Below are positions 1 to 61,033 of a stretch of DNA of 61,033 nucleotides, in pieces. The stretch's first letter is position 1, and every line of letters starts with the position of its first letter. The stretch covers positions 1 to 61,033 of the forward strand of contig JAHBZS010000027.1 of assembly GCA_019635285.1 (NCBI GenBank). Reading direction: 5' to 3'. Both the position numbers and the translations under genes were made by a program. Below the pieces are notes generated by a model that saw only the letters and a program-made list of their open reading frames with translations, was not told the origin of the DNA and made no database searches. This DNA comes from Rubrivivax sp. GTDB taxonomy: Bacteria; Pseudomonadota; Gammaproteobacteria; Burkholderiales; Burkholderiaceae_C.

Positions 1-76
1 CTTCTCCTCGGGTGAACAACCTCTTGGGAAACGACAGCTAGACGGCCCGGCTGCGGGAGGGCGCCGTGCCAGCGCC

Positions 77-1642
77 TCAGGTCGGCACCGACGTGCGGAT
101 CAGGTAGTCGAAGGCCGCCAGCGCGGCCTTCGCGCCGTCGCCGGCGGCGATGACGATCTGCTTGAACGGCACCGTGGTCGCGTCGCCGGCCGCGAACACG
201 CCCGGCACGTTGGTGGCGCCGCGTGCGTCGACGATGACCTCGCCGAAGCGACTCAGTTCCACCGTGCCCTTCAGGAACTCGGTGTTCGGCACCAGGCCGA
301 TCTGCACGAACACGCCGGCCAGCGCCACCGTCTGCTCGACGCCGCTGGCGCGGTCCTTGAAGCGCAGGCCGTTCACCTTCTGGCCGTCGCCGGTGATCTC
401 CAGCGTCTGCGCGTTCAGGTGCACCGTCACGTTGGGCAGGCTCAGCAGCTTCTTCACCAGCACGGCGTCGGCCTTCAGCTGGTCCATGAACTCGATCAGC
501 GTGACGTGTTCGACCACGCCCGCCAGGTCGATGGCCGCCTCGACGCCCGAGTTGCCGCCGCCGATCACCGCCACCTGCTTGCCCTTGAACAGCGGGCCGT
601 CGCAGTGCGGGCAGTAGGCCACGCCCTTGGTGCGGTATTCCTGCTCGCCGGGCACGCCGACGTTGCGCCAGCGCGCGCCGGTGGACAGGATCACAGCGCG
701 CGCCTTCAGCTCGGCGCCGTTGGCCAGCCGCACGCTGGCCAGGCCGCCGGGCGCGGCCGCGGGCTCCAGCGCCTCGACGCGCTGGTTGTTCATCAGGTCC
801 ACCTCGTAGGTGCGCACGTGGGCTTCCAGCGCGGACGCGAACTTCGGGCCGTCGGTTTCCAGCACCGAGATGTAGTTCTCGATGGCCAGCGTATCCAGCG
901 TCTGGCCGCCGAAGCGCTCGGCCACGACGCCGGTGCGGATGCCCTTGCGCGCCGCATACACCGCCGCCGCCGCGCCGGCCGGGCCGCCGCCGACGATGAG
1001 CACGTCGTAGGGCGCGGCCTGCGCCAGGCGCGCGGCCTCGCGCGCCGCCGCGCCGCTATCCACCTTGGCCAGGATCTCGGCCAGTTCCATGCGGCCCGAG
1101 CCGAAGGGCTGGCCGTTCAGGAACACCGTCGGCACGGCCATGATCTGCCGCGCCTCGACCTCGGCCTGGAACAGCCCGCCGTCGATGGCCACGTGGCGGA
1201 TGCGCGGGTTCAGCACGGCCATCAGGTTCAGCGCCTGCACCACGTCCGGGCAGTTGTGGCAGCTCAGGCTCATCCAGGTCTCGAAGACGAAGTCGCCTTC
1301 GAGCGCGCGGATCTGTTCGATAACCTCGGGCTCGACCTTCGGCGGATGCCCGCCCGCCTGCAGCAGCGCCAGCACCAGCGAAGTGAACTCATGGCCCATC
1401 GGCACGGCGGCGAAGCGCACACCCATGTCCTGGCCGGCGCGCGTGATCTGGAACGAAGGCTTGCGCGCATCGGTGCCGTCGAAGCGCACGCTGAGCTTGT
1501 CGCTCAACGGTGCGATGTCGTTGAGCAGCTCGCGCATCTCGGCGGCGCCGGCGCTTTCGTCGAGGCTGGCCACCAGTTCGATGGGCTGTTGCAGGCGTTC
1601 GAGATAGGCCTTCAGCTGGGCTTGGATGGTGCTGTCGAGCAT
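77..1642 (-). CDS. ahpF: alkyl hydroperoxide reductase subunit F (AhpF)
   Basis: 521 aa, full length for the family. It passes electrons from NADH through FAD and two dithiol centres to the peroxiredoxin AhpC in the cytoplasm. The N-terminal tandem thioredoxin-like domain carries CHNC at residues 128-131. The FAD-binding GGGPAG lies at 218-223, the thioredoxin-reductase dithiol CPHC at 344-347 and a second dinucleotide fold GGGNSG at 361-366. The ATG at 1642 has a strong AAGGAGAGG ribosome site just upstream. It lies 121 bp downstream of ahpC on the same strand, with hairpins in between that probably lower its expression relative to ahpC. All redox motifs are intact. Confidence 0.96.
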
Positions 1643-1687
1643 GGGTCCTCTCCTTCAAGGGGCGTGGGCCGTCCGGCCCGGTCGCCA

Positions 1688-1758
1688 GCGCCCTTTGCCG
1701 GGGCGCTAGCGACAAGGCCCGAGGGTCTTGTCGTGAGGCAGCGGGGACGGTGCCCCGC
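1688..1758 (-). terminator. hairpin cluster between ahpC and ahpF
   Basis: Three stem-loops follow the ahpC stop. They are GCGGGG/CCCCGC (1741-1758), an almost perfect 10-bp stem with a 2-nt loop at 1711-1732, and GCGCCC/GGGCGC-type pairing around 1688-1706. No T-run follows, so these are more likely partial attenuators or mRNA-stabilising structures than full terminators. They would fit the need for more AhpC than AhpF. Confidence 0.4.
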
Positions 1759-1763
1759 ATACA

Positions 1764-2327
1764 TCAAATCTTGCCGACGAGGTCCAGCGACGGGGTCAGC
1801 GTCTTCGCGCCTTCGTTCCACTTGGCCGGGCACACCTGGCCGGGGTGCTTGGCGGTGTACTGCGCGGCCTTCAGCTTGCGCAGCGTTTCCTTGACGTCAC
1901 GCGCAATCTCGTTGCTGTGCACCTCGGCGGTCTTGATGACGCCGTCGGGGTTGATCACGAAGGTGCCGCGCAGCGCCAGGCCTTCTTCGGGGATGTGCAC
2001 GCCGAAAGCGTTGGTCAGCGTGTGCGTCGGGTCGCCGACCAGCGGGAACTTGGCCTTGCCGACGGCCGGGCTGGTCTCGTGCCACACCTTGTGCGAGAAG
2101 TGCGTGTCGGTGGTGACGATGTAGACCTCGGCTTCCAGCTTCTGGAATTCGGCGTAGTTGTCGGCCGCGTCTTCGACTTCGGTCGGGCAGTTGAAGGTGA
2201 ACGCCGCCGGCATGAAGATCAGCACCGACCACTTGCCCTTCAGGCTCTGGTCGCTGACTTCGATGAACTTGCCGTTGTGGAAGGCCTGCGTCTTGAACGG
2301 CTGGACCTGGGTGTTGATGAGCGACAT
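1764..2327 (-). CDS. ahpC: alkyl hydroperoxide reductase subunit C, 2-Cys peroxiredoxin
   Basis: 187 aa peroxiredoxin of the AhpC/Prx1 class, which reduces H2O2 and organic peroxides and is recycled by AhpF. The peroxidatic Cys47 sits in the classical FTFNCPTEV motif and the resolving Cys166 in GQVCPAKW. The start at 2327 (MSLINTQ) was preferred over the longer reading from 2390. It matches the family N-terminus and has AAGGAAAC just upstream, and the longer form would overlap the promoter. It is the first gene of an ahpC-ahpF unit. Confidence 0.96.
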   Translation of the reverse strand: MSLINTQVQPFKTQAFHNGKFIEVSDQSLKGKWSVLIFMPAAFTFNCPTEVEDAADNYAEFQKLEAEVYIVTTDTHFSHKVWHETSPAVGKAKFPLVGDPTHTLTNAFGVHIPEEGLALRGTFVINPDGVIKTAEVHSNEIARDVKETLRKLKAAQYTAKHPGQVCPAKWNEGAKTLTPSLDLVGKI

Positions 2328-2388
2328 GGGGTTTCCTTTGCTGCGGTTGGGTAATTGCAGGAAGCTATCGAAGCTCCGCCACATACGC

Positions 2389-2426
2389 ATTATAAGCTAT
2401 TGACAATAGTCGGCCGATTGCCAATC
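2389..2426 (-). promoter_or_regulatory. ahpC promoter with two palindromes (OxyR-like site)
   Basis: On the minus strand a perfect TATAAT -10 box lies at 2394-2389. There is no recognisable -35 box at the proper distance. Instead two perfect palindromes occupy the region: CTATTGACAATAG (2397-2409) and GATTGCCAATC (2416-2426), with centres 18 bp apart. A missing -35 covered by palindromes suggests activation by a LysR-type regulator, most plausibly OxyR. The match to the classical OxyR spacing is imperfect. Confidence 0.5.
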
Positions 2427-2557
2427 GCTAAGGTCGTCATAGCTCCTGACGAACGCCCCGCACACGGCGCGCGACCGGCGGCAAAGCCCGGTCCAACCCG
2501 GGAAGGCCCTGCAAAGGCTGCACCAGCCGGGGATCGAGCCCGGCCCAAGCCCCAGGA

Positions 2558-4267
2558 TCAAGCCCGGCGCAGCGCGGCCTGCCGGATCGCGCCCAGGGTG
2601 GTGCGCGTGGTGATGACGTCGCTGTCCAGCGTCAGGTGGATCAGCGTCGGCGCGTCGGCCTGCAGCGCGGCCGCAAAGGCCGGCTCGAAGGCCGCGGTGG
2701 TGTCCACGCGCTGCGCATGCCAGCCGTAGGCCCGCGCCAGTGCCGCGAAGTCCGGGTTGAACAGGTCGCTGCCGCTGACGCGGCCCGGGTACTCGCGCTC
2801 CTGGTGCATGCGGATGGTGCCGTAGCTGCCGTTGTCGACGACGATGCTCACCAGCTTGCCCGGCCCGCGCCCGGCGCCGTAGCCGGTGGCGGTGGCCAGT
2901 TCCTGCCCGGTCATCAGGAAGTCGCCATCGCCGGCGACGTTGACCACCGTGCGCTGCGGGTGCAGCAGCGCCGCCGCCACGGCGGCCGGCAGGCCGTAGC
3001 CCATCGCGCCGCTGGTGCAGGCCAATTGCGTGCGTCCATGGTGTTGCAGGCCGTGATAGCGCACATAGCGGTGCAGCCAACCGCTGTAGTTGCCGGCACC
3101 GTTGGTGTACACGGTGTCGGCCGGCGCCAGCCGCTGCACGGCCTTCATCACCACCGCGAGGTCCATCGGCTCCACCGGCGGCGCGGCATGGTTGGCCTCG
3201 TAGTCGGCATGCGCGGCGCGGGCCCACTCGGTCCACGGCAGGTCGGTCGGCGCGGCCAGCGTCTCCAGCGCCTTGGCGGCGCAGGCCATCGAGGCCTGCA
3301 GCATCAGGTCGGCCGCATACACGCGGCCCAGTTCCTCGGGCCCGGCATGCACGTGCACCAGTTTCTGCGCCGGCCGCGGCACCTGCAGCAGCGTGTAGCC
3401 GCCGGTGGTCATCTCGCCCAGGCGCACGCCCAGGGCGATGATCAGGTCGGCCTCGCGCACGCGCTCGGCCAACTTGGGGTTGATGCCGATGCCCACGTCG
3501 CCGGCATACAGCGCATGGCGGTTGTCGAAGGTGTCCTGGAAGCGGAAGCCGCAGCCCACCGGCAACTGCCAGTTCTCGGCAAAGCGCTGCAGCGCATTGG
3601 CCGCCTCGGCATCCCAGCCGCTGCCGCCGGCGATGACCAGCGGCCGCCGCGCGGCCAACAGCATGGCGCGCAGCTCGCGCAGCGCGCCCGGCGCCGGCCA
3701 GGCCAGCGCCGGCACGGCGCGCGGCAGCACCGGCGCGGCGGTGGGCTGGGTCAGCATGTCCTCGGGCAGCACCAGCACCACCGGGCCCGGCCGGCCCTGC
3801 AGCGCGGTGTGGAAGGCGCGCGCCACGTATTCCGGCAGGCGGTCGGCGCTGTGCACCTCGCCCACCCACTTGGCCATGCCCAGCGTGCCGGGGCCGAACA
3901 TCTGGCGGTAGTCGACTTCCTGGAAGGCCTCGCGGTCACGCTGGTCGCTGGCCACCTGGCCGACGAACAGGATCAGCGGCGTGGAGTCCTGAAACGCCGT
4001 GTGCAGCCCGATGCTGGCATTGGTGGCCCCCGGGCCGCGCGTGACGAAGCAGATGCCCGGCCGGCCGCTGAGCTTGCCCTGCGCCTCGGCCATGAAGGCC
4101 GCGCCGCCCTCCTGCCGGCAGGCGATGAAGCGGATCTGGTCGCGGTGCGCGTAAAAGCCGTCCAGCACCGCCAGATAACTTTCGCCGGGCACGCCGAAGG
4201 CGGTGTGCACGCCCTGGGCGATCAAGGCCTCGACCAAGGCGTGGCCTGCGGGACGGGGGCTGCTCAT
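2558..4267 (-). CDS. thiamine-diphosphate-dependent enzyme, acetolactate-synthase-like
   Basis: 569 aa with the three-domain layout of the ALS/benzoylformate decarboxylase family. The N-terminal pyrimidine-binding domain has the catalytic-type Glu53 in RQEGGAA and a TRGPGATNA motif. A central domain follows. The C-terminal PP domain has GDGDF at about 446 and DNGSYG at about 478, the two ends of the ThDP-Mg motif. The ATG at 4267 follows GAGGAGAA. No regulatory small subunit gene is near, so a true valine-pathway AHAS is unlikely. The position beside a TetR gene and transporters suggests a catabolic C-C lyase or ring-opening hydrolase (an IolD-like role is possible). The substrate is unknown. 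A CATAAT -10 lies at 4294-4289. Confidence 0.85.
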
Positions 4268-4334
4268 CTGCGTTCTCCTCGAGCCGGCATTATGCGAACG
4301 CGGCCGCGGCCAGGGTTTGTGCTGTACAACGCAA

Positions 4335-4350
4335 TTAAACAGACAGTGAA
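4335..4350. promoter_or_regulatory. TetR-1 operator, copy 1 (autoregulation)
   Basis: TTAAAC-AGAC-AGTGAA, a 6+4+6 inverted repeat with 3 of 12 half-site mismatches to TTCACC/GGTGAA. It lies 10 bp before the TetR-1 start and about 40 bp upstream of the -10 box of the divergent ThDP-enzyme gene, so it could serve both. Confidence 0.5.
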
Positions 4351-4360
4351 TCATTCGCCG

Positions 4361-5011
4361 ATGGCCAGAGCCTCCGCCAAGACCTCCGAAACCCGCCCGC
4401 GCAACGCCGACCGCTCGCAGAAGGACATCCTGGACGCGGCGCTGGCCGAGTTCGCCGACTACGGCCTGGGCGGCGCGCGCATGGACCGCATCGCCGAGCG
4501 CGCCGGCGTCAACAAGCGGCTCATCTACTACTACTTCGAGAGCAAGGAAAGCCTGTTCCTGGCGGTGCTGGAGCGCGCCTACGAAGGCATCCGCAGCGAG
4601 GAGCAGGCGCTGAACCTGACGCAGGTGGAGCCGGTGGAGGCGATCCGCCGGCTCATCGCCTTCACCTGGAACTACTACATCGCGCACCCGGAGTTCCTGA
4701 CGCTGCTGAACAGCGAGAACCTGCACCGCGCGCGGCACCTCAAGCAGTCCACCAAGATCTCGGCGATGCATTCGCCGCTGGTGCAGACGCTGGCCGACGT
4801 GCTGGAGCGCGGCCACAAGGGCGGCATCTTCCGCGCCGGCGTCGACCCGGTGCAGCTGTACATCTCGATCGCCGGGCTGTCGTACTTCTACCTGGGCAAC
4901 AGCCACACCTTGTCGACCATCTTCGACCGGCCGCTGCTGGGGCCCAAGGCCAAGCTGGAGCGGCTGTCGCACATGACCGACCTGGTGCTCGGCTACCTGG
5001 TGCGCGACTGA
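4361..5011 (+). CDS. TetR-family transcriptional regulator (TetR-1)
   Basis: 216 aa. The N-terminal TetR helix-turn-helix (about residues 20-65) includes MDRIAERAGVNKRLIYYYFESKE. An all-helical ligand and dimerisation domain follows. It is clearly paralogous to the TetR at 12245-12922: both share an LLNSEN-HR segment, a LADVL/IADVL segment and a similar C-terminus. The ATG at 4361 was chosen because it starts right after the operator-like palindrome. An in-frame upstream ATG would place that palindrome inside the gene. It is divergent from the ThDP enzyme and followed by tctC. I infer that it represses the units carrying TTCACC-N4-GGTGAA; its ligand is unknown. Confidence 0.9.
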   Translation: MARASAKTSETRPRNADRSQKDILDAALAEFADYGLGGARMDRIAERAGVNKRLIYYYFESKESLFLAVLERAYEGIRSEEQALNLTQVEPVEAIRRLIAFTWNYYIAHPEFLTLLNSENLHRARHLKQSTKISAMHSPLVQTLADVLERGHKGGIFRAGVDPVQLYISIAGLSYFYLGNSHTLSTIFDRPLLGPKAKLERLSHMTDLVLGYLVRD

Positions 5012-5044
5012 GCAGCTGCGAATCCGTCTGAGTAGTCTCCCCGG

Positions 5045-5089
5045 TTGCCGGGCGTGCCCGGTCGCGCTTAGGATTCACCATCCAGTGAA
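5045..5089 (+). promoter_or_regulatory. tctC promoter with TetR-1 operator, copy 2
   Basis: A weak -35 TTGCCG (5045-5050) and -10 TAGGAT (5069-5074) with an 18-bp spacer are followed at once by TTCACC-ATCC-AGTGAA (5074-5089). This is the best but one match to the consensus, with one half-site mismatch. The operator would sit over the transcription start, as expected for a repressor. GGAGGAG and the tctC ATG follow 18 bp later. Confidence 0.6.
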
Positions 5090-5107
5090 CTATCGGAGGA
5101 GACGCGC

Positions 5108-6097
5108 ATGAACAAGGTCCTGTCGACCACGCTGCTGGCCGCCGCCTGCCTGGCCCCTGCCCTGGCCCAGGCGCAATGGAAGCCGACCAAGCCGGTGACC
5201 ATCATCGTGCCCTGGGCGGCCGGCGGCGCCACCGACCAGGTGACGCGCCTGGCCGCGTCGGAGCTGGAGACGGGCCTGGGCCAGAAGATCGTCATCGTCA
5301 ACCAGCCCGGCGGCGCCGGCTCCATCGGCACCAAGGCGGCGATGGACGCGCCGAAGGACGGCTACACCTGGACCGCCGGCGCGGCCAAGCAGCTGGGCAC
5401 CTACCCGGTGCTGGGCATGATCAACAGCAAGGTCGACGACTTCAACCTGTACCTGGCAGTGACCAACGTGTCCATCGTCAGCGTCAACCCGAATTCGCCG
5501 TACCAGACCTTCCCGCAGCTGCTGGAGGCGATGAAGAACAAGCAGGTGTCCGTGGCCACGGCCGGCAACAGCTCGTCGGGCCACTTCGCCATGGAGGCCA
5601 TCGCCAAGGCCACCGGCGCCAAGTACCGCCACGTCACCTACGACGGCGGCAACCCGGCGGTGGTGTCCACGGTGGCCGGCGAAACCGAAGTCACCACGCA
5701 GCTGGCACCCGAGCAGGCCGAGATGATCAAGGCCAAGCGCCTGCGCCCGCTGGCGGTGGTGGCCGACCAGCCGCTGACCATCGAAGGCTTCGGCACCATT
5801 CCGGCGATCACCGACTTCGTCAAGGACTTCCCCAAGGTGACCACCGGCTTCGGCATCTTCATCCCCAAGGGCGTGCCGCCCGAGGTGGTGGCCACGGTGG
5901 ACAAGCTCTGGGCCGAGAAGGTCGCCACGTCGGAGAAGCTGAAGAAGTACGCCGCCGAAAAGGGCGCGCTGTTCACGCCGCTGTACGGCAAGGCGGCCTA
6001 CGACGCGGTGTGGCCGACGGTGGTGACCGACGCCTACCTGCTGCAGGACGCCGGGCTGGCCAAGGTCTCGCCCGAGTCGCTGGGCATCAAACGCTAG
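5108..6097 (+). CDS. tctC: Bug/TctC-family periplasmic solute receptor
   Basis: 329 aa with a Sec signal peptide ending near ALAQAQ (residues 1-23). It then shows the typical Bug receptor start, KPVTIIVPWAAGGATDQVTR, the PGGAGSIG loop, and the usual length of about 320 aa. It would bind a carboxylate-bearing substrate in the periplasm and hand it to TctA/TctB. It has a strong GGAGGAGA ribosome site. It heads tctC-tctB-tctA plus an isomerase-like gene and carries a TetR-1 operator in its promoter. The specificity cannot be read from sequence. Confidence 0.95.
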   Translation: MNKVLSTTLLAAACLAPALAQAQWKPTKPVTIIVPWAAGGATDQVTRLAASELETGLGQKIVIVNQPGGAGSIGTKAAMDAPKDGYTWTAGAAKQLGTYPVLGMINSKVDDFNLYLAVTNVSIVSVNPNSPYQTFPQLLEAMKNKQVSVATAGNSSSGHFAMEAIAKATGAKYRHVTYDGGNPAVVSTVAGETEVTTQLAPEQAEMIKAKRLRPLAVVADQPLTIEGFGTIPAITDFVKDFPKVTTGFGIFIPKGVPPEVVATVDKLWAEKVATSEKLKKYAAEKGALFTPLYGKAAYDAVWPTVVTDAYLLQDAGLAKVSPESLGIKR

Positions 6098-6137
6098 GCC
6101 CCACGGCGTCGCTCGCACGCACCGCCTGACGTTATAG

Positions 6138-6620
6138 ATGCAACGCCAAGACTTGCTCGGCGCCGGCGTGTTCGCCGCCGTCGGCACGGCGATCCTGGTG
6201 GCGTCGCTGCGCATGGACCGGCTCAGCGACCGCGCCATCGAGGTCTGGTCCGCGCCGGGGCTGACGCCGGGCGTGGTGGGCGCGCTGATGATCGTGCTGT
6301 CGCTGGTGCTGGGCGCGCAGGCGCTGCGTGCGCCGGCCCAGGCCGACGAAGACGGCGCCGCCCCCGGCGGCTGGCGGCGCACCGCCCTGGCGCTGCTGCT
6401 GTGCGTGCTCTTCGCCGGCATCACGCTGGGCCACGGCACGCCCTTCATCGTCGAAGGCGCAGTCTTCATCTTCGTCTTCACCACGCTGTTCAGCTGGACC
6501 GAATGGCGTGCCACCGGGCGCGTGGCGCGCGGCCTGGCGCAGACCTTGGCCGTGGCGGTGTGCGCGTCGGCCTTCATCTCGTGGCTCTTCGAGTCGGTGT
6601 TCCTGGTGCGCCTGCCCTGA
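6138..6620 (+). CDS. tctB: TctB-family small membrane subunit
   Basis: 160 aa with four predicted hydrophobic segments (about residues 5-22, 45-62, 83-105 and 130-155). This is the size and topology of the small permease subunit of tripartite tricarboxylate transporters. Sequence is poorly conserved in this family, so the call rests on topology and on its place between tctC and tctA. It ends one base before tctA starts. A central hydrophilic stretch (QADEDGAAPGG) separates the two helix pairs. Confidence 0.88.
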   Translation: MQRQDLLGAGVFAAVGTAILVASLRMDRLSDRAIEVWSAPGLTPGVVGALMIVLSLVLGAQALRAPAQADEDGAAPGGWRRTALALLLCVLFAGITLGHGTPFIVEGAVFIFVFTTLFSWTEWRATGRVARGLAQTLAVAVCASAFISWLFESVFLVRLP

Positions 6621-6621
6621 T

Positions 6622-8118
6622 ATGGACGGATTGAGTCACCTGGGCACGGCCCTGGCCGCGCTGGCCGGCCCCTGGCAGATCGCCTACGCGCTGGGCGCCA
6701 CCCTGGCGGGCATCATCATCGGCCTGCTGCCGGGGCTGTCGGCGACCTTGGGCGTGGCGCTGTTCACCACGCTGACGCTGAAGATGCAGCCCACCGACGC
6801 CATCCTGGTGCTGGTATGCGTCTACGTGGGCGCCATCTACGGCGGCAGCCGCACCGCCATCCTGCTCAACATCCCCGGCACCGCAGCCAACGCCGCCGCC
6901 TGCCTGGACGGCAACATGCTGGCGCGCCAGGGCCAGGCCGGCCGCGCCATGGGCATCGCCACCACCGGCTCGGTGGCCGGGTCGCTGTTCGGCGTGGTCT
7001 GCCTGGCGATGTTCACGCCGCTGCTGGCCGAGACGGCGCTGAAGTTCGGCGCCTTCGAATTCTTCTGGCTGGGCATGGTCGGCGTGATGATGTCCGGCAG
7101 CCTGACCGGCGCCAACCCGATCAAGGGCTGGCTGATGGGGCTGCTGGGCATCTTTGTGGCCAACATCGGGCTGGACCCGATCCACGCGCACCCGCGCTTC
7201 ACCTTCGACAGCAACGCCATGAGCGGCGGCATCGGCCTGATCCCCGCGCTGGTGGGCGCCTTCGGCTTCGCCGAGATCCTGACGGTGATGAGCCAGCCCA
7301 AGCTCAAGGCCATGGCCAATTCGGTGGACTCGGTGCTGCCCAAGATCATGGACGTGCTGCGCTACTGGCGCACCATCCTCCGCTCGGGCTTGATCGGCGT
7401 GTTCGTCGGCATCCTGCCCGGCGTGGGCGAGGACATGGCCGCGTGGTCGTCCTATGCCGCGGCCAAGCGCGCCAGCAAAGAGCGCGAGCAGTTCGGCAAA
7501 GGCTCGGTCGATGGGCTGATCGCCGCCGAGACCGGCGACAACGCCGCCATCCCCGGTGCGCTGATTCCGGCGCTGGCGCTGGGCATTCCGGGCTCGGCGC
7601 CGGCCGCGGTGCTGATGGCGGCGATGATCATCCACGGCGCGCAGCCCGGCCCGATGCTCATGGTCAACCAGCCGCAGTTCATCTACGACGTGGTCGGCAT
7701 CACGCTGGTGTCCACGCTGGCCATGCTGGTCTTCGGCCTGTTGCTGGTGCGGCCCATCCTGTGGGTGCTGCGCGTGCCGCGCGAGATCATCATGCCCATC
7801 GTCTTCGTGCTGTGCGTGCTGGGCTCGTACTCCATCACGCAGCGGCTGTTCGACGTGTGGGTGATGCTGGGCGTGGGCGTCGGCTGCTTCTGGCTGCGCC
7901 AGCGCGGCTTCCCGGTGGCACCCTTCGTGCTGGGCCTGGTGCTGGGCGACATCGTCGACAAGTCGCTGCGCCGCGGCCTGGTGCTGTCCGACGGCAGCCT
8001 GCTGCCCTTCTTCACACGGCCCATCAGCGCGCTGCTGGCGCTGCTGGTGCTGGCCATGCTGGTGGCTCAGGTGCCGGCGCTGCGGCGCTGGTTCACGCCC
8101 AGAAGGAAGCCCAAATGA
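6622..8118 (+). CDS. tctA: TctA-family large membrane subunit
   Basis: 498 aa, very hydrophobic with about 11-12 membrane segments. It contains the family signatures GLLPGLSATLG near the N-terminus and GILPGVGEDMA around residue 258. This is the channel-forming subunit that takes substrate from TctC using an ion gradient. The start at 6622 follows the tctB stop by one base. An upstream in-frame extension would overlap tctB and has no family match. Its stop overlaps the next gene (ATGA), which indicates translational coupling. Confidence 0.95.
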   Translation: MDGLSHLGTALAALAGPWQIAYALGATLAGIIIGLLPGLSATLGVALFTTLTLKMQPTDAILVLVCVYVGAIYGGSRTAILLNIPGTAANAAACLDGNMLARQGQAGRAMGIATTGSVAGSLFGVVCLAMFTPLLAETALKFGAFEFFWLGMVGVMMSGSLTGANPIKGWLMGLLGIFVANIGLDPIHAHPRFTFDSNAMSGGIGLIPALVGAFGFAEILTVMSQPKLKAMANSVDSVLPKIMDVLRYWRTILRSGLIGVFVGILPGVGEDMAAWSSYAAAKRASKEREQFGKGSVDGLIAAETGDNAAIPGALIPALALGIPGSAPAAVLMAAMIIHGAQPGPMLMVNQPQFIYDVVGITLVSTLAMLVFGLLLVRPILWVLRVPREIIMPIVFVLCVLGSYSITQRLFDVWVMLGVGVGCFWLRQRGFPVAPFVLGLVLGDIVDKSLRRGLVLSDGSLLPFFTRPISALLALLVLAMLVAQVPALRRWFTPRRKPK

Positions 8119-9008
8119 ACGACCGGCTGGCGCTGTGCAACGAGGTGCTGGCGCCGTGGAGCTTTGCCGAGCAATGCACCTATGCCGCCAAGCTGGGCTA
8201 CCGCGCGCTGGAGGTGGCGCCCTTCACGCTGGCCGAAGACCCGCTGCGCATCACCGACGCGCAGGCCGCCGCCTGGGCCGCCATCGCACGCGACCACGGG
8301 CTGGCGATCAGCGGGCTGCATTGGCTGCTGGTCGCGCCCAAAGGCCTGTCGATCAGCCACCCCGACGCGGCGGTGCGCCAGCGCAGCGATGCGGCCATCG
8401 CGCGGCTGGTGGAGCTGTGCGCACAGTTGGGCGGCCGCTACCTGGTGCACGGCTCGCCGGCGCAGCGCAACCCACAGCCCGGGCAGAGCACGGCCGACGC
8501 GCTGGCGCGCGCCACCGAGGCCTGGGTCAAGGCCGGTGAACACGCCGGCCGCCTGGGCCTGCACTATTGCATCGAGCCACTGTCGCGCGAGCAGACGTCG
8601 GTGCTGAACACCGTGGACGAAGCGCTGGCCATCGTCGACGCCGCGCGCCTGCCAGGCTTGAAGACGATGCTCGACACCAGCTCCGCCGGCGCCACCGAGG
8701 CCGAGCCGCTGCCGGCGCTGATCGACCGCGTGTGGCCCGGCGGCGGTCTGGTGCACGTGCAGCTGAACGACCGCAACCGCCGCGGGCCGGGCCAGGGCAC
8801 CGACCGCTTTGCGCCGGTGCTGGCCGCGCTGCAGCGCCAGGGCTACGGCGGCTGGCTGGCGATGGAGCCTTTCGACTACGTGCCCGACGGGCCGGGCTGC
8901 GCGGCCTGGGCTATCGGCTATGTGCGTGGGCTGCTGGAGAACATGCCCGCACTCGCCGCTCAGGCTGACTCGCGATCGAACGCAAGCGGCGGTTCGAATC
9001 AGCGCTGA
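8115..9008 (+). CDS. sugar phosphate isomerase/epimerase-like TIM barrel (AP-endonuclease 2 fold)
   Basis: 297 aa. It matches the xylose-isomerase-like/EndoIV-like barrel family: SGLHWLL, a metal-ligand type Glu in YCIEPLS, LDTSSAG, VHVQLND and a C-terminal AMEPFDY. Members are hydroxypyruvate isomerases, tagatose epimerases, IolE/IolI-type enzymes and 3-keto-glycoside lyases. Its ATG overlaps the tctA stop by 4 nt, so import and this step are co-expressed. The extreme C-terminus (SNASGGSNQR) overlaps the convergent HepT gene by 10 bp. The reaction is unknown. Confidence 0.88.
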   Translation: MNDRLALCNEVLAPWSFAEQCTYAAKLGYRALEVAPFTLAEDPLRITDAQAAAWAAIARDHGLAISGLHWLLVAPKGLSISHPDAAVRQRSDAAIARLVELCAQLGGRYLVHGSPAQRNPQPGQSTADALARATEAWVKAGEHAGRLGLHYCIEPLSREQTSVLNTVDEALAIVDAARLPGLKTMLDTSSAGATEAEPLPALIDRVWPGGGLVHVQLNDRNRRGPGQGTDRFAPVLAALQRQGYGGWLAMEPFDYVPDGPGCAAWAIGYVRGLLENMPALAAQADSRSNASGGSNQR

Positions 9009-9355
9009 GGATCTAGGCGCGCGGCCATGCGCTTCACGGCGACGGAGAGCGCCGGGAGGTCTTGTTCAACGACCAGCCAGACCGCTCCGAGGTCAACACC
9101 CAGATAGCCATGGACGATCACGTTGCGAAACCCAGCGAGTTCGCGCCAAGGGATCTGCGGCTCGGTGCTCTTGATCTCGCTTGACAGACGCTGGCTTGAC
9201 TCGGCCAGAGTCTGCAAGTTGCGGATCACGGCGTCTTGCACCAGGCGCGAGGCGTCGAAGCGGGCGCGCTCAGCGTGGGTGTACTCGACGATCCGGTCCA
9301 GGCAGTCGCGCATGTGCGCAAGCAGCACCCGGTCTGCCTCGGGGCCGGGGTTCAC
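8999..9355 (-). CDS. HepT-like HEPN-domain toxin (DUF86)
   Basis: 118 aa, all-helical HEPN protein. The RX4H motif with the following Tyr is visible as R77-NVIV-H82-G-Y84, the signature of HepT ribonucleases. In the HepT/MNT family that Tyr is AMPylated by the partner antitoxin. It starts with GTG, and the GTGA overlaps the stop of the MNT gene by 4 nt, the standard coupling of such pairs. Its end overlaps the convergent isomerase gene by 10 bp. It is one of two toxin-antitoxin pairs embedded in the island. Confidence 0.88.
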   Translation of the reverse strand: MNPGPEADRVLLAHMRDCLDRIVEYTHAERARFDASRLVQDAVIRNLQTLAESSQRLSSEIKSTEPQIPWRELAGFRNVIVHGYLGVDLGAVWLVVEQDLPALSVAVKRMAARLDPQR

Positions 9356-9636
9356 AGTGGCACGGCGCTCGCCACCACCTGCTCGCGCAGTGCGGGATGC
9401 AAGCTCGCTTCGGTAACGATATCGACGCGCCGGCCCAGCAATTCCTGTGCATCCAACAACAGGCCGCCCAAGGCAAGCGCGCTGGTCCCCGGGGCCAGTG
9501 TCACCAGCAAGTCGACGTCACTGTGATCACCACCGTCGCCACGGCTCATCGAGCCAAAGACGCGAACATCCACGACGCCGCGCCTGCGAGCCAAGTCCAG
9601 CAACTCAGCGCGATGGGTCTCGATCAGCGCATGCAT
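9352..9636 (-). CDS. MNT-type nucleotidyltransferase antitoxin
   Basis: 94 aa minimal nucleotidyltransferase. It shows GSX10DXD exactly: G28-S29, then D40-V-D42. This is the adenylyl-transfer site that in MNT antitoxins modifies and silences HepT. The start at 9636 (MHALIETHR) matches the family's usual N-terminus. An alternative ATG at 9654 would add six residues; neither has a clear ribosome site. It is the upstream gene of a two-gene operon with HepT. Confidence 0.88.
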   Translation of the reverse strand: MHALIETHRAELLDLARRRGVVDVRVFGSMSRGDGGDHSDVDLLVTLAPGTSALALGGLLLDAQELLGRRVDIVTEASLHPALREQVVASAVPL

Positions 9637-9724
9637 GGGTGGCAGTGTAGCCATCCTGTGAGGACGCGGAACGAGGGGCCGCAGCGTGTCACTTCCCGAG
9701 TCTGCCCTCAGGGTCAATCAAGGC

Positions 9725-10387
9725 TCATGCGGAGTGCCCGTAGGCAAAGTCGATGCAGAAGAACTGCAGCGGCTGCAGCCCCTGCAGCGGCAGCGTCGCG
9801 GCCCAGGCCTGAAGCGCCTGGCGGCGCGCCGGCTCGCGCAGCAACTGCACATCGCCACATTCCAGCCACAGCAGCCCGCCGTCCATCGCGTTACGCGCGC
9901 CGTGGATGCCAGCCTCTTGCGTGCGCACCGACGAACCCGCGCTGTCCAGGCCGTACAGCGCCACGCGCGACACGCCGTCGGGCACGCCGGCCTGCGGCAG
10001 CGCGCCGGCGTCGAAGCGCGCCGCCGCCAGCACCGGCGCCGCGCTGGGTGCCACCGCGCCTGCGCTGGCGCGCAGCGTGTAGACGTTGCGGTCCGGGTTG
10101 CGGAACCAGGTCAGCGCCTGCCGCGTCCACGGCGTGGGGTTGTTCAGTGCATGCAGGTAGGCGTCGCTGACCAGCACCTGCTCGCCCAGCGTGTCGTAGC
10201 ACATCAAGAAGCGCGTGGCGTCGTCCACCTGCAGGTAGCGGCGGCCGAGCAGGAAGCCGGGAATGCCGACCCGCTCAGGAATGTGCTCGGCGTTGTGCCA
10301 CTGGCGGTAGGCCTGCTGGTGCTGGGGCTCGAAGTTGGCCAGGAACACCATCAGCCCTTTGGCCTGGGACAGGTCGGCGGTCGTCAT
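9725..10387 (-). CDS. conserved hypothetical protein, EthD-like dimeric alpha/beta barrel
   Basis: 220 aa, no signal peptide. The N-terminus (VFLANFEPQHQQAYRQWHNA, then EHIPERVGIPGF) resembles the EthD/dimeric alpha-beta barrel superfamily. A second similar half near the C-terminus (LWLECGDVQLL, FCIDFAYG) suggests a duplicated barrel. No catalytic residues can be assigned. It lies 13 bp downstream of epimerase-like gene 1 and shares its TetR-2-type promoter, so it probably acts in the same pathway. EthD-like proteins include ring-cleavage and accessory proteins, but no function is claimed. Confidence 0.7.
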   Translation of the reverse strand: MTTADLSQAKGLMVFLANFEPQHQQAYRQWHNAEHIPERVGIPGFLLGRRYLQVDDATRFLMCYDTLGEQVLVSDAYLHALNNPTPWTRQALTWFRNPDRNVYTLRASAGAVAPSAAPVLAAARFDAGALPQAGVPDGVSRVALYGLDSAGSSVRTQEAGIHGARNAMDGGLLWLECGDVQLLREPARRQALQAWAATLPLQGLQPLQFFCIDFAYGHSA

Positions 10388-10400
10388 GGCGGCCTCAGCG

Positions 10401-11435
10401 TCAGAAGCGGCCGGCGCGCACTTCGTAGCGGGTGGGCTTGCCGATCTGCGGCATGCCGCGCTGCACCCAGTCGGCCACCCAGTCGATCAGCCGGCCCAGC
10501 GGCACGCGCGGGTAGCCAAACAGCCGCTGCGACTGCAGCGTGTTGTTCACCCAGGCGTCGGGCTGCTCCACGCCGTCGAAGCGCGGCGTCTTGCCGAAGT
10601 ACTTGCCGAACTCATGCGCCAGCAGGCGCACGCTGGCCAGTTCCGGCCCGCCGATGTTGAGCGGCGAGGTCGGCGTGCTGCAGTGCCTGAAGGTGCGCAG
10701 CATCTGCGCATTGCAGTCGCCCTGCCAGATGACGCTGGCATGTCCGGTGGCGATGGGAATGGGCTGCTCCTGCATCACCCAGTTGGCGATGTCGATGAGC
10801 ACGCCGTAACGCATGTCGATGGCATAGTTGAGCCGCATCAGCCGGCCCGGCGTGCCCCACTGGCGCGAGCCGTAGGCAAAGGCGCGCTCGCGGCCGACGC
10901 AGGAATTGGCATAGTCGCCCAGCGGGCCAGGCTCGACGCTTTCGTCCCAGCCGTGCTGCACCACCGGCGCAAACGGGTAGACGCACAGCGTGGAAAACAC
11001 CACCAGCCGCGACTCGCGAAATTCGCGCGCCACCAGCGCCGGCACATAGGTGTTCATCGCCCAGGCGAAGGACGGATCGTCGTTGGTGCCGAACTTCTTG
11101 CCGGCCATGTAGACGATGTTGCGCACCTTGGGCAACTTGGCCACGGCCACGGGGTCCAGCAGGTCGCAGCGAATGACCTCGATGCCCCAGGACTCCAACT
11201 GCTCGGCCAGCCCGGGCTCGGAGAAGCGCGCCACGCCGATGACGCGCTTGCCCGGCGCCGCGCGCTTGGCCATGCGCGCCAGCGTCGGCCCCACCTTGCC
11301 GCCCACGCCCAGCACCATGATGTCGCCGTCGACCTGCTTCAGGTCCTCCACCAGCTCAACGGTGGGCTCGGACATCAGGTCTTCGAGGTGCTCTTCGTTC
11401 TCGATGCGGTCGGGCAATGTGGCGGGGGTGCTCAT
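10401..11435 (-). CDS. NAD-dependent epimerase/dehydratase-like extended SDR, paralogue 1
   Basis: 344 aa Rossmann-fold protein with the nucleotide-binding glycine motif GVGGKVG (43-49) and the SDR core STLCVYPF. The SDR active-site segment reads Y175-ANS-C179, so the Lys of YxxxK is replaced by Cys. The paralogue at 20640-21680 has the same change. The start at 11435 (MSTPATL) is preferred to an ATG at 11450 that would abut the operator. The promoter carries the perfect CTAAGT-N4-ACTTAG repeat. It is followed by the EthD-like gene. It may bind NAD(P) without classical SDR chemistry, or use another base. The substrate is unknown. Confidence 0.85.
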   Translation of the reverse strand: MSTPATLPDRIENEEHLEDLMSEPTVELVEDLKQVDGDIMVLGVGGKVGPTLARMAKRAAPGKRVIGVARFSEPGLAEQLESWGIEVIRCDLLDPVAVAKLPKVRNIVYMAGKKFGTNDDPSFAWAMNTYVPALVAREFRESRLVVFSTLCVYPFAPVVQHGWDESVEPGPLGDYANSCVGRERAFAYGSRQWGTPGRLMRLNYAIDMRYGVLIDIANWVMQEQPIPIATGHASVIWQGDCNAQMLRTFRHCSTPTSPLNIGGPELASVRLLAHEFGKYFGKTPRFDGVEQPDAWVNNTLQSQRLFGYPRVPLGRLIDWVADWVQRGMPQIGKPTRYEVRAGRF

Positions 11436-11450
11436 CGGCTCGTCTCTCAT

Positions 11451-11466
11451 CTAAGTAATAACTTAG
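11451..11466. promoter_or_regulatory. TetR-2-type operator, copy 1
   Basis: CTAAGT-AATA-ACTTAG is a perfect 6-bp inverted repeat with a 4-bp spacer, 15 bp upstream of the epimerase-1 start. The only other copy in the window (17071-17086) differs by one spacer base, and the seven bases beyond it (TTGAATG) are also identical. On the minus strand the -10 box TAGCAT lies immediately upstream, so a bound repressor would cover the transcription start. Confidence 0.7.
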
Positions 11467-11498
11467 TTGAATGCTAGCCAGAGGCCACCGGGGACGCT

Positions 11499-11513
11499 TC
11501 TAGGGTTTTCCCA
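11499..11513 (-). promoter_or_regulatory. GGGAAAACCC upstream promoter element, copy 1
   Basis: On the minus strand TGGGAAAACCCTAGA precedes the -10 box TAGCAT by exactly 26 nt (measured from GGGAAAACCC). The same element with the same 26-nt spacing precedes the -10 box TACATT of the ABC operon at 17118-17132. No -35 box is seen in either promoter, so this is probably an activator site near -40. Confidence 0.55.
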
Positions 11514-11542
11514 GGGCTGATGGCCCGGAAGACGACCGGCCC

Positions 11543-11929
11543 CTACTCTGTCTTCGCAAACAGCCTCACGTCCGCCAAGCCCTCGAAATGCGCGTCGCAA
11601 GTCAACAAGTCCGCACCCATATGCTTCGCCGTCGCGTAAACGATGGCATCAGCGGTGGCGAGCTTATGTTGTCGATGCAGATCGGCCGCAAGCAAAGCGA
11701 TGGGGGTGTCCAATGGAACAACGACGCACTTCTGGGTGAAGGCGATGACCTGATCGGCTGCCTCCTCGTCCACCTCTCGCACCAGCCACTTCGACAGTTC
11801 GAGCTGCACGATGGTCGGCACGATGCACTGCGCCTTGTCCGGGAACTGCTTGCCCAGCTTCTGGCCCAGCGCGCTGGCGGTGAGCCATTCGATCCAGGCC
11901 GACGTATCGACCACGCGCGGCGCCGCCAT
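11543..11929 (-). CDS. PIN-domain ribonuclease toxin (VapC-like)
   Basis: 128 aa. All four acidic PIN residues are in place: D8 in VVDTSAW, E44 in QLEL, D94 in ATADAIVYA and D112 in TCDAHF. These coordinate Mg/Mn for RNA cleavage. It starts inside a TGATG overlap with the upstream AbrB-type antitoxin gene. It is the second toxin-antitoxin pair of the island; together with HepT/MNT it brackets the epimerase-1 operon. Confidence 0.93.
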   Translation of the reverse strand: MAAPRVVDTSAWIEWLTASALGQKLGKQFPDKAQCIVPTIVQLELSKWLVREVDEEAADQVIAFTQKCVVVPLDTPIALLAADLHRQHKLATADAIVYATAKHMGADLLTCDAHFEGLADVRLFAKTE

Positions 11930-12141
11930 CAGTAGCGATCTTTGCGGTCGCGATAGCCGTCCTTGCGCGCGCCCTTGGCAATGCCGGCCAGCTGCTGCAA
12001 CTCAGGCACAGGCATGACCAGCACGCCCTTGCCTTTGGGAATGAACACGAACTCCTGCCCGGCCTCCCAGCGCTGTTCCTCGCGCACGGCCTTTGGGATG
12101 GAAATCTGGAACTTGCTGGAAAGCGTGGCGGTGGCGGTCAT
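11929..12141 (-). CDS. AbrB/MazE-type (VapB-like) antitoxin
   Basis: 70 aa. The N-terminal swapped-hairpin DNA-binding motif is clear: ATLSSKFQISIPKAVRE. A short C-terminal tail (GARKDGYRDRKDRY) would bind and block the VapC toxin. Its stop overlaps the toxin start by one base (TGATG). It is probably autoregulated through its own promoter between 12142 and 12244, where I recognise no clear operator. Confidence 0.9.
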   Translation of the reverse strand: MTATATLSSKFQISIPKAVREEQRWEAGQEFVFIPKGKGVLVMPVPELQQLAGIAKGARKDGYRDRKDRY

Positions 12142-12244
12142 CGTCGTACTCTTGAGTCATCGATCTATATTTGGTAAGAATACACCGATACGCCCGCCCA
12201 AGGCGCATACCGCGCCGCGGACCAATGTCAACCGCAACTTCGCG

Positions 12245-12922
12245 TCAGCCGGCGGCCCGCCGCAAATACCCCAGCACCACCGCCACGATGTGGTCCTCGT
12301 GCCGCTTCAGCGCCTTCGGCGTCGACAGGTTGCGGCCCAGGATGACCGACAGCGTGTACTGGTTCGACAGCAGGAAGTAGCCCATGCCGTTGAGCGAGAT
12401 GAACAGGTCCTGCGCGTCGCAGTCGCTGCGGAACACGCCCTGCTCGATGCCGCTGCGCAGCACATCGGCGATGGTGTCCAGAAGCGGGTTGTACAGCTTC
12501 TGGATGTACGGCGACTTGGCGATGTGCTTGCCGCGGTGCACGTTCTCGCTGTTCAGCAGGCCGATAATGTCGGGGCGCTTGACGAAGGTGCGGAAGGTGT
12601 TGCGCACCAGGCGCTCCATCGCCGCCAGCGGGTCCAGCCCGCGCACCTCGATGTCGCCGTGGTGGGTGCGCATCACGCCGTAGATGTGCTCCATCACGGC
12701 GATGAACATCTGCTCCTTGCTGCCGAAGTACTGGTACGCCAGGCTGACGTTGACGCCGGCGGCACCCACGATGCGCTCGATGCGCGCGCCGTCGTAGCCG
12801 CGCTCGGCAAATTCGCGCACCGCGCAGTCCAGGATGGTGGCCTTGGTGGCCGCGGCATCGCGCGGGCGCGCGCTGCGCGGCTTGCCTGCCTTCGCCTCAG
12901 GCGCGGGGAGGTTCTTCTTCAA
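12245..12922 (-). CDS. TetR-family transcriptional regulator (TetR-2)
   Basis: 225 aa, paralogue of TetR-1. The helix-turn-helix is at about residues 25-70 (IERIVGAAGVNVSLAYQYFGSKE), followed by the shared LLNSENVHRGKH and DTIADVL segments. It is the last gene of the leftward operon ATPase-enolase-permease-receptor-TetR, 69 bp after the receptor gene. That operon's promoter carries CTAAGT-N4-ACTTAG and no copy lies in front of this gene itself. TetR-2 would therefore control its own level through the operon promoter. Assigning this operator to TetR-2 is an inference from position. Confidence 0.9.
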   Translation of the reverse strand: MKKNLPAPEAKAGKPRSARPRDAAATKATILDCAVREFAERGYDGARIERIVGAAGVNVSLAYQYFGSKEQMFIAVMEHIYGVMRTHHGDIEVRGLDPLAAMERLVRNTFRTFVKRPDIIGLLNSENVHRGKHIAKSPYIQKLYNPLLDTIADVLRSGIEQGVFRSDCDAQDLFISLNGMGYFLLSNQYTLSVILGRNLSTPKALKRHEDHIVAVVLGYLRRAAG

Positions 12923-12991
12923 GATGGGGCTCGACGGTCGCTGCCAAAGCGCCGCATTCTGGCAGCGTGCCGCCCCTACCCTGCGCCCCGC

Positions 12992-14005
12992 CTACGGCTT
13001 GATCTTGCTGCTGAACTGGTTGGTGAACACGTCGTTCACCGCCAGCGCCTTCTCCGGCTTGTTGTTGGCGAAGGTGATGTCCATGGTCTTCTGCATCAGC
13101 TCGGGCTCGATCCAGCCCAGGCCGTACTTGGCCGAGCGCTCGGTAACGCACAGGTCCAGGATCTGCGGCATGGTGGCCAGCAGCGTGGGGCCGTCCAGGC
13201 CCGGCACCATTTCCACCATCGCGTCGATCGACGCCTTGGGGTTGGCCTTGGCGTCGCGCCAGCCCTTGTGCGTGGCGCGCAGGAAGCGCTCGATCAGCTT
13301 CGGGTTCTTCTGGATCAGCTCGTTGTTGACGAAGTAGGTGTGGCCGTAGATGGGCAGACCGAAGTCGGCCCACAGCAGGTGGCCCACCTCGCCCTTGCCC
13401 AGCACCTTTTCCCAGATGGCATAGCTGGTGTACAGGTCGAAGGAGCCGTCGGCTTCGTTGGCGGCCACGATGGCCTGCTTGCCTTCGGGCTTGACGTTGA
13501 CCAGCGTCACCGACGCGGGGTCGATGCCGTTGATGGCGGCAAAGGCCGGCCACAGCACGCGGTGCGAATCGGCCGGCGGCACGGCGATCTTCTTGCCCAC
13601 CAGGTCCTTGGGCGTCTTGATGTTGGCGCTCTTGCGGAAGAAGACGTTGTTGCCGGCCTTGTCGTAGACCACCGCCACCATCTTCAGGTTGGCGCCCTTG
13701 CTGATGGCCGTCAGCACCGTAGGCGCATCGCTGATGCCCACGTCGGCCTGGCCCAGGTCGATCTTCTTGGCCGCATCGGCCGAGCCGCTGCCGCGCAGCA
13801 CCGTCAGGTCGATGTTCTCTTCCTTGTAGTAGCCCTTCTTCAGCGCCAGGTAGATGGGCGAATGGTCGGCCAGCTGGAACCAGTTCAGCTGCAGCTGCAT
13901 CTTGTCCTGCGCCGCGGCGGGCAGGCTCAGCGCGATGGCGAATGCGCCGGCGGCCAGCGCGCGCAGCGGCTGGCGCAGGCCGTTCATCAGGGTCAGTGGG
14001 TTCAC
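12992..14005 (-). CDS. ABC transporter periplasmic substrate-binding protein (NMT1/SsuA-like), receptor 1
   Basis: 337 aa with a signal peptide ending near SLPAAAQ. The mature start MQLQLNWFQLADHSPIYLALKKG and the family pattern of a type-2 periplasmic fold identify a nitrate/sulfonate/taurine/HMP-type receptor. It starts with GTG at 14005 after AGGAG; an ATG six codons later is possible. It lies 15 bp after permease 1 in the same operon. It is distantly related to receptor 2 at 19123. The ligand is unknown. Confidence 0.93.
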   Translation of the reverse strand: MNPLTLMNGLRQPLRALAAGAFAIALSLPAAAQDKMQLQLNWFQLADHSPIYLALKKGYYKEENIDLTVLRGSGSADAAKKIDLGQADVGISDAPTVLTAISKGANLKMVAVVYDKAGNNVFFRKSANIKTPKDLVGKKIAVPPADSHRVLWPAFAAINGIDPASVTLVNVKPEGKQAIVAANEADGSFDLYTSYAIWEKVLGKGEVGHLLWADFGLPIYGHTYFVNNELIQKNPKLIERFLRATHKGWRDAKANPKASIDAMVEMVPGLDGPTLLATMPQILDLCVTERSAKYGLGWIEPELMQKTMDITFANNKPEKALAVNDVFTNQFSSKIKP

Positions 14006-14020
14006 GCTCGTCTCCTGTGG

Positions 14021-14842
14021 TCAGTCGGTCGTGTCCTCGCGGTGCGCCCAGGGCGCCACCACCTGCTCCACGGCGACGACCACGCCGTACAGCAGCAAGC
14101 CCATCACCGAAATCAGCAGCAGCGACGCGAAGATCGGCGCCGTCTCCATGGTCACGCCGCTGGTGATGATCAGCGAGCCCAGGCCTTTTTCGGACGCCAC
14201 GAACTCGCCGACCAGCGCGCCGATGACGCTCATGGTGGCGTTGAGCTTCAGGCCGACGAAGACGTAGGGCACGGCATGCGGGAAGCGGATCTTCTTCAGC
14301 ACCTGCCAGCGGCTGGCCTTGAGCGTGCGCACCAGGTCCAGCATTTCGGGCTCGGCGCTGGCCAGGCCCACGGCGGTGTTCACCACCATCGGGAAGAACG
14401 CGATGGTCGTGCCGATGACGATGTTGGGCCAGATGCCGTAGCCCATCCAGATGACGAACAGCGGCGCCAGCGCGATCTTGGGCAAGGTGTTGAAGAGGAT
14501 CAGCACCGGCATCACGGTGCGCAGCAGCAGGTCGTTCCAGACGATGACGATGGCCAGCAGCACGCCCAGCACGGCCGACAGCAAAAACGCGCCGAGCACC
14601 GCGTACAGCGTGGCCAGCAGGTTGGCCGTCCATTGGTAGTTGGGGTTACCCAGCGCGCGCAGCGCGGCGATGGGCGACGGCAGGATGTACTCCTTGACGC
14701 CCAGCACCATCACCGCCACCTGCCACAGCACCAGCAGCGCCAGGATGACCAGCAGGCTGGGCACGTAGTAGACCAAGGCCGCGGCGGCCCGCTCGACGAC
14801 ACCGGGGCCGTCGTCTCGGGCTGCGCCGGCGGCCGGGCTCAT
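14021..14842 (-). CDS. ABC transporter permease 1 (SsuC/TauC-like)
   Basis: 273 aa with about six membrane segments. The cytoplasmic EAA loop is visible in LVRTLKASRWQVLKKIRFPHAVPYVFVGLKL, which contacts the ATPase. An N-terminal hydrophilic tail (PAAGAARDDGPG) precedes the first helix. Its ATG overlaps the stop of the enolase-family gene by 4 nt (ATGA). It would form a homodimer, or a heterodimer with permease 2 (17146-17913), because only one ATPase gene is present. Confidence 0.93.
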   Translation of the reverse strand: MSPAAGAARDDGPGVVERAAAALVYYVPSLLVILALLVLWQVAVMVLGVKEYILPSPIAALRALGNPNYQWTANLLATLYAVLGAFLLSAVLGVLLAIVIVWNDLLLRTVMPVLILFNTLPKIALAPLFVIWMGYGIWPNIVIGTTIAFFPMVVNTAVGLASAEPEMLDLVRTLKASRWQVLKKIRFPHAVPYVFVGLKLNATMSVIGALVGEFVASEKGLGSLIITSGVTMETAPIFASLLLISVMGLLLYGVVVAVEQVVAPWAHREDTTD

Positions 14843-16263
14843 GCGTCGGCGATCGGTTGCAAGGACGGCCAGTCGGGCGCCGCGCCGCTGGCAAAGCCGG
14901 CGCCGCGGTGCAGCGAGCCGATGGCCAGTTGCCCACCCCGGATGCCCAGGCGCACTGCGCCGTGGCTGCGCTCGTACAGGTCGGGGTGCGCGTCCAGAAA
15001 GGCCTGCTGCTCCCCTGCCCCCAGCGCCGCCATGCCGTTGACGTAGTGGTGGCCGTTGCGCTCGATGTGCGTGATGCCCAGCAGCGACACCAAGGCCAGG
15101 TCCTGCTGCAGCGCCAGGCCGGCCTGGATGGTCAGGTCCTCAGCGCTCATGATGTAGCGCTCGGTGCCCGCCTCGGCATTCCACTTGGCGCAGCGCGCGC
15201 GGTTCAGGATCGACTTGTACAGGCCCTTGCAGGTCTTGGACGACACGCCCAGGTAGCCGCGCGCCTTGCCCTGCACGAAGGCGTCCAGCGAATCGTCGGA
15301 CTCGTCCAGGATCACCGGCTTCTGCGACGACAGCGCGCCCACGTCCTGCGCCAGCGCGGCGGCGCGCTTGATCGGCTGCTCGATGAAGATGACGCTGTCG
15401 CACAGGCGGCGCAGGCCGGGTTCGGCGCGCATGCGCTGCCACAGTTGCAGCGCGCCGTCGATGCTGTCGTACTGCTCGTTGCCGTCAAGTGTGCTGCGGT
15501 AGCCGCCATCGATGCGGTCCAGCACGCTGGCGATGCGCAGCAGCCGCGCCACGTCGGCGTCGACGTTGCCGGCCACCTTCAGCTTGAACCAACGGTGGCC
15601 GTAGGTGGAGACCACCTCTTCCAGCGTCTCGGGCAGGCCGTCGTTTACCGCGTCGTGCGCGTCGCTGGCGGTGATCGGGTCGACCAAGCCGACGGTGTGC
15701 CGCGCGGCAATGGCCTCGGCCGGCCGCAGCCCGGCCAGGAAGGCGTCCAGGTCGAAGCCGCGCAGGTCCGGCGTCAGCGGCGTGACCTGGATGCCCGCCA
15801 GGTTGCGGCGGATCACCTCGTGGAACGGCAGCTGCAGCGCGCGGCATAGCGCGTCGAGCACGGCGCGGTCGATCAGCGCCGGGCCATAGTTGGCCACCAG
15901 GCTATTCAGACCCTGCTGCGCGGCGCGGCCGATCTGCGCCTGGTAGTGGCGCACGAAGTGGCCGAAGGCGCTGTCGATGCCGCCGTCGGTGTACAGCCCG
16001 CGGGCGATGCGCAAGGCGTTGCGCAGCTGCTCGAAGTTGTCGTCGTTGTTTAAGCCTGGGTTCTTGTCGAACCACTTCGGCGCCATCAGCTCGGCGGCCA
16101 TGCCTTGGGCCTGGCGGCCGTCGTCCAGCCGGATGCGCGCGCGCACAAAGGCCTGCGGCGCGGCGGTGAGCGTGACCACGCCGAAGCGGAAGGGCATGCG
16201 CAGCTTGACCGGGCGCTCGAAGAGTTCGACCGCTTCGACGGAGAAGGTCGGAGCACTGCTCAT
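14839..16263 (-). CDS. enolase-superfamily enzyme (mandelate racemase/muconate cycloisomerase-like), unknown substrate
   Basis: 474 aa, longer than most members (about 370-400). The superfamily residues can be placed: KLK at 227-229 (acid/base Lys), D260 and N262 in LDGNEQYD, E295 in FIEQP, D320-E321 in ILDES and K343 in SSKTCKG. The metal site and a two-lysine active site therefore look intact. Members abstract a proton alpha to a carboxylate, giving racemisation, dehydration or cycloisomerisation. It sits between the ATPase and permease 1 with 4-nt overlaps at both ends, so it is co-translated with the importer and should act on the imported acid or its first product. Confidence 0.88.
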   Translation of the reverse strand: MSSAPTFSVEAVELFERPVKLRMPFRFGVVTLTAAPQAFVRARIRLDDGRQAQGMAAELMAPKWFDKNPGLNNDDNFEQLRNALRIARGLYTDGGIDSAFGHFVRHYQAQIGRAAQQGLNSLVANYGPALIDRAVLDALCRALQLPFHEVIRRNLAGIQVTPLTPDLRGFDLDAFLAGLRPAEAIAARHTVGLVDPITASDAHDAVNDGLPETLEEVVSTYGHRWFKLKVAGNVDADVARLLRIASVLDRIDGGYRSTLDGNEQYDSIDGALQLWQRMRAEPGLRRLCDSVIFIEQPIKRAAALAQDVGALSSQKPVILDESDDSLDAFVQGKARGYLGVSSKTCKGLYKSILNRARCAKWNAEAGTERYIMSAEDLTIQAGLALQQDLALVSLLGITHIERNGHHYVNGMAALGAGEQQAFLDAHPDLYERSHGAVRLGIRGGQLAIGSLHRGAGFASGAAPDWPSLQPIADA

Positions 16264-17027
16264 TCCATGCCCAGCAGCTTGTAGATGCGCCGCGTGTAGA
16301 CGCCGAAGGTTTCGTGCGTCTTCAGGTCCAGCGTGCGCGGGTGCGGCAGCTCGATCTGGAAGTTGTCGGCCATGCGCGCCGGGCCGGCCGTCAGCACCAC
16401 CACGCGCGTGCCCAGGAACACCGCCTCGGAAATGCCGTGCGTGACGAAGATGATGGTCTTGCCCGATTCCTTCCAGATGCGCAGCAGCTCCAGGTTCATC
16501 TTCTCGCGCGTCAGCGCGTCCAGCGCGCCGAAGGGCTCGTCCATCAGCACCAGCTTAGGGTCGTGCACCAGCGAGCGGGCGATGGCCGCGCGCTGCTGCA
16601 TGCCGCCGGACAGCTCGTACGGGTATTTGTCCTCGTAGCCCTGCAGGCCGACCATGGCCATCAGGCCGCGCGCGCGCTCGCGCGCCTCGCCCATCGGCAG
16701 GCCCAGGATCTCGGCCGGCAGCAGGATGTTGTCCAGGATGCGCCGCCACTTCAGCAGCAGCGGCGCCTGGAACACCATGCCGATGTCGCGCGACGGGTCA
16801 AAGGCGTTCTGCGCCGAGCCGATGCGCACGGTGCCGCCGTCGTAGCCGTGCAGCCCGGCCAGGATCTTCAGCAGCGTGCTCTTGCCGCAGCCCGACGGGC
16901 CGACCAGCGCCACCAGCTCGCCGGGCATGACGTCGAAGCTGGCGTCGCTGATGGCCAGATGCTGCTTGCGCCCCGCCTTGTAGGTCTTGGTGACGCCGGA
17001 CAGATGGATGAAGGGTTCGACCGTCAT
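16260..17027 (-). CDS. ABC transporter ATPase (SsuB/TauB-like)
   Basis: 255 aa. Walker A GPSGCGKST (43-51), Q-loop VFQAP (about 84), signature LSGGMQQ (138-144) and Walker B LVLMDEP (158-164) are followed by a switch His in VTHGISEA. It is the only ATPase gene among the ABC components of the island and so must serve both permeases. It is the first gene of the TetR-2 operon; the operator lies 43 bp upstream of the start. No good ribosome site precedes the ATG at 17027, and an overlapping ATG a few bases upstream exists in another frame. Confidence 0.94.
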   Translation of the reverse strand: MTVEPFIHLSGVTKTYKAGRKQHLAISDASFDVMPGELVALVGPSGCGKSTLLKILAGLHGYDGGTVRIGSAQNAFDPSRDIGMVFQAPLLLKWRRILDNILLPAEILGLPMGEARERARGLMAMVGLQGYEDKYPYELSGGMQQRAAIARSLVHDPKLVLMDEPFGALDALTREKMNLELLRIWKESGKTIIFVTHGISEAVFLGTRVVVLTAGPARMADNFQIELPHPRTLDLKTHETFGVYTRRIYKLLGME

Positions 17028-17070
17028 TGCATGCGCGCTTCGTTGGAGCCCGCCGGCGCGCCCGCTTCAG

Positions 17071-17086
17071 CTAAGTAATGACTTAG
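17071..17086. promoter_or_regulatory. TetR-2-type operator, copy 2
   Basis: CTAAGT-AATG-ACTTAG is a perfect inverted repeat located just downstream of the minus-strand -10 box TACATT (17097-17092). It controls the ATPase-enolase-permease-receptor-TetR operon and therefore the regulator itself. Confidence 0.7.
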
Positions 17087-17117
17087 TTGAATGTAGGCGT
17101 GCGCCGCGGTGGGCGGT

Positions 17118-17132
17118 TCTGGGGTTTTCCCA
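17118..17132 (-). promoter_or_regulatory. GGGAAAACCC upstream promoter element, copy 2
   Basis: On the minus strand TGGGAAAACCCCAGA lies 26 nt before the -10 box TACATT. Sequence and spacing match the element in front of epimerase 1. Part of it lies within 15 bp of the end of the permease-2 gene. Confidence 0.55.
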
Positions 17133-17145
17133 TGGTGAAGGGGCC

Positions 17146-17913
17146 TCACGAGACCCGGGCGTCCTTCGGCACCAGCCAGAGCTCGAGCAGCAGCACCAGC
17201 CCATACAGCAGCATGCCCAGCAGCGTGATCAGGATCACCGCCATGAACATCGCCGGTGTGTCCAGGGTCACCTGCACCTGCAGCATCAGGTAGCCCAGGC
17301 CGCGGTCGGAGCCGAGGAATTCGCCGACCACGGCGCCGGCCACCGCCAGGATGGCCGCCACCTTCATGCCGGCAAAGACGTAAGGCAAGGCGCCGGGCAA
17401 CTGGATCTTGGTGAACAGCTGCCAGCGCGAGCCCTTCAGCGAACGCACCAGGTCCAGCAGGTCGGGCTCGACCTCGCGCAGACCACGCGCCGTGGTCAGC
17501 AGGATCGGGAACACGGCGATCGAGAACGCCATCATCGCGTTGGGGAAGACGCCGTACTTGAACCAGACGATGATCAGCGGCCCCAGCGCCACCTTGGGGA
17601 TCATGTTCAGGGTCACCAGCAGCGGCAGCACCAGCGCTTCCAGCGTCTTCGACCAGGTGAACAGCAGCGCCAGCAGCACGCCCACGCCCAGCGCCAGCGC
17701 ATAGCCGCCGAAGATCTCGGTCGCCGTGACCAGGGTGTTGGCCCACCAGTCGTAGTTGGGCACGAACAGCGCATGCAGCGTGTCGCCCGGCGACGGCATG
17801 ACGAACTTGGGCACGTCGCCCAGCCGCACGAACAGGTACCAGGCCAGCAGCAGCAGCAGGTGCGCCAGCACGCCCAGCGCGTACTGCTTGAGTTTGTTGT
17901 CGGAATGGTCCAT
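17146..17913 (-). CDS. ABC transporter permease 2 (SsuC/TauC-like)
   Basis: 255 aa with about six membrane segments. The EAA loop is in LVRSLKGSRWQLFTKIQLPGALPYVFAGMKV. It is similar throughout to permease 1 and is probably a duplicate of it. It lies 12 bp downstream of the DapA-like gene and belongs to a different transcription unit from the ATPase, with its own promoter near 19.0 kb and a different regulator family of operators. No ATPase of its own is present. Confidence 0.93.
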   Translation of the reverse strand: MDHSDNKLKQYALGVLAHLLLLLAWYLFVRLGDVPKFVMPSPGDTLHALFVPNYDWWANTLVTATEIFGGYALALGVGVLLALLFTWSKTLEALVLPLLVTLNMIPKVALGPLIIVWFKYGVFPNAMMAFSIAVFPILLTTARGLREVEPDLLDLVRSLKGSRWQLFTKIQLPGALPYVFAGMKVAAILAVAGAVVGEFLGSDRGLGYLMLQVQVTLDTPAMFMAVILITLLGMLLYGLVLLLELWLVPKDARVS

Positions 17914-17925
17914 GAGGCCTGCGTA

Positions 17926-18987
17926 TCAGTCCAGCCAGCGCGCGAGGTTCTGCGCGACGAAGGCATCGTCGGACAGGTCGGCATGTTCACGGCAGACGCG
18001 GTCGATCTCGGCCGCCTGGCCGGGCGACAGCGTCTCGTCGGGGTCCAGGCACCAGATGCCTTGCAGCAGCCCCTGCCGGCGCAGCACCTCGTGGCAGCCG
18101 GGGATGCAGCCGGCAAAGCCGTGGGCCACGTCGAAGAAGGCGCTGTTGCAGTCGGTGACGCGCGAGTCCAGCGCCAGCAGATCGGCATCGATGCGGCCCG
18201 ATTCGATGGCGGCGTGGATGCGCTGCAGCTGCTCGACGGCGGCTTTAGTCCACACGCTCCAGTGGCCGAGCAGCCCGCCGCGGATGCGCAGCCGCAGCGT
18301 CTCGTCGCCGCGCGTCACGTCGAAGGGCTGCAGCAGGTCGAGCACGATGTGGTCGTCGTTGCCGGTGTACAGCGTGACGCGGTCTTCGGCACGCGCGGCG
18401 GCGACGCCGCGGATGACGTCCAGCGTGCGGTAGCGGTCGAAGGGCGCCATCTTGATGGCGATGACGTTGTCGATGGCGGCGAAGCGCTGCCAGAACTCGG
18501 CCGGCAACGCGATGCCACCCACGGCGGTCTGCAGATAGAAACCCACCAGCGGGATGTGCTCGGCCACCGCCGCGCAGTGCGCCACCAGCGCGTCTACCGA
18601 CGCGCCCTTCATCGCCGCCAGCGACAGCATGCCGGCGTGGTAGCCCAGGCCGCGTGCGGTGTCGGCCTCGGCACAGGCCTGCGCGGTGGGCCCGGCGAGC
18701 CCAGCAATCATCACCAACGGGCGCTGCGTCCAGTCGCGCGCGCTGCGCATGGCCATCTCCAGCACCGGCTGGTACAGGCCGACCTCCCGTATGGCGAACT
18801 GCGTGGAATGCACGCCCACCGCCAGCCCGCCGGCGCCGGCATCGACGTAGTAGCGCGTCAGCGCACGCTGGCGCACCGGGTCCAGGCGGCGCGAGGCGTC
18901 CAGCGCCAGCGGATGCGCGGGGATGACGGTGCCGCGTCGCAGCGAAGCGAGAACGTCCTGGGGCAAGTCAGACCAGTGCTTGGGCAT
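17926..18987 (-). CDS. dihydrodipicolinate synthase/N-acetylneuraminate lyase-like TIM barrel
   Basis: 353 aa, longer than the typical 290-310 aa, with a C-terminal extension rich in acidic residues and Cys. The Schiff-base Lys is placed at K179 in NVIAIKMAPFDR, and a Tyr at 151 in GFYLQTAVGG fits the catalytic Tyr. Members cleave or form C-C bonds of 2-oxo acids, or dehydrate sugar acids. It is divergent from the receptor-2 gene and followed by permease 2. The operator in the shared 135-bp gap may control both directions. Confidence 0.85.
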   Translation of the reverse strand: MPKHWSDLPQDVLASLRRGTVIPAHPLALDASRRLDPVRQRALTRYYVDAGAGGLAVGVHSTQFAIREVGLYQPVLEMAMRSARDWTQRPLVMIAGLAGPTAQACAEADTARGLGYHAGMLSLAAMKGASVDALVAHCAAVAEHIPLVGFYLQTAVGGIALPAEFWQRFAAIDNVIAIKMAPFDRYRTLDVIRGVAAARAEDRVTLYTGNDDHIVLDLLQPFDVTRGDETLRLRIRGGLLGHWSVWTKAAVEQLQRIHAAIESGRIDADLLALDSRVTDCNSAFFDVAHGFAGCIPGCHEVLRRQGLLQGIWCLDPDETLSPGQAAEIDRVCREHADLSDDAFVAQNLARWLD

Positions 18988-19064
18988 AGGGGTAATTCAG
19001 TAGCTCCACCCGCGTCGGGCGCCGGATGAAATGGGTTGCCGTTCTCTATACTTTGACTTGCGAA

Positions 19065-19080
19065 ATCACCGGTTGGTGAA
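19065..19080. promoter_or_regulatory. TetR-1 operator, copy 3
   Basis: ATCACC-GGTT-GGTGAA, with one half-site mismatch to the consensus. It lies between the divergent DapA-like and receptor-2 genes. A TTGACT -35 (19053-19058) precedes it on the plus strand, so the operator would cover the spacer and -10 region of the receptor-2 promoter. A TATAGA box for the leftward direction lies close by. Confidence 0.6.
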
Positions 19081-19122
19081 TTTACTTCAACCCTTGCCCG
19101 CATGGCAACAGGAGAGACGCTC

Positions 19123-20115
19123 ATGGTCAAGCACTTCGTCATCGGCGCCGTCGTCGCGGCCGCCAGCCTCGTGTCGCTGTCGGCACACGCCCAGCAGAAG
19201 GTCGACTTCGTGCTCAACTGGGTACCGGGCGGCGACCACGCGCCCTACTACTACGCCAAGAAGATGGGCTGGTACCAGCAGGCCGGCATCGACTTGAACA
19301 TCGAGCCCGGCAAAGGCTCGGCGCTGGCCACGCAGCGCGTCGGCGCGGGCGCCACGCCCATCGGCCTGGCCGACATGGCCGGCGTGCTGGTCGCCAAGGG
19401 CAAGGGCGCCGACACGGTGGCGGTGTTCAACGTCTACGCCAACTCGCCGCAGGGCATGTACTGGCTGAAGAGCTCGGGCATCAAGGGCGTGAAAGACTTC
19501 CCCGGCAAGAAGATCGGCAACCCCGCGGCCGACGGCGCGCGCGTGATGTGGCCGGCGCTGGCCAAGGCCAACGGCATCGACCCGAAGTCGGTGACCTGGG
19601 TGAACATCGACGCCAACGGCAAGCTGGCGGCGCTGAAGGCCAAGTCGATCGACGTGACCACGTCGTTCTACAACATCCACCACATCTTCCAGCGCGAACT
19701 GGGCGACGACATGGGCTTCCTGGCCTGGCGCGACGCGGGGCTCAACCCCTACGGCAACTCGATCATCGTCAACGCCAAGTACTTGGCCGAAAACAAGCCG
19801 CTGGTGGACAAGTTCGTCAAAGTGACGCAGCGTGCCTTCGCGGCCTGCGCCAAGGACCCCAAGCCCTGCGTGCAGGCGCTGATCGACGCCAACGGCGCGC
19901 TGAAGTTCGACAACGAGATGGACAACTGGGCGCTGGTCGAGGTGCTGATGAGCGACAAGTACTCGCGCGAAGTGGCCCTGGGCATCCACGACGACGGCCG
20001 CATGGCCGCAGACTACGAACTGGTGCGCGAGTACATCGGCCTGGACAAGCCCTTCGACGTGAAGACGGTCTACACCAACGAGTTCCTGGATCGTTCGGTG
20101 AAGATGCCGAAGTAG
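19123..20115 (+). CDS. ABC transporter periplasmic substrate-binding protein (NMT1/SsuA-like), receptor 2
   Basis: 330 aa with a signal peptide (GAVVAAASLVSLSAHAQ), then VDFVLNWVPGGDHAPYYYAKKMG, the family start. The ATG at 19123 was chosen over 19102 because GGAGAG lies six bases upstream. It is a homologue of receptor 1 with a different binding cleft sequence. It is transcribed away from the DapA-like and permease-2 genes and shares their operator. It is followed by the palindromic repeat element at 20.2-20.6 kb, not by another gene of its strand. Confidence 0.93.
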   Translation: MVKHFVIGAVVAAASLVSLSAHAQQKVDFVLNWVPGGDHAPYYYAKKMGWYQQAGIDLNIEPGKGSALATQRVGAGATPIGLADMAGVLVAKGKGADTVAVFNVYANSPQGMYWLKSSGIKGVKDFPGKKIGNPAADGARVMWPALAKANGIDPKSVTWVNIDANGKLAALKAKSIDVTTSFYNIHHIFQRELGDDMGFLAWRDAGLNPYGNSIIVNAKYLAENKPLVDKFVKVTQRAFAACAKDPKPCVQALIDANGALKFDNEMDNWALVEVLMSDKYSREVALGIHDDGRMAADYELVREYIGLDKPFDVKTVYTNEFLDRSVKMPK

Positions 20116-20232
20116 GCCTCGGCGCCCGCCTTTGGCGCGGGATGCGGCCGGCGCGCAGTCATCCTGCGCGCGTGCTGGCTGCTGCCGGCGCTTTGCAGCC
20201 CTTGGCTCACTGACTTCTGAGGCTAGCGCGGG

Positions 20233-20335
20233 CCGAGGAGGACGGGCAAGCGCATCCGCTCATGTCCCCCGATCGCGCCGTGCACGGCGCGCTCTCCTCC
20301 TTTACTTCCCGGATGCGCTTGCCCGTCCTCCTCGG
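20233..20335 (+). repeat. 103-bp hairpin unit A
   Basis: A perfect 26-bp stem (20233-20258 with 20310-20335) encloses a 51-nt loop. The loop contains a perfect 18-bp palindrome around GTGCAC (20274-20291), flanked by the conserved single-stranded blocks CTCATGTCCCCCGAT and CTCCTCCTTTACTTCC. Confidence 0.85.
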
Positions 20336-20454
20336 CGGGCGCCTGCATGGTTTTCGCAGCGCCTAGAAACAGCCACGCTTCGCCGCGCGGCAACGCTCAC
20401 GGGAAGGAGGGGCTGTTGTCTTCGGGGCCTCGGCAGTGACATGGCGGTGCCAAG

Positions 20455-20557
20455 CCGAGGCTGGTGGGTGAGCGCATCCGGGAAGTAAAGGAGGAGAGCG
20501 CGCCATTCATGGCGCGATCGGGGGACATGAGCGAATGCGCTCACCCGCCAGCCTCGG
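20455..20557 (-). repeat. 103-bp hairpin unit B
   Basis: Same length and loop blocks as unit A but in reverse orientation. The middle of its stem is different in sequence (CTGGTGGGTGAG-type instead of AGGACGGGCAAG-type) yet still pairs, with two G-T-type mismatches. The inner palindrome encloses ATTCAT instead of GTGCAC. Confidence 0.85.
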
Positions 20558-20639
20558 CTCGCGCAGACCTCAGAAGTCAGTGACCCAAGGACAGCAAAGC
20601 GCCGCAAACAGCCTGTCGCTACGGCCGATGCGATCGAGG

Positions 20640-21680
20640 TCAGTACTTGCCGTCGCGCGTGGAGAAGTGCGTGGGCTTGCCCAGGCTCGGACCGCCGCGG
20701 GACACCCAGTCGGCCACCCAGTCGATCATCGTCGCCAGCGGCACGCGGGGCTCGCCGAACAGCGCCTGCGCCTGCGTGGTGTCTTCCAGCCAGGCGGTGG
20801 GCGCCTCCTGCCCGACCAGCACCGGCGTCTTGCCGAAGCGCCGGCCGAACTCACCGGCCAGCCAGCGCACGCTGGTGTGGCGCGGCCCGGTGATGTTGAT
20901 CGGCGTGGCCGGCGTCGTGCAATGCGCCAGCAGCCGCAGCGACTGCTCGTTGGCATCGCCCTGCCAGATGACGTCGGCATGGCCCATCGTCAGATCCAGC
21001 GGCCGGCCGGCGAAGACCGCGCTGGCCACGTCGTAGAGCACGCCGTAGCGCATGTCGATGGCATAGGACAGCCGCACCAGGCGCCCGGGCGTGCCCCAGG
21101 TGCGCGAGCCGTACTCGAACATGCGCTCGCGGCCGACACAGGAATTGGCGTAGTCGCCGGCCGGCGGCGTGGCCGGCACGGTCTCGGCGGCACCGGGCCC
21201 GTCCACCGGCACGAAGGGGTACACGCAGGCGGTGGAGAAGGCCACGATGCGTGTCTCGCGGAACACGTCGGCCACCGTCATCGGCACGCCCACGTTCATC
21301 ATCCAGGTCAGCGACGCGTTGTCGGCGGCGCCGAACTTGTGGCCGGCCATGAACACCACGTTGCGCACGCCGTCGCGCACGTTGGGCAGCTTGAGCACCG
21401 CCTCGCGGTCCAGCAGGTCGCAGCCGATGCATTCCACGCCCTGCGCCTGCAGCGACGCCCGCGCCCGCGCGTCGCTGAAGCGCGCCACGCCGATGACGCG
21501 CTTGCCCGGCGCGGCGCGCTTGGCCATGCGCGCCAGCGTCGGCCCCATCTTGCCGCCGACACCGATGACCATGATGTCGCCGTCCACCTTCGCCAGGTCG
21601 GCCACCAGCCCCGGCGTGGGCTCGCTCATGAAGTCTTCCAGCGCGTCGACGTCGGCGAAGCGTTGCGGCAGCGCGCTCAC
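20640..21680 (-). CDS. NAD-dependent epimerase/dehydratase-like extended SDR, paralogue 2
   Basis: 346 aa, clearly homologous over its full length to the protein at 10401-11435. It has GVGGKMG at about 40-46 and an active-site segment Y177-ANS-C181 in which the SDR Lys is again Cys. It starts with GTG at 21680; the GTGA overlaps the stop of the MetE-like gene by 4 nt. The N-terminus (ALEDFMSEPTPGLV) aligns with that of paralogue 1, which supports this start. It is under the TetR-1-type operator, whereas paralogue 1 is under the TetR-2-type operator. Confidence 0.86.
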   Translation of the reverse strand: MSALPQRFADVDALEDFMSEPTPGLVADLAKVDGDIMVIGVGGKMGPTLARMAKRAAPGKRVIGVARFSDARARASLQAQGVECIGCDLLDREAVLKLPNVRDGVRNVVFMAGHKFGAADNASLTWMMNVGVPMTVADVFRETRIVAFSTACVYPFVPVDGPGAAETVPATPPAGDYANSCVGRERMFEYGSRTWGTPGRLVRLSYAIDMRYGVLYDVASAVFAGRPLDLTMGHADVIWQGDANEQSLRLLAHCTTPATPINITGPRHTSVRWLAGEFGRRFGKTPVLVGQEAPTAWLEDTTQAQALFGEPRVPLATMIDWVADWVSRGGPSLGKPTHFSTRDGKY

Positions 21681-22681
21681 GATGCGATCCCCTCGAAGCG
21701 GTCGCGGCCCAGCGCCAGCGCGCGCATCTTGGCGTCGGCGATCGAGCGCTTGAGCATCCAGAAGCCGCAGTCCGGGTGGATGTAGCGCACGCGCCCTGCC
21801 CCCAGCACCTTCTCGGCGCGCTCGATGGCGCGGGCCACCTGGTCGGCGCTTTCCACGTCGGTGGCCTTGATGTCGACCACGCCCAGGCCGAAGCCGATCT
21901 CGGGCTTCAGGTCCTTGAAGGCGGCCAGTTCCTCGGGTGGGCGGTGGGCGCATTCCATGACGATGTGGTCGACGTGCAGCGCGTTCAGGTAATTCATCAG
22001 CCGGTCCCAGGTGCCCTTCTGCACCGTCTGGCCGCCGTAGTTGCCGAAGCACAGGTGCACCGCCGGTGTGCCGGGCACGGCGTCGAGCACACGGTTCATC
22101 GACGACGCCGCCCATTCCCACTCCTCGGGGTGGCCCGGCAGGTTGGCCTCGTCGATCTGCACGATGTCGGCGTTCAGATGCTTCACCTGCGCGGCCAGCG
22201 CGTCGGCGATGGCATGCGCCACCTGCGACACGCCGCCGTAATGCCGGTCGATCAGCGTCTTGGCCAGCATGTGCGGGCCGGTCAGCGTGAACTTGAAGGT
22301 CTTCGTCGCCAGCGCCTTGGCACGCGCGCAGGCCAGCGGCAGGTCCAGGCTGCCGTGGCCGATGGGCCCGACCACCGTGCCCGGCGGCCGCGTGCGGAAC
22401 TTCATGCCGCTGCTGGAGCGGTAGGCGATCAGGTCGTCGAAGGAAAAACGCTGCGTGATGCCGTCCATCGGCCGCACGAAGTACTCGATCATGCCGTTGG
22501 TTTCGGGGTGGTTGATGTCGAAGCGGTAGAGCTCGCCGTCGCACACCACGTCGACGCCGCACTGCTCCTGCGTGTCGATGACCACGCGTGTGGCGTCGAT
22601 CAGCGCCTGCTCCGAGGGGTTGGCCACCAGCCAGTCGGGGACCGGGTACGAGCCGACGACGGTGGTCTGGATTCTGGGCAT
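21677..22681 (-). CDS. stand-alone MetE-type (cobalamin-independent methionine synthase C-terminal family) zinc protein
   Basis: 334 aa, only the catalytic barrel of MetE without the N-terminal half. The zinc ligands are all placed: H209 and C211 in VHLCFG, E243 in MECAH and C305 in HPDCGFW. It also has the homocysteine-side QIDEA (about 176-180). Such short proteins transfer methyl groups from folates, corrinoids or other donors; in catabolic clusters some act on methylated substrates. The start at 22681 follows the operator and promoter by 16 bp. It heads a two-gene operon with epimerase 2. Whether homocysteine is the acceptor is unknown. Confidence 0.88.
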   Translation of the reverse strand: MPRIQTTVVGSYPVPDWLVANPSEQALIDATRVVIDTQEQCGVDVVCDGELYRFDINHPETNGMIEYFVRPMDGITQRFSFDDLIAYRSSSGMKFRTRPPGTVVGPIGHGSLDLPLACARAKALATKTFKFTLTGPHMLAKTLIDRHYGGVSQVAHAIADALAAQVKHLNADIVQIDEANLPGHPEEWEWAASSMNRVLDAVPGTPAVHLCFGNYGGQTVQKGTWDRLMNYLNALHVDHIVMECAHRPPEELAAFKDLKPEIGFGLGVVDIKATDVESADQVARAIERAEKVLGAGRVRYIHPDCGFWMLKRSIADAKMRALALGRDRFEGIAS

Positions 22682-22697
22682 GCGCTGCTCCGCTGTG

Positions 22698-22747
22698 TTA
22701 ACCATCTGGTGATGAACCATGCTAGCCAGCGGGGGCGCGACCGTCAA
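22698..22747 (-). promoter_or_regulatory. promoter of the MetE-like operon with TetR-1 operator, copy 4
   Basis: Read on the minus strand: -35 TTGACG (22747-22742), a 17-bp spacer, -10 TAGCAT (22724-22719), then the operator at 22713-22698. On the plus strand the operator reads TTAACC-ATCT-GGTGAT, with two half-site mismatches. The start codon follows 16 bp later. The layout mirrors the divergent promoter at 22776-22823. Confidence 0.65.
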
Positions 22748-22775
22748 TGCCGGGGAGTTCCTACCCTGCAGTGCC

Positions 22776-22823
22776 TTGACTGCAGGCCCGTGGGCGCCGT
22801 ACATTAATTCACCATCTGGATAT
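22776..22823 (+). promoter_or_regulatory. promoter of the hydroxylase operon with TetR-1 operator, copy 5
   Basis: -35 TTGACT (22776-22781), an 18-bp spacer, -10 TACATT (22800-22805), then TTCACC-ATCT-GGATAT (22808-22823). The left half-site is perfect and the right is degenerate, with three mismatches. The start codon is 15 bp downstream. Confidence 0.62.
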
Positions 22824-22838
22824 TAAACAGGATCCGTC

Positions 22839-23582
22839 ATGAAGCTCAGCGATGCCGACCTCGCCCGCTACCGCCATGTCGGACACCTCACCGTGCCGGG
22901 TGTGTTCAGCGCCGAGCGCACGGCGGCGATCGTCGAGGACATCCAGGCCTGGGGCGAACAGTTCCTGGCCGAGTTGCCGGCCGACCAGCGCGCCTGGTAC
23001 GTGGACGGCGGCGTCAAGGCGCGGTCGGTGCTGCGCAAGCTGGACAACCCGCACCACCACCGCAAGGCGGTGCAGGAGCTGGCGCGCGACCCGACGCTGG
23101 TGGGCCTGGTGGAATCGATCGTCGGCCCCGGCGTGTCGGTGTACTTCAGCCAGATCTTCTTCAAGCCGCCCGAAGGCGGCGGCCCGAAGCCGGCGCACCA
23201 GGACAACTACTACTTCGGCCCCAACGACATCGAAGGCGTGGTCACCGCCTGGATCGCGCTGGACGACGCCACGCTGGAAAACGGCTGCCTGTACTTCGGC
23301 GACGGCACCCACCAGGGCCCGGTCTACCCGCACGAGGCGCCGGCCGACGAGCCCTACAACCTGCAGCTGCCGGCCGCCATCCTGGAGCGCCAGCCGATGG
23401 TGCCGGCGCCGGTGATGCGCGGCGGCGTGTCCTTCCATCACGGCAACACCTTCCACCAGTCGGGGCCGAACACCTCGACCCGCTGGCGGCGTGCCTGCGC
23501 GCTGCACTACGTGCACCGCGATACCTTCTTCGAACATCCTGCGCTGCCCTACGACGAGGGACTGAAGCTGCGCGTCTCCTGA
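22839..23582 (+). CDS. phytanoyl-CoA dioxygenase (PhyH)-family Fe(II)/2-oxoglutarate hydroxylase
   Basis: 247 aa. The iron facial triad is visible as H120-x-D122 in AHQDNYYF and H206 in GNTFHQSGPN. Arg217/218 probably binds 2-oxoglutarate. PhyH-family enzymes hydroxylate small substrates such as ectoine or CoA esters, and can cause oxidative demethylation. It is the first gene of a four-gene operon (hydroxylase, Gfo/Idh/MocA, DUF993, isomerase-like) under a TetR-1-type operator. It would perform an O2-dependent step on the imported compound; the substrate is unknown. Confidence 0.87.
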   Translation: MKLSDADLARYRHVGHLTVPGVFSAERTAAIVEDIQAWGEQFLAELPADQRAWYVDGGVKARSVLRKLDNPHHHRKAVQELARDPTLVGLVESIVGPGVSVYFSQIFFKPPEGGGPKPAHQDNYYFGPNDIEGVVTAWIALDDATLENGCLYFGDGTHQGPVYPHEAPADEPYNLQLPAAILERQPMVPAPVMRGGVSFHHGNTFHQSGPNTSTRWRRACALHYVHRDTFFEHPALPYDEGLKLRVS

Positions 23583-23592
23583 GGAAACCGAC

Positions 23593-24756
23593 ATGGCAAC
23601 ACAACGGCTGGGCATCGTGATGAACGGCGTCACCGGACGCATGGGCATGAACCAGCACCTGATCCGCTCGATCGTCGCCATCCGCGACCAGGGCGGCGTG
23701 GTGCTGGCCAACGGCGACACGGTGATGCCGGACCCGCTGCTCATCGGCCGCAACGCCGAGAAGATCGAGGCGCTGGCCCGCGCCCACGGCATCGCCCGCT
23801 TCGGCACCAACCTGGACGCGGCGCTGGACAGCCGCGACGACACGGTGTTCTTCGACGCCGGCACCACGCAGATGCGGCCCACGCTGCTGGCCAAGGCGCT
23901 GCGCGCCGGCAAGCATGTCTATTGCGAGAAGCCCATCGCCACCAACCTGGCCGAGGCCATCGAGGTCTGCAAGCTGGCCCAGGCCTCGGGGCTGAAGCAC
24001 GGCGCGGTGCAGGACAAGCTGTTCCTGCCCGGCTTGCGCAAGCTGGACCTGCTGCGCCGCGCCGGCTTCTTCGGCCGCATGCTCAACGTGCGCATCGACT
24101 TCGGCTACTGGGTCTTCGAAGGCGACCTGCAGCCGATCCAGCGCCCCAGCTGGAACTACCGCGCCGAGGACGGCGGCGGCATGATCCTGGACATGATGTG
24201 CCACTGGCGCTACGTGCTGGACAACCTGTTTGGCGAGGTGCAGTCCATCACCTGCCTGGGCGCGACGCACATCCCGCAGCGCTGGGACGAAGCCGGCAAG
24301 CCCTACGCAGCCACCGCCGACGACGCGGCCTATGCCACGGCGCAGCTCAAGGGCCACAACGGCGAGCCGGTGGTCGCGCAGCTGACCATGAGCTGGGCCA
24401 CGCGCGTGCGCCGCGACGACCTGGTGACCTTCCACGTCGACGGCACGCACGGCTCGGCCGTGGCCGGCCTGCAGGAGTGCCGCGCACAGAGCCGCGTGAC
24501 CACGCCGCGGCCGGTGTGGAACCCCGACGTCAAGCAGACGATGAACTTCTTCGACCAGTGGCAGGAAGTGCCCGACGCACAGACCTACGACAACGGCTTC
24601 AAGATGCAGTGGGAAGCCTTCATCCGCCACGTCGCCGAGAACGCGCCCTACAAATGGACCTTGCCCGAAGGCGCCAAGGGCGTGCAGCTGGTCGAGGCCG
24701 CGCTGCAGAGCTGGCAGGAACGGCGCTGGATCGACGTGCCGGCGCTGGAGGTCTGA
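23593..24756 (+). CDS. Gfo/Idh/MocA-family NAD(P)-dependent oxidoreductase
   Basis: 387 aa. The N-terminal Rossmann domain starts IVMNGVTGRMGMNQHL, and the family's EKP motif is visible in VYCEKPIATN at about residue 115. The C-terminal alpha/beta domain includes WNYRAEDGGGMILDMMCHW, whose GGG..D..H pattern is typical of the catalytic region. The family oxidises one hydroxyl of sugars and cyclitols to a ketone. It lies 10 bp after the hydroxylase and 2 bp before DUF993. It is probably the dehydrogenase of the pathway. Confidence 0.9.
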   Translation: MATQRLGIVMNGVTGRMGMNQHLIRSIVAIRDQGGVVLANGDTVMPDPLLIGRNAEKIEALARAHGIARFGTNLDAALDSRDDTVFFDAGTTQMRPTLLAKALRAGKHVYCEKPIATNLAEAIEVCKLAQASGLKHGAVQDKLFLPGLRKLDLLRRAGFFGRMLNVRIDFGYWVFEGDLQPIQRPSWNYRAEDGGGMILDMMCHWRYVLDNLFGEVQSITCLGATHIPQRWDEAGKPYAATADDAAYATAQLKGHNGEPVVAQLTMSWATRVRRDDLVTFHVDGTHGSAVAGLQECRAQSRVTTPRPVWNPDVKQTMNFFDQWQEVPDAQTYDNGFKMQWEAFIRHVAENAPYKWTLPEGAKGVQLVEAALQSWQERRWIDVPALEV

Positions 24757-24758
24757 AC

Positions 24759-25973
24759 ATGAAGATCACGCTGCCCACGGCCGGCGGCGGCCTGGCGCCC
24801 TACACCTTGAAAGGCCCCGGCCGCTTCAAGCCGGCCCTGCCCAGCCAGCCGCTGACACGCATCGCCTATTCGGCGGCGCACGTGGTGGCCGACCCGCGCG
24901 CCGCCATCGACCCGTGGCTGCAGTGTGCGGTCGACTGGGACGCGACCATCGCCTACCGCGAGCGCCTGTGGTCGATGGGCCTGGGCGTGGCCGAGGCGAT
25001 GGACACCGCGCAGCGCGGCATGGGCCTGGACTGGCCCACCTCGCTGGAGCTCATCGGCCGCTCGCTGCGCGCCGCGAAGGCGCACCCGGGGGCGCGCGTG
25101 GCCAGCGGCTGCGGCACCGACCATCTGGCGCCGGAAGCGGCCCGCGGCATCGACGACGTGATCCGCGCCTACGAAGAGCAGATGGCGGCCATCGAGGCCC
25201 TGGGCGGCAAGCTGATCGTCATGGCCAGCCGCGCGCTGGCGCGCGTCGCCAGAAGCCCGGCCGACTACGAACGCGTCTACGACCGCGTGCTGTCGCAAGC
25301 CAAGGAGCCGGTGATCCTGCACTGGCTGGGCGACATGTTCGACCCGGCGCTCGCCGGATATTGGCTTGGAAGCGCCGCCGGCGGCGGCGCGGGGGGCAGC
25401 GCCGACGTGGCCGCGGCGATGGACACCGCGCTCGGCGTGATTGCCGCGCATGCCGACAAGGTGGACGGCATCAAGATCTCGCTGCTGGACAAGGACCAGG
25501 AGATCCGCATGCGCCGCCGCCTGCCGCCGGGCGTGCGCATGTACACCGGCGACGACTTCAACTACGCGGAGCTGATCGCCGGCGACGGCATCGGCGACAC
25601 GCCCAACCAGCGCCAGAGCGATGCACTGCTGGGCATCTTCGACGCCATCGCGCCGGCGGCCAGCGCCGCCTTGGCCGCGCTGGCCGCCGACGACCTGGGC
25701 CGCTTCCACGCCATCCTGGCACCGACGGTGCCGCTGTCGCGCCACATCTTCCAGGCGCCGACGCGCTTCTACAAGACCGGCGTGGTGTTCATGGCCTGGC
25801 TCAACGGCCACCAGAGCCACTTCACGATGGTCGGCGGGCAGCAGAGCACCCGTTCGCTGCCGCACCTGGTGGAGCTGTTCCGCCTGGCCGATGCGGCCGG
25901 GCTGATCGAGCAGCCCGATCTGGCGGCCCAGCGCATGCGCACGCTGCTGGCGCTGCACGGCATCGAGTCATGA
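24759..25973 (+). CDS. DUF993-family TIM-barrel protein
   Basis: 404 aa. It resembles DUF993 proteins, which are distantly DapA-like: RIAYSAAHVVADPRA, SGCGTDHL, LHWLGDMFDPALAGYW, VDGIKISLLDK and YTGDDFNY. A Lys in GIKIS is a candidate Schiff-base residue. There is a Gly/Ala-rich insertion (GSAAGGGAGGSADVAAA) near residue 205. From memory, family members often sit next to Gfo/Idh/MocA and isomerase-like genes in sugar-degrading clusters, as here, which suggests a retro-aldol or lyase step after a keto sugar is formed. No activity is claimed. Confidence 0.82.
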   Translation: MKITLPTAGGGLAPYTLKGPGRFKPALPSQPLTRIAYSAAHVVADPRAAIDPWLQCAVDWDATIAYRERLWSMGLGVAEAMDTAQRGMGLDWPTSLELIGRSLRAAKAHPGARVASGCGTDHLAPEAARGIDDVIRAYEEQMAAIEALGGKLIVMASRALARVARSPADYERVYDRVLSQAKEPVILHWLGDMFDPALAGYWLGSAAGGGAGGSADVAAAMDTALGVIAAHADKVDGIKISLLDKDQEIRMRRRLPPGVRMYTGDDFNYAELIAGDGIGDTPNQRQSDALLGIFDAIAPAASAALAALAADDLGRFHAILAPTVPLSRHIFQAPTRFYKTGVVFMAWLNGHQSHFTMVGGQQSTRSLPHLVELFRLADAAGLIEQPDLAAQRMRTLLALHGIES

Positions 25974-26004
25974 GCTGTTTGGCGCGACCCGGCGAGGACG
26001 GCCG

Positions 26005-26865
26005 ATGAGAGACTTTTCGCGGGACCACCGCTGGCTGTCGATCAACACCGCCACGGTGCGCAAGCAGCGCGGGCAGGACTGGCCGCTGCTGCAGATCCTG
26101 GACGCCTGTGCGGCGCGCGACATCCGCGCGGTATCGCCGTGGCGCGACCAGGTGGCGGCGGCCGGCTTGCAGGCCACCGCGCGCAAGCTGCGCGAGCATG
26201 GCTTGAAGCTGTCGGGCTACTGCCGCGGCGGCATGTTCACCGACGACGATGCCACCGAGCAGAACCTGCGTGCGCTGGACGAGGCCTGCGAGCTGAACGC
26301 GCCCTGCCTGGTGCTGGTGGTCGGCGCCCTGCCCGGCGCGCTGAACGGCCAGGCGCAGCACAAGGACATCGCCTCGGCACGCGCCGTCGTGCGCGACGGC
26401 ATCGCCACGCTGCTGGAACGCGCGCGCGAACGCGGCATGCCGCTGGCCATCGAGCCGCTGCATCCGATGTTCGCCGCCGACCGCGCCTGCATCAACACGC
26501 TGGAGCAGGCGCTGGACGTCTGCGACGAACTCGACCCGGCGCGCAGCGGCGCGCTGGGCGTCGCGGTGGATGTCTACCACGTGTGGTGGGACCCGAAGCT
26601 CTACGCGATGATCGAGCGCGCCGGCGGCCGGCGCATCCTGGCCTTCCACGTGTGCGACTGGCTGACGCCGACCACCGACCTGCTCAACGACCGCGGCATG
26701 ATGGGCGACGGCGTCATCGACATCCCGCGCATCCGCGCCGCGGTGGAAGCCCAGGGCTATGCCGGCTACAGCGAGGTCGAGATCTTCTCCATGCACAACT
26801 GGTGGCAGCGCGATGGCGGCGAGACGCTGGATACCTGCATCCACCGCCACCAGCGCTGCGTCTGA
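26005..26865 (+). CDS. sugar phosphate isomerase/epimerase-like TIM barrel, second copy
   Basis: 286 aa, EndoIV/xylose-isomerase-like barrel. Metal-ligand type residues are seen in LAIEPLHPMF (Glu), VAVDVYHVWWDP (Asp, His), FHVCDWL and YSEVEIFS (Glu). It is similar in fold but not close in sequence to the protein at 8115-9008. It is the last gene of the hydroxylase operon, 31 bp after DUF993. It probably catalyses isomerisation or beta-elimination of the keto intermediate made by the Gfo/Idh/MocA enzyme. Confidence 0.88.
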   Translation: MRDFSRDHRWLSINTATVRKQRGQDWPLLQILDACAARDIRAVSPWRDQVAAAGLQATARKLREHGLKLSGYCRGGMFTDDDATEQNLRALDEACELNAPCLVLVVGALPGALNGQAQHKDIASARAVVRDGIATLLERARERGMPLAIEPLHPMFAADRACINTLEQALDVCDELDPARSGALGVAVDVYHVWWDPKLYAMIERAGGRRILAFHVCDWLTPTTDLLNDRGMMGDGVIDIPRIRAAVEAQGYAGYSEVEIFSMHNWWQRDGGETLDTCIHRHQRCV

Positions 26866-26906
26866 GGCGCGGCTGCCCCGGACGCTAGCGACGCCGCGCT
26901 GACGCC

Positions 26907-28676
26907 TCAGCGCGGCTGGATCTGCGACGCCGGATAGACCTTGCCGCCGATCACCGTGCCCCACACCGCGATGTCGCGGATGGCCGCCGGCTTGACGTCG
27001 TGCGGGTCGGCGTCGAGCACCGTCAGGTCGGCCAGCTTGCCCGGCTCCAGGCTGCCCACCTTGTCGTCCAGGCCCAGCACGTAGGCGGCGTCGATGGTCA
27101 CCATGCGCAGCGCCTGATCCAGCGTCACCGTCTGCCCCGCGCCGAGCGTGCGCTGGCCGGACTGGCCGTAGCGCGTCAGCGCCAGCGACACCGCCATCAG
27201 CGGCCGCGGCGGTGCGATCGGGTAGTCCGAATGCAAGGTGGTCGGCACGCCTTCGCGCACCAGCGTGCCGATCGGCGACAGATCCTCGGCGCGGTCCTTG
27301 CCGATCGCCGTGCCGTACATCTCGCCGCGCAGCCAGATGTAGTACAGATTGACGTTCGCCGACGCGCCCAGCGCCTTCATCGCGCGGATCTGGTCGTAGC
27401 GCGCCATGCCGAAGTGCTCGAAGGTGAAGCGATGGTCGAAGCGCGGCGTCTTGTTCTGCAGGCTGCGCAGCGCGGCGATGGTGGCGTCCTGCGCCTCGAC
27501 GCCGATCGAGTGCACGAAGATCTGCTGGCCGTCCTTCCACCACGGCTCCATCAACCCGGCCAGACGCTCGGGCGGCGTGATCCACAGGCCCTCGTGGCCG
27601 TCGACGTAGCCGACGCCGCCGGGCTTGAAGGTCAGGCCGTTGAAGCTGTCGTCGGTGAAGAACTTGACGCCGCGGTACACCAGCCGGTCGGTGCTCTTGG
27701 CCTGCAGCGCGTGCACCGCCTCGATGGCCTTCTCCACCGTGCCGTACTTGGTGACGAAGTTGCGCATGTCGGGGATGGCCATCAGCCGCTGCGGCGTGGC
27801 CGGGTCGTTGAACACGGCGTTGAGCAGCGCCGGCTCGGCATCGACGCTGAAGACGCCCACCATGTGGTCGGTGGTCATCGTGATGCCGTTGCGGCGGTTC
27901 AGGTCGATCAGCCCGCGCATCAGCCGCGTCGCCTCGGCCGGCGCCAGCTTCGGCGCCACCAGCGGCACGATCACGTACGTCGCCGCCGCCGGGCCGAGGA
28001 ACTGGCCGTTGAGCTCGCCCTTGTCGTCGCGGCCGACGCCCGGAATCTTGATGTCGTTCGGTATCTTGCGCTGCGCGATGACCACGCTGTTGACGTAGCC
28101 GTGGTGCTGCGACGCGTCCCAGACCAGCACCTGGCGGGTGCTCGAGATCTTGTCCAGGTCCTGCCGCGTCAGGTGCCGGCCCATCGCCGGCACGTCCCAG
28201 CCCCACACCAGCAGCGGCTGGTTCGGGTCCTTCAACTCGGCTTCGTAGCGGCGCATGCGCTCGAAGACCTCGGCCTCGTTCTTCACGCCCTTGATGTCCG
28301 GGCCGTAGGCCTGCACGGTGTCCAGCACCGCGATGTTCGGCAGGCTCGTGGTCATCGCGCCGAGCAGCGGATGCTGGTGCGCGTCGATGAAGCCGGGGAA
28401 CACGATCTTGCCGGCAAGGCTTTCGTCGACGACCGTCGGCAACGCCGTGGTCCAGGGCTTCAGGTCGTCCAGCGAATCGCCGACGCCGACCACGCGCTCG
28501 TTGCACACCGCCATGGCCTTGGCCGTGGGGCGGCCCGGGTCCATGGTGTAGATCTTCTTGGCGACGAAGACGGTCAGCCGCTGGCACGGCGGCGCGCTGC
28601 CGCCCTCGTGGGCGAGGGCCCAGGTCGAGGCCAGCGTGGTCAATGCGAATGCCGCTGCACGGATGCCGAGGCGCAT
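26907..28676 (-). CDS. exported amidohydrolase (YtcJ-like, metal-dependent hydrolase)
   Basis: 589 aa with a signal peptide (AAAFALTTLASTWALAHE). The metal-binding HxH is in IDAHQHP, later metal and active-site segments are DHMVGVF, FTFEHFG and LHSDYPI, and the C-terminal composite barrel ends with GSLEPGKLADLTVLD. YtcJ-type enzymes hydrolyse amide or similar bonds of unknown substrates. The start at 28676 follows AAGGAG; the longer reading from 28724 has no signal peptide at its start. It is divergent from a LysR gene that may regulate it, and convergent with the preceding operon. Confidence 0.9.
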   Translation of the reverse strand: MRLGIRAAAFALTTLASTWALAHEGGSAPPCQRLTVFVAKKIYTMDPGRPTAKAMAVCNERVVGVGDSLDDLKPWTTALPTVVDESLAGKIVFPGFIDAHQHPLLGAMTTSLPNIAVLDTVQAYGPDIKGVKNEAEVFERMRRYEAELKDPNQPLLVWGWDVPAMGRHLTRQDLDKISSTRQVLVWDASQHHGYVNSVVIAQRKIPNDIKIPGVGRDDKGELNGQFLGPAAATYVIVPLVAPKLAPAEATRLMRGLIDLNRRNGITMTTDHMVGVFSVDAEPALLNAVFNDPATPQRLMAIPDMRNFVTKYGTVEKAIEAVHALQAKSTDRLVYRGVKFFTDDSFNGLTFKPGGVGYVDGHEGLWITPPERLAGLMEPWWKDGQQIFVHSIGVEAQDATIAALRSLQNKTPRFDHRFTFEHFGMARYDQIRAMKALGASANVNLYYIWLRGEMYGTAIGKDRAEDLSPIGTLVREGVPTTLHSDYPIAPPRPLMAVSLALTRYGQSGQRTLGAGQTVTLDQALRMVTIDAAYVLGLDDKVGSLEPGKLADLTVLDADPHDVKPAAIRDIAVWGTVIGGKVYPASQIQPR

Positions 28677-28778
28677 GGGGGATCTCCTTGTGTAGATAGC
28701 GCTGCACGCGGCAGCGTCGCGCATTGTCGAAGCCGGTCAATGTCCCGTCCAATGCATTTGTGGTGTTTAATTCATGCA

Positions 28779-29702
28779 GTGGATACAGCAATCGATCTGC
28801 GCCACCTGCGCCATGTGGTGATGCTGGCCGAGGAGCTGAACTTCGGCCGCGCCGCCGGCCGCGCGCACCTGTCGCAGACGGCGTTCAGCCGCAGCATCCA
28901 GGTGGCCGAGGACCGTTTCGGGCTGCGCCTGTTCGACCGCCACACGCGGTCGGTGCGCCTGACACCGGCCGGCGTGCAGCTGATCGCCCAGGCGCGCCAG
29001 CTGCTGGCCCAGGCCGCCGAGTTGTCGCGGCAGGTGGACGACCTGGCCCACGCCGAAGGCGGCCGGCTGGCCATCGGCGCCACCTTGTTGGCCGTCGACG
29101 ACGTGCTGCTGAAGGTGCTGCCGGACTTCCGCCGGCTGCGCCCGCGGCTGGAGCTGGCCGTCGAGGTCGGCCACTGGCAGCACATGGCGCAATTGCTGGA
29201 GCAGGAGCGCATCGAGCTGTACGTCGGTTATCCGGGGCCGGCCGCGTCACGGCCGGGCTTCGAGGTGCGGCGCCTGCCGCCACGGCCGGCGTCGATCTTC
29301 TGCCGCGCGGACCATCCGCTCGCCCAGGGCGGCGCCGCGCTGGCGGGCAGGCGCCTGGCGGGTTTTCCGTGGGCCACGGTGCAGATGGCCGACGAGATCG
29401 GGGCGAAGCTGCGGTCGCTGCTGAAGCTGCCGCAGCAGGCCACGCTGCCGCTGTCCTTGAGCTGCGACAACCAGAGCCTGCTGCGCCAGGCCCTGCTCAC
29501 CAGCGATGTGCTGCTGTTGACCTGGCGTTCGTGGCTGAAGGCCGAACTGGACGAAGGCGCGGTCGTCGACCTCGGCCTCCGGCTGCGCCTGCCGGCATCG
29601 GCCATGGGCATCGAATGCGCGATCGTGCGCCTGGCCGGCCGCAGCCTCTCGCCGGCGGCGACCCGGCTGGTGGACCTGGTGGTCAACGCCCCAGCCGCCT
29701 GA
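28779..29702 (+). CDS. LysR-family transcriptional regulator
   Basis: 307 aa from a GTG at 28779. Upstream in-frame ATGs at 28752 and 28740 cannot be excluded, and none has a clear ribosome site. The winged helix-turn-helix fills residues 5-65 (LNFGRAAGRAHLSQTAFSRSIQ, then LFDRHTRSVRLTPAG), followed by the LysR effector domain. It is divergent from the exported amidohydrolase with a 102-bp gap, the usual arrangement for a LysR and its target. The following MFS gene is on the opposite strand. Confidence 0.9.
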   Translation: MDTAIDLRHLRHVVMLAEELNFGRAAGRAHLSQTAFSRSIQVAEDRFGLRLFDRHTRSVRLTPAGVQLIAQARQLLAQAAELSRQVDDLAHAEGGRLAIGATLLAVDDVLLKVLPDFRRLRPRLELAVEVGHWQHMAQLLEQERIELYVGYPGPAASRPGFEVRRLPPRPASIFCRADHPLAQGGAALAGRRLAGFPWATVQMADEIGAKLRSLLKLPQQATLPLSLSCDNQSLLRQALLTSDVLLLTWRSWLKAELDEGAVVDLGLRLRLPASAMGIECAIVRLAGRSLSPAATRLVDLVVNAPAA

Positions 29703-29748
29703 GGGCCGCGCACGCCGGCACTTGGCGGGCCAGCGCTCGGAGAGGCCC

Positions 29749-30975
29749 TCAGGCCGGTGCCAGCACCCCTCGGCGCACACGCCGCACATTGAAGGCGCTG
29801 ACGATCAGCACGCCCTGCAGCAGCGACAGCGCCAGCCAGACGCTGCGGAAGGCGCCGTGGTCCATCAGCGTGCCGATGACCAGCGGCGCCACCGCCTGGC
29901 CGATGTCCAGCCCGGAATAGACCACGCCGTAGACACGGCCGGTGGCGTTGTCCGGCGCCGAACGCTTGACCAGCAGGTCGCGCGAAGGGCCGGCCATGCC
30001 CGAGACGAAACCCATCACGCCGAACAGCACGGGCACCGCCAGCGCCGGCAGCGGCATGAAGCCGATGGCCAGCGCCACCAGCGCCGCCAGCCCGAAGGCC
30101 AGGCCGACGATGCGCTCGGCACGCTCGGGGTCGCGGGCCATGAAGCCGCCCGCCACCATGCCGGCGGCACTGCACACCATGTAGATCGTCAGGCACAGCG
30201 CCACCAGCTGCACCGGCACGGCGTGCAGCTCGCGCGCCGACTGCGGCGCGAAGGTCTGCACGATGGACAGCGCGCCGGCATAGAAGAAGAAGAAGGCGAA
30301 GCACATCCACACCGCGGGGATCTTCAGGAATGCCAGCGAATGCTCCTGCGCCGCCGACGCGCCGGGTGCCGGCGCGGGCAGCGGCTCCACGGTGAGCGCG
30401 GCACGCCACAGCCACAGCAGCCCCAGCACGGCGAAGGCCAGCGCCGCGGCCACCAGCAAGGCCACGCGCCACGAGTAGGCGATGGTCAGCGGCACCAGCA
30501 GCACCGGCGCCACCGCCCAGCCCAGGCTGCCGGTGATGCCGTGCACGCTGTAGGCATGGCCCAGCCGCTCCTTGGCCACGCGGCGGTTGATCATGGTGTA
30601 GTCCACCGGATGGAACACGCCGTTGCCGAGGCCGGCCACCACCGCGAAGGCCGCCAGCGTCCAGTAGTTCTGCGCCGACGCATAGCCCAGCGCGGCCACG
30701 CCCAGCAGCGCCAGGCCGCTGAAGAGAATCGGCCGCGGCCCGTAGCGGTCGACCAGGAAACCCGACAGCGTCTGCACCACGCAGGACACGACGAAGAAGA
30801 TCGTCAGCAGGAAGCCGAGCTGCGCGTAGCTCACCTGAAAGGCATCGCGCAGCCAGGGAAACAGCGGCGGCAGCAGCAACTGGCTGAAATGGCTGATGCA
30901 GTGGGCGGCGCCGACGAAGCCGATGACGGCTGCGTCCTTGCGCCAGGGGGTGGCCGGCAGGCTCAGGGTGCTCAT
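29749..30975 (-). CDS. major facilitator superfamily transporter
   Basis: 408 aa with about 12 membrane segments. MFS motif A appears between helices 2 and 3 as GFLVDRYGPRP, with a second related loop in the other half (GGFMARDPERAER). It is of the drug/carboxylate-type MFS length. It is divergent from the AraC regulator with only 64 bp between starts, so that regulator probably controls it. The substrate is not predictable. Confidence 0.9.
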   Translation of the reverse strand: MSTLSLPATPWRKDAAVIGFVGAAHCISHFSQLLLPPLFPWLRDAFQVSYAQLGFLLTIFFVVSCVVQTLSGFLVDRYGPRPILFSGLALLGVAALGYASAQNYWTLAAFAVVAGLGNGVFHPVDYTMINRRVAKERLGHAYSVHGITGSLGWAVAPVLLVPLTIAYSWRVALLVAAALAFAVLGLLWLWRAALTVEPLPAPAPGASAAQEHSLAFLKIPAVWMCFAFFFFYAGALSIVQTFAPQSARELHAVPVQLVALCLTIYMVCSAAGMVAGGFMARDPERAERIVGLAFGLAALVALAIGFMPLPALAVPVLFGVMGFVSGMAGPSRDLLVKRSAPDNATGRVYGVVYSGLDIGQAVAPLVIGTLMDHGAFRSVWLALSLLQGVLIVSAFNVRRVRRGVLAPA

Positions 30976-31039
30976 GCGGCGATCGTAGGCGCGGCGCCGG
31001 CGTCCGGGTTACGATAGATCGACAACTTCTAGCGAGAAC

Positions 31040-31900
31040 ATGCCACGCCCCGCGTCGCCCACCCACCGGCACGCCGCGCTGCCGCCGGTGGAGCCCCAGC
31101 GCTTCATGCCGACGCGCGAACGGCCGGTGCGCGCCAAGTCGCGCCACCTGGAGCCGGACACCGACATCCTGCCGCACAGCCATGCCTGGGCACAGGTGGT
31201 GTTCTGCGCCTCGGGCGTGGCGCGCATCACCGCCGGCCAGCACACCTACCTGGTGCCGGCCTGGCGCGCGGTGTGGATCCCGCCGCACGTGGAACACGTG
31301 GTGACGGTGATCGAAGCCGCCGAACTGCGCACGCTGTACCTGCACCAGGAGCCCGACCGTCCCGGCCCCGGCGTGGCGCGCAAGGACAGCGGCGCCTGGC
31401 GCGGCTGCCGCGTGCTGGAGGTCTCGCCGCTGCTGCGCGAGCTGGTGCTGCAGATGGACGTGGCCATGGACGGCGGCGCCGCGCTGGACGCCCGCGCACG
31501 CGAGCGCGAGGCCCGGCTGGGCGACCTGGTGCTGGACGAACTGCGCCGCGCCGCGCCGGTGCGCCTGGGCATCGAGCTGCCGCAGGACAAGCGCCTGCGC
31601 CAGCTGTGCGAGGCGGTGCTGCAGGATCCGGCGCGCCACGACACGCTGGACGGCTGGGCGCGCGAGACGGCCGCCAGCCCGCGCACCGTGGCGCGGCTGT
31701 TCCGCCAGCAGCTGGATACCAGCTTCGGCCCGTGGCGCCAGCAGGTGCTGCTGGCGCACGCGCTGCGGCTGGCGGCGCAGGGCCGGCCGATGGGGCTGAT
31801 CGCCGCCGAGCTGGGCTATGCCAGCCCCAGCGCTTTTTCGGCGATGGTGCGGCGCGCGGTGGGCCAGCCGCCCAGCCGCTTCTTCGCCAGCCCCGCCTGA
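31040..31900 (+). CDS. AraC-family transcriptional regulator with N-terminal cupin
   Basis: 286 aa. The N-terminal half is a cupin-like sensor domain (PHSHAWAQVVFCASGVARI, then WIPPHVEHVV). The C-terminal 100 residues form the AraC double helix-turn-helix, ending GLIAAELGYASPSAFSAMVR and RAVGQPPSRFF, the family signature. It starts 64 bp from the divergent MFS gene. The nadA gene follows 33 bp downstream on the same strand but is likely a separate function. Confidence 0.92.
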   Translation: MPRPASPTHRHAALPPVEPQRFMPTRERPVRAKSRHLEPDTDILPHSHAWAQVVFCASGVARITAGQHTYLVPAWRAVWIPPHVEHVVTVIEAAELRTLYLHQEPDRPGPGVARKDSGAWRGCRVLEVSPLLRELVLQMDVAMDGGAALDARAREREARLGDLVLDELRRAAPVRLGIELPQDKRLRQLCEAVLQDPARHDTLDGWARETAASPRTVARLFRQQLDTSFGPWRQQVLLAHALRLAAQGRPMGLIAAELGYASPSAFSAMVRRAVGQPPSRFFASPA

Positions 31901-31933
31901 GACAATGCGCATCCGGCCCGAAGGAGGCCCGCC

Positions 31934-33046
31934 ATGGAATCCGTGCTCTACGACTTCACCCGCCAGGACGCCAGCGGCGCCGTGTGCACCACCCGCGCCT
32001 GGGCCAAGGTGCCCGAGCGCCTGAGCCCGGCCGCGCGCGAAACCGCGATGGCGCGCGCCGCCGAACTGCTGAAGGCGCAGGACGCCGTGCTGGTGGCCCA
32101 CTACTACGTCGACGGCGACCTGCAGGACCTGGCGCTGGCCACCGGCGGCATCGTCGCCGATTCATTGGAGATGGCGCGCTTCGGCCGCGACCATGCGGCG
32201 CAGACCCTGGTGGTGGCCGGCGTGCGCTTCATGGGCGAGAGCGCCAAGATCCTGTCGCCGCACAAGCGCGTGCTGATGCCCGACCTGGACGCCACCTGCT
32301 CGCTGGACCTGGGCTGCCCGGCCGACGACTTCGCGGCCTTCTGCGACGCCCACCCCGACCGCCAGGTGGTGGTCTATGCCAACACCAGTGCGGCGGTGAA
32401 GGCGCGCGCCGACTGGATGGTCACCAGTTCCTGCGCGCTGGCCATCGTGCAGCACCTGAAAGACCAGGGCCAGAAGATCCTGTGGGCGCCCGACCGCCAC
32501 CTGGGTCGCTACATCCAGGACCAGACCGGCGCCGACATGCTGCTGTGGAACGGCGAGTGCATCGTGCACGACGAGTTCAAGGCGCTGGAGCTGGAGCTGC
32601 TGCGGAAGCAGCATCCGCAGGCCATGGTGCTGGTGCACCCGGAGTCGCCTGAAGGCGTGGTGCGCCAGGCGCACGTGGTCGGCTCCACCTCGCAGCTGCT
32701 GAAGGCGGTGATCGACGGCACGGCGCAGGAATACATCGTGGCCACCGACAACGGCCTGATGCACCGCATGCGCCAGCTGGCGCCGGGCAAGACGCTGATC
32801 GAGGCGCCCACCGCCGGCAACAGCGCCACCTGCAAGAGCTGCGCGCACTGCCCGTGGATGGCGATGAACGCGCTGCAGGGCGTGGTGGGCTGCCTGGAGA
32901 CGGGCCGTGGCGAAATCCACGTGCCCGAGCCGGTGCGCAGCCAGGCGCTGGGCTGCATCGAGCGCATGCTGGATTTCGTCAAGGCGCATCCGGGCAGCAT
33001 CGCCCAGCCGCGCAGCGGCTTCGTGCCCAACATCGGAGTGGCCTGA
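31934..33046 (+). CDS. nadA: quinolinate synthase A
   Basis: 370 aa. It condenses iminoaspartate (from NadB) with dihydroxyacetone phosphate to quinolinate using a 4Fe-4S cluster. Conserved segments are [53 protein letters not shown] and the C-terminal cysteine motif CKSCAHC. The gene overlaps nadC by one base (TGATG), so it is translationally coupled. It has a good GGAGG site upstream. Confidence 0.97.
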
Positions 33047-33909
33047 TGCAATTCGAGCACAACGAATCGCTGGAGCAGGCGCGCACGCGCAACATACAGG
33101 ACGCGCTGCGCGAGGACGTCGGCACCGGCGACTGGACCGCCATGCTGGTGCCGGCCGGGCGCCGCGTGCAGGCGCAGGTGGTGGTGCGTGAAGACGCGGT
33201 ACTGTGCGGCCGCGACTGGTTCGACGGCGTCTTCGCCGCGCTGGGCGGCCCCACGCGCATCGACTGGCGCTTTGCCGAGGGCGCGGACATGCCCGCCGAC
33301 AGCGTGGTGTGCCGCATCGAGGCCGAGTCGCGCCTGCTGCTGACCGCCGAGCGGCCGGCGCTGAACTTCCTGCAGCTGCTCAGCGGCACGGCCAGCGCGA
33401 CGCGGCGCCACGTGCGCGCCATCGAAGGCGCGTCGCCCAACCCCAAGGGCTGCGCCATCCTGGACACGCGCAAGACCCTGCCCGGCCTGCGCCAGGCACA
33501 GAAATACGCGGTGCGCGTCGGCGGCGGCCAGAACCAGCGGCTGGCGCTGTGGCACGGCATCCTCATCAAGGAGAACCACATCGCCGCGGCCGGCAGCGTG
33601 CCCGAAGTGATGCGCCAGGCACTGGCGCTGAACGCCGGCGTGACGATCCAGATCGAGGTCGAGACGCTCGATCAGCTGCAGCAAGCGCTGGCCGCCGGCG
33701 CCACCAGCGTGCTGCTCGACAACTTCCCGCTGGCGCGCGTGCGCGACGCGGTGGCGCTGACGGCCGGCCGCGCACGGCTGGAGGTCTCGGGCGGCGTCAC
33801 CCTGGAACGGCTGCGCGAGATCGCCTCCACCGGCGTGGACTGCATCTCGCTCGGCAGCCTGACCAAGGACGTGCGCGCGGTCGACTACTCGATGCGCGTG
33901 CAGGGCTGA
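33046..33909 (+). CDS. nadC: nicotinate-nucleotide pyrophosphorylase (quinolinate phosphoribosyltransferase)
   Basis: 287 aa, normal length. It converts quinolinate and PRPP to nicotinate mononucleotide. Typical segments are LREDVGTGDWT, ERPALNFLQLLSGTA, DTRKTLPGLR, KYAVRVGGGQNQR, ILIKENHI and ISLGSLTKD. It overlaps nadA by one base. Its stop abuts the convergent nadB stop with no bases between, so the two transcription units end tail to tail. Confidence 0.97.
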   Translation: MQFEHNESLEQARTRNIQDALREDVGTGDWTAMLVPAGRRVQAQVVVREDAVLCGRDWFDGVFAALGGPTRIDWRFAEGADMPADSVVCRIEAESRLLLTAERPALNFLQLLSGTASATRRHVRAIEGASPNPKGCAILDTRKTLPGLRQAQKYAVRVGGGQNQRLALWHGILIKENHIAAAGSVPEVMRQALALNAGVTIQIEVETLDQLQQALAAGATSVLLDNFPLARVRDAVALTAGRARLEVSGGVTLERLREIASTGVDCISLGSLTKDVRAVDYSMRVQG

Positions 33910-35553
33910 TCAGCGCGGCAGGCTCTTCGCGCGCCGCGTCAGCACCGTCGGGAAGCTGACCGGCAGCGTCTGCGGGAAGTCGCGGCTGTAGTGCAGGCCG
34001 CGGCTCTCGTGGCGCATCAACGCCGAACGCACGATCAGTTCGGCGCAGACCACCAGGTTGCGCAACTCCAGCAGGTCGCGCGTCACGCGGAAGTTGGCGT
34101 AGTAGTCGTCGATCTCGCCCTTGAGCAGCTTGATGCGGTGCAGCGCCCGCTCCAGCCGGCGCGTGGTGCGCACGATGCCCACGTAGTTCCACATCAGCAG
34201 GCGCAGCTCGTCCCAGTTGTGCGCGATGACCACCTGCTCGTCGGCGTCCTCGACCTGGCTTTCGTCCCAGTCGGGCACGCCTTCGGCCGGCACGTCGGCG
34301 CTCTGCAGGATGCGCTCGGCACAGCAGGTGCCCACGACCACGCATTCCAGCAGCGAGTTGCTGGCCAGCCGGTTGGCGCCGTGCAGGCCGGTATAGGTGG
34401 TCTCGCCCACCGCGTACAGGCCGGGCAGGTCGCTGCGCCCGTCCAGGTCGGTGACCACGCCGCCGCAGGTGTAGTGCGCGGCCGGCACCACCGGAATGGG
34501 CTGGCGCGCGATGTCGATGCCCAGCGACAGGCAGCGCGCATGGATCGTCGGGAAGTGTTCCTTCAGGAAGGCCTCGCCCAGGTGCGTGGCATCCAGCCAC
34601 ACATGGTCCAGGCCGTGCTTCTTCATCTCGAAGTCGATGGCGCGGGCGACGATGTCCCGCGGCGCCAGTTCGAGGCGCGCGTCGTGGTCCTGCATGAAGC
34701 GCGTGCCCCCGGGGTCACCCGGTCCGGTGGACGGCAGCTTCAGCTGCGCGCCCTCTCCGCGCAGCGCTTCGGTGATGAGGAAGCTGCGCTCCTGCGGGTG
34801 GTACAGGCAGGTCGGATGAAACTGGATGAACTCCATGTTGCCGACGCGACAGCCCGCGCGCCAGGCCATGGCGATGCCGTCGCCGGTGGCCGTGTCGGGG
34901 TTGCTGGTGTAGCGGTAGACCTTGCCCACGCCGCCGGTGGCCAGCACCACCGCCGAGGCGCGCAGCGTCTCCACGCGCCGGCGGTCCATGTCCAGCGCAT
35001 ACACGCCATGGCAGCGCGGCAGCGCCTCGTCGGCCGCCCCTCGCAGGTGGCGGGTGGTGATCAGGTCCACCGCCATCCAGCGCTGGCGCAGCACGATGTT
35101 CGGATGCGCACGCGCCTTGGCCAGCAGGGCATCGTGGATCGCCTTGCCGGTGGCGTCGGCCGCATGGGCGATGCGCCGCACGGCGTGGCCGCCTTCGCGC
35201 GTCAGGTGCAGGCCGAGCGGCCCGCTGGGGTCGGCGGAGAACGGCACGCCCTGCTCCACCAGCCATTCCACCGCCATCGCGCTGCGTTCGGCGATGAAGC
35301 GCGCCGTCTGCTCGTCGACCAGACCGGCGCCGGCATCCTGCGTGTCGCGCACGTGCGATTCGACGCTGTCGTCATCGCCCAGCACGCCGACGATGCCGCC
35401 CTGCGCCCAGGCGGTGGCGCCTTCGTCGAGCTCGCGCTTGGCCAGCACCACCACCGGCCGCTGCGACGCCACGCGCAAGGCCACCGCCAAGCCGGCCAGG
35501 CCGGCACCGACGACGACCACCGGCGCAAGCGGTGAAGAAGAGGATGAAGGCAT
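33910..35553 (-). CDS. nadB: L-aspartate oxidase
   Basis: 547 aa from 35553 (MPSSSSS); an ATG at 35568 would add five residues. FAD-dependent, it oxidises L-aspartate to iminoaspartate, the first step of de novo NAD synthesis. It shows the N-terminal [16 protein letters not shown], the succinate-dehydrogenase-like flavoprotein core ([39 protein letters not shown]) and a C-terminal helical domain. Convergent with nadC, it completes a compact nadA-nadC/nadB locus. Confidence 0.96.
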
Positions 35554-35630
35554 GGCCGAGGTCCGCATTTTCGTGATGCATTCTACGAAGCGACGGCTGC
35601 GCAGGGTTTCTGCACTTGCTGCGCTGCGGC

Positions 35631-35648
35631 GTGTGCGCTAACGCACAC
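35631..35648. promoter_or_regulatory. perfect 7-bp inverted repeat between nadB and a divergent gene
   Basis: GTGTGCG-CTAA-CGCACAC lies in the 165-bp gap between the nadB start and the gene at 35719. It could be a regulator-binding palindrome (for example an NAD-responsive repressor site) or a simple hairpin. No second copy was noticed in the window. Confidence 0.35.
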
Positions 35649-35718
35649 CCGCGCGGGAGGACGGGCTCCTACACTCGGCGCCGCCCGGCCTCAGGGTTGC
35701 CGCCATACCAGGTAAGCC

Positions 35719-36975
35719 ATGTCGAATTTCGTGCAAGACCGCCGTCCGCCGGTGGCCCCCGGCTACGCCGAACGCGACACCGAGCTGATGTCGCCGGCCA
35801 CGCAGATCGTCAGCGACAAGGACACCTATCTGGGCAATGCGGCCAGCGACATCGGTCGGCGCATCGCCGACGACCAGCTGGAGCTGTTCGTGGTGTGCCA
35901 TCCGGCCGAGGCCATGCTGCAGCAGTTCGCACAGCTGTCGCCGGAGTTCATGGCCATCCACGACATCGGCGCGGCCATCTCGGCGCGGCTGCTGGGCGCG
36001 GTGGCCACCGCGTCGTCGCGCAAGCTGCAGAAGCTGGTCATCCGCCGCCAGGGCTATGGCGTGGCATTGGCCACCTTGCAGTTCGTGGAACTGCCGCTGT
36101 CGCCGGGACGCAACCTGCGCGTCTACACCACGCAGATCGACGCCGACACGCAGACGCGCCGCCAGCTGGCCCACGTGCTGCTGGCCCACAGCCGACTCGC
36201 CGTGGTGATGGTCGGCGACCTGCCCGCGCACGCGCTGGACAGCAGCCTGCAGCCACTGCGCGAGTCCATCGCCGCGGGGCCCTGGCCCAACCGGCAGATG
36301 CTGATGGTGCCGCTGGGCTCGGCGGCGACGCTGCCCGCGCAGGCCGCGTCGCTGGCCGGACACAGTGGCGTGACCGTACGCACCACGCCGCAGGTCAGCC
36401 GGCCGGCAGATGCGTGGTCGTACATCAGCGGTGCCTGGAATCGCCTGAATAGCGCGCCCGAGAGCGCACGTGCACGTGCAACCGCGCCTGTACCCACCCC
36501 CGCGGCCGCGCCGCCGAAGGTGCACGAGTTCCTGCCCACGCAGCCGCTGGAACTGAGCCCGATGCCCGGCGTCGCCGCGCAGTCCCTTGCGGCGCAGGCC
36601 ACCGGGAGTCCGGGGCCATGGGGTGAGTACGTGCGCCGCTGTGCCGCGATCAAGGGCGCCATCGAATGCTGCGCGTTCGACATCGACACCCAGCGTTCGC
36701 TGGCACATTCGGGCACGCCGCGCATGGCCGATCGCCTGGCGGCCAAGGGCACGATGCTGCAGGCGGTGATGACCGACTCGGCCAAGGTGCTGGGCCTGGG
36801 CGCGTCCCATCCGGACGCGACGATCACGCTGGACCATCATCACCTGCTGCTGCGGCCCGTGCCCGGGCATCCGCGCGTGGTGCTGCACATGGTGCTGGAC
36901 CGCCAACAGGGCAACGTGGGCCTGGCACGCGCGCAGCTGCAACAGGTCGACCAGGCGCTACTCGGTCACGGTTGA
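35719..36975 (+). CDS. hypothetical protein with C-terminal roadblock/LC7-like region
   Basis: 418 aa, soluble, no signal peptide. The N-terminal half (to about 210) is an unrecognised alpha/beta domain with repeated hydrophobic strands (LELFVVCHPAE, LAVVMVGDLP). A Pro/Ala-rich linker follows (about 255-275). The last 115 residues (IKGAIECCAFDIDTQRSLAHSG, then HHLLLRPVPGHPRVVLHMVLD) look like a roadblock/longin-type small GTPase-regulator fold. No partner GTPase gene is nearby. The function is unknown. Confidence 0.65.
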   Translation: MSNFVQDRRPPVAPGYAERDTELMSPATQIVSDKDTYLGNAASDIGRRIADDQLELFVVCHPAEAMLQQFAQLSPEFMAIHDIGAAISARLLGAVATASSRKLQKLVIRRQGYGVALATLQFVELPLSPGRNLRVYTTQIDADTQTRRQLAHVLLAHSRLAVVMVGDLPAHALDSSLQPLRESIAAGPWPNRQMLMVPLGSAATLPAQAASLAGHSGVTVRTTPQVSRPADAWSYISGAWNRLNSAPESARARATAPVPTPAAAPPKVHEFLPTQPLELSPMPGVAAQSLAAQATGSPGPWGEYVRRCAAIKGAIECCAFDIDTQRSLAHSGTPRMADRLAAKGTMLQAVMTDSAKVLGLGASHPDATITLDHHHLLLRPVPGHPRVVLHMVLDRQQGNVGLARAQLQQVDQALLGHG

Positions 36976-37031
36976 CACAACGCCTCCCCCCGAGCGCGGG
37001 GATGCGCCGGGCGATGAAGCCCGGTAGCCTC

Positions 37032-37068
37032 CGTGGCACGGATGCAAAGTGCATCCGCGGTTCCCACG
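37032..37068 (+). other. hairpin in the leader of the PEP-CTERM gene
   Basis: An 8-bp perfect stem CGGATGCA/TGCATCCG with a 3-nt loop, plus an outer CGTGG/CCACG, ends 14 nt before the start codon, right at the ribosome-binding region (GAGG). It could modulate translation or mRNA stability. Confidence 0.35.
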
Positions 37069-37082
37069 AGGTCGAAGCAAGC

Positions 37083-37760
37083 ATGAAGAAGTCTCTCCCC
37101 GGTCTGGCCGTGACCGTCCTGCTGTGCGGCATGTCGGTGGCCTCCCAGGCCGCCACCATGACGTTGTCGAGCTGGACTTTCGGCAACGGCAATTCCGTCA
37201 ATGCGACGACGCCGGCCTACGGCGGTCATGCCGGCGGCTTCAGCGGCACCCTGTCTGGCGCCGGTGCGCCTTTCGACGGCAACATCGACACCTACTGCGT
37301 CGAGCTCACACAGACCTTCAACTGGAACGTCGGCCACAACGTCACAGTGACGACGGCGGACAGCTATTTCGGCAGCAGCAAGGCGGCTACCCTGGTCAAG
37401 CTGCTGAGCTACGCCAACCCGCTGGTCTCGGGCGCGGCCGCGGGCACCCAGGACGACTACTCGACGTCGCTGCAGCTGGCCATCTGGAACACCGTCTACG
37501 ACACGGACGACACCCTGGCGGGCGGCGCCTTCAAGGACACCAGTGGCTTCGCCGCCAAGGCCACCGACTTCCTGCAGGGCGCGAAGAACAAGCTCGGCGA
37601 CCTCGACCTGTGGGTGCTGGCATCGCCGAACCACCAAGACCAGCTGATCTGGCGCGACCGCCTCCCGCCGCAGGAAGTCCCCGAGCCGGCCAGCCTGGCC
37701 CTGGCGCTGGCTGCGCTGGGTGGGCTGGGCGTGAGCTCGCGGCGCCGCCGGTCCCGCTGA
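37083..37760 (+). CDS. PEP-CTERM sorting-domain secreted protein
   Basis: 225 aa. A signal peptide (KKSLPGLAVTVLLCGMSVASQAA) leads into a secreted domain of about 170 residues rich in Gly, Ser, Thr and Asn. The C-terminal sorting tail is VPEPASLALALAALGGLG followed by SSRRRRSR: the PEP motif, a hydrophobic helix and a basic cluster. The tail would be processed by an exosortase during export to the cell surface or biofilm matrix. No exosortase gene is in this window. A strong terminator follows. Confidence 0.9.
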   Translation: MKKSLPGLAVTVLLCGMSVASQAATMTLSSWTFGNGNSVNATTPAYGGHAGGFSGTLSGAGAPFDGNIDTYCVELTQTFNWNVGHNVTVTTADSYFGSSKAATLVKLLSYANPLVSGAAAGTQDDYSTSLQLAIWNTVYDTDDTLAGGAFKDTSGFAAKATDFLQGAKNKLGDLDLWVLASPNHQDQLIWRDRLPPQEVPEPASLALALAALGGLGVSSRRRRSR

Positions 37761-37792
37761 ACTCCGACGGGCCCCGCAGGGCCCGCCGGAGT
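37761..37792. terminator. bidirectional hairpin terminator between PEP-CTERM gene and clpB
   Basis: Two 14-nt arms, 13 of 14 paired, enclose a CGCA loop: ACTCCGACGGGCCC at 37761-37774 and its partner at 37779-37792. It occupies almost the whole 34-bp gap between the convergent genes, so it can end transcription from both sides. Confidence 0.7.
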
Positions 37793-37794
37793 CG

Positions 37795-40377
<2,583 letters not shown>

Positions 40378-40405
40378 GGGTAGAAACTCCTTTGATTGCA
40401 AGGGC

Positions 40406-40434
40406 ATTTTGGGCATGCCCCCCCCAATTTCAAG
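40406..40434 (-). promoter_or_regulatory. putative sigma-32 (heat-shock) promoter of clpB
   Basis: On the minus strand CTTGAAA (40434-40428) matches the sigma-32 -35 box exactly. After 14 nt CCCAAAAT (40413-40406) resembles its -10 box CCCCATNT. The spacing is within the known range for the family. The start codon of clpB is 28 bp downstream. Confidence 0.65.
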
Positions 40435-40527
40435 ACCATGCCGCGGGATTTGCGTTGGGAATCGCCCTCTCTATACTCGTCGCGCGCTCGGCCCCTGGCA
40501 ACTGGAACCATCGATACCGCGCTGACG

Positions 40528-42096
40528 ATGCTGGCGTCCTCCCCACACACCCACCGTCGCGGCCGCCTTCGACGCTGGCTGCATGCGCTGTATGTGGCGG
40601 CCGTCGTGGGCAGCGGCGTGCACCTGCTGCACAGCTGGCAGGTGCCGCTGGAACTGCCGGCCACCGCCATGCTGGCCGGCGTGGCGCAGATCTACACGCC
40701 GGCGCCGCCCGATGACTTCGATGCCCGGCGTCACCTGGCGGTGGTGGCCATCGACGACGAGCGCTTCAAGCGCGACTACCGCGGCGCGTCGCCCCTGGAC
40801 CGCTGCACCTTGCGCAACGACCTGCAGCAACTGTTGAGCAACCCCAAGATCCAATTGCTGGCCATCGACCTGGACCTCTCGCCCACCGACCCCATCGGCT
40901 ACCAAGCCTACATCGCGCAGCAAAAGATCGGGCAGTGTCGGGCGACCGGCGAGTTTGCAATCAACGAACGAACCCACCGCTGCCAGTGCGAACTGGAGCA
41001 GTTCCTGCAGCAGAAATCGCAGGACCTGCGCATCATCGCCATCTCGCCGCTGTCACCGACCGAAGGCCGCACCCGTGGCGAGCCCTGGGACGACCCCACG
41101 GTCTTTCCGCATATCCAGTTCGGCCAGGCCCGGCTGGATCTGCGCTTCGGCATGGTCTACGACTACGCGTTCTGGCCGCCGGTAGAAGGCGAGCCGCGGC
41201 CGCCGATCGCCGAGCTCATCACGCTGCAGATGTGCGAGCTGGCCGCCCAAAAGGCGGCATCACCCCATGCCTTTGCCTGGCCATCGCCGAAGCGATGCGA
41301 CAAGGTGCGCCAGCAGCCGAAGAGCGCGCACCCCTACCCGATTTCCTACTTCGAGACCCGGTACCTGCACAACGGCGGCTTCCCGCTGGGGCTGGCCGAC
41401 CCCTGCCTGGCCGGCCAGGCGCAGGAGCGCGAAGCGCGCCAGCAGGGCTGCGACATCCGCATGGTGCTGCTGGGCGGCAGCTACGGCCTCGCCGACCATT
41501 GGCTGACGCCGCTGGGCGAACGAAATGGCCTGGAGATCCACGGCGCGATCGCCGCCCAGCTGCGCTCGCACACCTGGTCGGGTGTCGGGTTCGTCATCGA
41601 CATCCTGCTGGGCGGCCTGCTCTTCGGCCCGCTGGCGCATTGGATGTGGGGGCGCTATTTCGCCCAACGCTGCCAGGCGCCGCCAGCGCGCAGCGGCTGG
41701 CGGCACCCGCGCATGGCCTATCGGTGGTTCATCGCTCTGGGCCTGGCCTTCGGCTTGCTCGTGGCCGGGCTGGCCGTGCTCTCGACCTTCGCCTACGCCT
41801 ACTGGGGCTGGTGGATCAGTCCGGTGCCGATGGCCATCGGCATGCTCGTCGAGGCCGCCATCGGCAGCGGCGTGCACGCGGCCACCCACGAACTCGAACA
41901 TGCGCAGGTGACGATCGCCGACCAGCAGCGCACCATCTCCGGCCTGCAGTCGACACTGTCCGGCGTGCCCGCCGAGGCAGACACAAGCGCTTCGACCGGC
42001 GCGGCCGCCGTCCCCTGGGCCACCCGGCTGCCCACGGCAGTGGCGTGGCTGCTGATCGGCATCGCCACCTATGGGGTGTTGAGTGAGCTCTTTTGA
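40528..42096 (+). CDS. CHASE2-like membrane sensor protein without a recognised output domain
   Basis: 522 aa from the ATG at 40528. Longer readings from 40438 or 40396 would run into the clpB promoter, and none has a clear ribosome site. One membrane helix near the N-terminus precedes a large periplasmic region of about 300 residues with CHASE2-like elements (LAVVAIDDERF, AIDLDLSP, EIHGAIAAQLRS). Three or four membrane helices follow at the C-terminus. CHASE2 normally sits in front of kinase, cyclase or GGDEF domains, but none is present here. The next two genes follow closely and are probably co-transcribed. Confidence 0.75.
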   Translation: MLASSPHTHRRGRLRRWLHALYVAAVVGSGVHLLHSWQVPLELPATAMLAGVAQIYTPAPPDDFDARRHLAVVAIDDERFKRDYRGASPLDRCTLRNDLQQLLSNPKIQLLAIDLDLSPTDPIGYQAYIAQQKIGQCRATGEFAINERTHRCQCELEQFLQQKSQDLRIIAISPLSPTEGRTRGEPWDDPTVFPHIQFGQARLDLRFGMVYDYAFWPPVEGEPRPPIAELITLQMCELAAQKAASPHAFAWPSPKRCDKVRQQPKSAHPYPISYFETRYLHNGGFPLGLADPCLAGQAQEREARQQGCDIRMVLLGGSYGLADHWLTPLGERNGLEIHGAIAAQLRSHTWSGVGFVIDILLGGLLFGPLAHWMWGRYFAQRCQAPPARSGWRHPRMAYRWFIALGLAFGLLVAGLAVLSTFAYAYWGWWISPVPMAIGMLVEAAIGSGVHAATHELEHAQVTIADQQRTISGLQSTLSGVPAEADTSASTGAAAVPWATRLPTAVAWLLIGIATYGVLSELF

Positions 42097-42112
42097 GCGA
42101 CGAGGTGACCTG

Positions 42113-42559
42113 ATGAAGTGGCTTCGAATTTCCCTCTGCGCCATCGCCCTGGCCGCGGCAGCGTGGCCTGCCGCAGCCACCGACATGCCGTGCCTCAAGG
42201 GCAAGCAGGCCGAGCTGGTGCGCGCGTCCGATCTGTTTGCCGCACTGAAGTCGGTGTGGTCCGGCCCGCAGTGCGCCCAGGTCGGCAGGGTGGTGGCCCA
42301 GCTGCAGGCGAGGCCGGTGCAGGGGGGCCGCAAGCTGCAGGGCGCCAAGGCGCTCGACGCCGAGGCCGCCCGCAAAGAGCTGGAGGCAGCCCGTGCCGAC
42401 CCGGAATTCACGCGCAAGGTGGCCGCCGCGTCCGAAGGCGTCACCGACCCGACGGCGCGGCTGGTCGTCGAGACCGCTTTGCTCGAGGACGAAGGCCATT
42501 TCTCGGCCAGCCAGCTGCTGATGGATGAGATCGCCGCCAAGACACAGGGGGCCCGATGA
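42113..42559 (+). CDS. small exported hypothetical protein
   Basis: 148 aa from the ATG at 42113, preceded by GAGGTGA. The N-terminal signal peptide (LRISLCAIALAAAAWPAAA) ends near residue 22. The mature part is about 125 residues, helical and Ala/Glu/Lys-rich, with a Cys pair (PCLKGK, GPQCAQ) that could form a disulfide. I recognise no family. It overlaps the M48 protease gene by 4 nt (ATGA) and lies 16 bp after the CHASE2-like gene, so the three may form one envelope module. Confidence 0.7.
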   Translation: MKWLRISLCAIALAAAAWPAAATDMPCLKGKQAELVRASDLFAALKSVWSGPQCAQVGRVVAQLQARPVQGGRKLQGAKALDAEAARKELEAARADPEFTRKVAAASEGVTDPTARLVVETALLEDEGHFSASQLLMDEIAAKTQGAR

Positions 42560-43803
42560 AAGCACACCTCCGTCTCGTCGCCGGCCTCGCCATGGCCGCC
42601 ACGCTGTTGGATGCCGGCGCCGCCAACCTGCTGGACCGCGCCGGCGGCCTGCTCGGCGACCTGCGCTCCGCGATCACGCCGGCGTCGGCACCGTCAGCAG
42701 CGCCCCCACCCTCGACCTCGTCGCCGCCCTCGCCTTCGCCATCACCTTCGCCATCTCCCACGGCCTCGCCTGCTCCTGCGGCGCAGCCCCGCCCGGCACC
42801 TGGCGCCACGCCGGCGGCCGTGACGGTGGGCCGCAAGCGCGTGCCACTGAGCAGCGCCGTCGTCGACCTGCATTGCCAACGCGTGGTCGACCCCTTCGAG
42901 CTGAACGCCAACGTGGGTGCGCTGGCGTCGCTGGCCACCTCGGGCGTGGCCGACTCGCTGCCCGGCCTGCTGACGCGCGGCGGCTCGGCGCAGGCCTCGG
43001 GGCACCGCATCTCGCGCTCGGTGCGCGAGCAGGCACTGCTGCTGAACTGGATGCCGATGACGCTGGAGCAGCGCTACGGGCAGCTGATCCACGACGACGC
43101 GCTGACCGCCGGCGTGCTGGTCGAACGCGACAGCACGCTGGGCAAGCGGCTGTACCCGAAAGCCGACGAGTTGCTCGCGACCATCCTGTCCGGCGTCGAC
43201 GAGCCGCATCCGTACCGCTTCGAGCTGTACATCCGCAAGGCCAACGAGAACAACGCGATGGCCCTGCCCGGCGGCATCGTCTACATCGACGCCGGCCTGC
43301 TGCGTGACGCCGACCTGGCCATGGCGCGCTTCGCCTTGGCGCACGAGATCAGCCATGTGCTGCGCCGGCACGAGACACGCATCGCCCAGGCGCGGGTCAT
43401 CGACACCATCTCCCTCACCGGCGCGGCCAGCGACCTGGTGAGCGTGGTGCGCGACCCGGCGTCGCTGAGCACCGGGGTGCTGAAGACCGCGGCCGCCGGC
43501 CACAAGAGCTTCAGGCAGCACTATGGCGACCAGGAACTGCAGGCCGATTCCTGCGCCGTGCGCGTGCTGTACGTCGCGCTGGACAACCCGGTCGAGGTGG
43601 ACAAGGCCATCGGCGCTTTCATCGCCACCCTGCCCGCCGACGCGCCGCCGGCCAAGGCGACGGGCAGCGGCCCCGGAGGCGTGGGCGACCTGGTCGTCGA
43701 AGTCAGCCAGCCGGTGGACCGCCATCCGTCGACGCGCGAGCGCATCGACAACCTGAAAGCCGTGCGTACGGCGGCCAAGGACGCGCCCGCCGTCACTCGC
43801 TAA
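42556..43803 (+). CDS. M48-family zinc metalloprotease, exported
   Basis: 415 aa. A signal peptide of about 22 residues is followed by a low-complexity Pro/Ser linker (about 46-90), then a peptidase domain with the zinc motif H263-EISH-H267 region (HEISHVLRRHE) and a downstream Glu ligand candidate in LQADSCAVR. M48 proteins degrade misfolded envelope proteins or assist outer-membrane assembly (BepA-like). It starts within the stop of the preceding small exported protein. The DNA encoding the linker is a tandem run of CCN/TCN codons. Confidence 0.87.
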   Translation: MKAHLRLVAGLAMAATLLDAGAANLLDRAGGLLGDLRSAITPASAPSAAPPPSTSSPPSPSPSPSPSPTASPAPAAQPRPAPGATPAAVTVGRKRVPLSSAVVDLHCQRVVDPFELNANVGALASLATSGVADSLPGLLTRGGSAQASGHRISRSVREQALLLNWMPMTLEQRYGQLIHDDALTAGVLVERDSTLGKRLYPKADELLATILSGVDEPHPYRFELYIRKANENNAMALPGGIVYIDAGLLRDADLAMARFALAHEISHVLRRHETRIAQARVIDTISLTGAASDLVSVVRDPASLSTGVLKTAAAGHKSFRQHYGDQELQADSCAVRVLYVALDNPVEVDKAIGAFIATLPADAPPAKATGSGPGGVGDLVVEVSQPVDRHPSTRERIDNLKAVRTAAKDAPAVTR

Positions 43804-43826
43804 TCAATCGCTGGCCGGCCCGCCAC

Positions 43827-45098
43827 TTATTCGAGGCTCTCGTCGCCCTCGCCGTCGGCATAGAGGCATTCGCGGCCCAGGCGGTCAAGGCACAGCTCGG
43901 CCGTCAAGGGAAGCATCAGCGAGCCGCAGCGCGAGTCGCGGTACAGGCGCTCCAGCGGCTGGGTCTTCAGCATCGCCTGCCCGCCGCAGGTGCGCAGCGC
44001 CAGGCTGCAGATGGCGTTGGCGTTTTCCATCACCGTGTAGTGCGCGGCATGCAGGCGCTGCCGTGCCTCGGCGTCGGGGTCGATGCCGGCGTCGCGCAGG
44101 CTGCACAGGAACAGCGCGCGCGTCTGCTCCAGCTTGATGCGCATCTCGGCCACCGCCGCCTGTTTGGTCGGGTACATGCGCCGCTTCACCGGCGACATGC
44201 CGGGCAGCTCGGCACGCAGGTACAGGACGGTGAAGTCATAGGCCGCCTGCGCGATGCCCAGGTAGGCCGGCGCCTGCGCCGTGTAGATGTGCGGATAACG
44301 CTGCGTGGCCTGGTGGTACATGCCCTCCGGCAGCAGCCGCGCGCTGTCGGGCACGAACACATCCTGCAGCAGCAGGTTGCGGCTGACGGTGCCGCGCATG
44401 CCCAGCGGGTCCCAGTCGCCGCAGACCTGCAGCCCGGCCGCGTCCGCCGGCACCGCCAGGTACAGCGCGTCGTCCAGCGCGGCGCCGGGTCGGTCGGGCG
44501 TGCACAGCACGGCATAGCTGTCGGCCGCGCCGGACATCGATACGAAGATCTTGCGGCCGTTCAAACGGTAGCCACCGTCGACGCGATGGGCGCGCGTGGC
44601 CCACGGCGCCTTGCCGGCCGCCGCCGCGCCGCCCTCGGAGAAGGGCTGCGCATACAGCCGGCCCTCGCCGACGATGCGCCCGAAGTGCAACCGACGATGG
44701 CGCTCGTGTTCGGCGCGCTGCGCCGCAGTCATGTCCAGCAGGTCGGCGATCAGGCCCATGCCCAGGCAGGCCGAGACGTGCATGCTGAAGCACAGCGCCG
44801 TGGCCGCGCAGTGCCGGCCCAGCTCGGCGATGACCAGCGCGCTGGTGGCGAAGTCGGCGCCCAGGCCACCGTAGGCCGCCGGCACGCCCAGCGCCAGCAG
44901 CCCGGCCTGGCGCAGCGCGTCGAAGCTGTCGGCGGGGAAGCTGGCGTCGCGGTCGTGGCGCGCGGCATGCAGCGCCAGGCTGCGGCGCCCGACCTCGGCG
45001 GCAAGCGCGATCAGCTCGCCTTGCCGCGCCTCCCGCAGGCTCGCGCTGCCGGCGATGGGCAGCGGGGCGTACCTGGCCGTGGCCTCGTGCAGCGTCAT
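43827..45098 (-). CDS. acyl-CoA-dehydrogenase-fold flavoprotein, possibly a two-component monooxygenase
   Basis: 423 aa. It has an acyl-CoA dehydrogenase fold: helical N-domain (GVPAAYGGLGADFAT), beta domain (GYRLNGRKIFVSMSGAADSY, WDPLGMRGTVSRNLLL) and C-terminal helical domain. The usual catalytic Glu motif (YEGT) is not found; the equivalent place reads ERLYRDSRCGSLM. With a flavin reductase encoded immediately upstream, a DszC/SfnB-like FMNH2-dependent monooxygenase role is as likely as dehydrogenation. It is the last gene of a long leftward run. Confidence 0.82.
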   Translation of the reverse strand: MTLHEATARYAPLPIAGSASLREARQGELIALAAEVGRRSLALHAARHDRDASFPADSFDALRQAGLLALGVPAAYGGLGADFATSALVIAELGRHCAATALCFSMHVSACLGMGLIADLLDMTAAQRAEHERHRRLHFGRIVGEGRLYAQPFSEGGAAAAGKAPWATRAHRVDGGYRLNGRKIFVSMSGAADSYAVLCTPDRPGAALDDALYLAVPADAAGLQVCGDWDPLGMRGTVSRNLLLQDVFVPDSARLLPEGMYHQATQRYPHIYTAQAPAYLGIAQAAYDFTVLYLRAELPGMSPVKRRMYPTKQAAVAEMRIKLEQTRALFLCSLRDAGIDPDAEARQRLHAAHYTVMENANAICSLALRTCGGQAMLKTQPLERLYRDSRCGSLMLPLTAELCLDRLGRECLYADGEGDESLE

Positions 45099-45112
45099 GT
45101 GTGGCTCCCGGG

Positions 45113-45616
45113 TCAGAGGATCTCGCCGAGCATGCGGTAGTGGCCGGACTGGAAGACCAACGGCATCAGCGGCGCCTCGCTGACGCGCAACACGCGGCCG
45201 ATGAACAGCAGGTGGTCGCCCGCGGGCTGTGCCGACACCTGTTCGCACTCGAACACCGCGGCGCAGCCGCCGAGCACCGGCGCGCCGCCCAGCCCGTCGG
45301 ACCACAGCCCTTCGGCAAACTTGTCCGGCACCGGCGAGGCGAAGCGCCGCGACAGGTCCACCTGGTTTTCGGCCAGCACGTTGATGGCGAAGTGCGACGC
45401 CGCCACGAAGGCCTGCAAATTGGGGCTGGCGCTGCGCAGCGACCACAGCACCAGCGCCGGCTCCAGCGACAGCGCACTGAAGGAATTGGCCGTGAGCCCG
45501 ACCCAGCCGCCGTCGCCCGCACGGCAGCCGACGATGGTCACGCCGGTGGCAAAGCGCCCGAGCGCCGCGCGCAGCACCAGCGCGGGCAGTTCGGCGGAAA
45601 CCAGGTGCTGGTTCAT
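45113..45616 (-). CDS. flavin reductase-like FMN-binding protein
   Basis: 167 aa. Flavin reductase family (HpaC/RutF-like): the N-terminal LGRFATGVTIVGC, VGLTANSFSALSLEPALVLWSL and SHFAINVLAENQ are typical. It would reduce FMN or FAD with NAD(P)H and supply it to a partner monooxygenase, most likely the neighbouring acyl-CoA-dehydrogenase-like protein 14 bp downstream. The start at 45616 lies one base from the crcB stop; the longer reading would overlap crcB. Confidence 0.9.
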   Translation of the reverse strand: MNQHLVSAELPALVLRAALGRFATGVTIVGCRAGDGGWVGLTANSFSALSLEPALVLWSLRSASPNLQAFVAASHFAINVLAENQVDLSRRFASPVPDKFAEGLWSDGLGGAPVLGGCAAVFECEQVSAQPAGDHLLFIGRVLRVSEAPLMPLVFQSGHYRMLGEIL

Positions 45617-45617
45617 C

Positions 45618-46010
45618 TCAGGCGCGCAGCACCCACCGCGCCAGCGCGAAGCCCGCCGCCGCGCAGGCCAGCGACCCCAGCACGTGCGCCGCCGCATGCA
45701 GGCCGGCCAGGCCGAACTGGCCCCGGTCGAGCAACTGCAGCGACTCGCCGGAGAAGGCCGAAAAGGTGGTCAGCCCACCCAGCAGGCCGGTGATGACGAA
45801 GGCCCGCGGCAGCGCCAGCGGCCACTGCTCGAAGCCGATCAGCGCGGCGCCGATCAAGAAGCCGCCGGCGCAGTTGACCAGCAGCGTGCCCAGCGGAAAG
45901 CCTGCCCAGACCGGGTTCAGCCACAGACCCACCCACCAGCGCAGCATGCCGCCGACGGCCGAGCCCAGCGCCACCGCCAGCAGCGTCGTCCAGGGAGCGG
46001 TGGCGACCAT
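45618..46010 (-). CDS. crcB: fluoride ion channel CrcB/Fluc
   Basis: 130 aa with four membrane helices. It shows the Fluc signatures GGMLRWW, GTLLVNCAGGFLIG and GLLGGLTTFSAFSGE, with the pore Asn and the TTFS motif. It exports fluoride passively as a dual-topology dimer. The gap to the upstream moaE gene is only 20 bp, too short for a fluoride riboswitch, so it is expressed with the upstream genes. Confidence 0.94.
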   Translation of the reverse strand: MVATAPWTTLLAVALGSAVGGMLRWWVGLWLNPVWAGFPLGTLLVNCAGGFLIGAALIGFEQWPLALPRAFVITGLLGGLTTFSAFSGESLQLLDRGQFGLAGLHAAAHVLGSLACAAAGFALARWVLRA

Positions 46011-46030
46011 GTCCGCGCTGCGTGCCCGCG

Positions 46031-46507
46031 TCAGCCGGCATTGCCGGAGCGCAGGCCCCAGCGCTCCAGCGCGGCATCGTCGCCGCTGCGCGCGTCGACC
46101 CAGCGTGCGCCGTCGGCGCCCAGTTCCTTCTTCCAGAACGGTGCCTGCGTCTTCAGGTAGTCCATCAGGAACTCGCAGGCCTGGAAGGCCTGCGCACGGT
46201 GCGCCGACGTGACGGCCACCAGCACGATCTGGTCGCCCGCCTGCAGCAGGCCGACGCGGTGCACGACGCGCGCGGCGCGGATGTCGAAGCGCTGCAGCGC
46301 GGCGTCGATCATCGCCTCGATCGCCGACTCGGTCATGCCCGGATAGTGCTCCAGCTCCATGCCGCTCAGCGCCCGGCCGCTGCCGTGCTCGCGCACCGTG
46401 CCGACGAAGGCGACGACCGCGCCGACGCCGGCATCGCCCTCGCGCAACGCCGCCACTTCGGCCGACAGGTCGAAGTCGGCTTCGCGGATGGACACGCGCC
46501 CGGTCAT
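46031..46507 (-). CDS. moaE: molybdopterin synthase catalytic subunit
   Basis: 158 aa. It forms a heterotetramer with MoaD and converts cPMP to molybdopterin. Typical segments are GAVVAFVGTVR, LELEHYPGM-like MELEHYPGM, VVHRVGLLQAGDQIVLVAV, HRAQAFQACEFLMDYLKT and the catalytic-Lys region APFWKKE. It lies 64 bp after moaD in the same run. Confidence 0.96.
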   Translation of the reverse strand: MTGRVSIREADFDLSAEVAALREGDAGVGAVVAFVGTVREHGSGRALSGMELEHYPGMTESAIEAMIDAALQRFDIRAARVVHRVGLLQAGDQIVLVAVTSAHRAQAFQACEFLMDYLKTQAPFWKKELGADGARWVDARSGDDAALERWGLRSGNAG

Positions 46508-46571
46508 CGGCCCACCCTGCGCGCGGCGCGCTCCGGGATGGACGCTGGGGGGCGGCCCGGCGCGTGCATGC

Positions 46572-46823
46572 TCAGCCGCCGGTCACCGGCGGGAAGAAGG
46601 CCACCTCGGCGCCATCGATCAGCGGCGTGCTTTCGTCGCACATGCGCCGGTCCTGCGCGCAGCGCACCGCACGGCCGCGCGCCAGCACCTCGGCGTGGCG
46701 GGCGCTGCTGGCGGCCAAGGCGTCGCGCAGCGCGCCCAGCGTGCTGCCGGCGGGCATGTCGACCGCCTGCTGCGCGCCGAGCGCCTCGCGCAGCGACGCG
46801 AAATAGCGGACCTGGACCTTCAT
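46572..46823 (-). CDS. moaD: molybdopterin synthase sulfur-carrier subunit
   Basis: 83 aa ubiquitin-like protein ending in the required Gly-Gly (PPVTGG). That tail is thiocarboxylated and donates sulfur in the MoaE active site. It starts at 46823 in a 4-nt ATGA overlap with the end of moeA. The N-terminus VQVRYFASLREALG is typical. Confidence 0.95.
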   Translation of the reverse strand: MKVQVRYFASLREALGAQQAVDMPAGSTLGALRDALAASSARHAEVLARGRAVRCAQDRRMCDESTPLIDGAEVAFFPPVTGG

Positions 46824-48064
46824 CGCGCGATCAGTTCGGGCAGAGGCAGGAAGCGTACCGTATCGCCGCGCCGGAAGGCGTGGCCCGGCGGGTTGTCCAC
46901 CAGGCCGTCGGCCCAGACCACCGAGGTCAGCACCGCCGAGCTCTGGTTGGGGAACAGCGACAGGCCGCCCTCGGCATTGAGCCGCACGCGCAGGAACTCG
47001 CGGCGCTTGTCCGCCCTGGGCCAGTCGAAGTCGGCACGCATCGGCACCCCCGCGGGCGGTGCCGGGTCGGCGCCCTGCAGCGCCCGCAGCAGCGGCGCCA
47101 CGCACAGCAAGAAGGTGACGAAGCTGGACACCGGGTTGCCGGGCAGGCCGACGAACAGCGCCTCGGGCCCGCCGGCGCTGCGCACGGCGCCGAAGGCCAG
47201 CGGCTTGCCGGGCTTGATGGCCACCTGCCACACGTCCAGGTGCCCTTCGGCCTGCACCGCGGGCTTCAGATGGTCTTCTTCGCCGACCGACACGCCGCCG
47301 GTGCTGAGGATCAGGTCATGCCCCGCCGCGGCACCGCGCAGCGCGTCGCGCGTGGCCTGCAGGCGGTCGGGCACGATGCCGAAATCGGTGCATTCGCAGC
47401 CGCAGGCCTGCAGCAGCGCGCGCAGCATGAAGCGGTTGGAGTTGTAGATGGCGCCTGGCTTCAGCGGCTGGCCGGGCATGACCAGTTCATCGCCGGTGGA
47501 CAGCAAGGCGACCCGCGGCCGCCGCAGCACCTGCAATTGCGCCGCGCCGACGCTGGCCGCCAGGCCCAGCGCCTGCGGCGTGAGGCGCGCCCCGGCCGCC
47601 AGCACCACGTCGCCGGCACGCACGTCCTCGCCGCGGCGGCGGATCCATTCGCCGGGCAACGGCGCGGTGCGCACGCGCATCGCGCCCAGGCCTGCGCCGG
47701 GCACGGCCTCGGCTTGCTCCTGCATCAGCACCGCATCGGCCCCCGGCGGCACCTGGGCGCCCGTGAAGATGCGCGCGGCGGTCTGTGGCGCCAGCGGCTG
47801 GCCGACCAAGCCGGCCGGAATGCGCTGGGCCACCGGCAGCAGCGCGCCCACGGCGGCGTCGGCCACCCGCAGCGCGTAGCCGTCCATCGAGCTGTTGTCG
47901 GCGCCCGGCACGTCGATGGCCGAACGCACCTCGGCCGCCAGCACGCGCCCCAGCCCGTCGAAGGTGGAGATCGTCTCGGCTTCGGCGATGACACGCTGCG
48001 CCGCGCCCTGAAGCAGGCGCGCCAACGCTTCGTCCAGGCTCAGCAGCGGCGGCCGGTCGCTCAC
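46820..48064 (-). CDS. moeA: molybdopterin molybdenumtransferase MoeA, paralogue 1
   Basis: 414 aa from a GTG at 48064 (GAGGA eight bases upstream). It inserts molybdate into adenylated molybdopterin. Motifs: AIDVPGADNSSMDGYALR, IFTGAQVPPGADAV, RRRGEDV, STGDELV, YNSNRFML, STGGVSVGEEDHLK and GLPGNPVSSFVTF. It is followed by moaD (4-nt overlap) and moaE. A second, divergent MoeA is at 59487-60785. Confidence 0.95.
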   Translation of the reverse strand: MSDRPPLLSLDEALARLLQGAAQRVIAEAETISTFDGLGRVLAAEVRSAIDVPGADNSSMDGYALRVADAAVGALLPVAQRIPAGLVGQPLAPQTAARIFTGAQVPPGADAVLMQEQAEAVPGAGLGAMRVRTAPLPGEWIRRRGEDVRAGDVVLAAGARLTPQALGLAASVGAAQLQVLRRPRVALLSTGDELVMPGQPLKPGAIYNSNRFMLRALLQACGCECTDFGIVPDRLQATRDALRGAAAGHDLILSTGGVSVGEEDHLKPAVQAEGHLDVWQVAIKPGKPLAFGAVRSAGGPEALFVGLPGNPVSSFVTFLLCVAPLLRALQGADPAPPAGVPMRADFDWPRADKRREFLRVRLNAEGGLSLFPNQSSAVLTSVVWADGLVDNPPGHAFRRGDTVRFLPLPELIAR

Positions 48065-48122
48065 GGGAGGGTCCTCATGCTGGCGCCGTCCGCCGTGGGC
48101 GCCCTGCTGCGGCAATGCCTGC

Positions 48123-49525
48123 TCACGTGTGGTCCCGGATGTAGGCCTTGACGCGCTCGGTGTCCGCCGGCAGCACCTGCACGCGCCGGGGCAGCGACTC
48201 GATGCCCTGCAGGGCCGGCGGCCGCGGCGGCTCCACGCCCACCGCCTCGCGGATGGTCTCGGCAAACTTGGCCGGCAGCGCCGTCTCCAGCACCAGCATG
48301 GGCACGCCGTCGCGACGCTGCTCGCGCGCCACCTTCAGGCCGTCGGCGGTGTGCGTGTCGACCATGGTGCCAAAGCGCTGCCAGGTGTCGCGGATGGTGG
48401 CCAGGCGATCGGCGTGCACGCTCTTTCCGGAGGCAAAGCCGAAGCCGGCGATGCGCGCGAACTCGTCGTCGCTGACACGGAAACCGCCTTCGCGCGCGAC
48501 GGCAGTGCCGAACAGCGCGGCCGTGCGCGGCGCATCGCGGCCGACCAGGTCGAACACGAAGCGCTCGAAGTTGCTGGCCTTGCTGATGTCCATCGACGGG
48601 CTCGAGGTCTCGAAGGTCTCGCGGCTGCCGCGCACACGGTAGTGGCCGGTGCGGAAGAACTCGTCGAGCACGTCGTTCTCGTTGGTCGCCGCCACCAGCC
48701 GGCCGATCGGCAGCCCCATCATGCGCGCCACGTGGCCGGCGCAGATGTTGCCGAAGTTGCCCGACGGCACCGTGAAGTCCACCACCTCGCCTTCGGCCTG
48801 GGTCGCCCGGAAGTAGCCGAAGAAGTAGTACACCACCTGGGCCAGCAGCCGTGCCCAGTTGATGGAATTGACCGTGCCGATGTGATGGCGCTGCTTGAAG
48901 GCCAGGTCGTTGGACACCGCCTTGACGATGTCCTGGCAGTCGTCGAACACGCCTTCGATAGCCAGGTTGTGGATGTTCGGGTCCTGCAGGCTGAACATCT
49001 GCGCCTGCTGGAACGGGCTCATGCGCCCCTCGGGCGAGAGCATGAACACGCGCACGCCGCGCTTGCCGCGCATGGCGTATTCGGCCGCGCTGCCGGTGTC
49101 GCCCGAGGTCGCGCCCAGGATGTTCAGCTCGCGGCCGGTGCGCGCCAGCTGGTATTCGAACAGCTGCCCCAGCAGCTGCATCGCCATGTCCTTGAAGGCC
49201 AGCGTCGGGCCGTTGGACAGCGCCTGCAGGTACAGCCCCGGCTCCAGCGGCTTCAGCGGGGTGATCTCTGCGCTGCCGAAGACCTGCGCCGTGTAGGTGC
49301 GGTCGACCAGCGTGCGCAGGTCCGCGGCGGGAATGTCGTCGATGTACAGCGACAGGATCTGAAAGGCCAGCTCCGCGTAGGACAGCTTGCGCCAGCGCGC
49401 CAAGGTGGCCGCGTCGACCTGCGGATAGGCCTGCGGCAGGTACAGGCCGCCGTCCGGCGCCAGGCCTTCGAGCAGGATCTCGCAGAAGTGCCGCGGCGTG
49501 GCGTCGCCGCGGGTGCTGAGGTATT

Positions 49526-49529
<4 letters not shown>
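48123..49529 (-). CDS. thrC: threonine synthase
   Basis: 468 aa. PLP enzyme converting O-phosphohomoserine to threonine. The PLP-Lys is in LAFKDMAMQLLGQ, and other family segments are YLSTRGDATPRHFCEILLEGLAPDGGLYLP, LGATSGDTGSAAEYAMRG and VPSGNFGNICAG. Its ATG overlaps the hom stop by 4 nt (ATGA). It belongs to the older long type of ThrC found in proteobacteria. Confidence 0.97.
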
Positions 49530-50925
<1,396 letters not shown>

Positions 50926-50929
<4 letters not shown>

Positions 50930-52152
50930 TGTGAATGGCGTTTGCGGTAGTGGCCCAGGAAGCGGTCGATGCGGCCGACGGCATCGTGCAGGTCGTCGCT
51001 GTTGGGCAGGAAGACCAGGCGGAAGTGATCGGTCTGCGGCCAGTTGAAGCCGGTGCCCTGCACGATGAGCACCTTCTCCTCGGCCAGCAGTTCGTAGGCC
51101 AGCTGCTGGTCGTCGGCGATCGGGTACATCTTGGGGTCCAGCCGCGGGAACATGTACAGCGCCGCCTTCGGCTTGACCACGCTGACGCCGGGGATCTGCG
51201 TCAGCAGCTCGTAGGCCAGGTCGCGCTGCCGGCACAGCCGTCCGCCCGGGGCCACCAGGTCCTTGATGCTCTGGTAGCCGCCCAGCGCGGTCTGGATGGC
51301 CAGCTGCCCCGGCGTGTTGGCGCACAGGCGCATCGAGGCCAGCATGTTCAGGCCTTCGATGTAGTCGCCGGCGTGGCGCTTGTCGCCGGAGACGATCATC
51401 CAGCCGGCGCGGTAGCCGCAGGAGCGGTAGTTCTTGCTCAACCCGTTGAAGGTGACGAACAGCACGTCGTCGGCCAGGCTGGCGATGCTGGTGTGGGTGT
51501 TGCCGTCGTACAGCGTCTTGTCGTAGATCTCGTCGGCAAAGACGATCAGCTGGTGCTGGCGCGCCAGCTCGACGATCTGCTGCAGCACGTCGGTGGGGTA
51601 CAGCGCGCCGGTGGGGTTGTTCGGGTTGATGACGACGATGGCGCGCGTGTTGGGCGTGATCTTGCGGCGGATGTCGGCAATGTCCGGCGTCCAGTCGGCC
51701 TGCTCGTCGCACAGGTAGTGCACCGGCCGGCCGCCCGACAGCGACACGCCGGCCGTCCACAGCGGGTAGTCCGGCGCCGGCACCAGCACCTCGTCGCCGG
51801 CATCGAGCAGCGCGTTCAGGCTCATCACGATCAGCTCGGACGCGCCGTTGCCCAGGTACACGTCGTCCACGCCGACGTTGGCGATGCGCTTTTCCTGCGA
51901 GTAGTGCACCACCGCCTTGCGCGGTGCGAACAGCCCTTTGCTGTCGGTGTAACCCGCCGAGTGCGGCAGGTTGCGGATCATGTCCTGCACGATCTCGTCC
52001 GGCGGCTCCAGGCCGAACACCGCCAGGTTGCCGATGTTCAGCTTGATGATCTTGTGGCCCTCTTCCTCCATCTGCCGGGCCTTGTCGAGCACCGGGCCGC
52101 GGATGTCGTAGCACACGTCGTGCAGCTTGCTGGACTTCAGAATCGGCTTCAA
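50926..52152 (-). CDS. PLP-dependent aminotransferase (AlaA/AlaT-like)
   Basis: 408 aa from a TTG at 52152 (LKPILKSSKLHDVCYDIRGPVL), with GGGAG eight bases upstream. The alternative TTG at 52176 gives a non-family extension. It is a class I aminotransferase with NPNNPTGALY, ADEIYDKTLYDG and the PLP-Lys in NGLSKNYRSCGYRAGW. It is close to glutamate-pyruvate transaminases that sit before hom and thrC in many Burkholderiales. First gene of the leftward run; its -10 box (TAGAAT) overlaps the -10 of the divergent gene. Confidence 0.93.
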
Positions 52153-52214
52153 CGCGTGGGCTCCCGTGCGTCGCAAAAACCTACAATTCTAGTCGTGCGA
52201 CAGCGAATCCACCC

Positions 52215-52607
52215 ATGAAGATCCAGCCCGACCGGGCCGAAGGCGTCAACATCGTGACGCGCCACGATGCCTCAGGCATCTGGGTCGGCGCCACCCGTCA
52301 TGCGCACAGCCTGCTCGTGCCGTGGCAGGGCGACGTGCAGCGCTGGGCGCCGGCGCGCGTCGAGCAGTTGCATGCCGAGCATTTCGAGCTGGCGCTGGCG
52401 CTGCGCCCGGAACTGGTGATCTTCGGCAGCGGGCCCAGCCATCGCTTCGTGGCCCCGGCGTTGATGCGCAGCCTGATCGAGGCGCGCATCGGCGTCGAGA
52501 CGATGGACACCGCCGCCGCCTGCCGCACCTACAACGTGCTGGCCAGCGAGGGCCGCACGGTGCTGGCGGCGCTGCTGTTCGATCCGGCGCAGAGCCCGCC
52601 GGCTTGA
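52215..52607 (+). CDS. Mth938-like domain protein (DUF498/NDUFAF3-like)
   Basis: 130 aa. It is a small soluble domain with the family pattern RPELVIFGSGPSHRFVAPAL, GVETMDTAAACRTYNVLASEGR and VLAALLF. The human relative is a complex I assembly factor; the bacterial role is unproven. It is divergent from the aminotransferase, with face-to-face -10 boxes TACAAT (52182-52187) and TAGAAT. It is followed by bcp 100 bp downstream. Confidence 0.88.
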   Translation: MKIQPDRAEGVNIVTRHDASGIWVGATRHAHSLLVPWQGDVQRWAPARVEQLHAEHFELALALRPELVIFGSGPSHRFVAPALMRSLIEARIGVETMDTAAACRTYNVLASEGRTVLAALLFDPAQSPPA

Positions 52608-52707
52608 GGCATTGCCGCACGACCCACCGTCATATGGCGGTGATGGCTTGACTTTATAATTGGGGTTTGATGCCGTCACGGGCCCCTGCCGTCGAGAGCC
52701 GAACCAC

Positions 52708-53184
52708 ATGACCCCAGCCGTCAACAAGCCCCTTCCGGAGTTCGAAGCCGTTGCCACCAACGGCGTGAAGTTCACGCCCCAAGCCTACCTTGGCACGGCG
52801 GTCGTGCTGTACTTCTACCCGAAGGATGCGACGCCGGGTTGTACCACCGAGGCCATGCAGTTCCGGGATCGGCACAAGGACTTCGTCAAGGCCGGCGCGG
52901 TGGTGTTCGGCGTGTCGCGGGACAACATGAACTCGCACGAGAAGTTCAAGCAGAACCTGGAACTGCCCTTCGAGCTGATCGCCGACACCGAAGAAAAGCT
53001 GTGCCACATGTTCGGCGTGGTCAAGAACAAGATCATGTACGGCAAGAAGGTCAAGGGCATCGAGCGCAGCACCTTCCTGATCGATGCGCAGGGCGTGCTG
53101 CGCGCCGAATGGCGCGGCATCAAGGTGGCCGGCCACGTGGACGAGGTCTTGAAGGCCGTGAAGCTGCTGAAGAAAGCCGCTTGA
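52708..53184 (+). CDS. bcp: thioredoxin-dependent peroxiredoxin, BCP/PrxQ type
   Basis: 158 aa. The peroxidatic Cys45 is in DATPGCTTEAMQF. The position five residues on, normally the resolving Cys of the CTTEAC motif, is Met50. The only other Cys is C99 (EEKLCHMFG). It may therefore work as a 1-Cys enzyme or use Cys99 in an unusual disulfide. The start at 52708 (MTPAVNK) fits the family; an upstream ATG at 52660 would add 16 non-family residues. A clear rho-independent terminator follows. Confidence 0.93.
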   Translation: MTPAVNKPLPEFEAVATNGVKFTPQAYLGTAVVLYFYPKDATPGCTTEAMQFRDRHKDFVKAGAVVFGVSRDNMNSHEKFKQNLELPFELIADTEEKLCHMFGVVKNKIMYGKKVKGIERSTFLIDAQGVLRAEWRGIKVAGHVDEVLKAVKLLKKAA

Positions 53185-53214
53185 ACATTTCTTTCGCCCG
53201 TTTCCCTGGACTGA

Positions 53215-53238
53215 CGCCGGCCCTGTGCCGGCGTTTTT
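53215..53238 (+). terminator. rho-independent terminator after bcp
   Basis: CGCCGGC-CCTGT-GCCGGCG makes a perfect 7-bp GC stem with a 5-nt loop, followed directly by five T. It is the clearest intrinsic terminator in the window. It lies 30 bp after the bcp stop and 24 bp before the next gene. Confidence 0.9.
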
Positions 53239-53261
53239 GCTGATCGAAGCTCGCCATCCAC

Positions 53262-54917
53262 ATGCCGCTGCCCAAGCCTCCCGCCCAGAAAGCCTCCCTG
53301 CTGTCCGCCGCCGAGTTCGATTCCCAGGCGGCCCCCCGACCCGAGAAGCGCTCGTTGAAGCCGGCCGCGGCGGCCGAAGTGACCCCCCAGCCGCTGGAAC
53401 TGCTGGACAGCCGGGTGGCCGCGGCCGTGTTGCCGCCGCCGAAGACGGCGCCCACGCCACGGGCTCCGGCCGCCCCTGCGGTGGCGCGGCCGCGCAGCAA
53501 GCCAGCGCGCGGCACCGGGCCGGCGAAGCTCTTCGTGCTGGACACCAACGTGCTGATGCACGACCCGATGTCGCTGTTCCGCTTCGACGAGCACGACGTG
53601 TTCCTGCCGATGATCACGCTGGAGGAACTGGACAACCACAAGAAGGGCCTCAGCGAGGTGGCGCGCAATGCGCGCCAGGTCAGCCGCAACCTGGATGCGC
53701 TGGCGTCCTTCACCGACGCCCAGGGCAACATCGACGCCAAGGCCGGCATTCCGCTGAACAAGACCGGCCACAAGGACGCCGGCGGCAAGCTGTTCTTCCA
53801 GACCACGCTGCTCGACGTGGACCTGCCCGCGGGGCTGCCGCAGGGCAAGGCCGACAACCAGATCCTGGGTGTGGTGCGCGCGCTGCGCGAGCAGCAGCCG
53901 GGGCGCGACGTGGTGCTGGTGTCCAAGGACATCAACATGCGCGTCAAGGCGCGCGCGCTGGGGCTGCCGGCCGAGGACTACTTCAACGACAAGACGCTGG
54001 AAGACGGCGACCTGCTGTACACCGGCGTGCTGCCGCTGCCGGCGGACTTCTGGGAGCGCCATGGCAAGACCATGGAGAGCTGGAGCCAGGGCGGCCACAC
54101 CTTCTATCGCATCAGCGGGCCGCTGGTGCCGGCGCTGCTGATCAACCAGTTCGTCTACCTGGAAAGCCCGGGTGCCGCGCCGCTGTACGCGCGCGTCACC
54201 GAGATCACCGGCAAGACCGCGGTGCTGAAGACGCTGCGCGACTACAGCCACGCCAAGAACGCGGTGTGGGGCGTGACCTCGCGCAACCGCGAGCAGAACT
54301 TCGCGCTGAACCTGCTGATGGACCCGGAGTGCGACTTCATCACGCTCACCGGCACGGCCGGTTCGGGCAAGACGCTGATGACGCTGGCCGCGGGCCTGAG
54401 CCAGGTGCTGGACGAGCGCCGCTACACCGAAATCATCGTCACCCGCGTGACGGTGCCGGTGGGTGAGGACATCGGCTTCCTGCCCGGCGACGAGCAGGAG
54501 AAGATGGGCCCGTGGATGGGCGCGCTGGACGACAACCTGGAAGTGCTGGCACGCACCGACACGGCGGCCGGCGAATGGGGCCGCGCCGCCACCAACGACC
54601 TGGTGCGCAGCAAGATCAAGATCAAGAGCCTGAACTTCATGCGCGGGCGCACTTTCCTGAACAAGTTCGTGATCATCGACGAGGCGCAGAACCTGTCGCC
54701 CAAGCAGATGAAGACGCTGATCACCCGCGCCGGCCCGGGCACCAAGATCGTCTGCCTGGGCAACCTGGCGCAGATCGACACGCCCTACCTGACCGAAGGC
54801 TCATCCGGCCTGACCTACGCGGTCGATCGCTTCAAGGGCTGGCCGCACGGCGGCCACGTGACGCTGGCGCGCGGCGAGCGGTCGCGGCTCGCCGACTTCG
54901 CTTCCGAGGTGCTCTGA
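53262..54917 (+). CDS. PIN-PhoH fusion ATPase/ribonuclease
   Basis: 551 aa. A Pro/Ala-rich N-terminal tail (1-85) precedes a PIN domain (about 88-215: FVLDTNVLMHDP, LEELDNHKKG, LVSKDINMRVKA). A PhoH ATPase domain follows (about 345-550) with Walker A GTAGSGKT near residue 365 and Walker B VIIDEAQNL near 470. PIN-PhoH proteins are ATP-dependent RNases/helicases. It is separately transcribed after the bcp terminator. The 532-bp space after it holds the second palindromic repeat. Confidence 0.93.
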   Translation: MPLPKPPAQKASLLSAAEFDSQAAPRPEKRSLKPAAAAEVTPQPLELLDSRVAAAVLPPPKTAPTPRAPAAPAVARPRSKPARGTGPAKLFVLDTNVLMHDPMSLFRFDEHDVFLPMITLEELDNHKKGLSEVARNARQVSRNLDALASFTDAQGNIDAKAGIPLNKTGHKDAGGKLFFQTTLLDVDLPAGLPQGKADNQILGVVRALREQQPGRDVVLVSKDINMRVKARALGLPAEDYFNDKTLEDGDLLYTGVLPLPADFWERHGKTMESWSQGGHTFYRISGPLVPALLINQFVYLESPGAAPLYARVTEITGKTAVLKTLRDYSHAKNAVWGVTSRNREQNFALNLLMDPECDFITLTGTAGSGKTLMTLAAGLSQVLDERRYTEIIVTRVTVPVGEDIGFLPGDEQEKMGPWMGALDDNLEVLARTDTAAGEWGRAATNDLVRSKIKIKSLNFMRGRTFLNKFVIIDEAQNLSPKQMKTLITRAGPGTKIVCLGNLAQIDTPYLTEGSSGLTYAVDRFKGWPHGGHVTLARGERSRLADFASEVL

Positions 54918-55013
54918 TACGGACTTGCGTGCAATCGTCTCGCAGCTAGCTCGGGCTGTCGGCGCGTTGCAGTCGCTCGTCGGAGCGCTGTGATTCTCTG
55001 AGGCCTGCGCGGG

Positions 55014-55116
55014 CCGAGGCTGGTGGGCGAGCGCATCCGCTCATGTCCCCCGACCGCGCCATGAATGGCGCGGTCTCCTCCTTTACTTCCCGGATGCGCT
55101 CGCCCACCAGCCTCGG
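55014..55116 (+). repeat. 103-bp hairpin unit C
   Basis: A perfect 26-bp stem of the CTGGTGGGCGAG type encloses the conserved loop blocks, with an inner palindrome around ATGAAT. It is the counterpart of unit B in reverse complement. Confidence 0.85.
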
Positions 55117-55232
55117 CTTGGCACCGCCAGATCACTGCCGAGGCCGCGAAGACAACAACCGCTTCCCGCGAGCATTGCCGCGGGGCCCAGCGCGGCTGTT
55201 TGTGGGCGCTGCGAAGACCCGGCAGGTGCCTG

Positions 55233-55335
55233 CCGAGGATGACGGGCAAGCGCATCCGGGAAGTAAAGGAGGAGGTCGCGCCGTGCACGGCGCGATCGGG
55301 GGACATGAGCGGATGCGCTTGCCCGTCAGCCTCGG
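55233..55335 (-). repeat. 103-bp hairpin unit D
   Basis: The stem is of the TGACGGGCAAG type with one mismatch. The inner palindrome encloses GTGCAC and the loop blocks match those of unit A in reverse complement. Confidence 0.85.
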
Positions 55336-55449
55336 CTCGCGCGGGCCTTGAAAGGCGACTCACCAAAGGCGGCAAAGCGCCGATTGCCGACTCCAGAATC
55401 TATGCGTTCAATCGCGCGTCGGTCTGACGCTGCGCCGCGAGCGGCGGCG

Positions 55450-56283
55450 TCAGAACTCGCGCACGCGCACGAAGCTGGCGAAGCGCGGCACGCCACCTGC
55501 CGTGAGGCCGCGGTACGAGAACGTCACCCAGCTGCCCGCCGGCGGCGGCGTATCGCGCTGCGCATCGCTGAAGCCGGTGCCGAGCTGGAATTCCACACCG
55601 TCCTCGCTGCGCACGCGCAGCGCGCCCAGGCGGCCCGAATGCTTGCCGCGGCCCTCGAGGTGACCGAGCACCACCGCCTCGGCGTCCTGCTGCGGCTTCA
55701 GCTTGAGCAGCGCCACGCTGCGGCCGGTGTGGTACGGCGCATCGGCGCGATGCAGCATCAGGCCTTCGCCGCCGGCACGCAGCACCTCGTCGAGCCGGCG
55801 CTGCAGCGCCGCCGGCGAGTCCTGCGTTGACTGCTCCACCGCCACCAGCTGCGGCCACCCGGCCTGCTGAACCAGCCGCTGCAAGCGCTGCGCGCGGGCC
55901 GCGAACGGGCCTTCGGCGCCAGGCAGCTCGAAGACCATGTAGCGCAAACCCTGCCACGCCGCGTCGTCGGGCTGCTGGCGGCGCACGATGCCCGACAGCG
56001 CCTCGAAGCGCCCGCGGCCCAGCCACAGTTCGCCGTCGAGCGGCTGTGTCGGCAGACGACCGGTAAACCAGGGCGGCGCAGCAATGACCGTGCCGCTACG
56101 AAAGCGCAGCACGCGGCCGTCCCAGACGGCGCGCACGCCGTCGTACTTTTCGCTGACCAGCCAGCCGCGCGGATCGATGCCTTGCGGCGCTTTGCCCGCC
56201 AGCAGCAGCGGCAGCTTGGCATGCGCCCAGGCCGGCAGCGAGGCCAGGCAGGCGACAACGGAACGACGGGTGAGATGCGACAT
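55450..56283 (-). CDS. exported ATP-dependent DNA ligase (LigE-type)
   Basis: 277 aa. The N-terminus has a twin-Arg/hydrophobic signal (TRRSVVACLASLPAWAHA). The minimal ligase core follows: motif I SEKYDGVRAVWDG with nucleophile K46, motif III LDGELWLG, motif IV GEGLMLH, motif V LLKLKP, and a C-terminal OB domain. LigE-type ligases act in the periplasm, possibly on incoming DNA during transformation. The palindromic repeat lies just downstream. Confidence 0.9.
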   Translation of the reverse strand: MSHLTRRSVVACLASLPAWAHAKLPLLLAGKAPQGIDPRGWLVSEKYDGVRAVWDGRVLRFRSGTVIAAPPWFTGRLPTQPLDGELWLGRGRFEALSGIVRRQQPDDAAWQGLRYMVFELPGAEGPFAARAQRLQRLVQQAGWPQLVAVEQSTQDSPAALQRRLDEVLRAGGEGLMLHRADAPYHTGRSVALLKLKPQQDAEAVVLGHLEGRGKHSGRLGALRVRSEDGVEFQLGTGFSDAQRDTPPPAGSWVTFSYRGLTAGGVPRFASFVRVREF

Positions 56284-56382
56284 GGCAGGCCTCGCGAAAA
56301 CGAGGCCCGAGTCTGCGTAACCCGCACCGGCCCGCCCATCCCTCCGGCGGCGGAAGCCGGCACCCCCTCGCGGGGGATGCGG

Positions 56383-58278
56383 CTACTTGGCCGCGACCAG
56401 CGCCTTGACCTGCTGCAGCGCGCTCGGATCCTCGATCGTCGTCAGGTCGCCCGGGTCGCGCCCTTCGGCCACCGCCTGCAGCGCGCGGCGCAGCAGCTTG
56501 CCGGAGCGCGTCTTCGGCAGCGCCGTCACGAACAGCACGCGCGACGGCCGCGCCACCGCGCCGAGCTGGCCGTCGACCACCTTCATGATTTCGCCCTCGA
56601 GCTTGAGCCGGGCGGCCGGGTCGTCGAGCCCGCTGGCGTCCTTGGGGATGGCGAAGGCCATCGCCACCTGGCCCTTCAGGTTGTCGGCCACGCCCACCAC
56701 CGCCACCTCGGCGACGTTGGGGTGGCTGGAGATGCTCTCCTCGATCTCGCGCGTGCCCAGGCGGTGGCCGGCGACGTTGATGACGTCGTCGGTGCGGCCG
56801 AGGATGAAGTAGTAGCCATCCTGGTCGCGGATGCCCCAGTCGAAGGTGCTGTACAGCCAGCGGCCGTTGGCTTGCGTCCAGTAGGTCTTGACGAAGCGCG
56901 CGTCGTCCTGCCACACGGTCTGCATGCAGCCGGGCGGCAGCGGCCCCTCGATCATGACCACGCCCTTCTCGTCGGCGCCCTTCATTTCCTCGCCGGTGGA
57001 TTCGTTGACCAGCTTGACGTCGTAGCCATAGACCGCCTTGCCCGGCGAGCCGAACTTGCTGGGCGCCGGCTCGATGCCGTTGCAGATGGTCAGGATCGGC
57101 CAGCCGGTCTCGGTCTGCCAGTAGTTGTCGATGATCGGGCGCCCCAGCGCGTCGGCGATCCACTTGGCCGTGGGCTCGTCCAGCGGCTCGCCGGCCAGGA
57201 ACAGCGCGCGCAAGCTGGACAGGTCGTACTTCTTCAGGTAAGCCGGGTCCTGCTTCTTGAGCACGCGCACCGCGGTGGGCGCGCTGAACATCGAGGTCAC
57301 CTTGTATTTCTCGACCAGGCTCCACCAGATGCCGCCATCCGGCCGCGTCGGCAGGCCCTCGTACATGATCGTCGCCATGCCGGCGATCAGCGGGCCGTAG
57401 ATGATGTAGCTGTGGCCCACCACCCAGCCGATGTCGCTGGTGGAGAAGTAGGTCTCGCCCGGCTTGCCCAGGAAGATGTGCTTCATGCTGGCGGCCAGCG
57501 CCACCGCATAGCCGCCGGTATCGCGCTGCACGCCCTTCGGCGTGCCGGTGGTGCCGCTGGTGTAGAGGGTGTAGCTCGGGTGCGTGGCCTCGACCCAGGT
57601 GCACGGCACCTGGGTATCCATGTGCTTGGCGCGCAGCGCGGCGTAGTCCTCGTCGCGGCCGGCCACCGGCGTGTACGGCGCCAGGCCGCGGTTGACCATC
57701 AGCACCTTGGCCGGCTTGTGCGTGGCCAGCTGGATGGCCTCGTCGAGCAGGCCCTTGTAGGGCACGCTCTTGCCGCTGCGGCTGCCCGCGTCGGCACTGA
57801 CGATGACCTTGGGCGTGGCATTGTCGATGCGGCTGGCCAGGCTGTGGCTGGCGAAGCCGCCGAACACCACGGAATGGATGGCACCGATGCGTGCGCAGGC
57901 CAGCATGGCGAAGCAGGCCTCGGCGATCATCGGCATGTAGATCAGCACGCGGTCGCCTTTGCCGACGCCCAGCTCCAGCAACATCGCCGCCATGCGCTGC
58001 ACCTCGGCGTGCAGTTCGCGGAAGCTGTAGACGACTTCTTTGTCGACCTCGGTGGACACCCAGATCAGCGCCTTGGCATCGGCCTGGGTCTTCAGGTGCC
58101 GGTCGACCGCGTTGTGGCACAGGTTGGTCTGGCCGCCGACGAACCAGTCGACAAGGGGCGGACGGCTGTAGTCACGCACTTGCTCGAAGGGTTTTTGCCA
58201 GTCGATCAGCTTGGCCTGCTCGGCCCAGAACGCTTCGGGCTCTTCGATGGAGCGGCGGTGAAATGCCTGGAAGTCCAT
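56383..58278 (-). CDS. prpE: propionate-CoA ligase (acetyl-CoA synthetase family)
   Basis: 631 aa from 58278, after AAGGAGAC. It is an acyl-adenylate-forming enzyme. The AMP motif is YTSGTTGTPKGVQRDTGGY, the A5-type motif is YWQTETGWP, and the C-terminal Lys is in LPKTRSGKLLRR, the usual acetylation target. The tail FQAFHRRSIEEPEAFWAEQA and the PKGVQRDTGGYAVAL stretch are more PrpE-like than Acs-like. It activates propionate, and perhaps acetate, for the methylcitrate cycle. Confidence 0.93.
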   Translation of the reverse strand: MDFQAFHRRSIEEPEAFWAEQAKLIDWQKPFEQVRDYSRPPLVDWFVGGQTNLCHNAVDRHLKTQADAKALIWVSTEVDKEVVYSFRELHAEVQRMAAMLLELGVGKGDRVLIYMPMIAEACFAMLACARIGAIHSVVFGGFASHSLASRIDNATPKVIVSADAGSRSGKSVPYKGLLDEAIQLATHKPAKVLMVNRGLAPYTPVAGRDEDYAALRAKHMDTQVPCTWVEATHPSYTLYTSGTTGTPKGVQRDTGGYAVALAASMKHIFLGKPGETYFSTSDIGWVVGHSYIIYGPLIAGMATIMYEGLPTRPDGGIWWSLVEKYKVTSMFSAPTAVRVLKKQDPAYLKKYDLSSLRALFLAGEPLDEPTAKWIADALGRPIIDNYWQTETGWPILTICNGIEPAPSKFGSPGKAVYGYDVKLVNESTGEEMKGADEKGVVMIEGPLPPGCMQTVWQDDARFVKTYWTQANGRWLYSTFDWGIRDQDGYYFILGRTDDVINVAGHRLGTREIEESISSHPNVAEVAVVGVADNLKGQVAMAFAIPKDASGLDDPAARLKLEGEIMKVVDGQLGAVARPSRVLFVTALPKTRSGKLLRRALQAVAEGRDPGDLTTIEDPSALQQVKALVAAK

Positions 58279-58372
58279 ACGTGTCTCCTTGATGCTCAGG
58301 GCTATTTTCGTGCCGGCGCTTGCAACACCCTGACGCAGTGGCAGGCGCAGACGCAGGCGGCACAATAGCGCC

Positions 58373-59479
58373 ATGGGCGAGCACATCATTCCGTTGCACG
58401 ACCTGCGGCGCGCACCCTCGCGGCCCGCGGGCCCCGTGCCCGCGTGGGACGGGCGTCCGCCGGTCGATCGCCTGGGCCGCCCGCTGCGCGACCTGCGCAT
58501 CTCGGTCACCGACCGCTGCAACTTCCGCTGCAGCTACTGCATGCCCAAGGAAGTCTTCGACAAGCGCTACAACTTCCTGCCGCACAGCGCGCTGCTCAGC
58601 TTCGAGGAAATCACGCGCATCGCCCGGCTGTTCGTCGCCCAGGGCGTGCGCAAGCTGCGCCTCACCGGCGGCGAGCCGCTGCTGCGCAAGAACATCGAGA
58701 CGTTGATCGGCATGCTCGCCGAGCTGCGCACGCCGGACGGCCAGCCGCTGGACATCACCCTCACGACCAACGGCTCGGTGCTGGCGCGCAAGGCCCGCGC
58801 GCTGAAGGACGCGGGGCTGCAGCGCGTGACGGTCAGCCTGGACGCGCTCGACGATGCCGTGTTCAAGCGCATGAACGACGTGGACTTTCCGGTGGCCGAG
58901 GTGCTGCGCGGCATCGAGGCCGCGCAGGCCGTGGGCCTGGCGCCGATCAAGGTCAACATGGTGGTCAAGCGCGGCACCAACGACCAGGAAATACTGCCGA
59001 TGGCGGAGCACTTCCGCCACAGCGGCATCGTGCTGCGCTTCATCGAGTACATGGACGTCGGCGCCACCAACGGCTGGCGCATGGACGAGGTGCTGCCTTC
59101 GGCGCAACTGCTCGAGCGCCTGCAGCAGGTCCACGCCCTGCGCCCGCTCGAAGCGGCCAGCCCCGGCGAAACCGCCGAACGCTGGGCCTATGCCGACGGC
59201 AGCGGCGAGATCGGCCTGATCTCCAGCGTCACGCAGGCCTTCTGCGGCGACTGCAACCGCGCCCGCCTGTCCACCGAGGGCCGGCTGTTCCTGTGCCTGT
59301 TCGCCAGCGCCGGCCACGACCTGCGGGCGCTGCTGCGCGACGGTGCCGACGACGCGCACATCAGCAGCACCATCGCTGCCATCTGGCAGCAGCGTGCCGA
59401 CCGCTATTCCGAACTGCGCGGCGTGGGCGGAGCGGTGCCCGGTGCACGCCGCGTCGAGATGCACTACATCGGCGGTTGA
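58373..59479 (+). CDS. moaA: GTP 3',8-cyclase MoaA
   Basis: 368 aa radical SAM enzyme for the first step of molybdenum cofactor synthesis. The SAM cluster motif is C49-NFR-C53-SY-C56, with GGEPL at about 103. The C-terminal second cluster [20 protein letters not shown] is intact. It ends GG, as needed for activity in this family. It lies 7 bp before a second moeA gene and is divergent from prpE. Confidence 0.96.
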
Positions 59480-59486
59480 CTTCGAG

Positions 59487-60785
59487 ATGACCGACCGCGC
59501 CGCGCTGCCGCCTTCGCTGCAGGAGATCGCCTCCTGCGTGTCCGGCTACGACCCGCAGGCGCTGCCGGTGGCGCAGGCACAGGACTTCATCGCCCGGCTG
59601 GTGCAGCCGATACAGGCCATCGAGTTCCGGCCGGTGCGCGATGCGCTGGGACGCGTGCTGGCACGCGACATCGTCTCGGCCATCGACGTGCCGGCGCACG
59701 ACAACTCGGCGATGGACGGTTTTGCGCTGCGCGGCGCCGAGCTGCGCAGCGACGCGACGACGCGGCTGCGCATCGTCGGCAGCGGCCTGGCCGGGCAGAA
59801 CTTCCGCGGCGAGGTGCCGGCACAGGCCTGCGTACGCATCACCACCGGCGCGGTGATGCCGGCTGGGCTGGACACGGTGGTGCCGCAGGAATTCACGCAA
59901 CTGGACGGCGAGCACGTGTTGGTGCCCGCGGGGCTGCTGCTGCCTGGCGACAACCGGCGCCTGGCCGGCGAGGACCTGGCGCGTGGCGAGGCGGCGCTGT
60001 CCGCCGGCCGGCTGTTGCGGCCCGCCGACCTCGGGCTGCTGGCCTCGCTGGGCCTCGCCGAGGTGCCGGTGCGCCGCCGCCTGCGTGTGGCTTTCTTCTC
60101 CACCGGCGACGAACTGCGCTCCATCGGCGAGCCGCTGGACGCCGGCTGCGTCTACGACAGCAACCGCTACACGGTGTGGGGCATGCTGCAGCGGCTGGGC
60201 GTCGACGCCATCGACCTGGGCGTGGTGCGCGACGACCCGGCGGCGCTGCGCGAGGCCTTCACGCAGGCGGCCGCCTGTGCCGACGCGGTGATCACCTCGG
60301 GCGGCGTCAGCGTCGGCGAGGCCGACCACACCAAGCGCGTCATGGCCGAACTGGGCGACGTGCTGTTCTGGCGCATCGCCATGCGGCCGGGGCGGCCGAT
60401 GGCCATCGGCCGCATCGGCCAGGCGCCGCACCAGGCCATCCTGTTCGGCCTGCCCGGCAATCCGGTGGCGGTGATGGTGACCTTCTATGCCTTCGTGCGC
60501 GAGGCGCTGCTGCGCATGGCTGGCGCGGCGCCCCAGCCACCGCTGCTGCTGCGCGCCGCCAGCACCACCGCGCTGCGCAAGAAGCCCGGCCGCACCGAAT
60601 TCCAGCGCGGCATCGTCAGCCGCGCCGCCGACGGCCGCTGGCAGGTGGCGGTCACCGGCGCGCAAGGCAGCGGCATCCTGCGCAGCATGAGCCAGGCCAA
60701 CGGCATGGTGCTGCTGCACCACGAGCAGGGCAACGTCGCCGCCGGCGACGAAGTGGACGTGCTGCCCTTCGACGGCTTGATCTGA
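59487..60785 (+). CDS. moeA: molybdopterin molybdenumtransferase MoeA, paralogue 2
   Basis: 432 aa from 59487. Motifs: AIDVPAHDNSAMDGFALR, ITTGAVMPAGLDTVV, RLAGEDL, STGDELR, YDSNRYTV, TSGGVSVGEADHTKR and GLPGNPVAVMVTF. It diverges clearly from paralogue 1 and has an N-terminal extension (SLQEIASCVSGYDPQALP). It is co-transcribed with moaA. Two MoeA proteins may divide cofactor types or metals, or one may be a spare. Confidence 0.94.
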   Translation: MTDRAALPPSLQEIASCVSGYDPQALPVAQAQDFIARLVQPIQAIEFRPVRDALGRVLARDIVSAIDVPAHDNSAMDGFALRGAELRSDATTRLRIVGSGLAGQNFRGEVPAQACVRITTGAVMPAGLDTVVPQEFTQLDGEHVLVPAGLLLPGDNRRLAGEDLARGEAALSAGRLLRPADLGLLASLGLAEVPVRRRLRVAFFSTGDELRSIGEPLDAGCVYDSNRYTVWGMLQRLGVDAIDLGVVRDDPAALREAFTQAAACADAVITSGGVSVGEADHTKRVMAELGDVLFWRIAMRPGRPMAIGRIGQAPHQAILFGLPGNPVAVMVTFYAFVREALLRMAGAAPQPPLLLRAASTTALRKKPGRTEFQRGIVSRAADGRWQVAVTGAQGSGILRSMSQANGMVLLHHEQGNVAAGDEVDVLPFDGLI

Positions 60786-60793
60786 CAGCGCTT

Positions 60794-60833
60794 TGCGATC
60801 AAACGCATAGCAAGCTGGCGGCTGGAATCGGCG
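60794..60833 (+). repeat. possible fragment of the palindromic repeat's outer flank
   Basis: GCGATCAAACGCATAG, then AATCGGCGC some 15 nt later, resembles the reverse complement of the sequence just outside copy 2 (around 55375-55415: GCGATTGAACGCATAG, then AATCGGCGC). It suggests a third, partial or decayed copy. The rest of the 248-bp tail to the window end shows no gene that I can support. Confidence 0.35.
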
Positions 60834-60916
60834 CATAGCGGTCGCTCGTTGACTTCGTGCGTGCCAGCCGTGGCGCGAGGCCGCGGGCGGATCGCCGTCA
60901 GGGCTTCGATGCGACG

Positions 60917-60935
60917 CCCCGCCCGGTGGGCGGGG
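60917..60935. terminator. GC hairpin after moeA paralogue 2
   Basis: CCCCGCCC-GGT-GGGCGGGG is a perfect 8-bp stem with a 3-nt loop, 130 bp after the moeA stop. No T-run follows, so it may be a rho-dependent or bidirectional end, or simply an unrelated palindrome. Confidence 0.35.
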
Positions 60936-61033
60936 TCCCCTGCGATGCTCGCGCCCATGGCCTCGTCGCCAACTCACTGCGCGAACTGCGTTCGCTCCGT
61001 TCAGACAGTCGCGACGAAGTCAGAGGTGGAGGC

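Follow-up and report, generated by a model that had tools for sequence, protein, structure and literature searches.

Two TetR-family regulators and their predicted operators in a Rubrivivax gene cluster

Genes and palindromes of the cluster

The window analysed here, a stretch of 61,033 nucleotides with 69% GC from a Rubrivivax sp. contig (JAHBZS010000027.1), encodes two TetR-family paralogs. TetR-1 (4361..5011, forward strand) and TetR-2 (12245..12922, reverse strand) are 42% identical in the own-genome search, and both match the Pfam domains TetR_N (63.3 and 52.8 bits, cut-off 24) and TetR_C_29 (151.7 and 130.1 bits, cut-off 26.2). Divergent from TetR-1, at a distance of 93 bp, lies the gene of a ThDP enzyme of the PRK08199 subfamily (2558..4267, reverse strand; Pfam, and NCBIfam above cut-off). 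On the forward strand are genes for the TctC receptor (5108..6097), TctB (6138..6620), TctA (6619..8118) and Iso1, a xylose-isomerase-like TIM barrel (8118..9008), all assigned by Pfam, while the stretch 9725-10387, to which we gave the label 'EthD', had no Pfam match.

The middle of the cluster is read on the reverse strand. It contains epimerase 1 (10401..11450; NAD_binding_10 below the Pfam cut-off), TetR-2, the NMT1/THI5-like receptor 1 (12992..14005; Pfam), ABC permease 1 (14021..14842; BPD_transp_1), an enolase-superfamily-like protein (14839..16263; MR_MLE_C just above cut-off) and an ABC ATPase (16260..17027; ABC_tran). Further on the same strand are ABC permease 2 (17146..17913; BPD_transp_1) and a DapA-like protein (17926..18987; DHDPS, weak but above cut-off), divergent from the NMT1/THI5-like receptor 2 (19102..20115, forward strand; Pfam). 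Finally, epimerase 2 (20640..21683; Pfam Epimerase) and a MetE-like protein (21677..22681; Meth_synt_2) are encoded on the reverse strand, and a PhyH-type dioxygenase (22839..23582), a Gfo/Idh/MocA oxidoreductase (23593..24756), a DUF993 protein (24759..25973) and Iso2, an isomerase-like TIM barrel (26005..26865), on the forward strand, all by Pfam. Relatives' copies of epimerase 1 share about 62% identity with epimerase 2.

Five predicted TetR-1 operators lie in the promoter regions of these genes: between ThDP and TetR-1 (4335..4350), ahead of TctCBA-isomerase (5074..5089), between receptor 2 and the DapA-like gene (19065..19080), ahead of MetE-like/epimerase 2 (22698..22713) and ahead of PhyH-Gfo-DUF993-isomerase (22808..22823). 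A sequence-only reading of this DNA had proposed these five 16-mers, and our re-reading agrees with it letter for letter, including the 6+4+6 layout of every site and the 3, 1, 1, 2 and 3 mismatches of 12 to TTCACC/GGTGAA. Its range of 10-42 bp to a start codon holds in part: the nearest predicted starts (TetR-1 4361, TctC 5108, receptor 2 19102, MetE-like 22681, PhyH 22839) are 10-21 bp away, and an alternative receptor-2 start at 19123 would account for the 42 bp.

Specificity and conservation of the TetR-1 sites

In this genome the core consensus by itself lacks specificity. At up to 2 mismatches, TTMACCNNNNGGTGAA gave 146/148 matches genome-wide and the reversed control 157/166, which is chance level, and at up to 3 mismatches the bare core occurs at 24 window positions where about 13 are expected from a first-order Markov model. 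Both observations favour a chance origin of the five sites in a GC-rich window, given how loose the consensus is. Site 4335 has a poor core (3/12 mismatches). To go beyond the core, a 24-bp matrix was trained on DNA upstream of relatives' TetR-1 orthologs with the window excluded; it is not fully independent of the earlier consensus, because the training sites were the best matches to it with up to 3 mismatches. Over all window positions this matrix places the five sites at ranks 1-5 (27.6 for 4335, 26.7 for 5074, 25.7 for 22808, 23.5 for 19065 and 17.5 for 22698, the weakest), and the next position scores 11.7. None of 40 simulated windows had any position reaching the lowest of the five scores.

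Genome-wide frequency of the motif had been set beforehand as a refuting test, and its outcome was divided: the bare consensus stays at chance level, whereas the trained profile, scanned over the 4.9-Mb genome with 150 of 444 candidates scored, matched in this cluster only. Four of the five sites were returned, with E-values that are weak taken singly (19065, 0.08, the best; 5074, 0.31; 22808, 1.47; 4335, 1.57; range 0.08-1.6); site 22698 was not returned among the 150 of 444 candidates scored.

Comparison with relatives speaks more directly. We compared 80 relatives that carry a TetR-1 ortholog, gathered partly by the recognition-helix motif NKRL[IL]YYYF. A site with up to 2/12 mismatches lies upstream of 60 of these orthologs, compared with 0/80 for the reversed control and 0.2 for shuffles; seven of the 80 orthologs have no site at up to 3 mismatches within 150 bp. 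This bears out the earlier choice of TetR-1 as the regulator. A search given no consensus found TTAA-N8-TGAA to be the most frequent gapped word upstream of the orthologs (44/80), and the largest count of any gapped word in 10 shuffles was 8. Arm identity was 0.79 against a flank identity of 0.26 in the 2451 sequence pairs, out of 2628, whose flanks are less than 40% identical, and site position is conserved across genera whose flanks cannot be aligned. Taken together, the comparative evidence argues strongly against the chance-match reading, which we regard as having a negligible probability. The two relatives whose TetR is only about 45% identical (G215 and G122) have a best match near TetR with 4/14 mismatches.

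The sites also recur at the target genes. Restricted to upstream stretches of at least 100 bp and, for seven gene types, to matches of at least 50% identity, the count placed a site with a score of at least 15 upstream of 19/21 TctC, 12/14 receptor-2 and 9/11 DapA genes of relatives, the last two counts representing mostly the same physical sites. For MetE the count was 6/11, with 5/11 under 15, and for PhyH 7/16, with 9/16 under 15 and one genome counted twice (L037 and L038 are the same contig, which adds a duplicate PhyH and a duplicate Gfo to the counts). ThDP reached 48/69, with 21/69 under 15; this count is not independent, because ThDP mostly shares the TetR-1 site. Some relatives with PhyH, MetE or ThDP upstream regions under 15 have a different operon order. 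Nine operon-internal gene types (ATPb, Epim2, Enol, Perm1, NMT1a, DUF993, Iso2, Iso1 and TctA) had no upstream site scoring at least 15 in relatives; matches for DUF993 mark its place only, and its upstream windows are approximate. Relatives have the TetR-1 gene within or adjoining the cluster and often in divergent orientation to ThDP (within 400 bp for 50 of 65 ThDP matches), and the regulon was seen in Comamonadaceae and Sphaerotilaceae. Recurrence upstream of TctC, receptor-2/DapA-like, MetE-like and PhyH orthologs agrees with the target units first proposed. Their number, given as six, is better put at seven probable units under five operators, since two operators lie between divergent genes.

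A second palindrome tracking TetR-2

The middle of the cluster has a different palindrome, which, with the probable TetR-2 circuit, had been overlooked in the sequence-only reading. CTAAGT-N4-ACTTAG at up to 1 mismatch occurs at two places in the whole genome, both exact palindromes: probable operator a, CTAAGTAATAACTTAG (11451..11466), in the epimerase-1 promoter, and probable operator b, CTAAGTAATGACTTAG (17071..17086), in the promoter of ABC ATPase-enolase-permease 1-receptor 1-TetR-2, so that these genes and epimerase 1 are the probable TetR-2 targets. The palindrome is present in genome G786 at the same two promoters and in G192, with two mismatches, at the TetR-2 operon promoter. In relatives' loci it was found at up to 2 mismatches in one of 80, the one with a TetR-2 ortholog. 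From these sequences TetR-2 most likely uses the 6+4+6 palindrome CTAAGT-N4-ACTTAG at 11451 and 17071, a pairing seen in three genomes, two of them close. An order-wide search for TetR-2 orthologs returned the window itself only (1/399), and a family-wide search one other genome, G192 (2/399 counting the window). A 47% identical relative on a Paracoccus plasmid was set aside: its gene set is different, one intergenic stretch contains a perfect palindrome with 6-bp arms of another sequence, and no match to CTAAGT at up to 3 mismatches occurs in its 18.7-kb region.

The presence of TetR-2 in the same cluster, its 42% identity to TetR-1 and the position of site 19065 at the head of a gene string ending in TetR-2 could suggest TetR-2, either in place of TetR-1 or alongside it, as the protein that binds the five sites. 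We consider this unlikely. Relatives keep the sites though a TetR-2 ortholog was shown in only 1/80 loci, and six genomes searched whole have no TetR-2 ortholog above 43% identity. The recognition helices differ, N[VI]SL[AL]YQYF in 3/3 TetR-2 and NKRL[IL]YYYF in 79/80 TetR-1 proteins (the 80 having been gathered partly by that motif), and TetR-2 has its own palindrome that tracks with it. With TetR-1 assigned to the five sites, the regulon over 18 kb stands, but the single circuit claimed for it probably does not: the different, TetR-2-tracking palindrome in the middle makes two interleaved circuits probable.

Proposed regulation and relation to known systems

According to our model, which we hold with high confidence, TetR-1 is a TetR_C_29 repressor that governs seven probable units, that of its own gene included, with the probable TetR-2 circuit interleaved. 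It would bind as a dimer to a 16-bp imperfect palindrome with the core TTMACC-N4-GGTKAA, preferably within AATTMACC-N4-GGTKAATT, and control ThDP, TetR-1, TctCBA-Iso1, receptor 2, DapA-permease 2, MetE-epimerase 2 and PhyH-Gfo-DUF993-Iso2. The predicted -35 and -10 boxes are TTGACG-17-TAGCAT immediately upstream of site 22698 for MetE-like and TTGACT-18-TACATT, ending 2 bp ahead of site 22808, for PhyH. The site thus lies just downstream of the predicted -10 box for these two genes; it overlaps the box end for TctC, and it falls in the -35/-10 spacer for receptor 2 (one reading) and in many relatives' TetR-1 promoters. Because of these positions, RNA polymerase would be blocked once TetR-1 is bound. 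The TetR family also includes activators, with AtrA named as an example (PMC3511530), and TetR-1 might act as one overall or at some promoters; the site positions and the divergent neighbour at 93 bp make this very unlikely, since five tested TetR-family proteins less than 200 bp from a divergent neighbour were all repressors (the '200 bp rule' of PMC3511530). As a repressor, TetR-1 may be released by a pathway substrate or intermediate, so that uptake and breakdown would be switched on together.

Through CTAAGT-N4-ACTTAG, TetR-2 would most likely repress the operon to which it belongs (ABC ATPase, enolase-like, permease 1, receptor 1 and TetR-2) as well as epimerase 1. As far as sequence goes, a palindrome overlaps a promoter near the TetR-1 gene, and one heads the operon of TetR-2. 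In most relatives the ABC ATPase gene lies directly behind permease 2. In the window a search by tblastn (E <= 1e-3) found no second copy; since this single gene would be cut off by the probable TetR-2 promoter, both receptor/permease pairs would have to share the ATPase. We lean slightly towards a reading in which the two TetR_C_29 paralogs, through non-overlapping 6+4+6 operators, split one cluster; the ATPase would then serve receptor 2/permease 2 (TetR-1) and receptor 1/permease 1 (TetR-2) under joint control, by read-through from the DapA promoter and from its own promoter, and TetR-2 with its near-identical promoter pair would have joined an older TetR-1 regulon as a regulatory cassette.

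For the TetR_C_29 subfamily, whose Pfam accession PF17938 was named in one paper that the literature search found, these data supply operators and targets that can be tested, and they tie enzymes without an assigned role, the DUF993 protein among them, to one regulon. The inducer, once found, would point to the substrate. In addition, the paired TetR-1 and TetR-2 operators may offer a natural example of related repressors keeping separate sites within one cluster. Judged mostly from titles and the beginnings of abstracts, no paper among the literature matches listed concerned the TetR-1 regulon, and the literature search returned no paper with the word DUF993.

The arrangement of the regulon is convincing but of a well-known type. 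Among solved structures the best sequence match to TetR-1 is PDB 3npi (E 2.4e-25), to which its depositors gave the TetR family name only and for which we found no description of an operator. Solved structures of RutR are also related to TetR-1 in sequence (best E 3.7e-13). If TTGACCA-NN-TGGTCAA is the correct RutR consensus, it departs from TTCACCA-NN-TGGTGAA mainly by a single base in each arm; the RutR-type C-terminal domain is a separate Pfam family. TetR-1 was rejected as a RutR ortholog: Pfam gives TetR_N and TetR_C_29 only, and its targets are ThDP, Tct, NMT1 and PhyH genes, not pyrimidine genes (rut/car). Escherichia coli RutR binds a palindrome of about 16 bp located between its own gene and the catabolic operon divergent from it (PMC10891134). 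Like the TetR/tetA paradigm (PMC3511530), TetR-1 has a close divergent neighbour, ThDP, with an operator between and probable autoregulation; it differs in having five operators dispersed over 18 kb, and in targets that are enzymes and importers instead of an efflux pump.

Probable TetR-1 operators in the window and in relatives

The five 16-bp sites that the sequence-only reading placed at 4335, 5074, 19065, 22698 and 22808 match its letters and coordinates exactly, and TetR-1 (4361-5011, plus strand) carries TetR_N and TetR_C_29 domains. Taken alone, the core consensus TTCACC-N4-GGTGAA is evidence of a weak kind, since with ≤3 mismatches it matches 24 window positions against ~13 in simulated sequence, and since its genome count is no higher than that of a reversed control (146/148 matches to TTMACCNNNNGGTGAA with ≤2 mismatches in the 4.9-Mb genome, against 157/166). 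Four genome places, two of these in the window, lie within one mismatch of the core, and the reversed control gives 3. That reading took genome-wide frequency as a check on the motif, and here the outcome is divided: the bare consensus is no commoner than its control, whereas a profile of relatives' sites matches inside the cluster only. This profile used sequence only (39 aligned rows) and was run against the whole own genome; with 150 of 444 candidates scored and a limit of E ≤ 10, it matched five times (E-values from 0.08 to 1.57), always in the cluster, and covered four of the five sites, 19065 being matched on both strands and 22698 being absent at this threshold.

A 24-bp symmetric matrix was built from 62 distinct relatives' sites at 71 loci, leaving out the window and its nearest loci, L055 and L056. 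It ranks the five sites 1-5 among all window positions (4335, 27.6; 5074, 26.7; 22808, 25.7; 19065, 23.5; 22698, 17.5), in what is not a blind test, because the training sites were selected by likeness to the earlier consensus. The next two scores, 11.7 and 11.6, belong to both copies of a different palindrome, CTAAGT-N4-ACTTAG.

Among 250 genomes of the same family, 11 matched PhyH (E ≤ 1e-40) and 7 matched receptor 2 (E ≤ 1e-60), both counts including the window's own genome. When wider regions were taken and their genes mapped, the cluster gene set was found to recur in large part, with a TetR-1 ortholog inside or adjoining it in most regions examined. Various of these regions have sites of the type aaTTCACCA-NN-TGGTGAAtt ahead of TetR-1, PhyH, MetE, receptor 2/DapA and TctC. 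Nine aligned TetR-1-type proteins also served as the query in a scan of GTDB genome contigs, candidates being required to show one of two peptide patterns, one lying in the recognition helix. Of the best 80 of 378 loci, 60 have a site with ≤2 mismatches, and 73 one with ≤3, in the 150 bp ahead of the aligned TetR-1 start, compared with 0 and 5 for the reversed pattern and 0.2 and 3.1 for shuffled sequence. A consensus-free search of these 80 returned TTAA-N8-TGAA, which has the same 16-bp frame, as the commonest gapped word (44/80; top word 6-8 in 10 shuffles). Arm identity is 0.79, helped by taking the best match within 150 bp, against a flank identity of 0.26, helped by the choice of pairs (2451 of 2628, with 50-bp flanks <40% identical); from this difference, the site looks to be kept by selection rather than by recent descent.

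Predicted target genes and promoter geometry

Upstream regions of relatives were scored with the TetR-1-upstream matrix at a threshold of 15; shuffled copies of these regions all fell short of it. Scores of at least 15 were found for TctC (19/21), receptor 2 (12/14), DapA (9/11), MetE (6/11), PhyH (7/16), ThDP (48/69), Gfo (6/69) and permease 2 (1/15), and for none of the regions ahead of the ABC ATPase (0/29), epimerase 2 (0/10), the enolase-like gene (0/10), permease 1 (0/4), receptor 1 (0/4), DUF993 (0/63), Iso2 (0/55), Iso1 (0/23) or TctA (0/22). Part of the misses arise because some relatives lack the genes or have them inside operons. The ThDP count largely duplicates the training sites, since ThDP is divergent from TetR-1 and ≤400 bp away in 50 of 65 matches, and receptor 2 and DapA mostly have one site in common. 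Independent evidence for predicted targets is thus that of TctC, MetE, PhyH and receptor 2/DapA. The five predicted operators stand, but the six transcription units formerly assigned to them are recounted as seven probable ones: ThDP; TetR-1; TctCBA-Iso1; receptor 2; DapA-permease 2; MetE-epimerase 2; and PhyH-Gfo-DUF993-Iso2.

Predicted promoters, which are consensus matches only, place the operator 2 bp past TTGACT-18-TACATT for PhyH, 5 bp past TTGACG-17-TAGCAT for MetE, over the end of TTGCCG-18-TAGGAT for TctC, and between the boxes of TTGACT-17-GTGAAT, one of several promoter readings, for receptor 2. No good promoter was found in the window for ThDP or TetR-1. In the best 80 of 378 loci, 32 upstream regions contain GACT-N3-TTAA and 32 contain TTGA-N5-TTAA, words that correspond to TTGACT three bases ahead of TTAAC. 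These positions are consistent with repression by TetR-1.

The stretch between the convergent receptor 2 and epimerase 2 genes (20177-20613) holds a 160-nt inverted repeat; its arms, 84% complementary, are separated by 117 nt, and two shorter inverted repeats are nested with it (arms of 33 and 28 nt).

TetR-2 and a second palindrome

CTAAGT-N4-ACTTAG occurs at 11451, adjoining the epimerase 1 start, and at 17071, 43 bp ahead of the ABC ATPase gene; only these two genome places are within one mismatch, and a third has two. TetR-2 (12245-12922), 42% identical to TetR-1, is the last gene of the unit beginning behind 17071. The relative G786 has a 91% identical TetR-2 and carries the palindrome at both corresponding promoters; its locus L055 is the sole one among the best 80 of 378 with a TetR-2 ortholog (≥55%), and likewise with the palindrome at ≤2 mismatches. 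In G192, where TetR-2 is 64% identical, a two-mismatch palindrome (0.05 matches expected in its 20 kb) heads the string epimerase 1-unknown-TetR-2-ATPase-enolase-permease 1-receptor 1. Whole-genome searches of relatives other than G192 found no palindrome at ≤1 mismatch in G090, G199, G107, G046 and G787, whose best TetR-2 matches are 40-43%, or in G101, which has no TetR-2 match at E ≤ 1e-30. A 22-row tree gathers the three TetR-2 rows in one starred group, separate from those of TetR-1. The TetR-1 group is poorly supported (81/46) and includes a paralog on a long branch, and long branches drew a warning from the program. Taken together, and on a basis of three genomes, these results make it likely that TetR-2 pairs with this palindrome.

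A third exact copy in G786 (L171, position 327), ahead of a gene that by eye is integrase-like and near a contig end, is chance or unrelated. GGGAAAACCC (minus strand) lies upstream of both window palindromes (11503-11512 and 17122-17131) and near that of L055, and is perhaps the site of a further regulator or a piece of a duplicated promoter. The stretch TA....TCAACTAAGT is also common to both TetR-2 promoters, which look as if derived by copying. In the more distant clusters of L053 (G215) and L054 (G122), palindrome-like ACCAACTGTTTGGT precedes a TetR gene ~45% identical to TetR-1, hinting that operators may diverge along with TetR paralogs. Between epimerase 1 and TetR-2, a PIN-domain protein (11543-11929) adjoins what by eye looks like a small antitoxin gene, a possible toxin-antitoxin pair within the catabolic cluster.

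In relatives, the ATPase gene mostly lies close behind permease 2: of 18 rows, in which two genomes appear twice, 16 have gaps of -4 to 77 bp and the other two have 150 and 325 bp. In the window, this gap is 118 bp and contains the TetR-2 palindrome, and tblastn found no second copy of the ATPase there. We therefore infer that receptor 2/permease 2 and receptor 1/permease 1 would use one common ATPase under both controls.

Predicted function and nearest known regulators

Gfo is inositol-dehydrogenase-like and the isomerase IolO-like, both by matches below cut-off. Together with the ThDP enzyme, they point to a small polar compound that would be oxidised, isomerised and cleaved at a C-C bond, and whose uptake by Tct and ABC (NMT1/THI5-like) systems is likewise predicted. 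Among the papers searched, none contains the word "DUF993", and PMC11358695 mentions PF17938 once. The nearest solved structures by sequence include 3npi and RutR.
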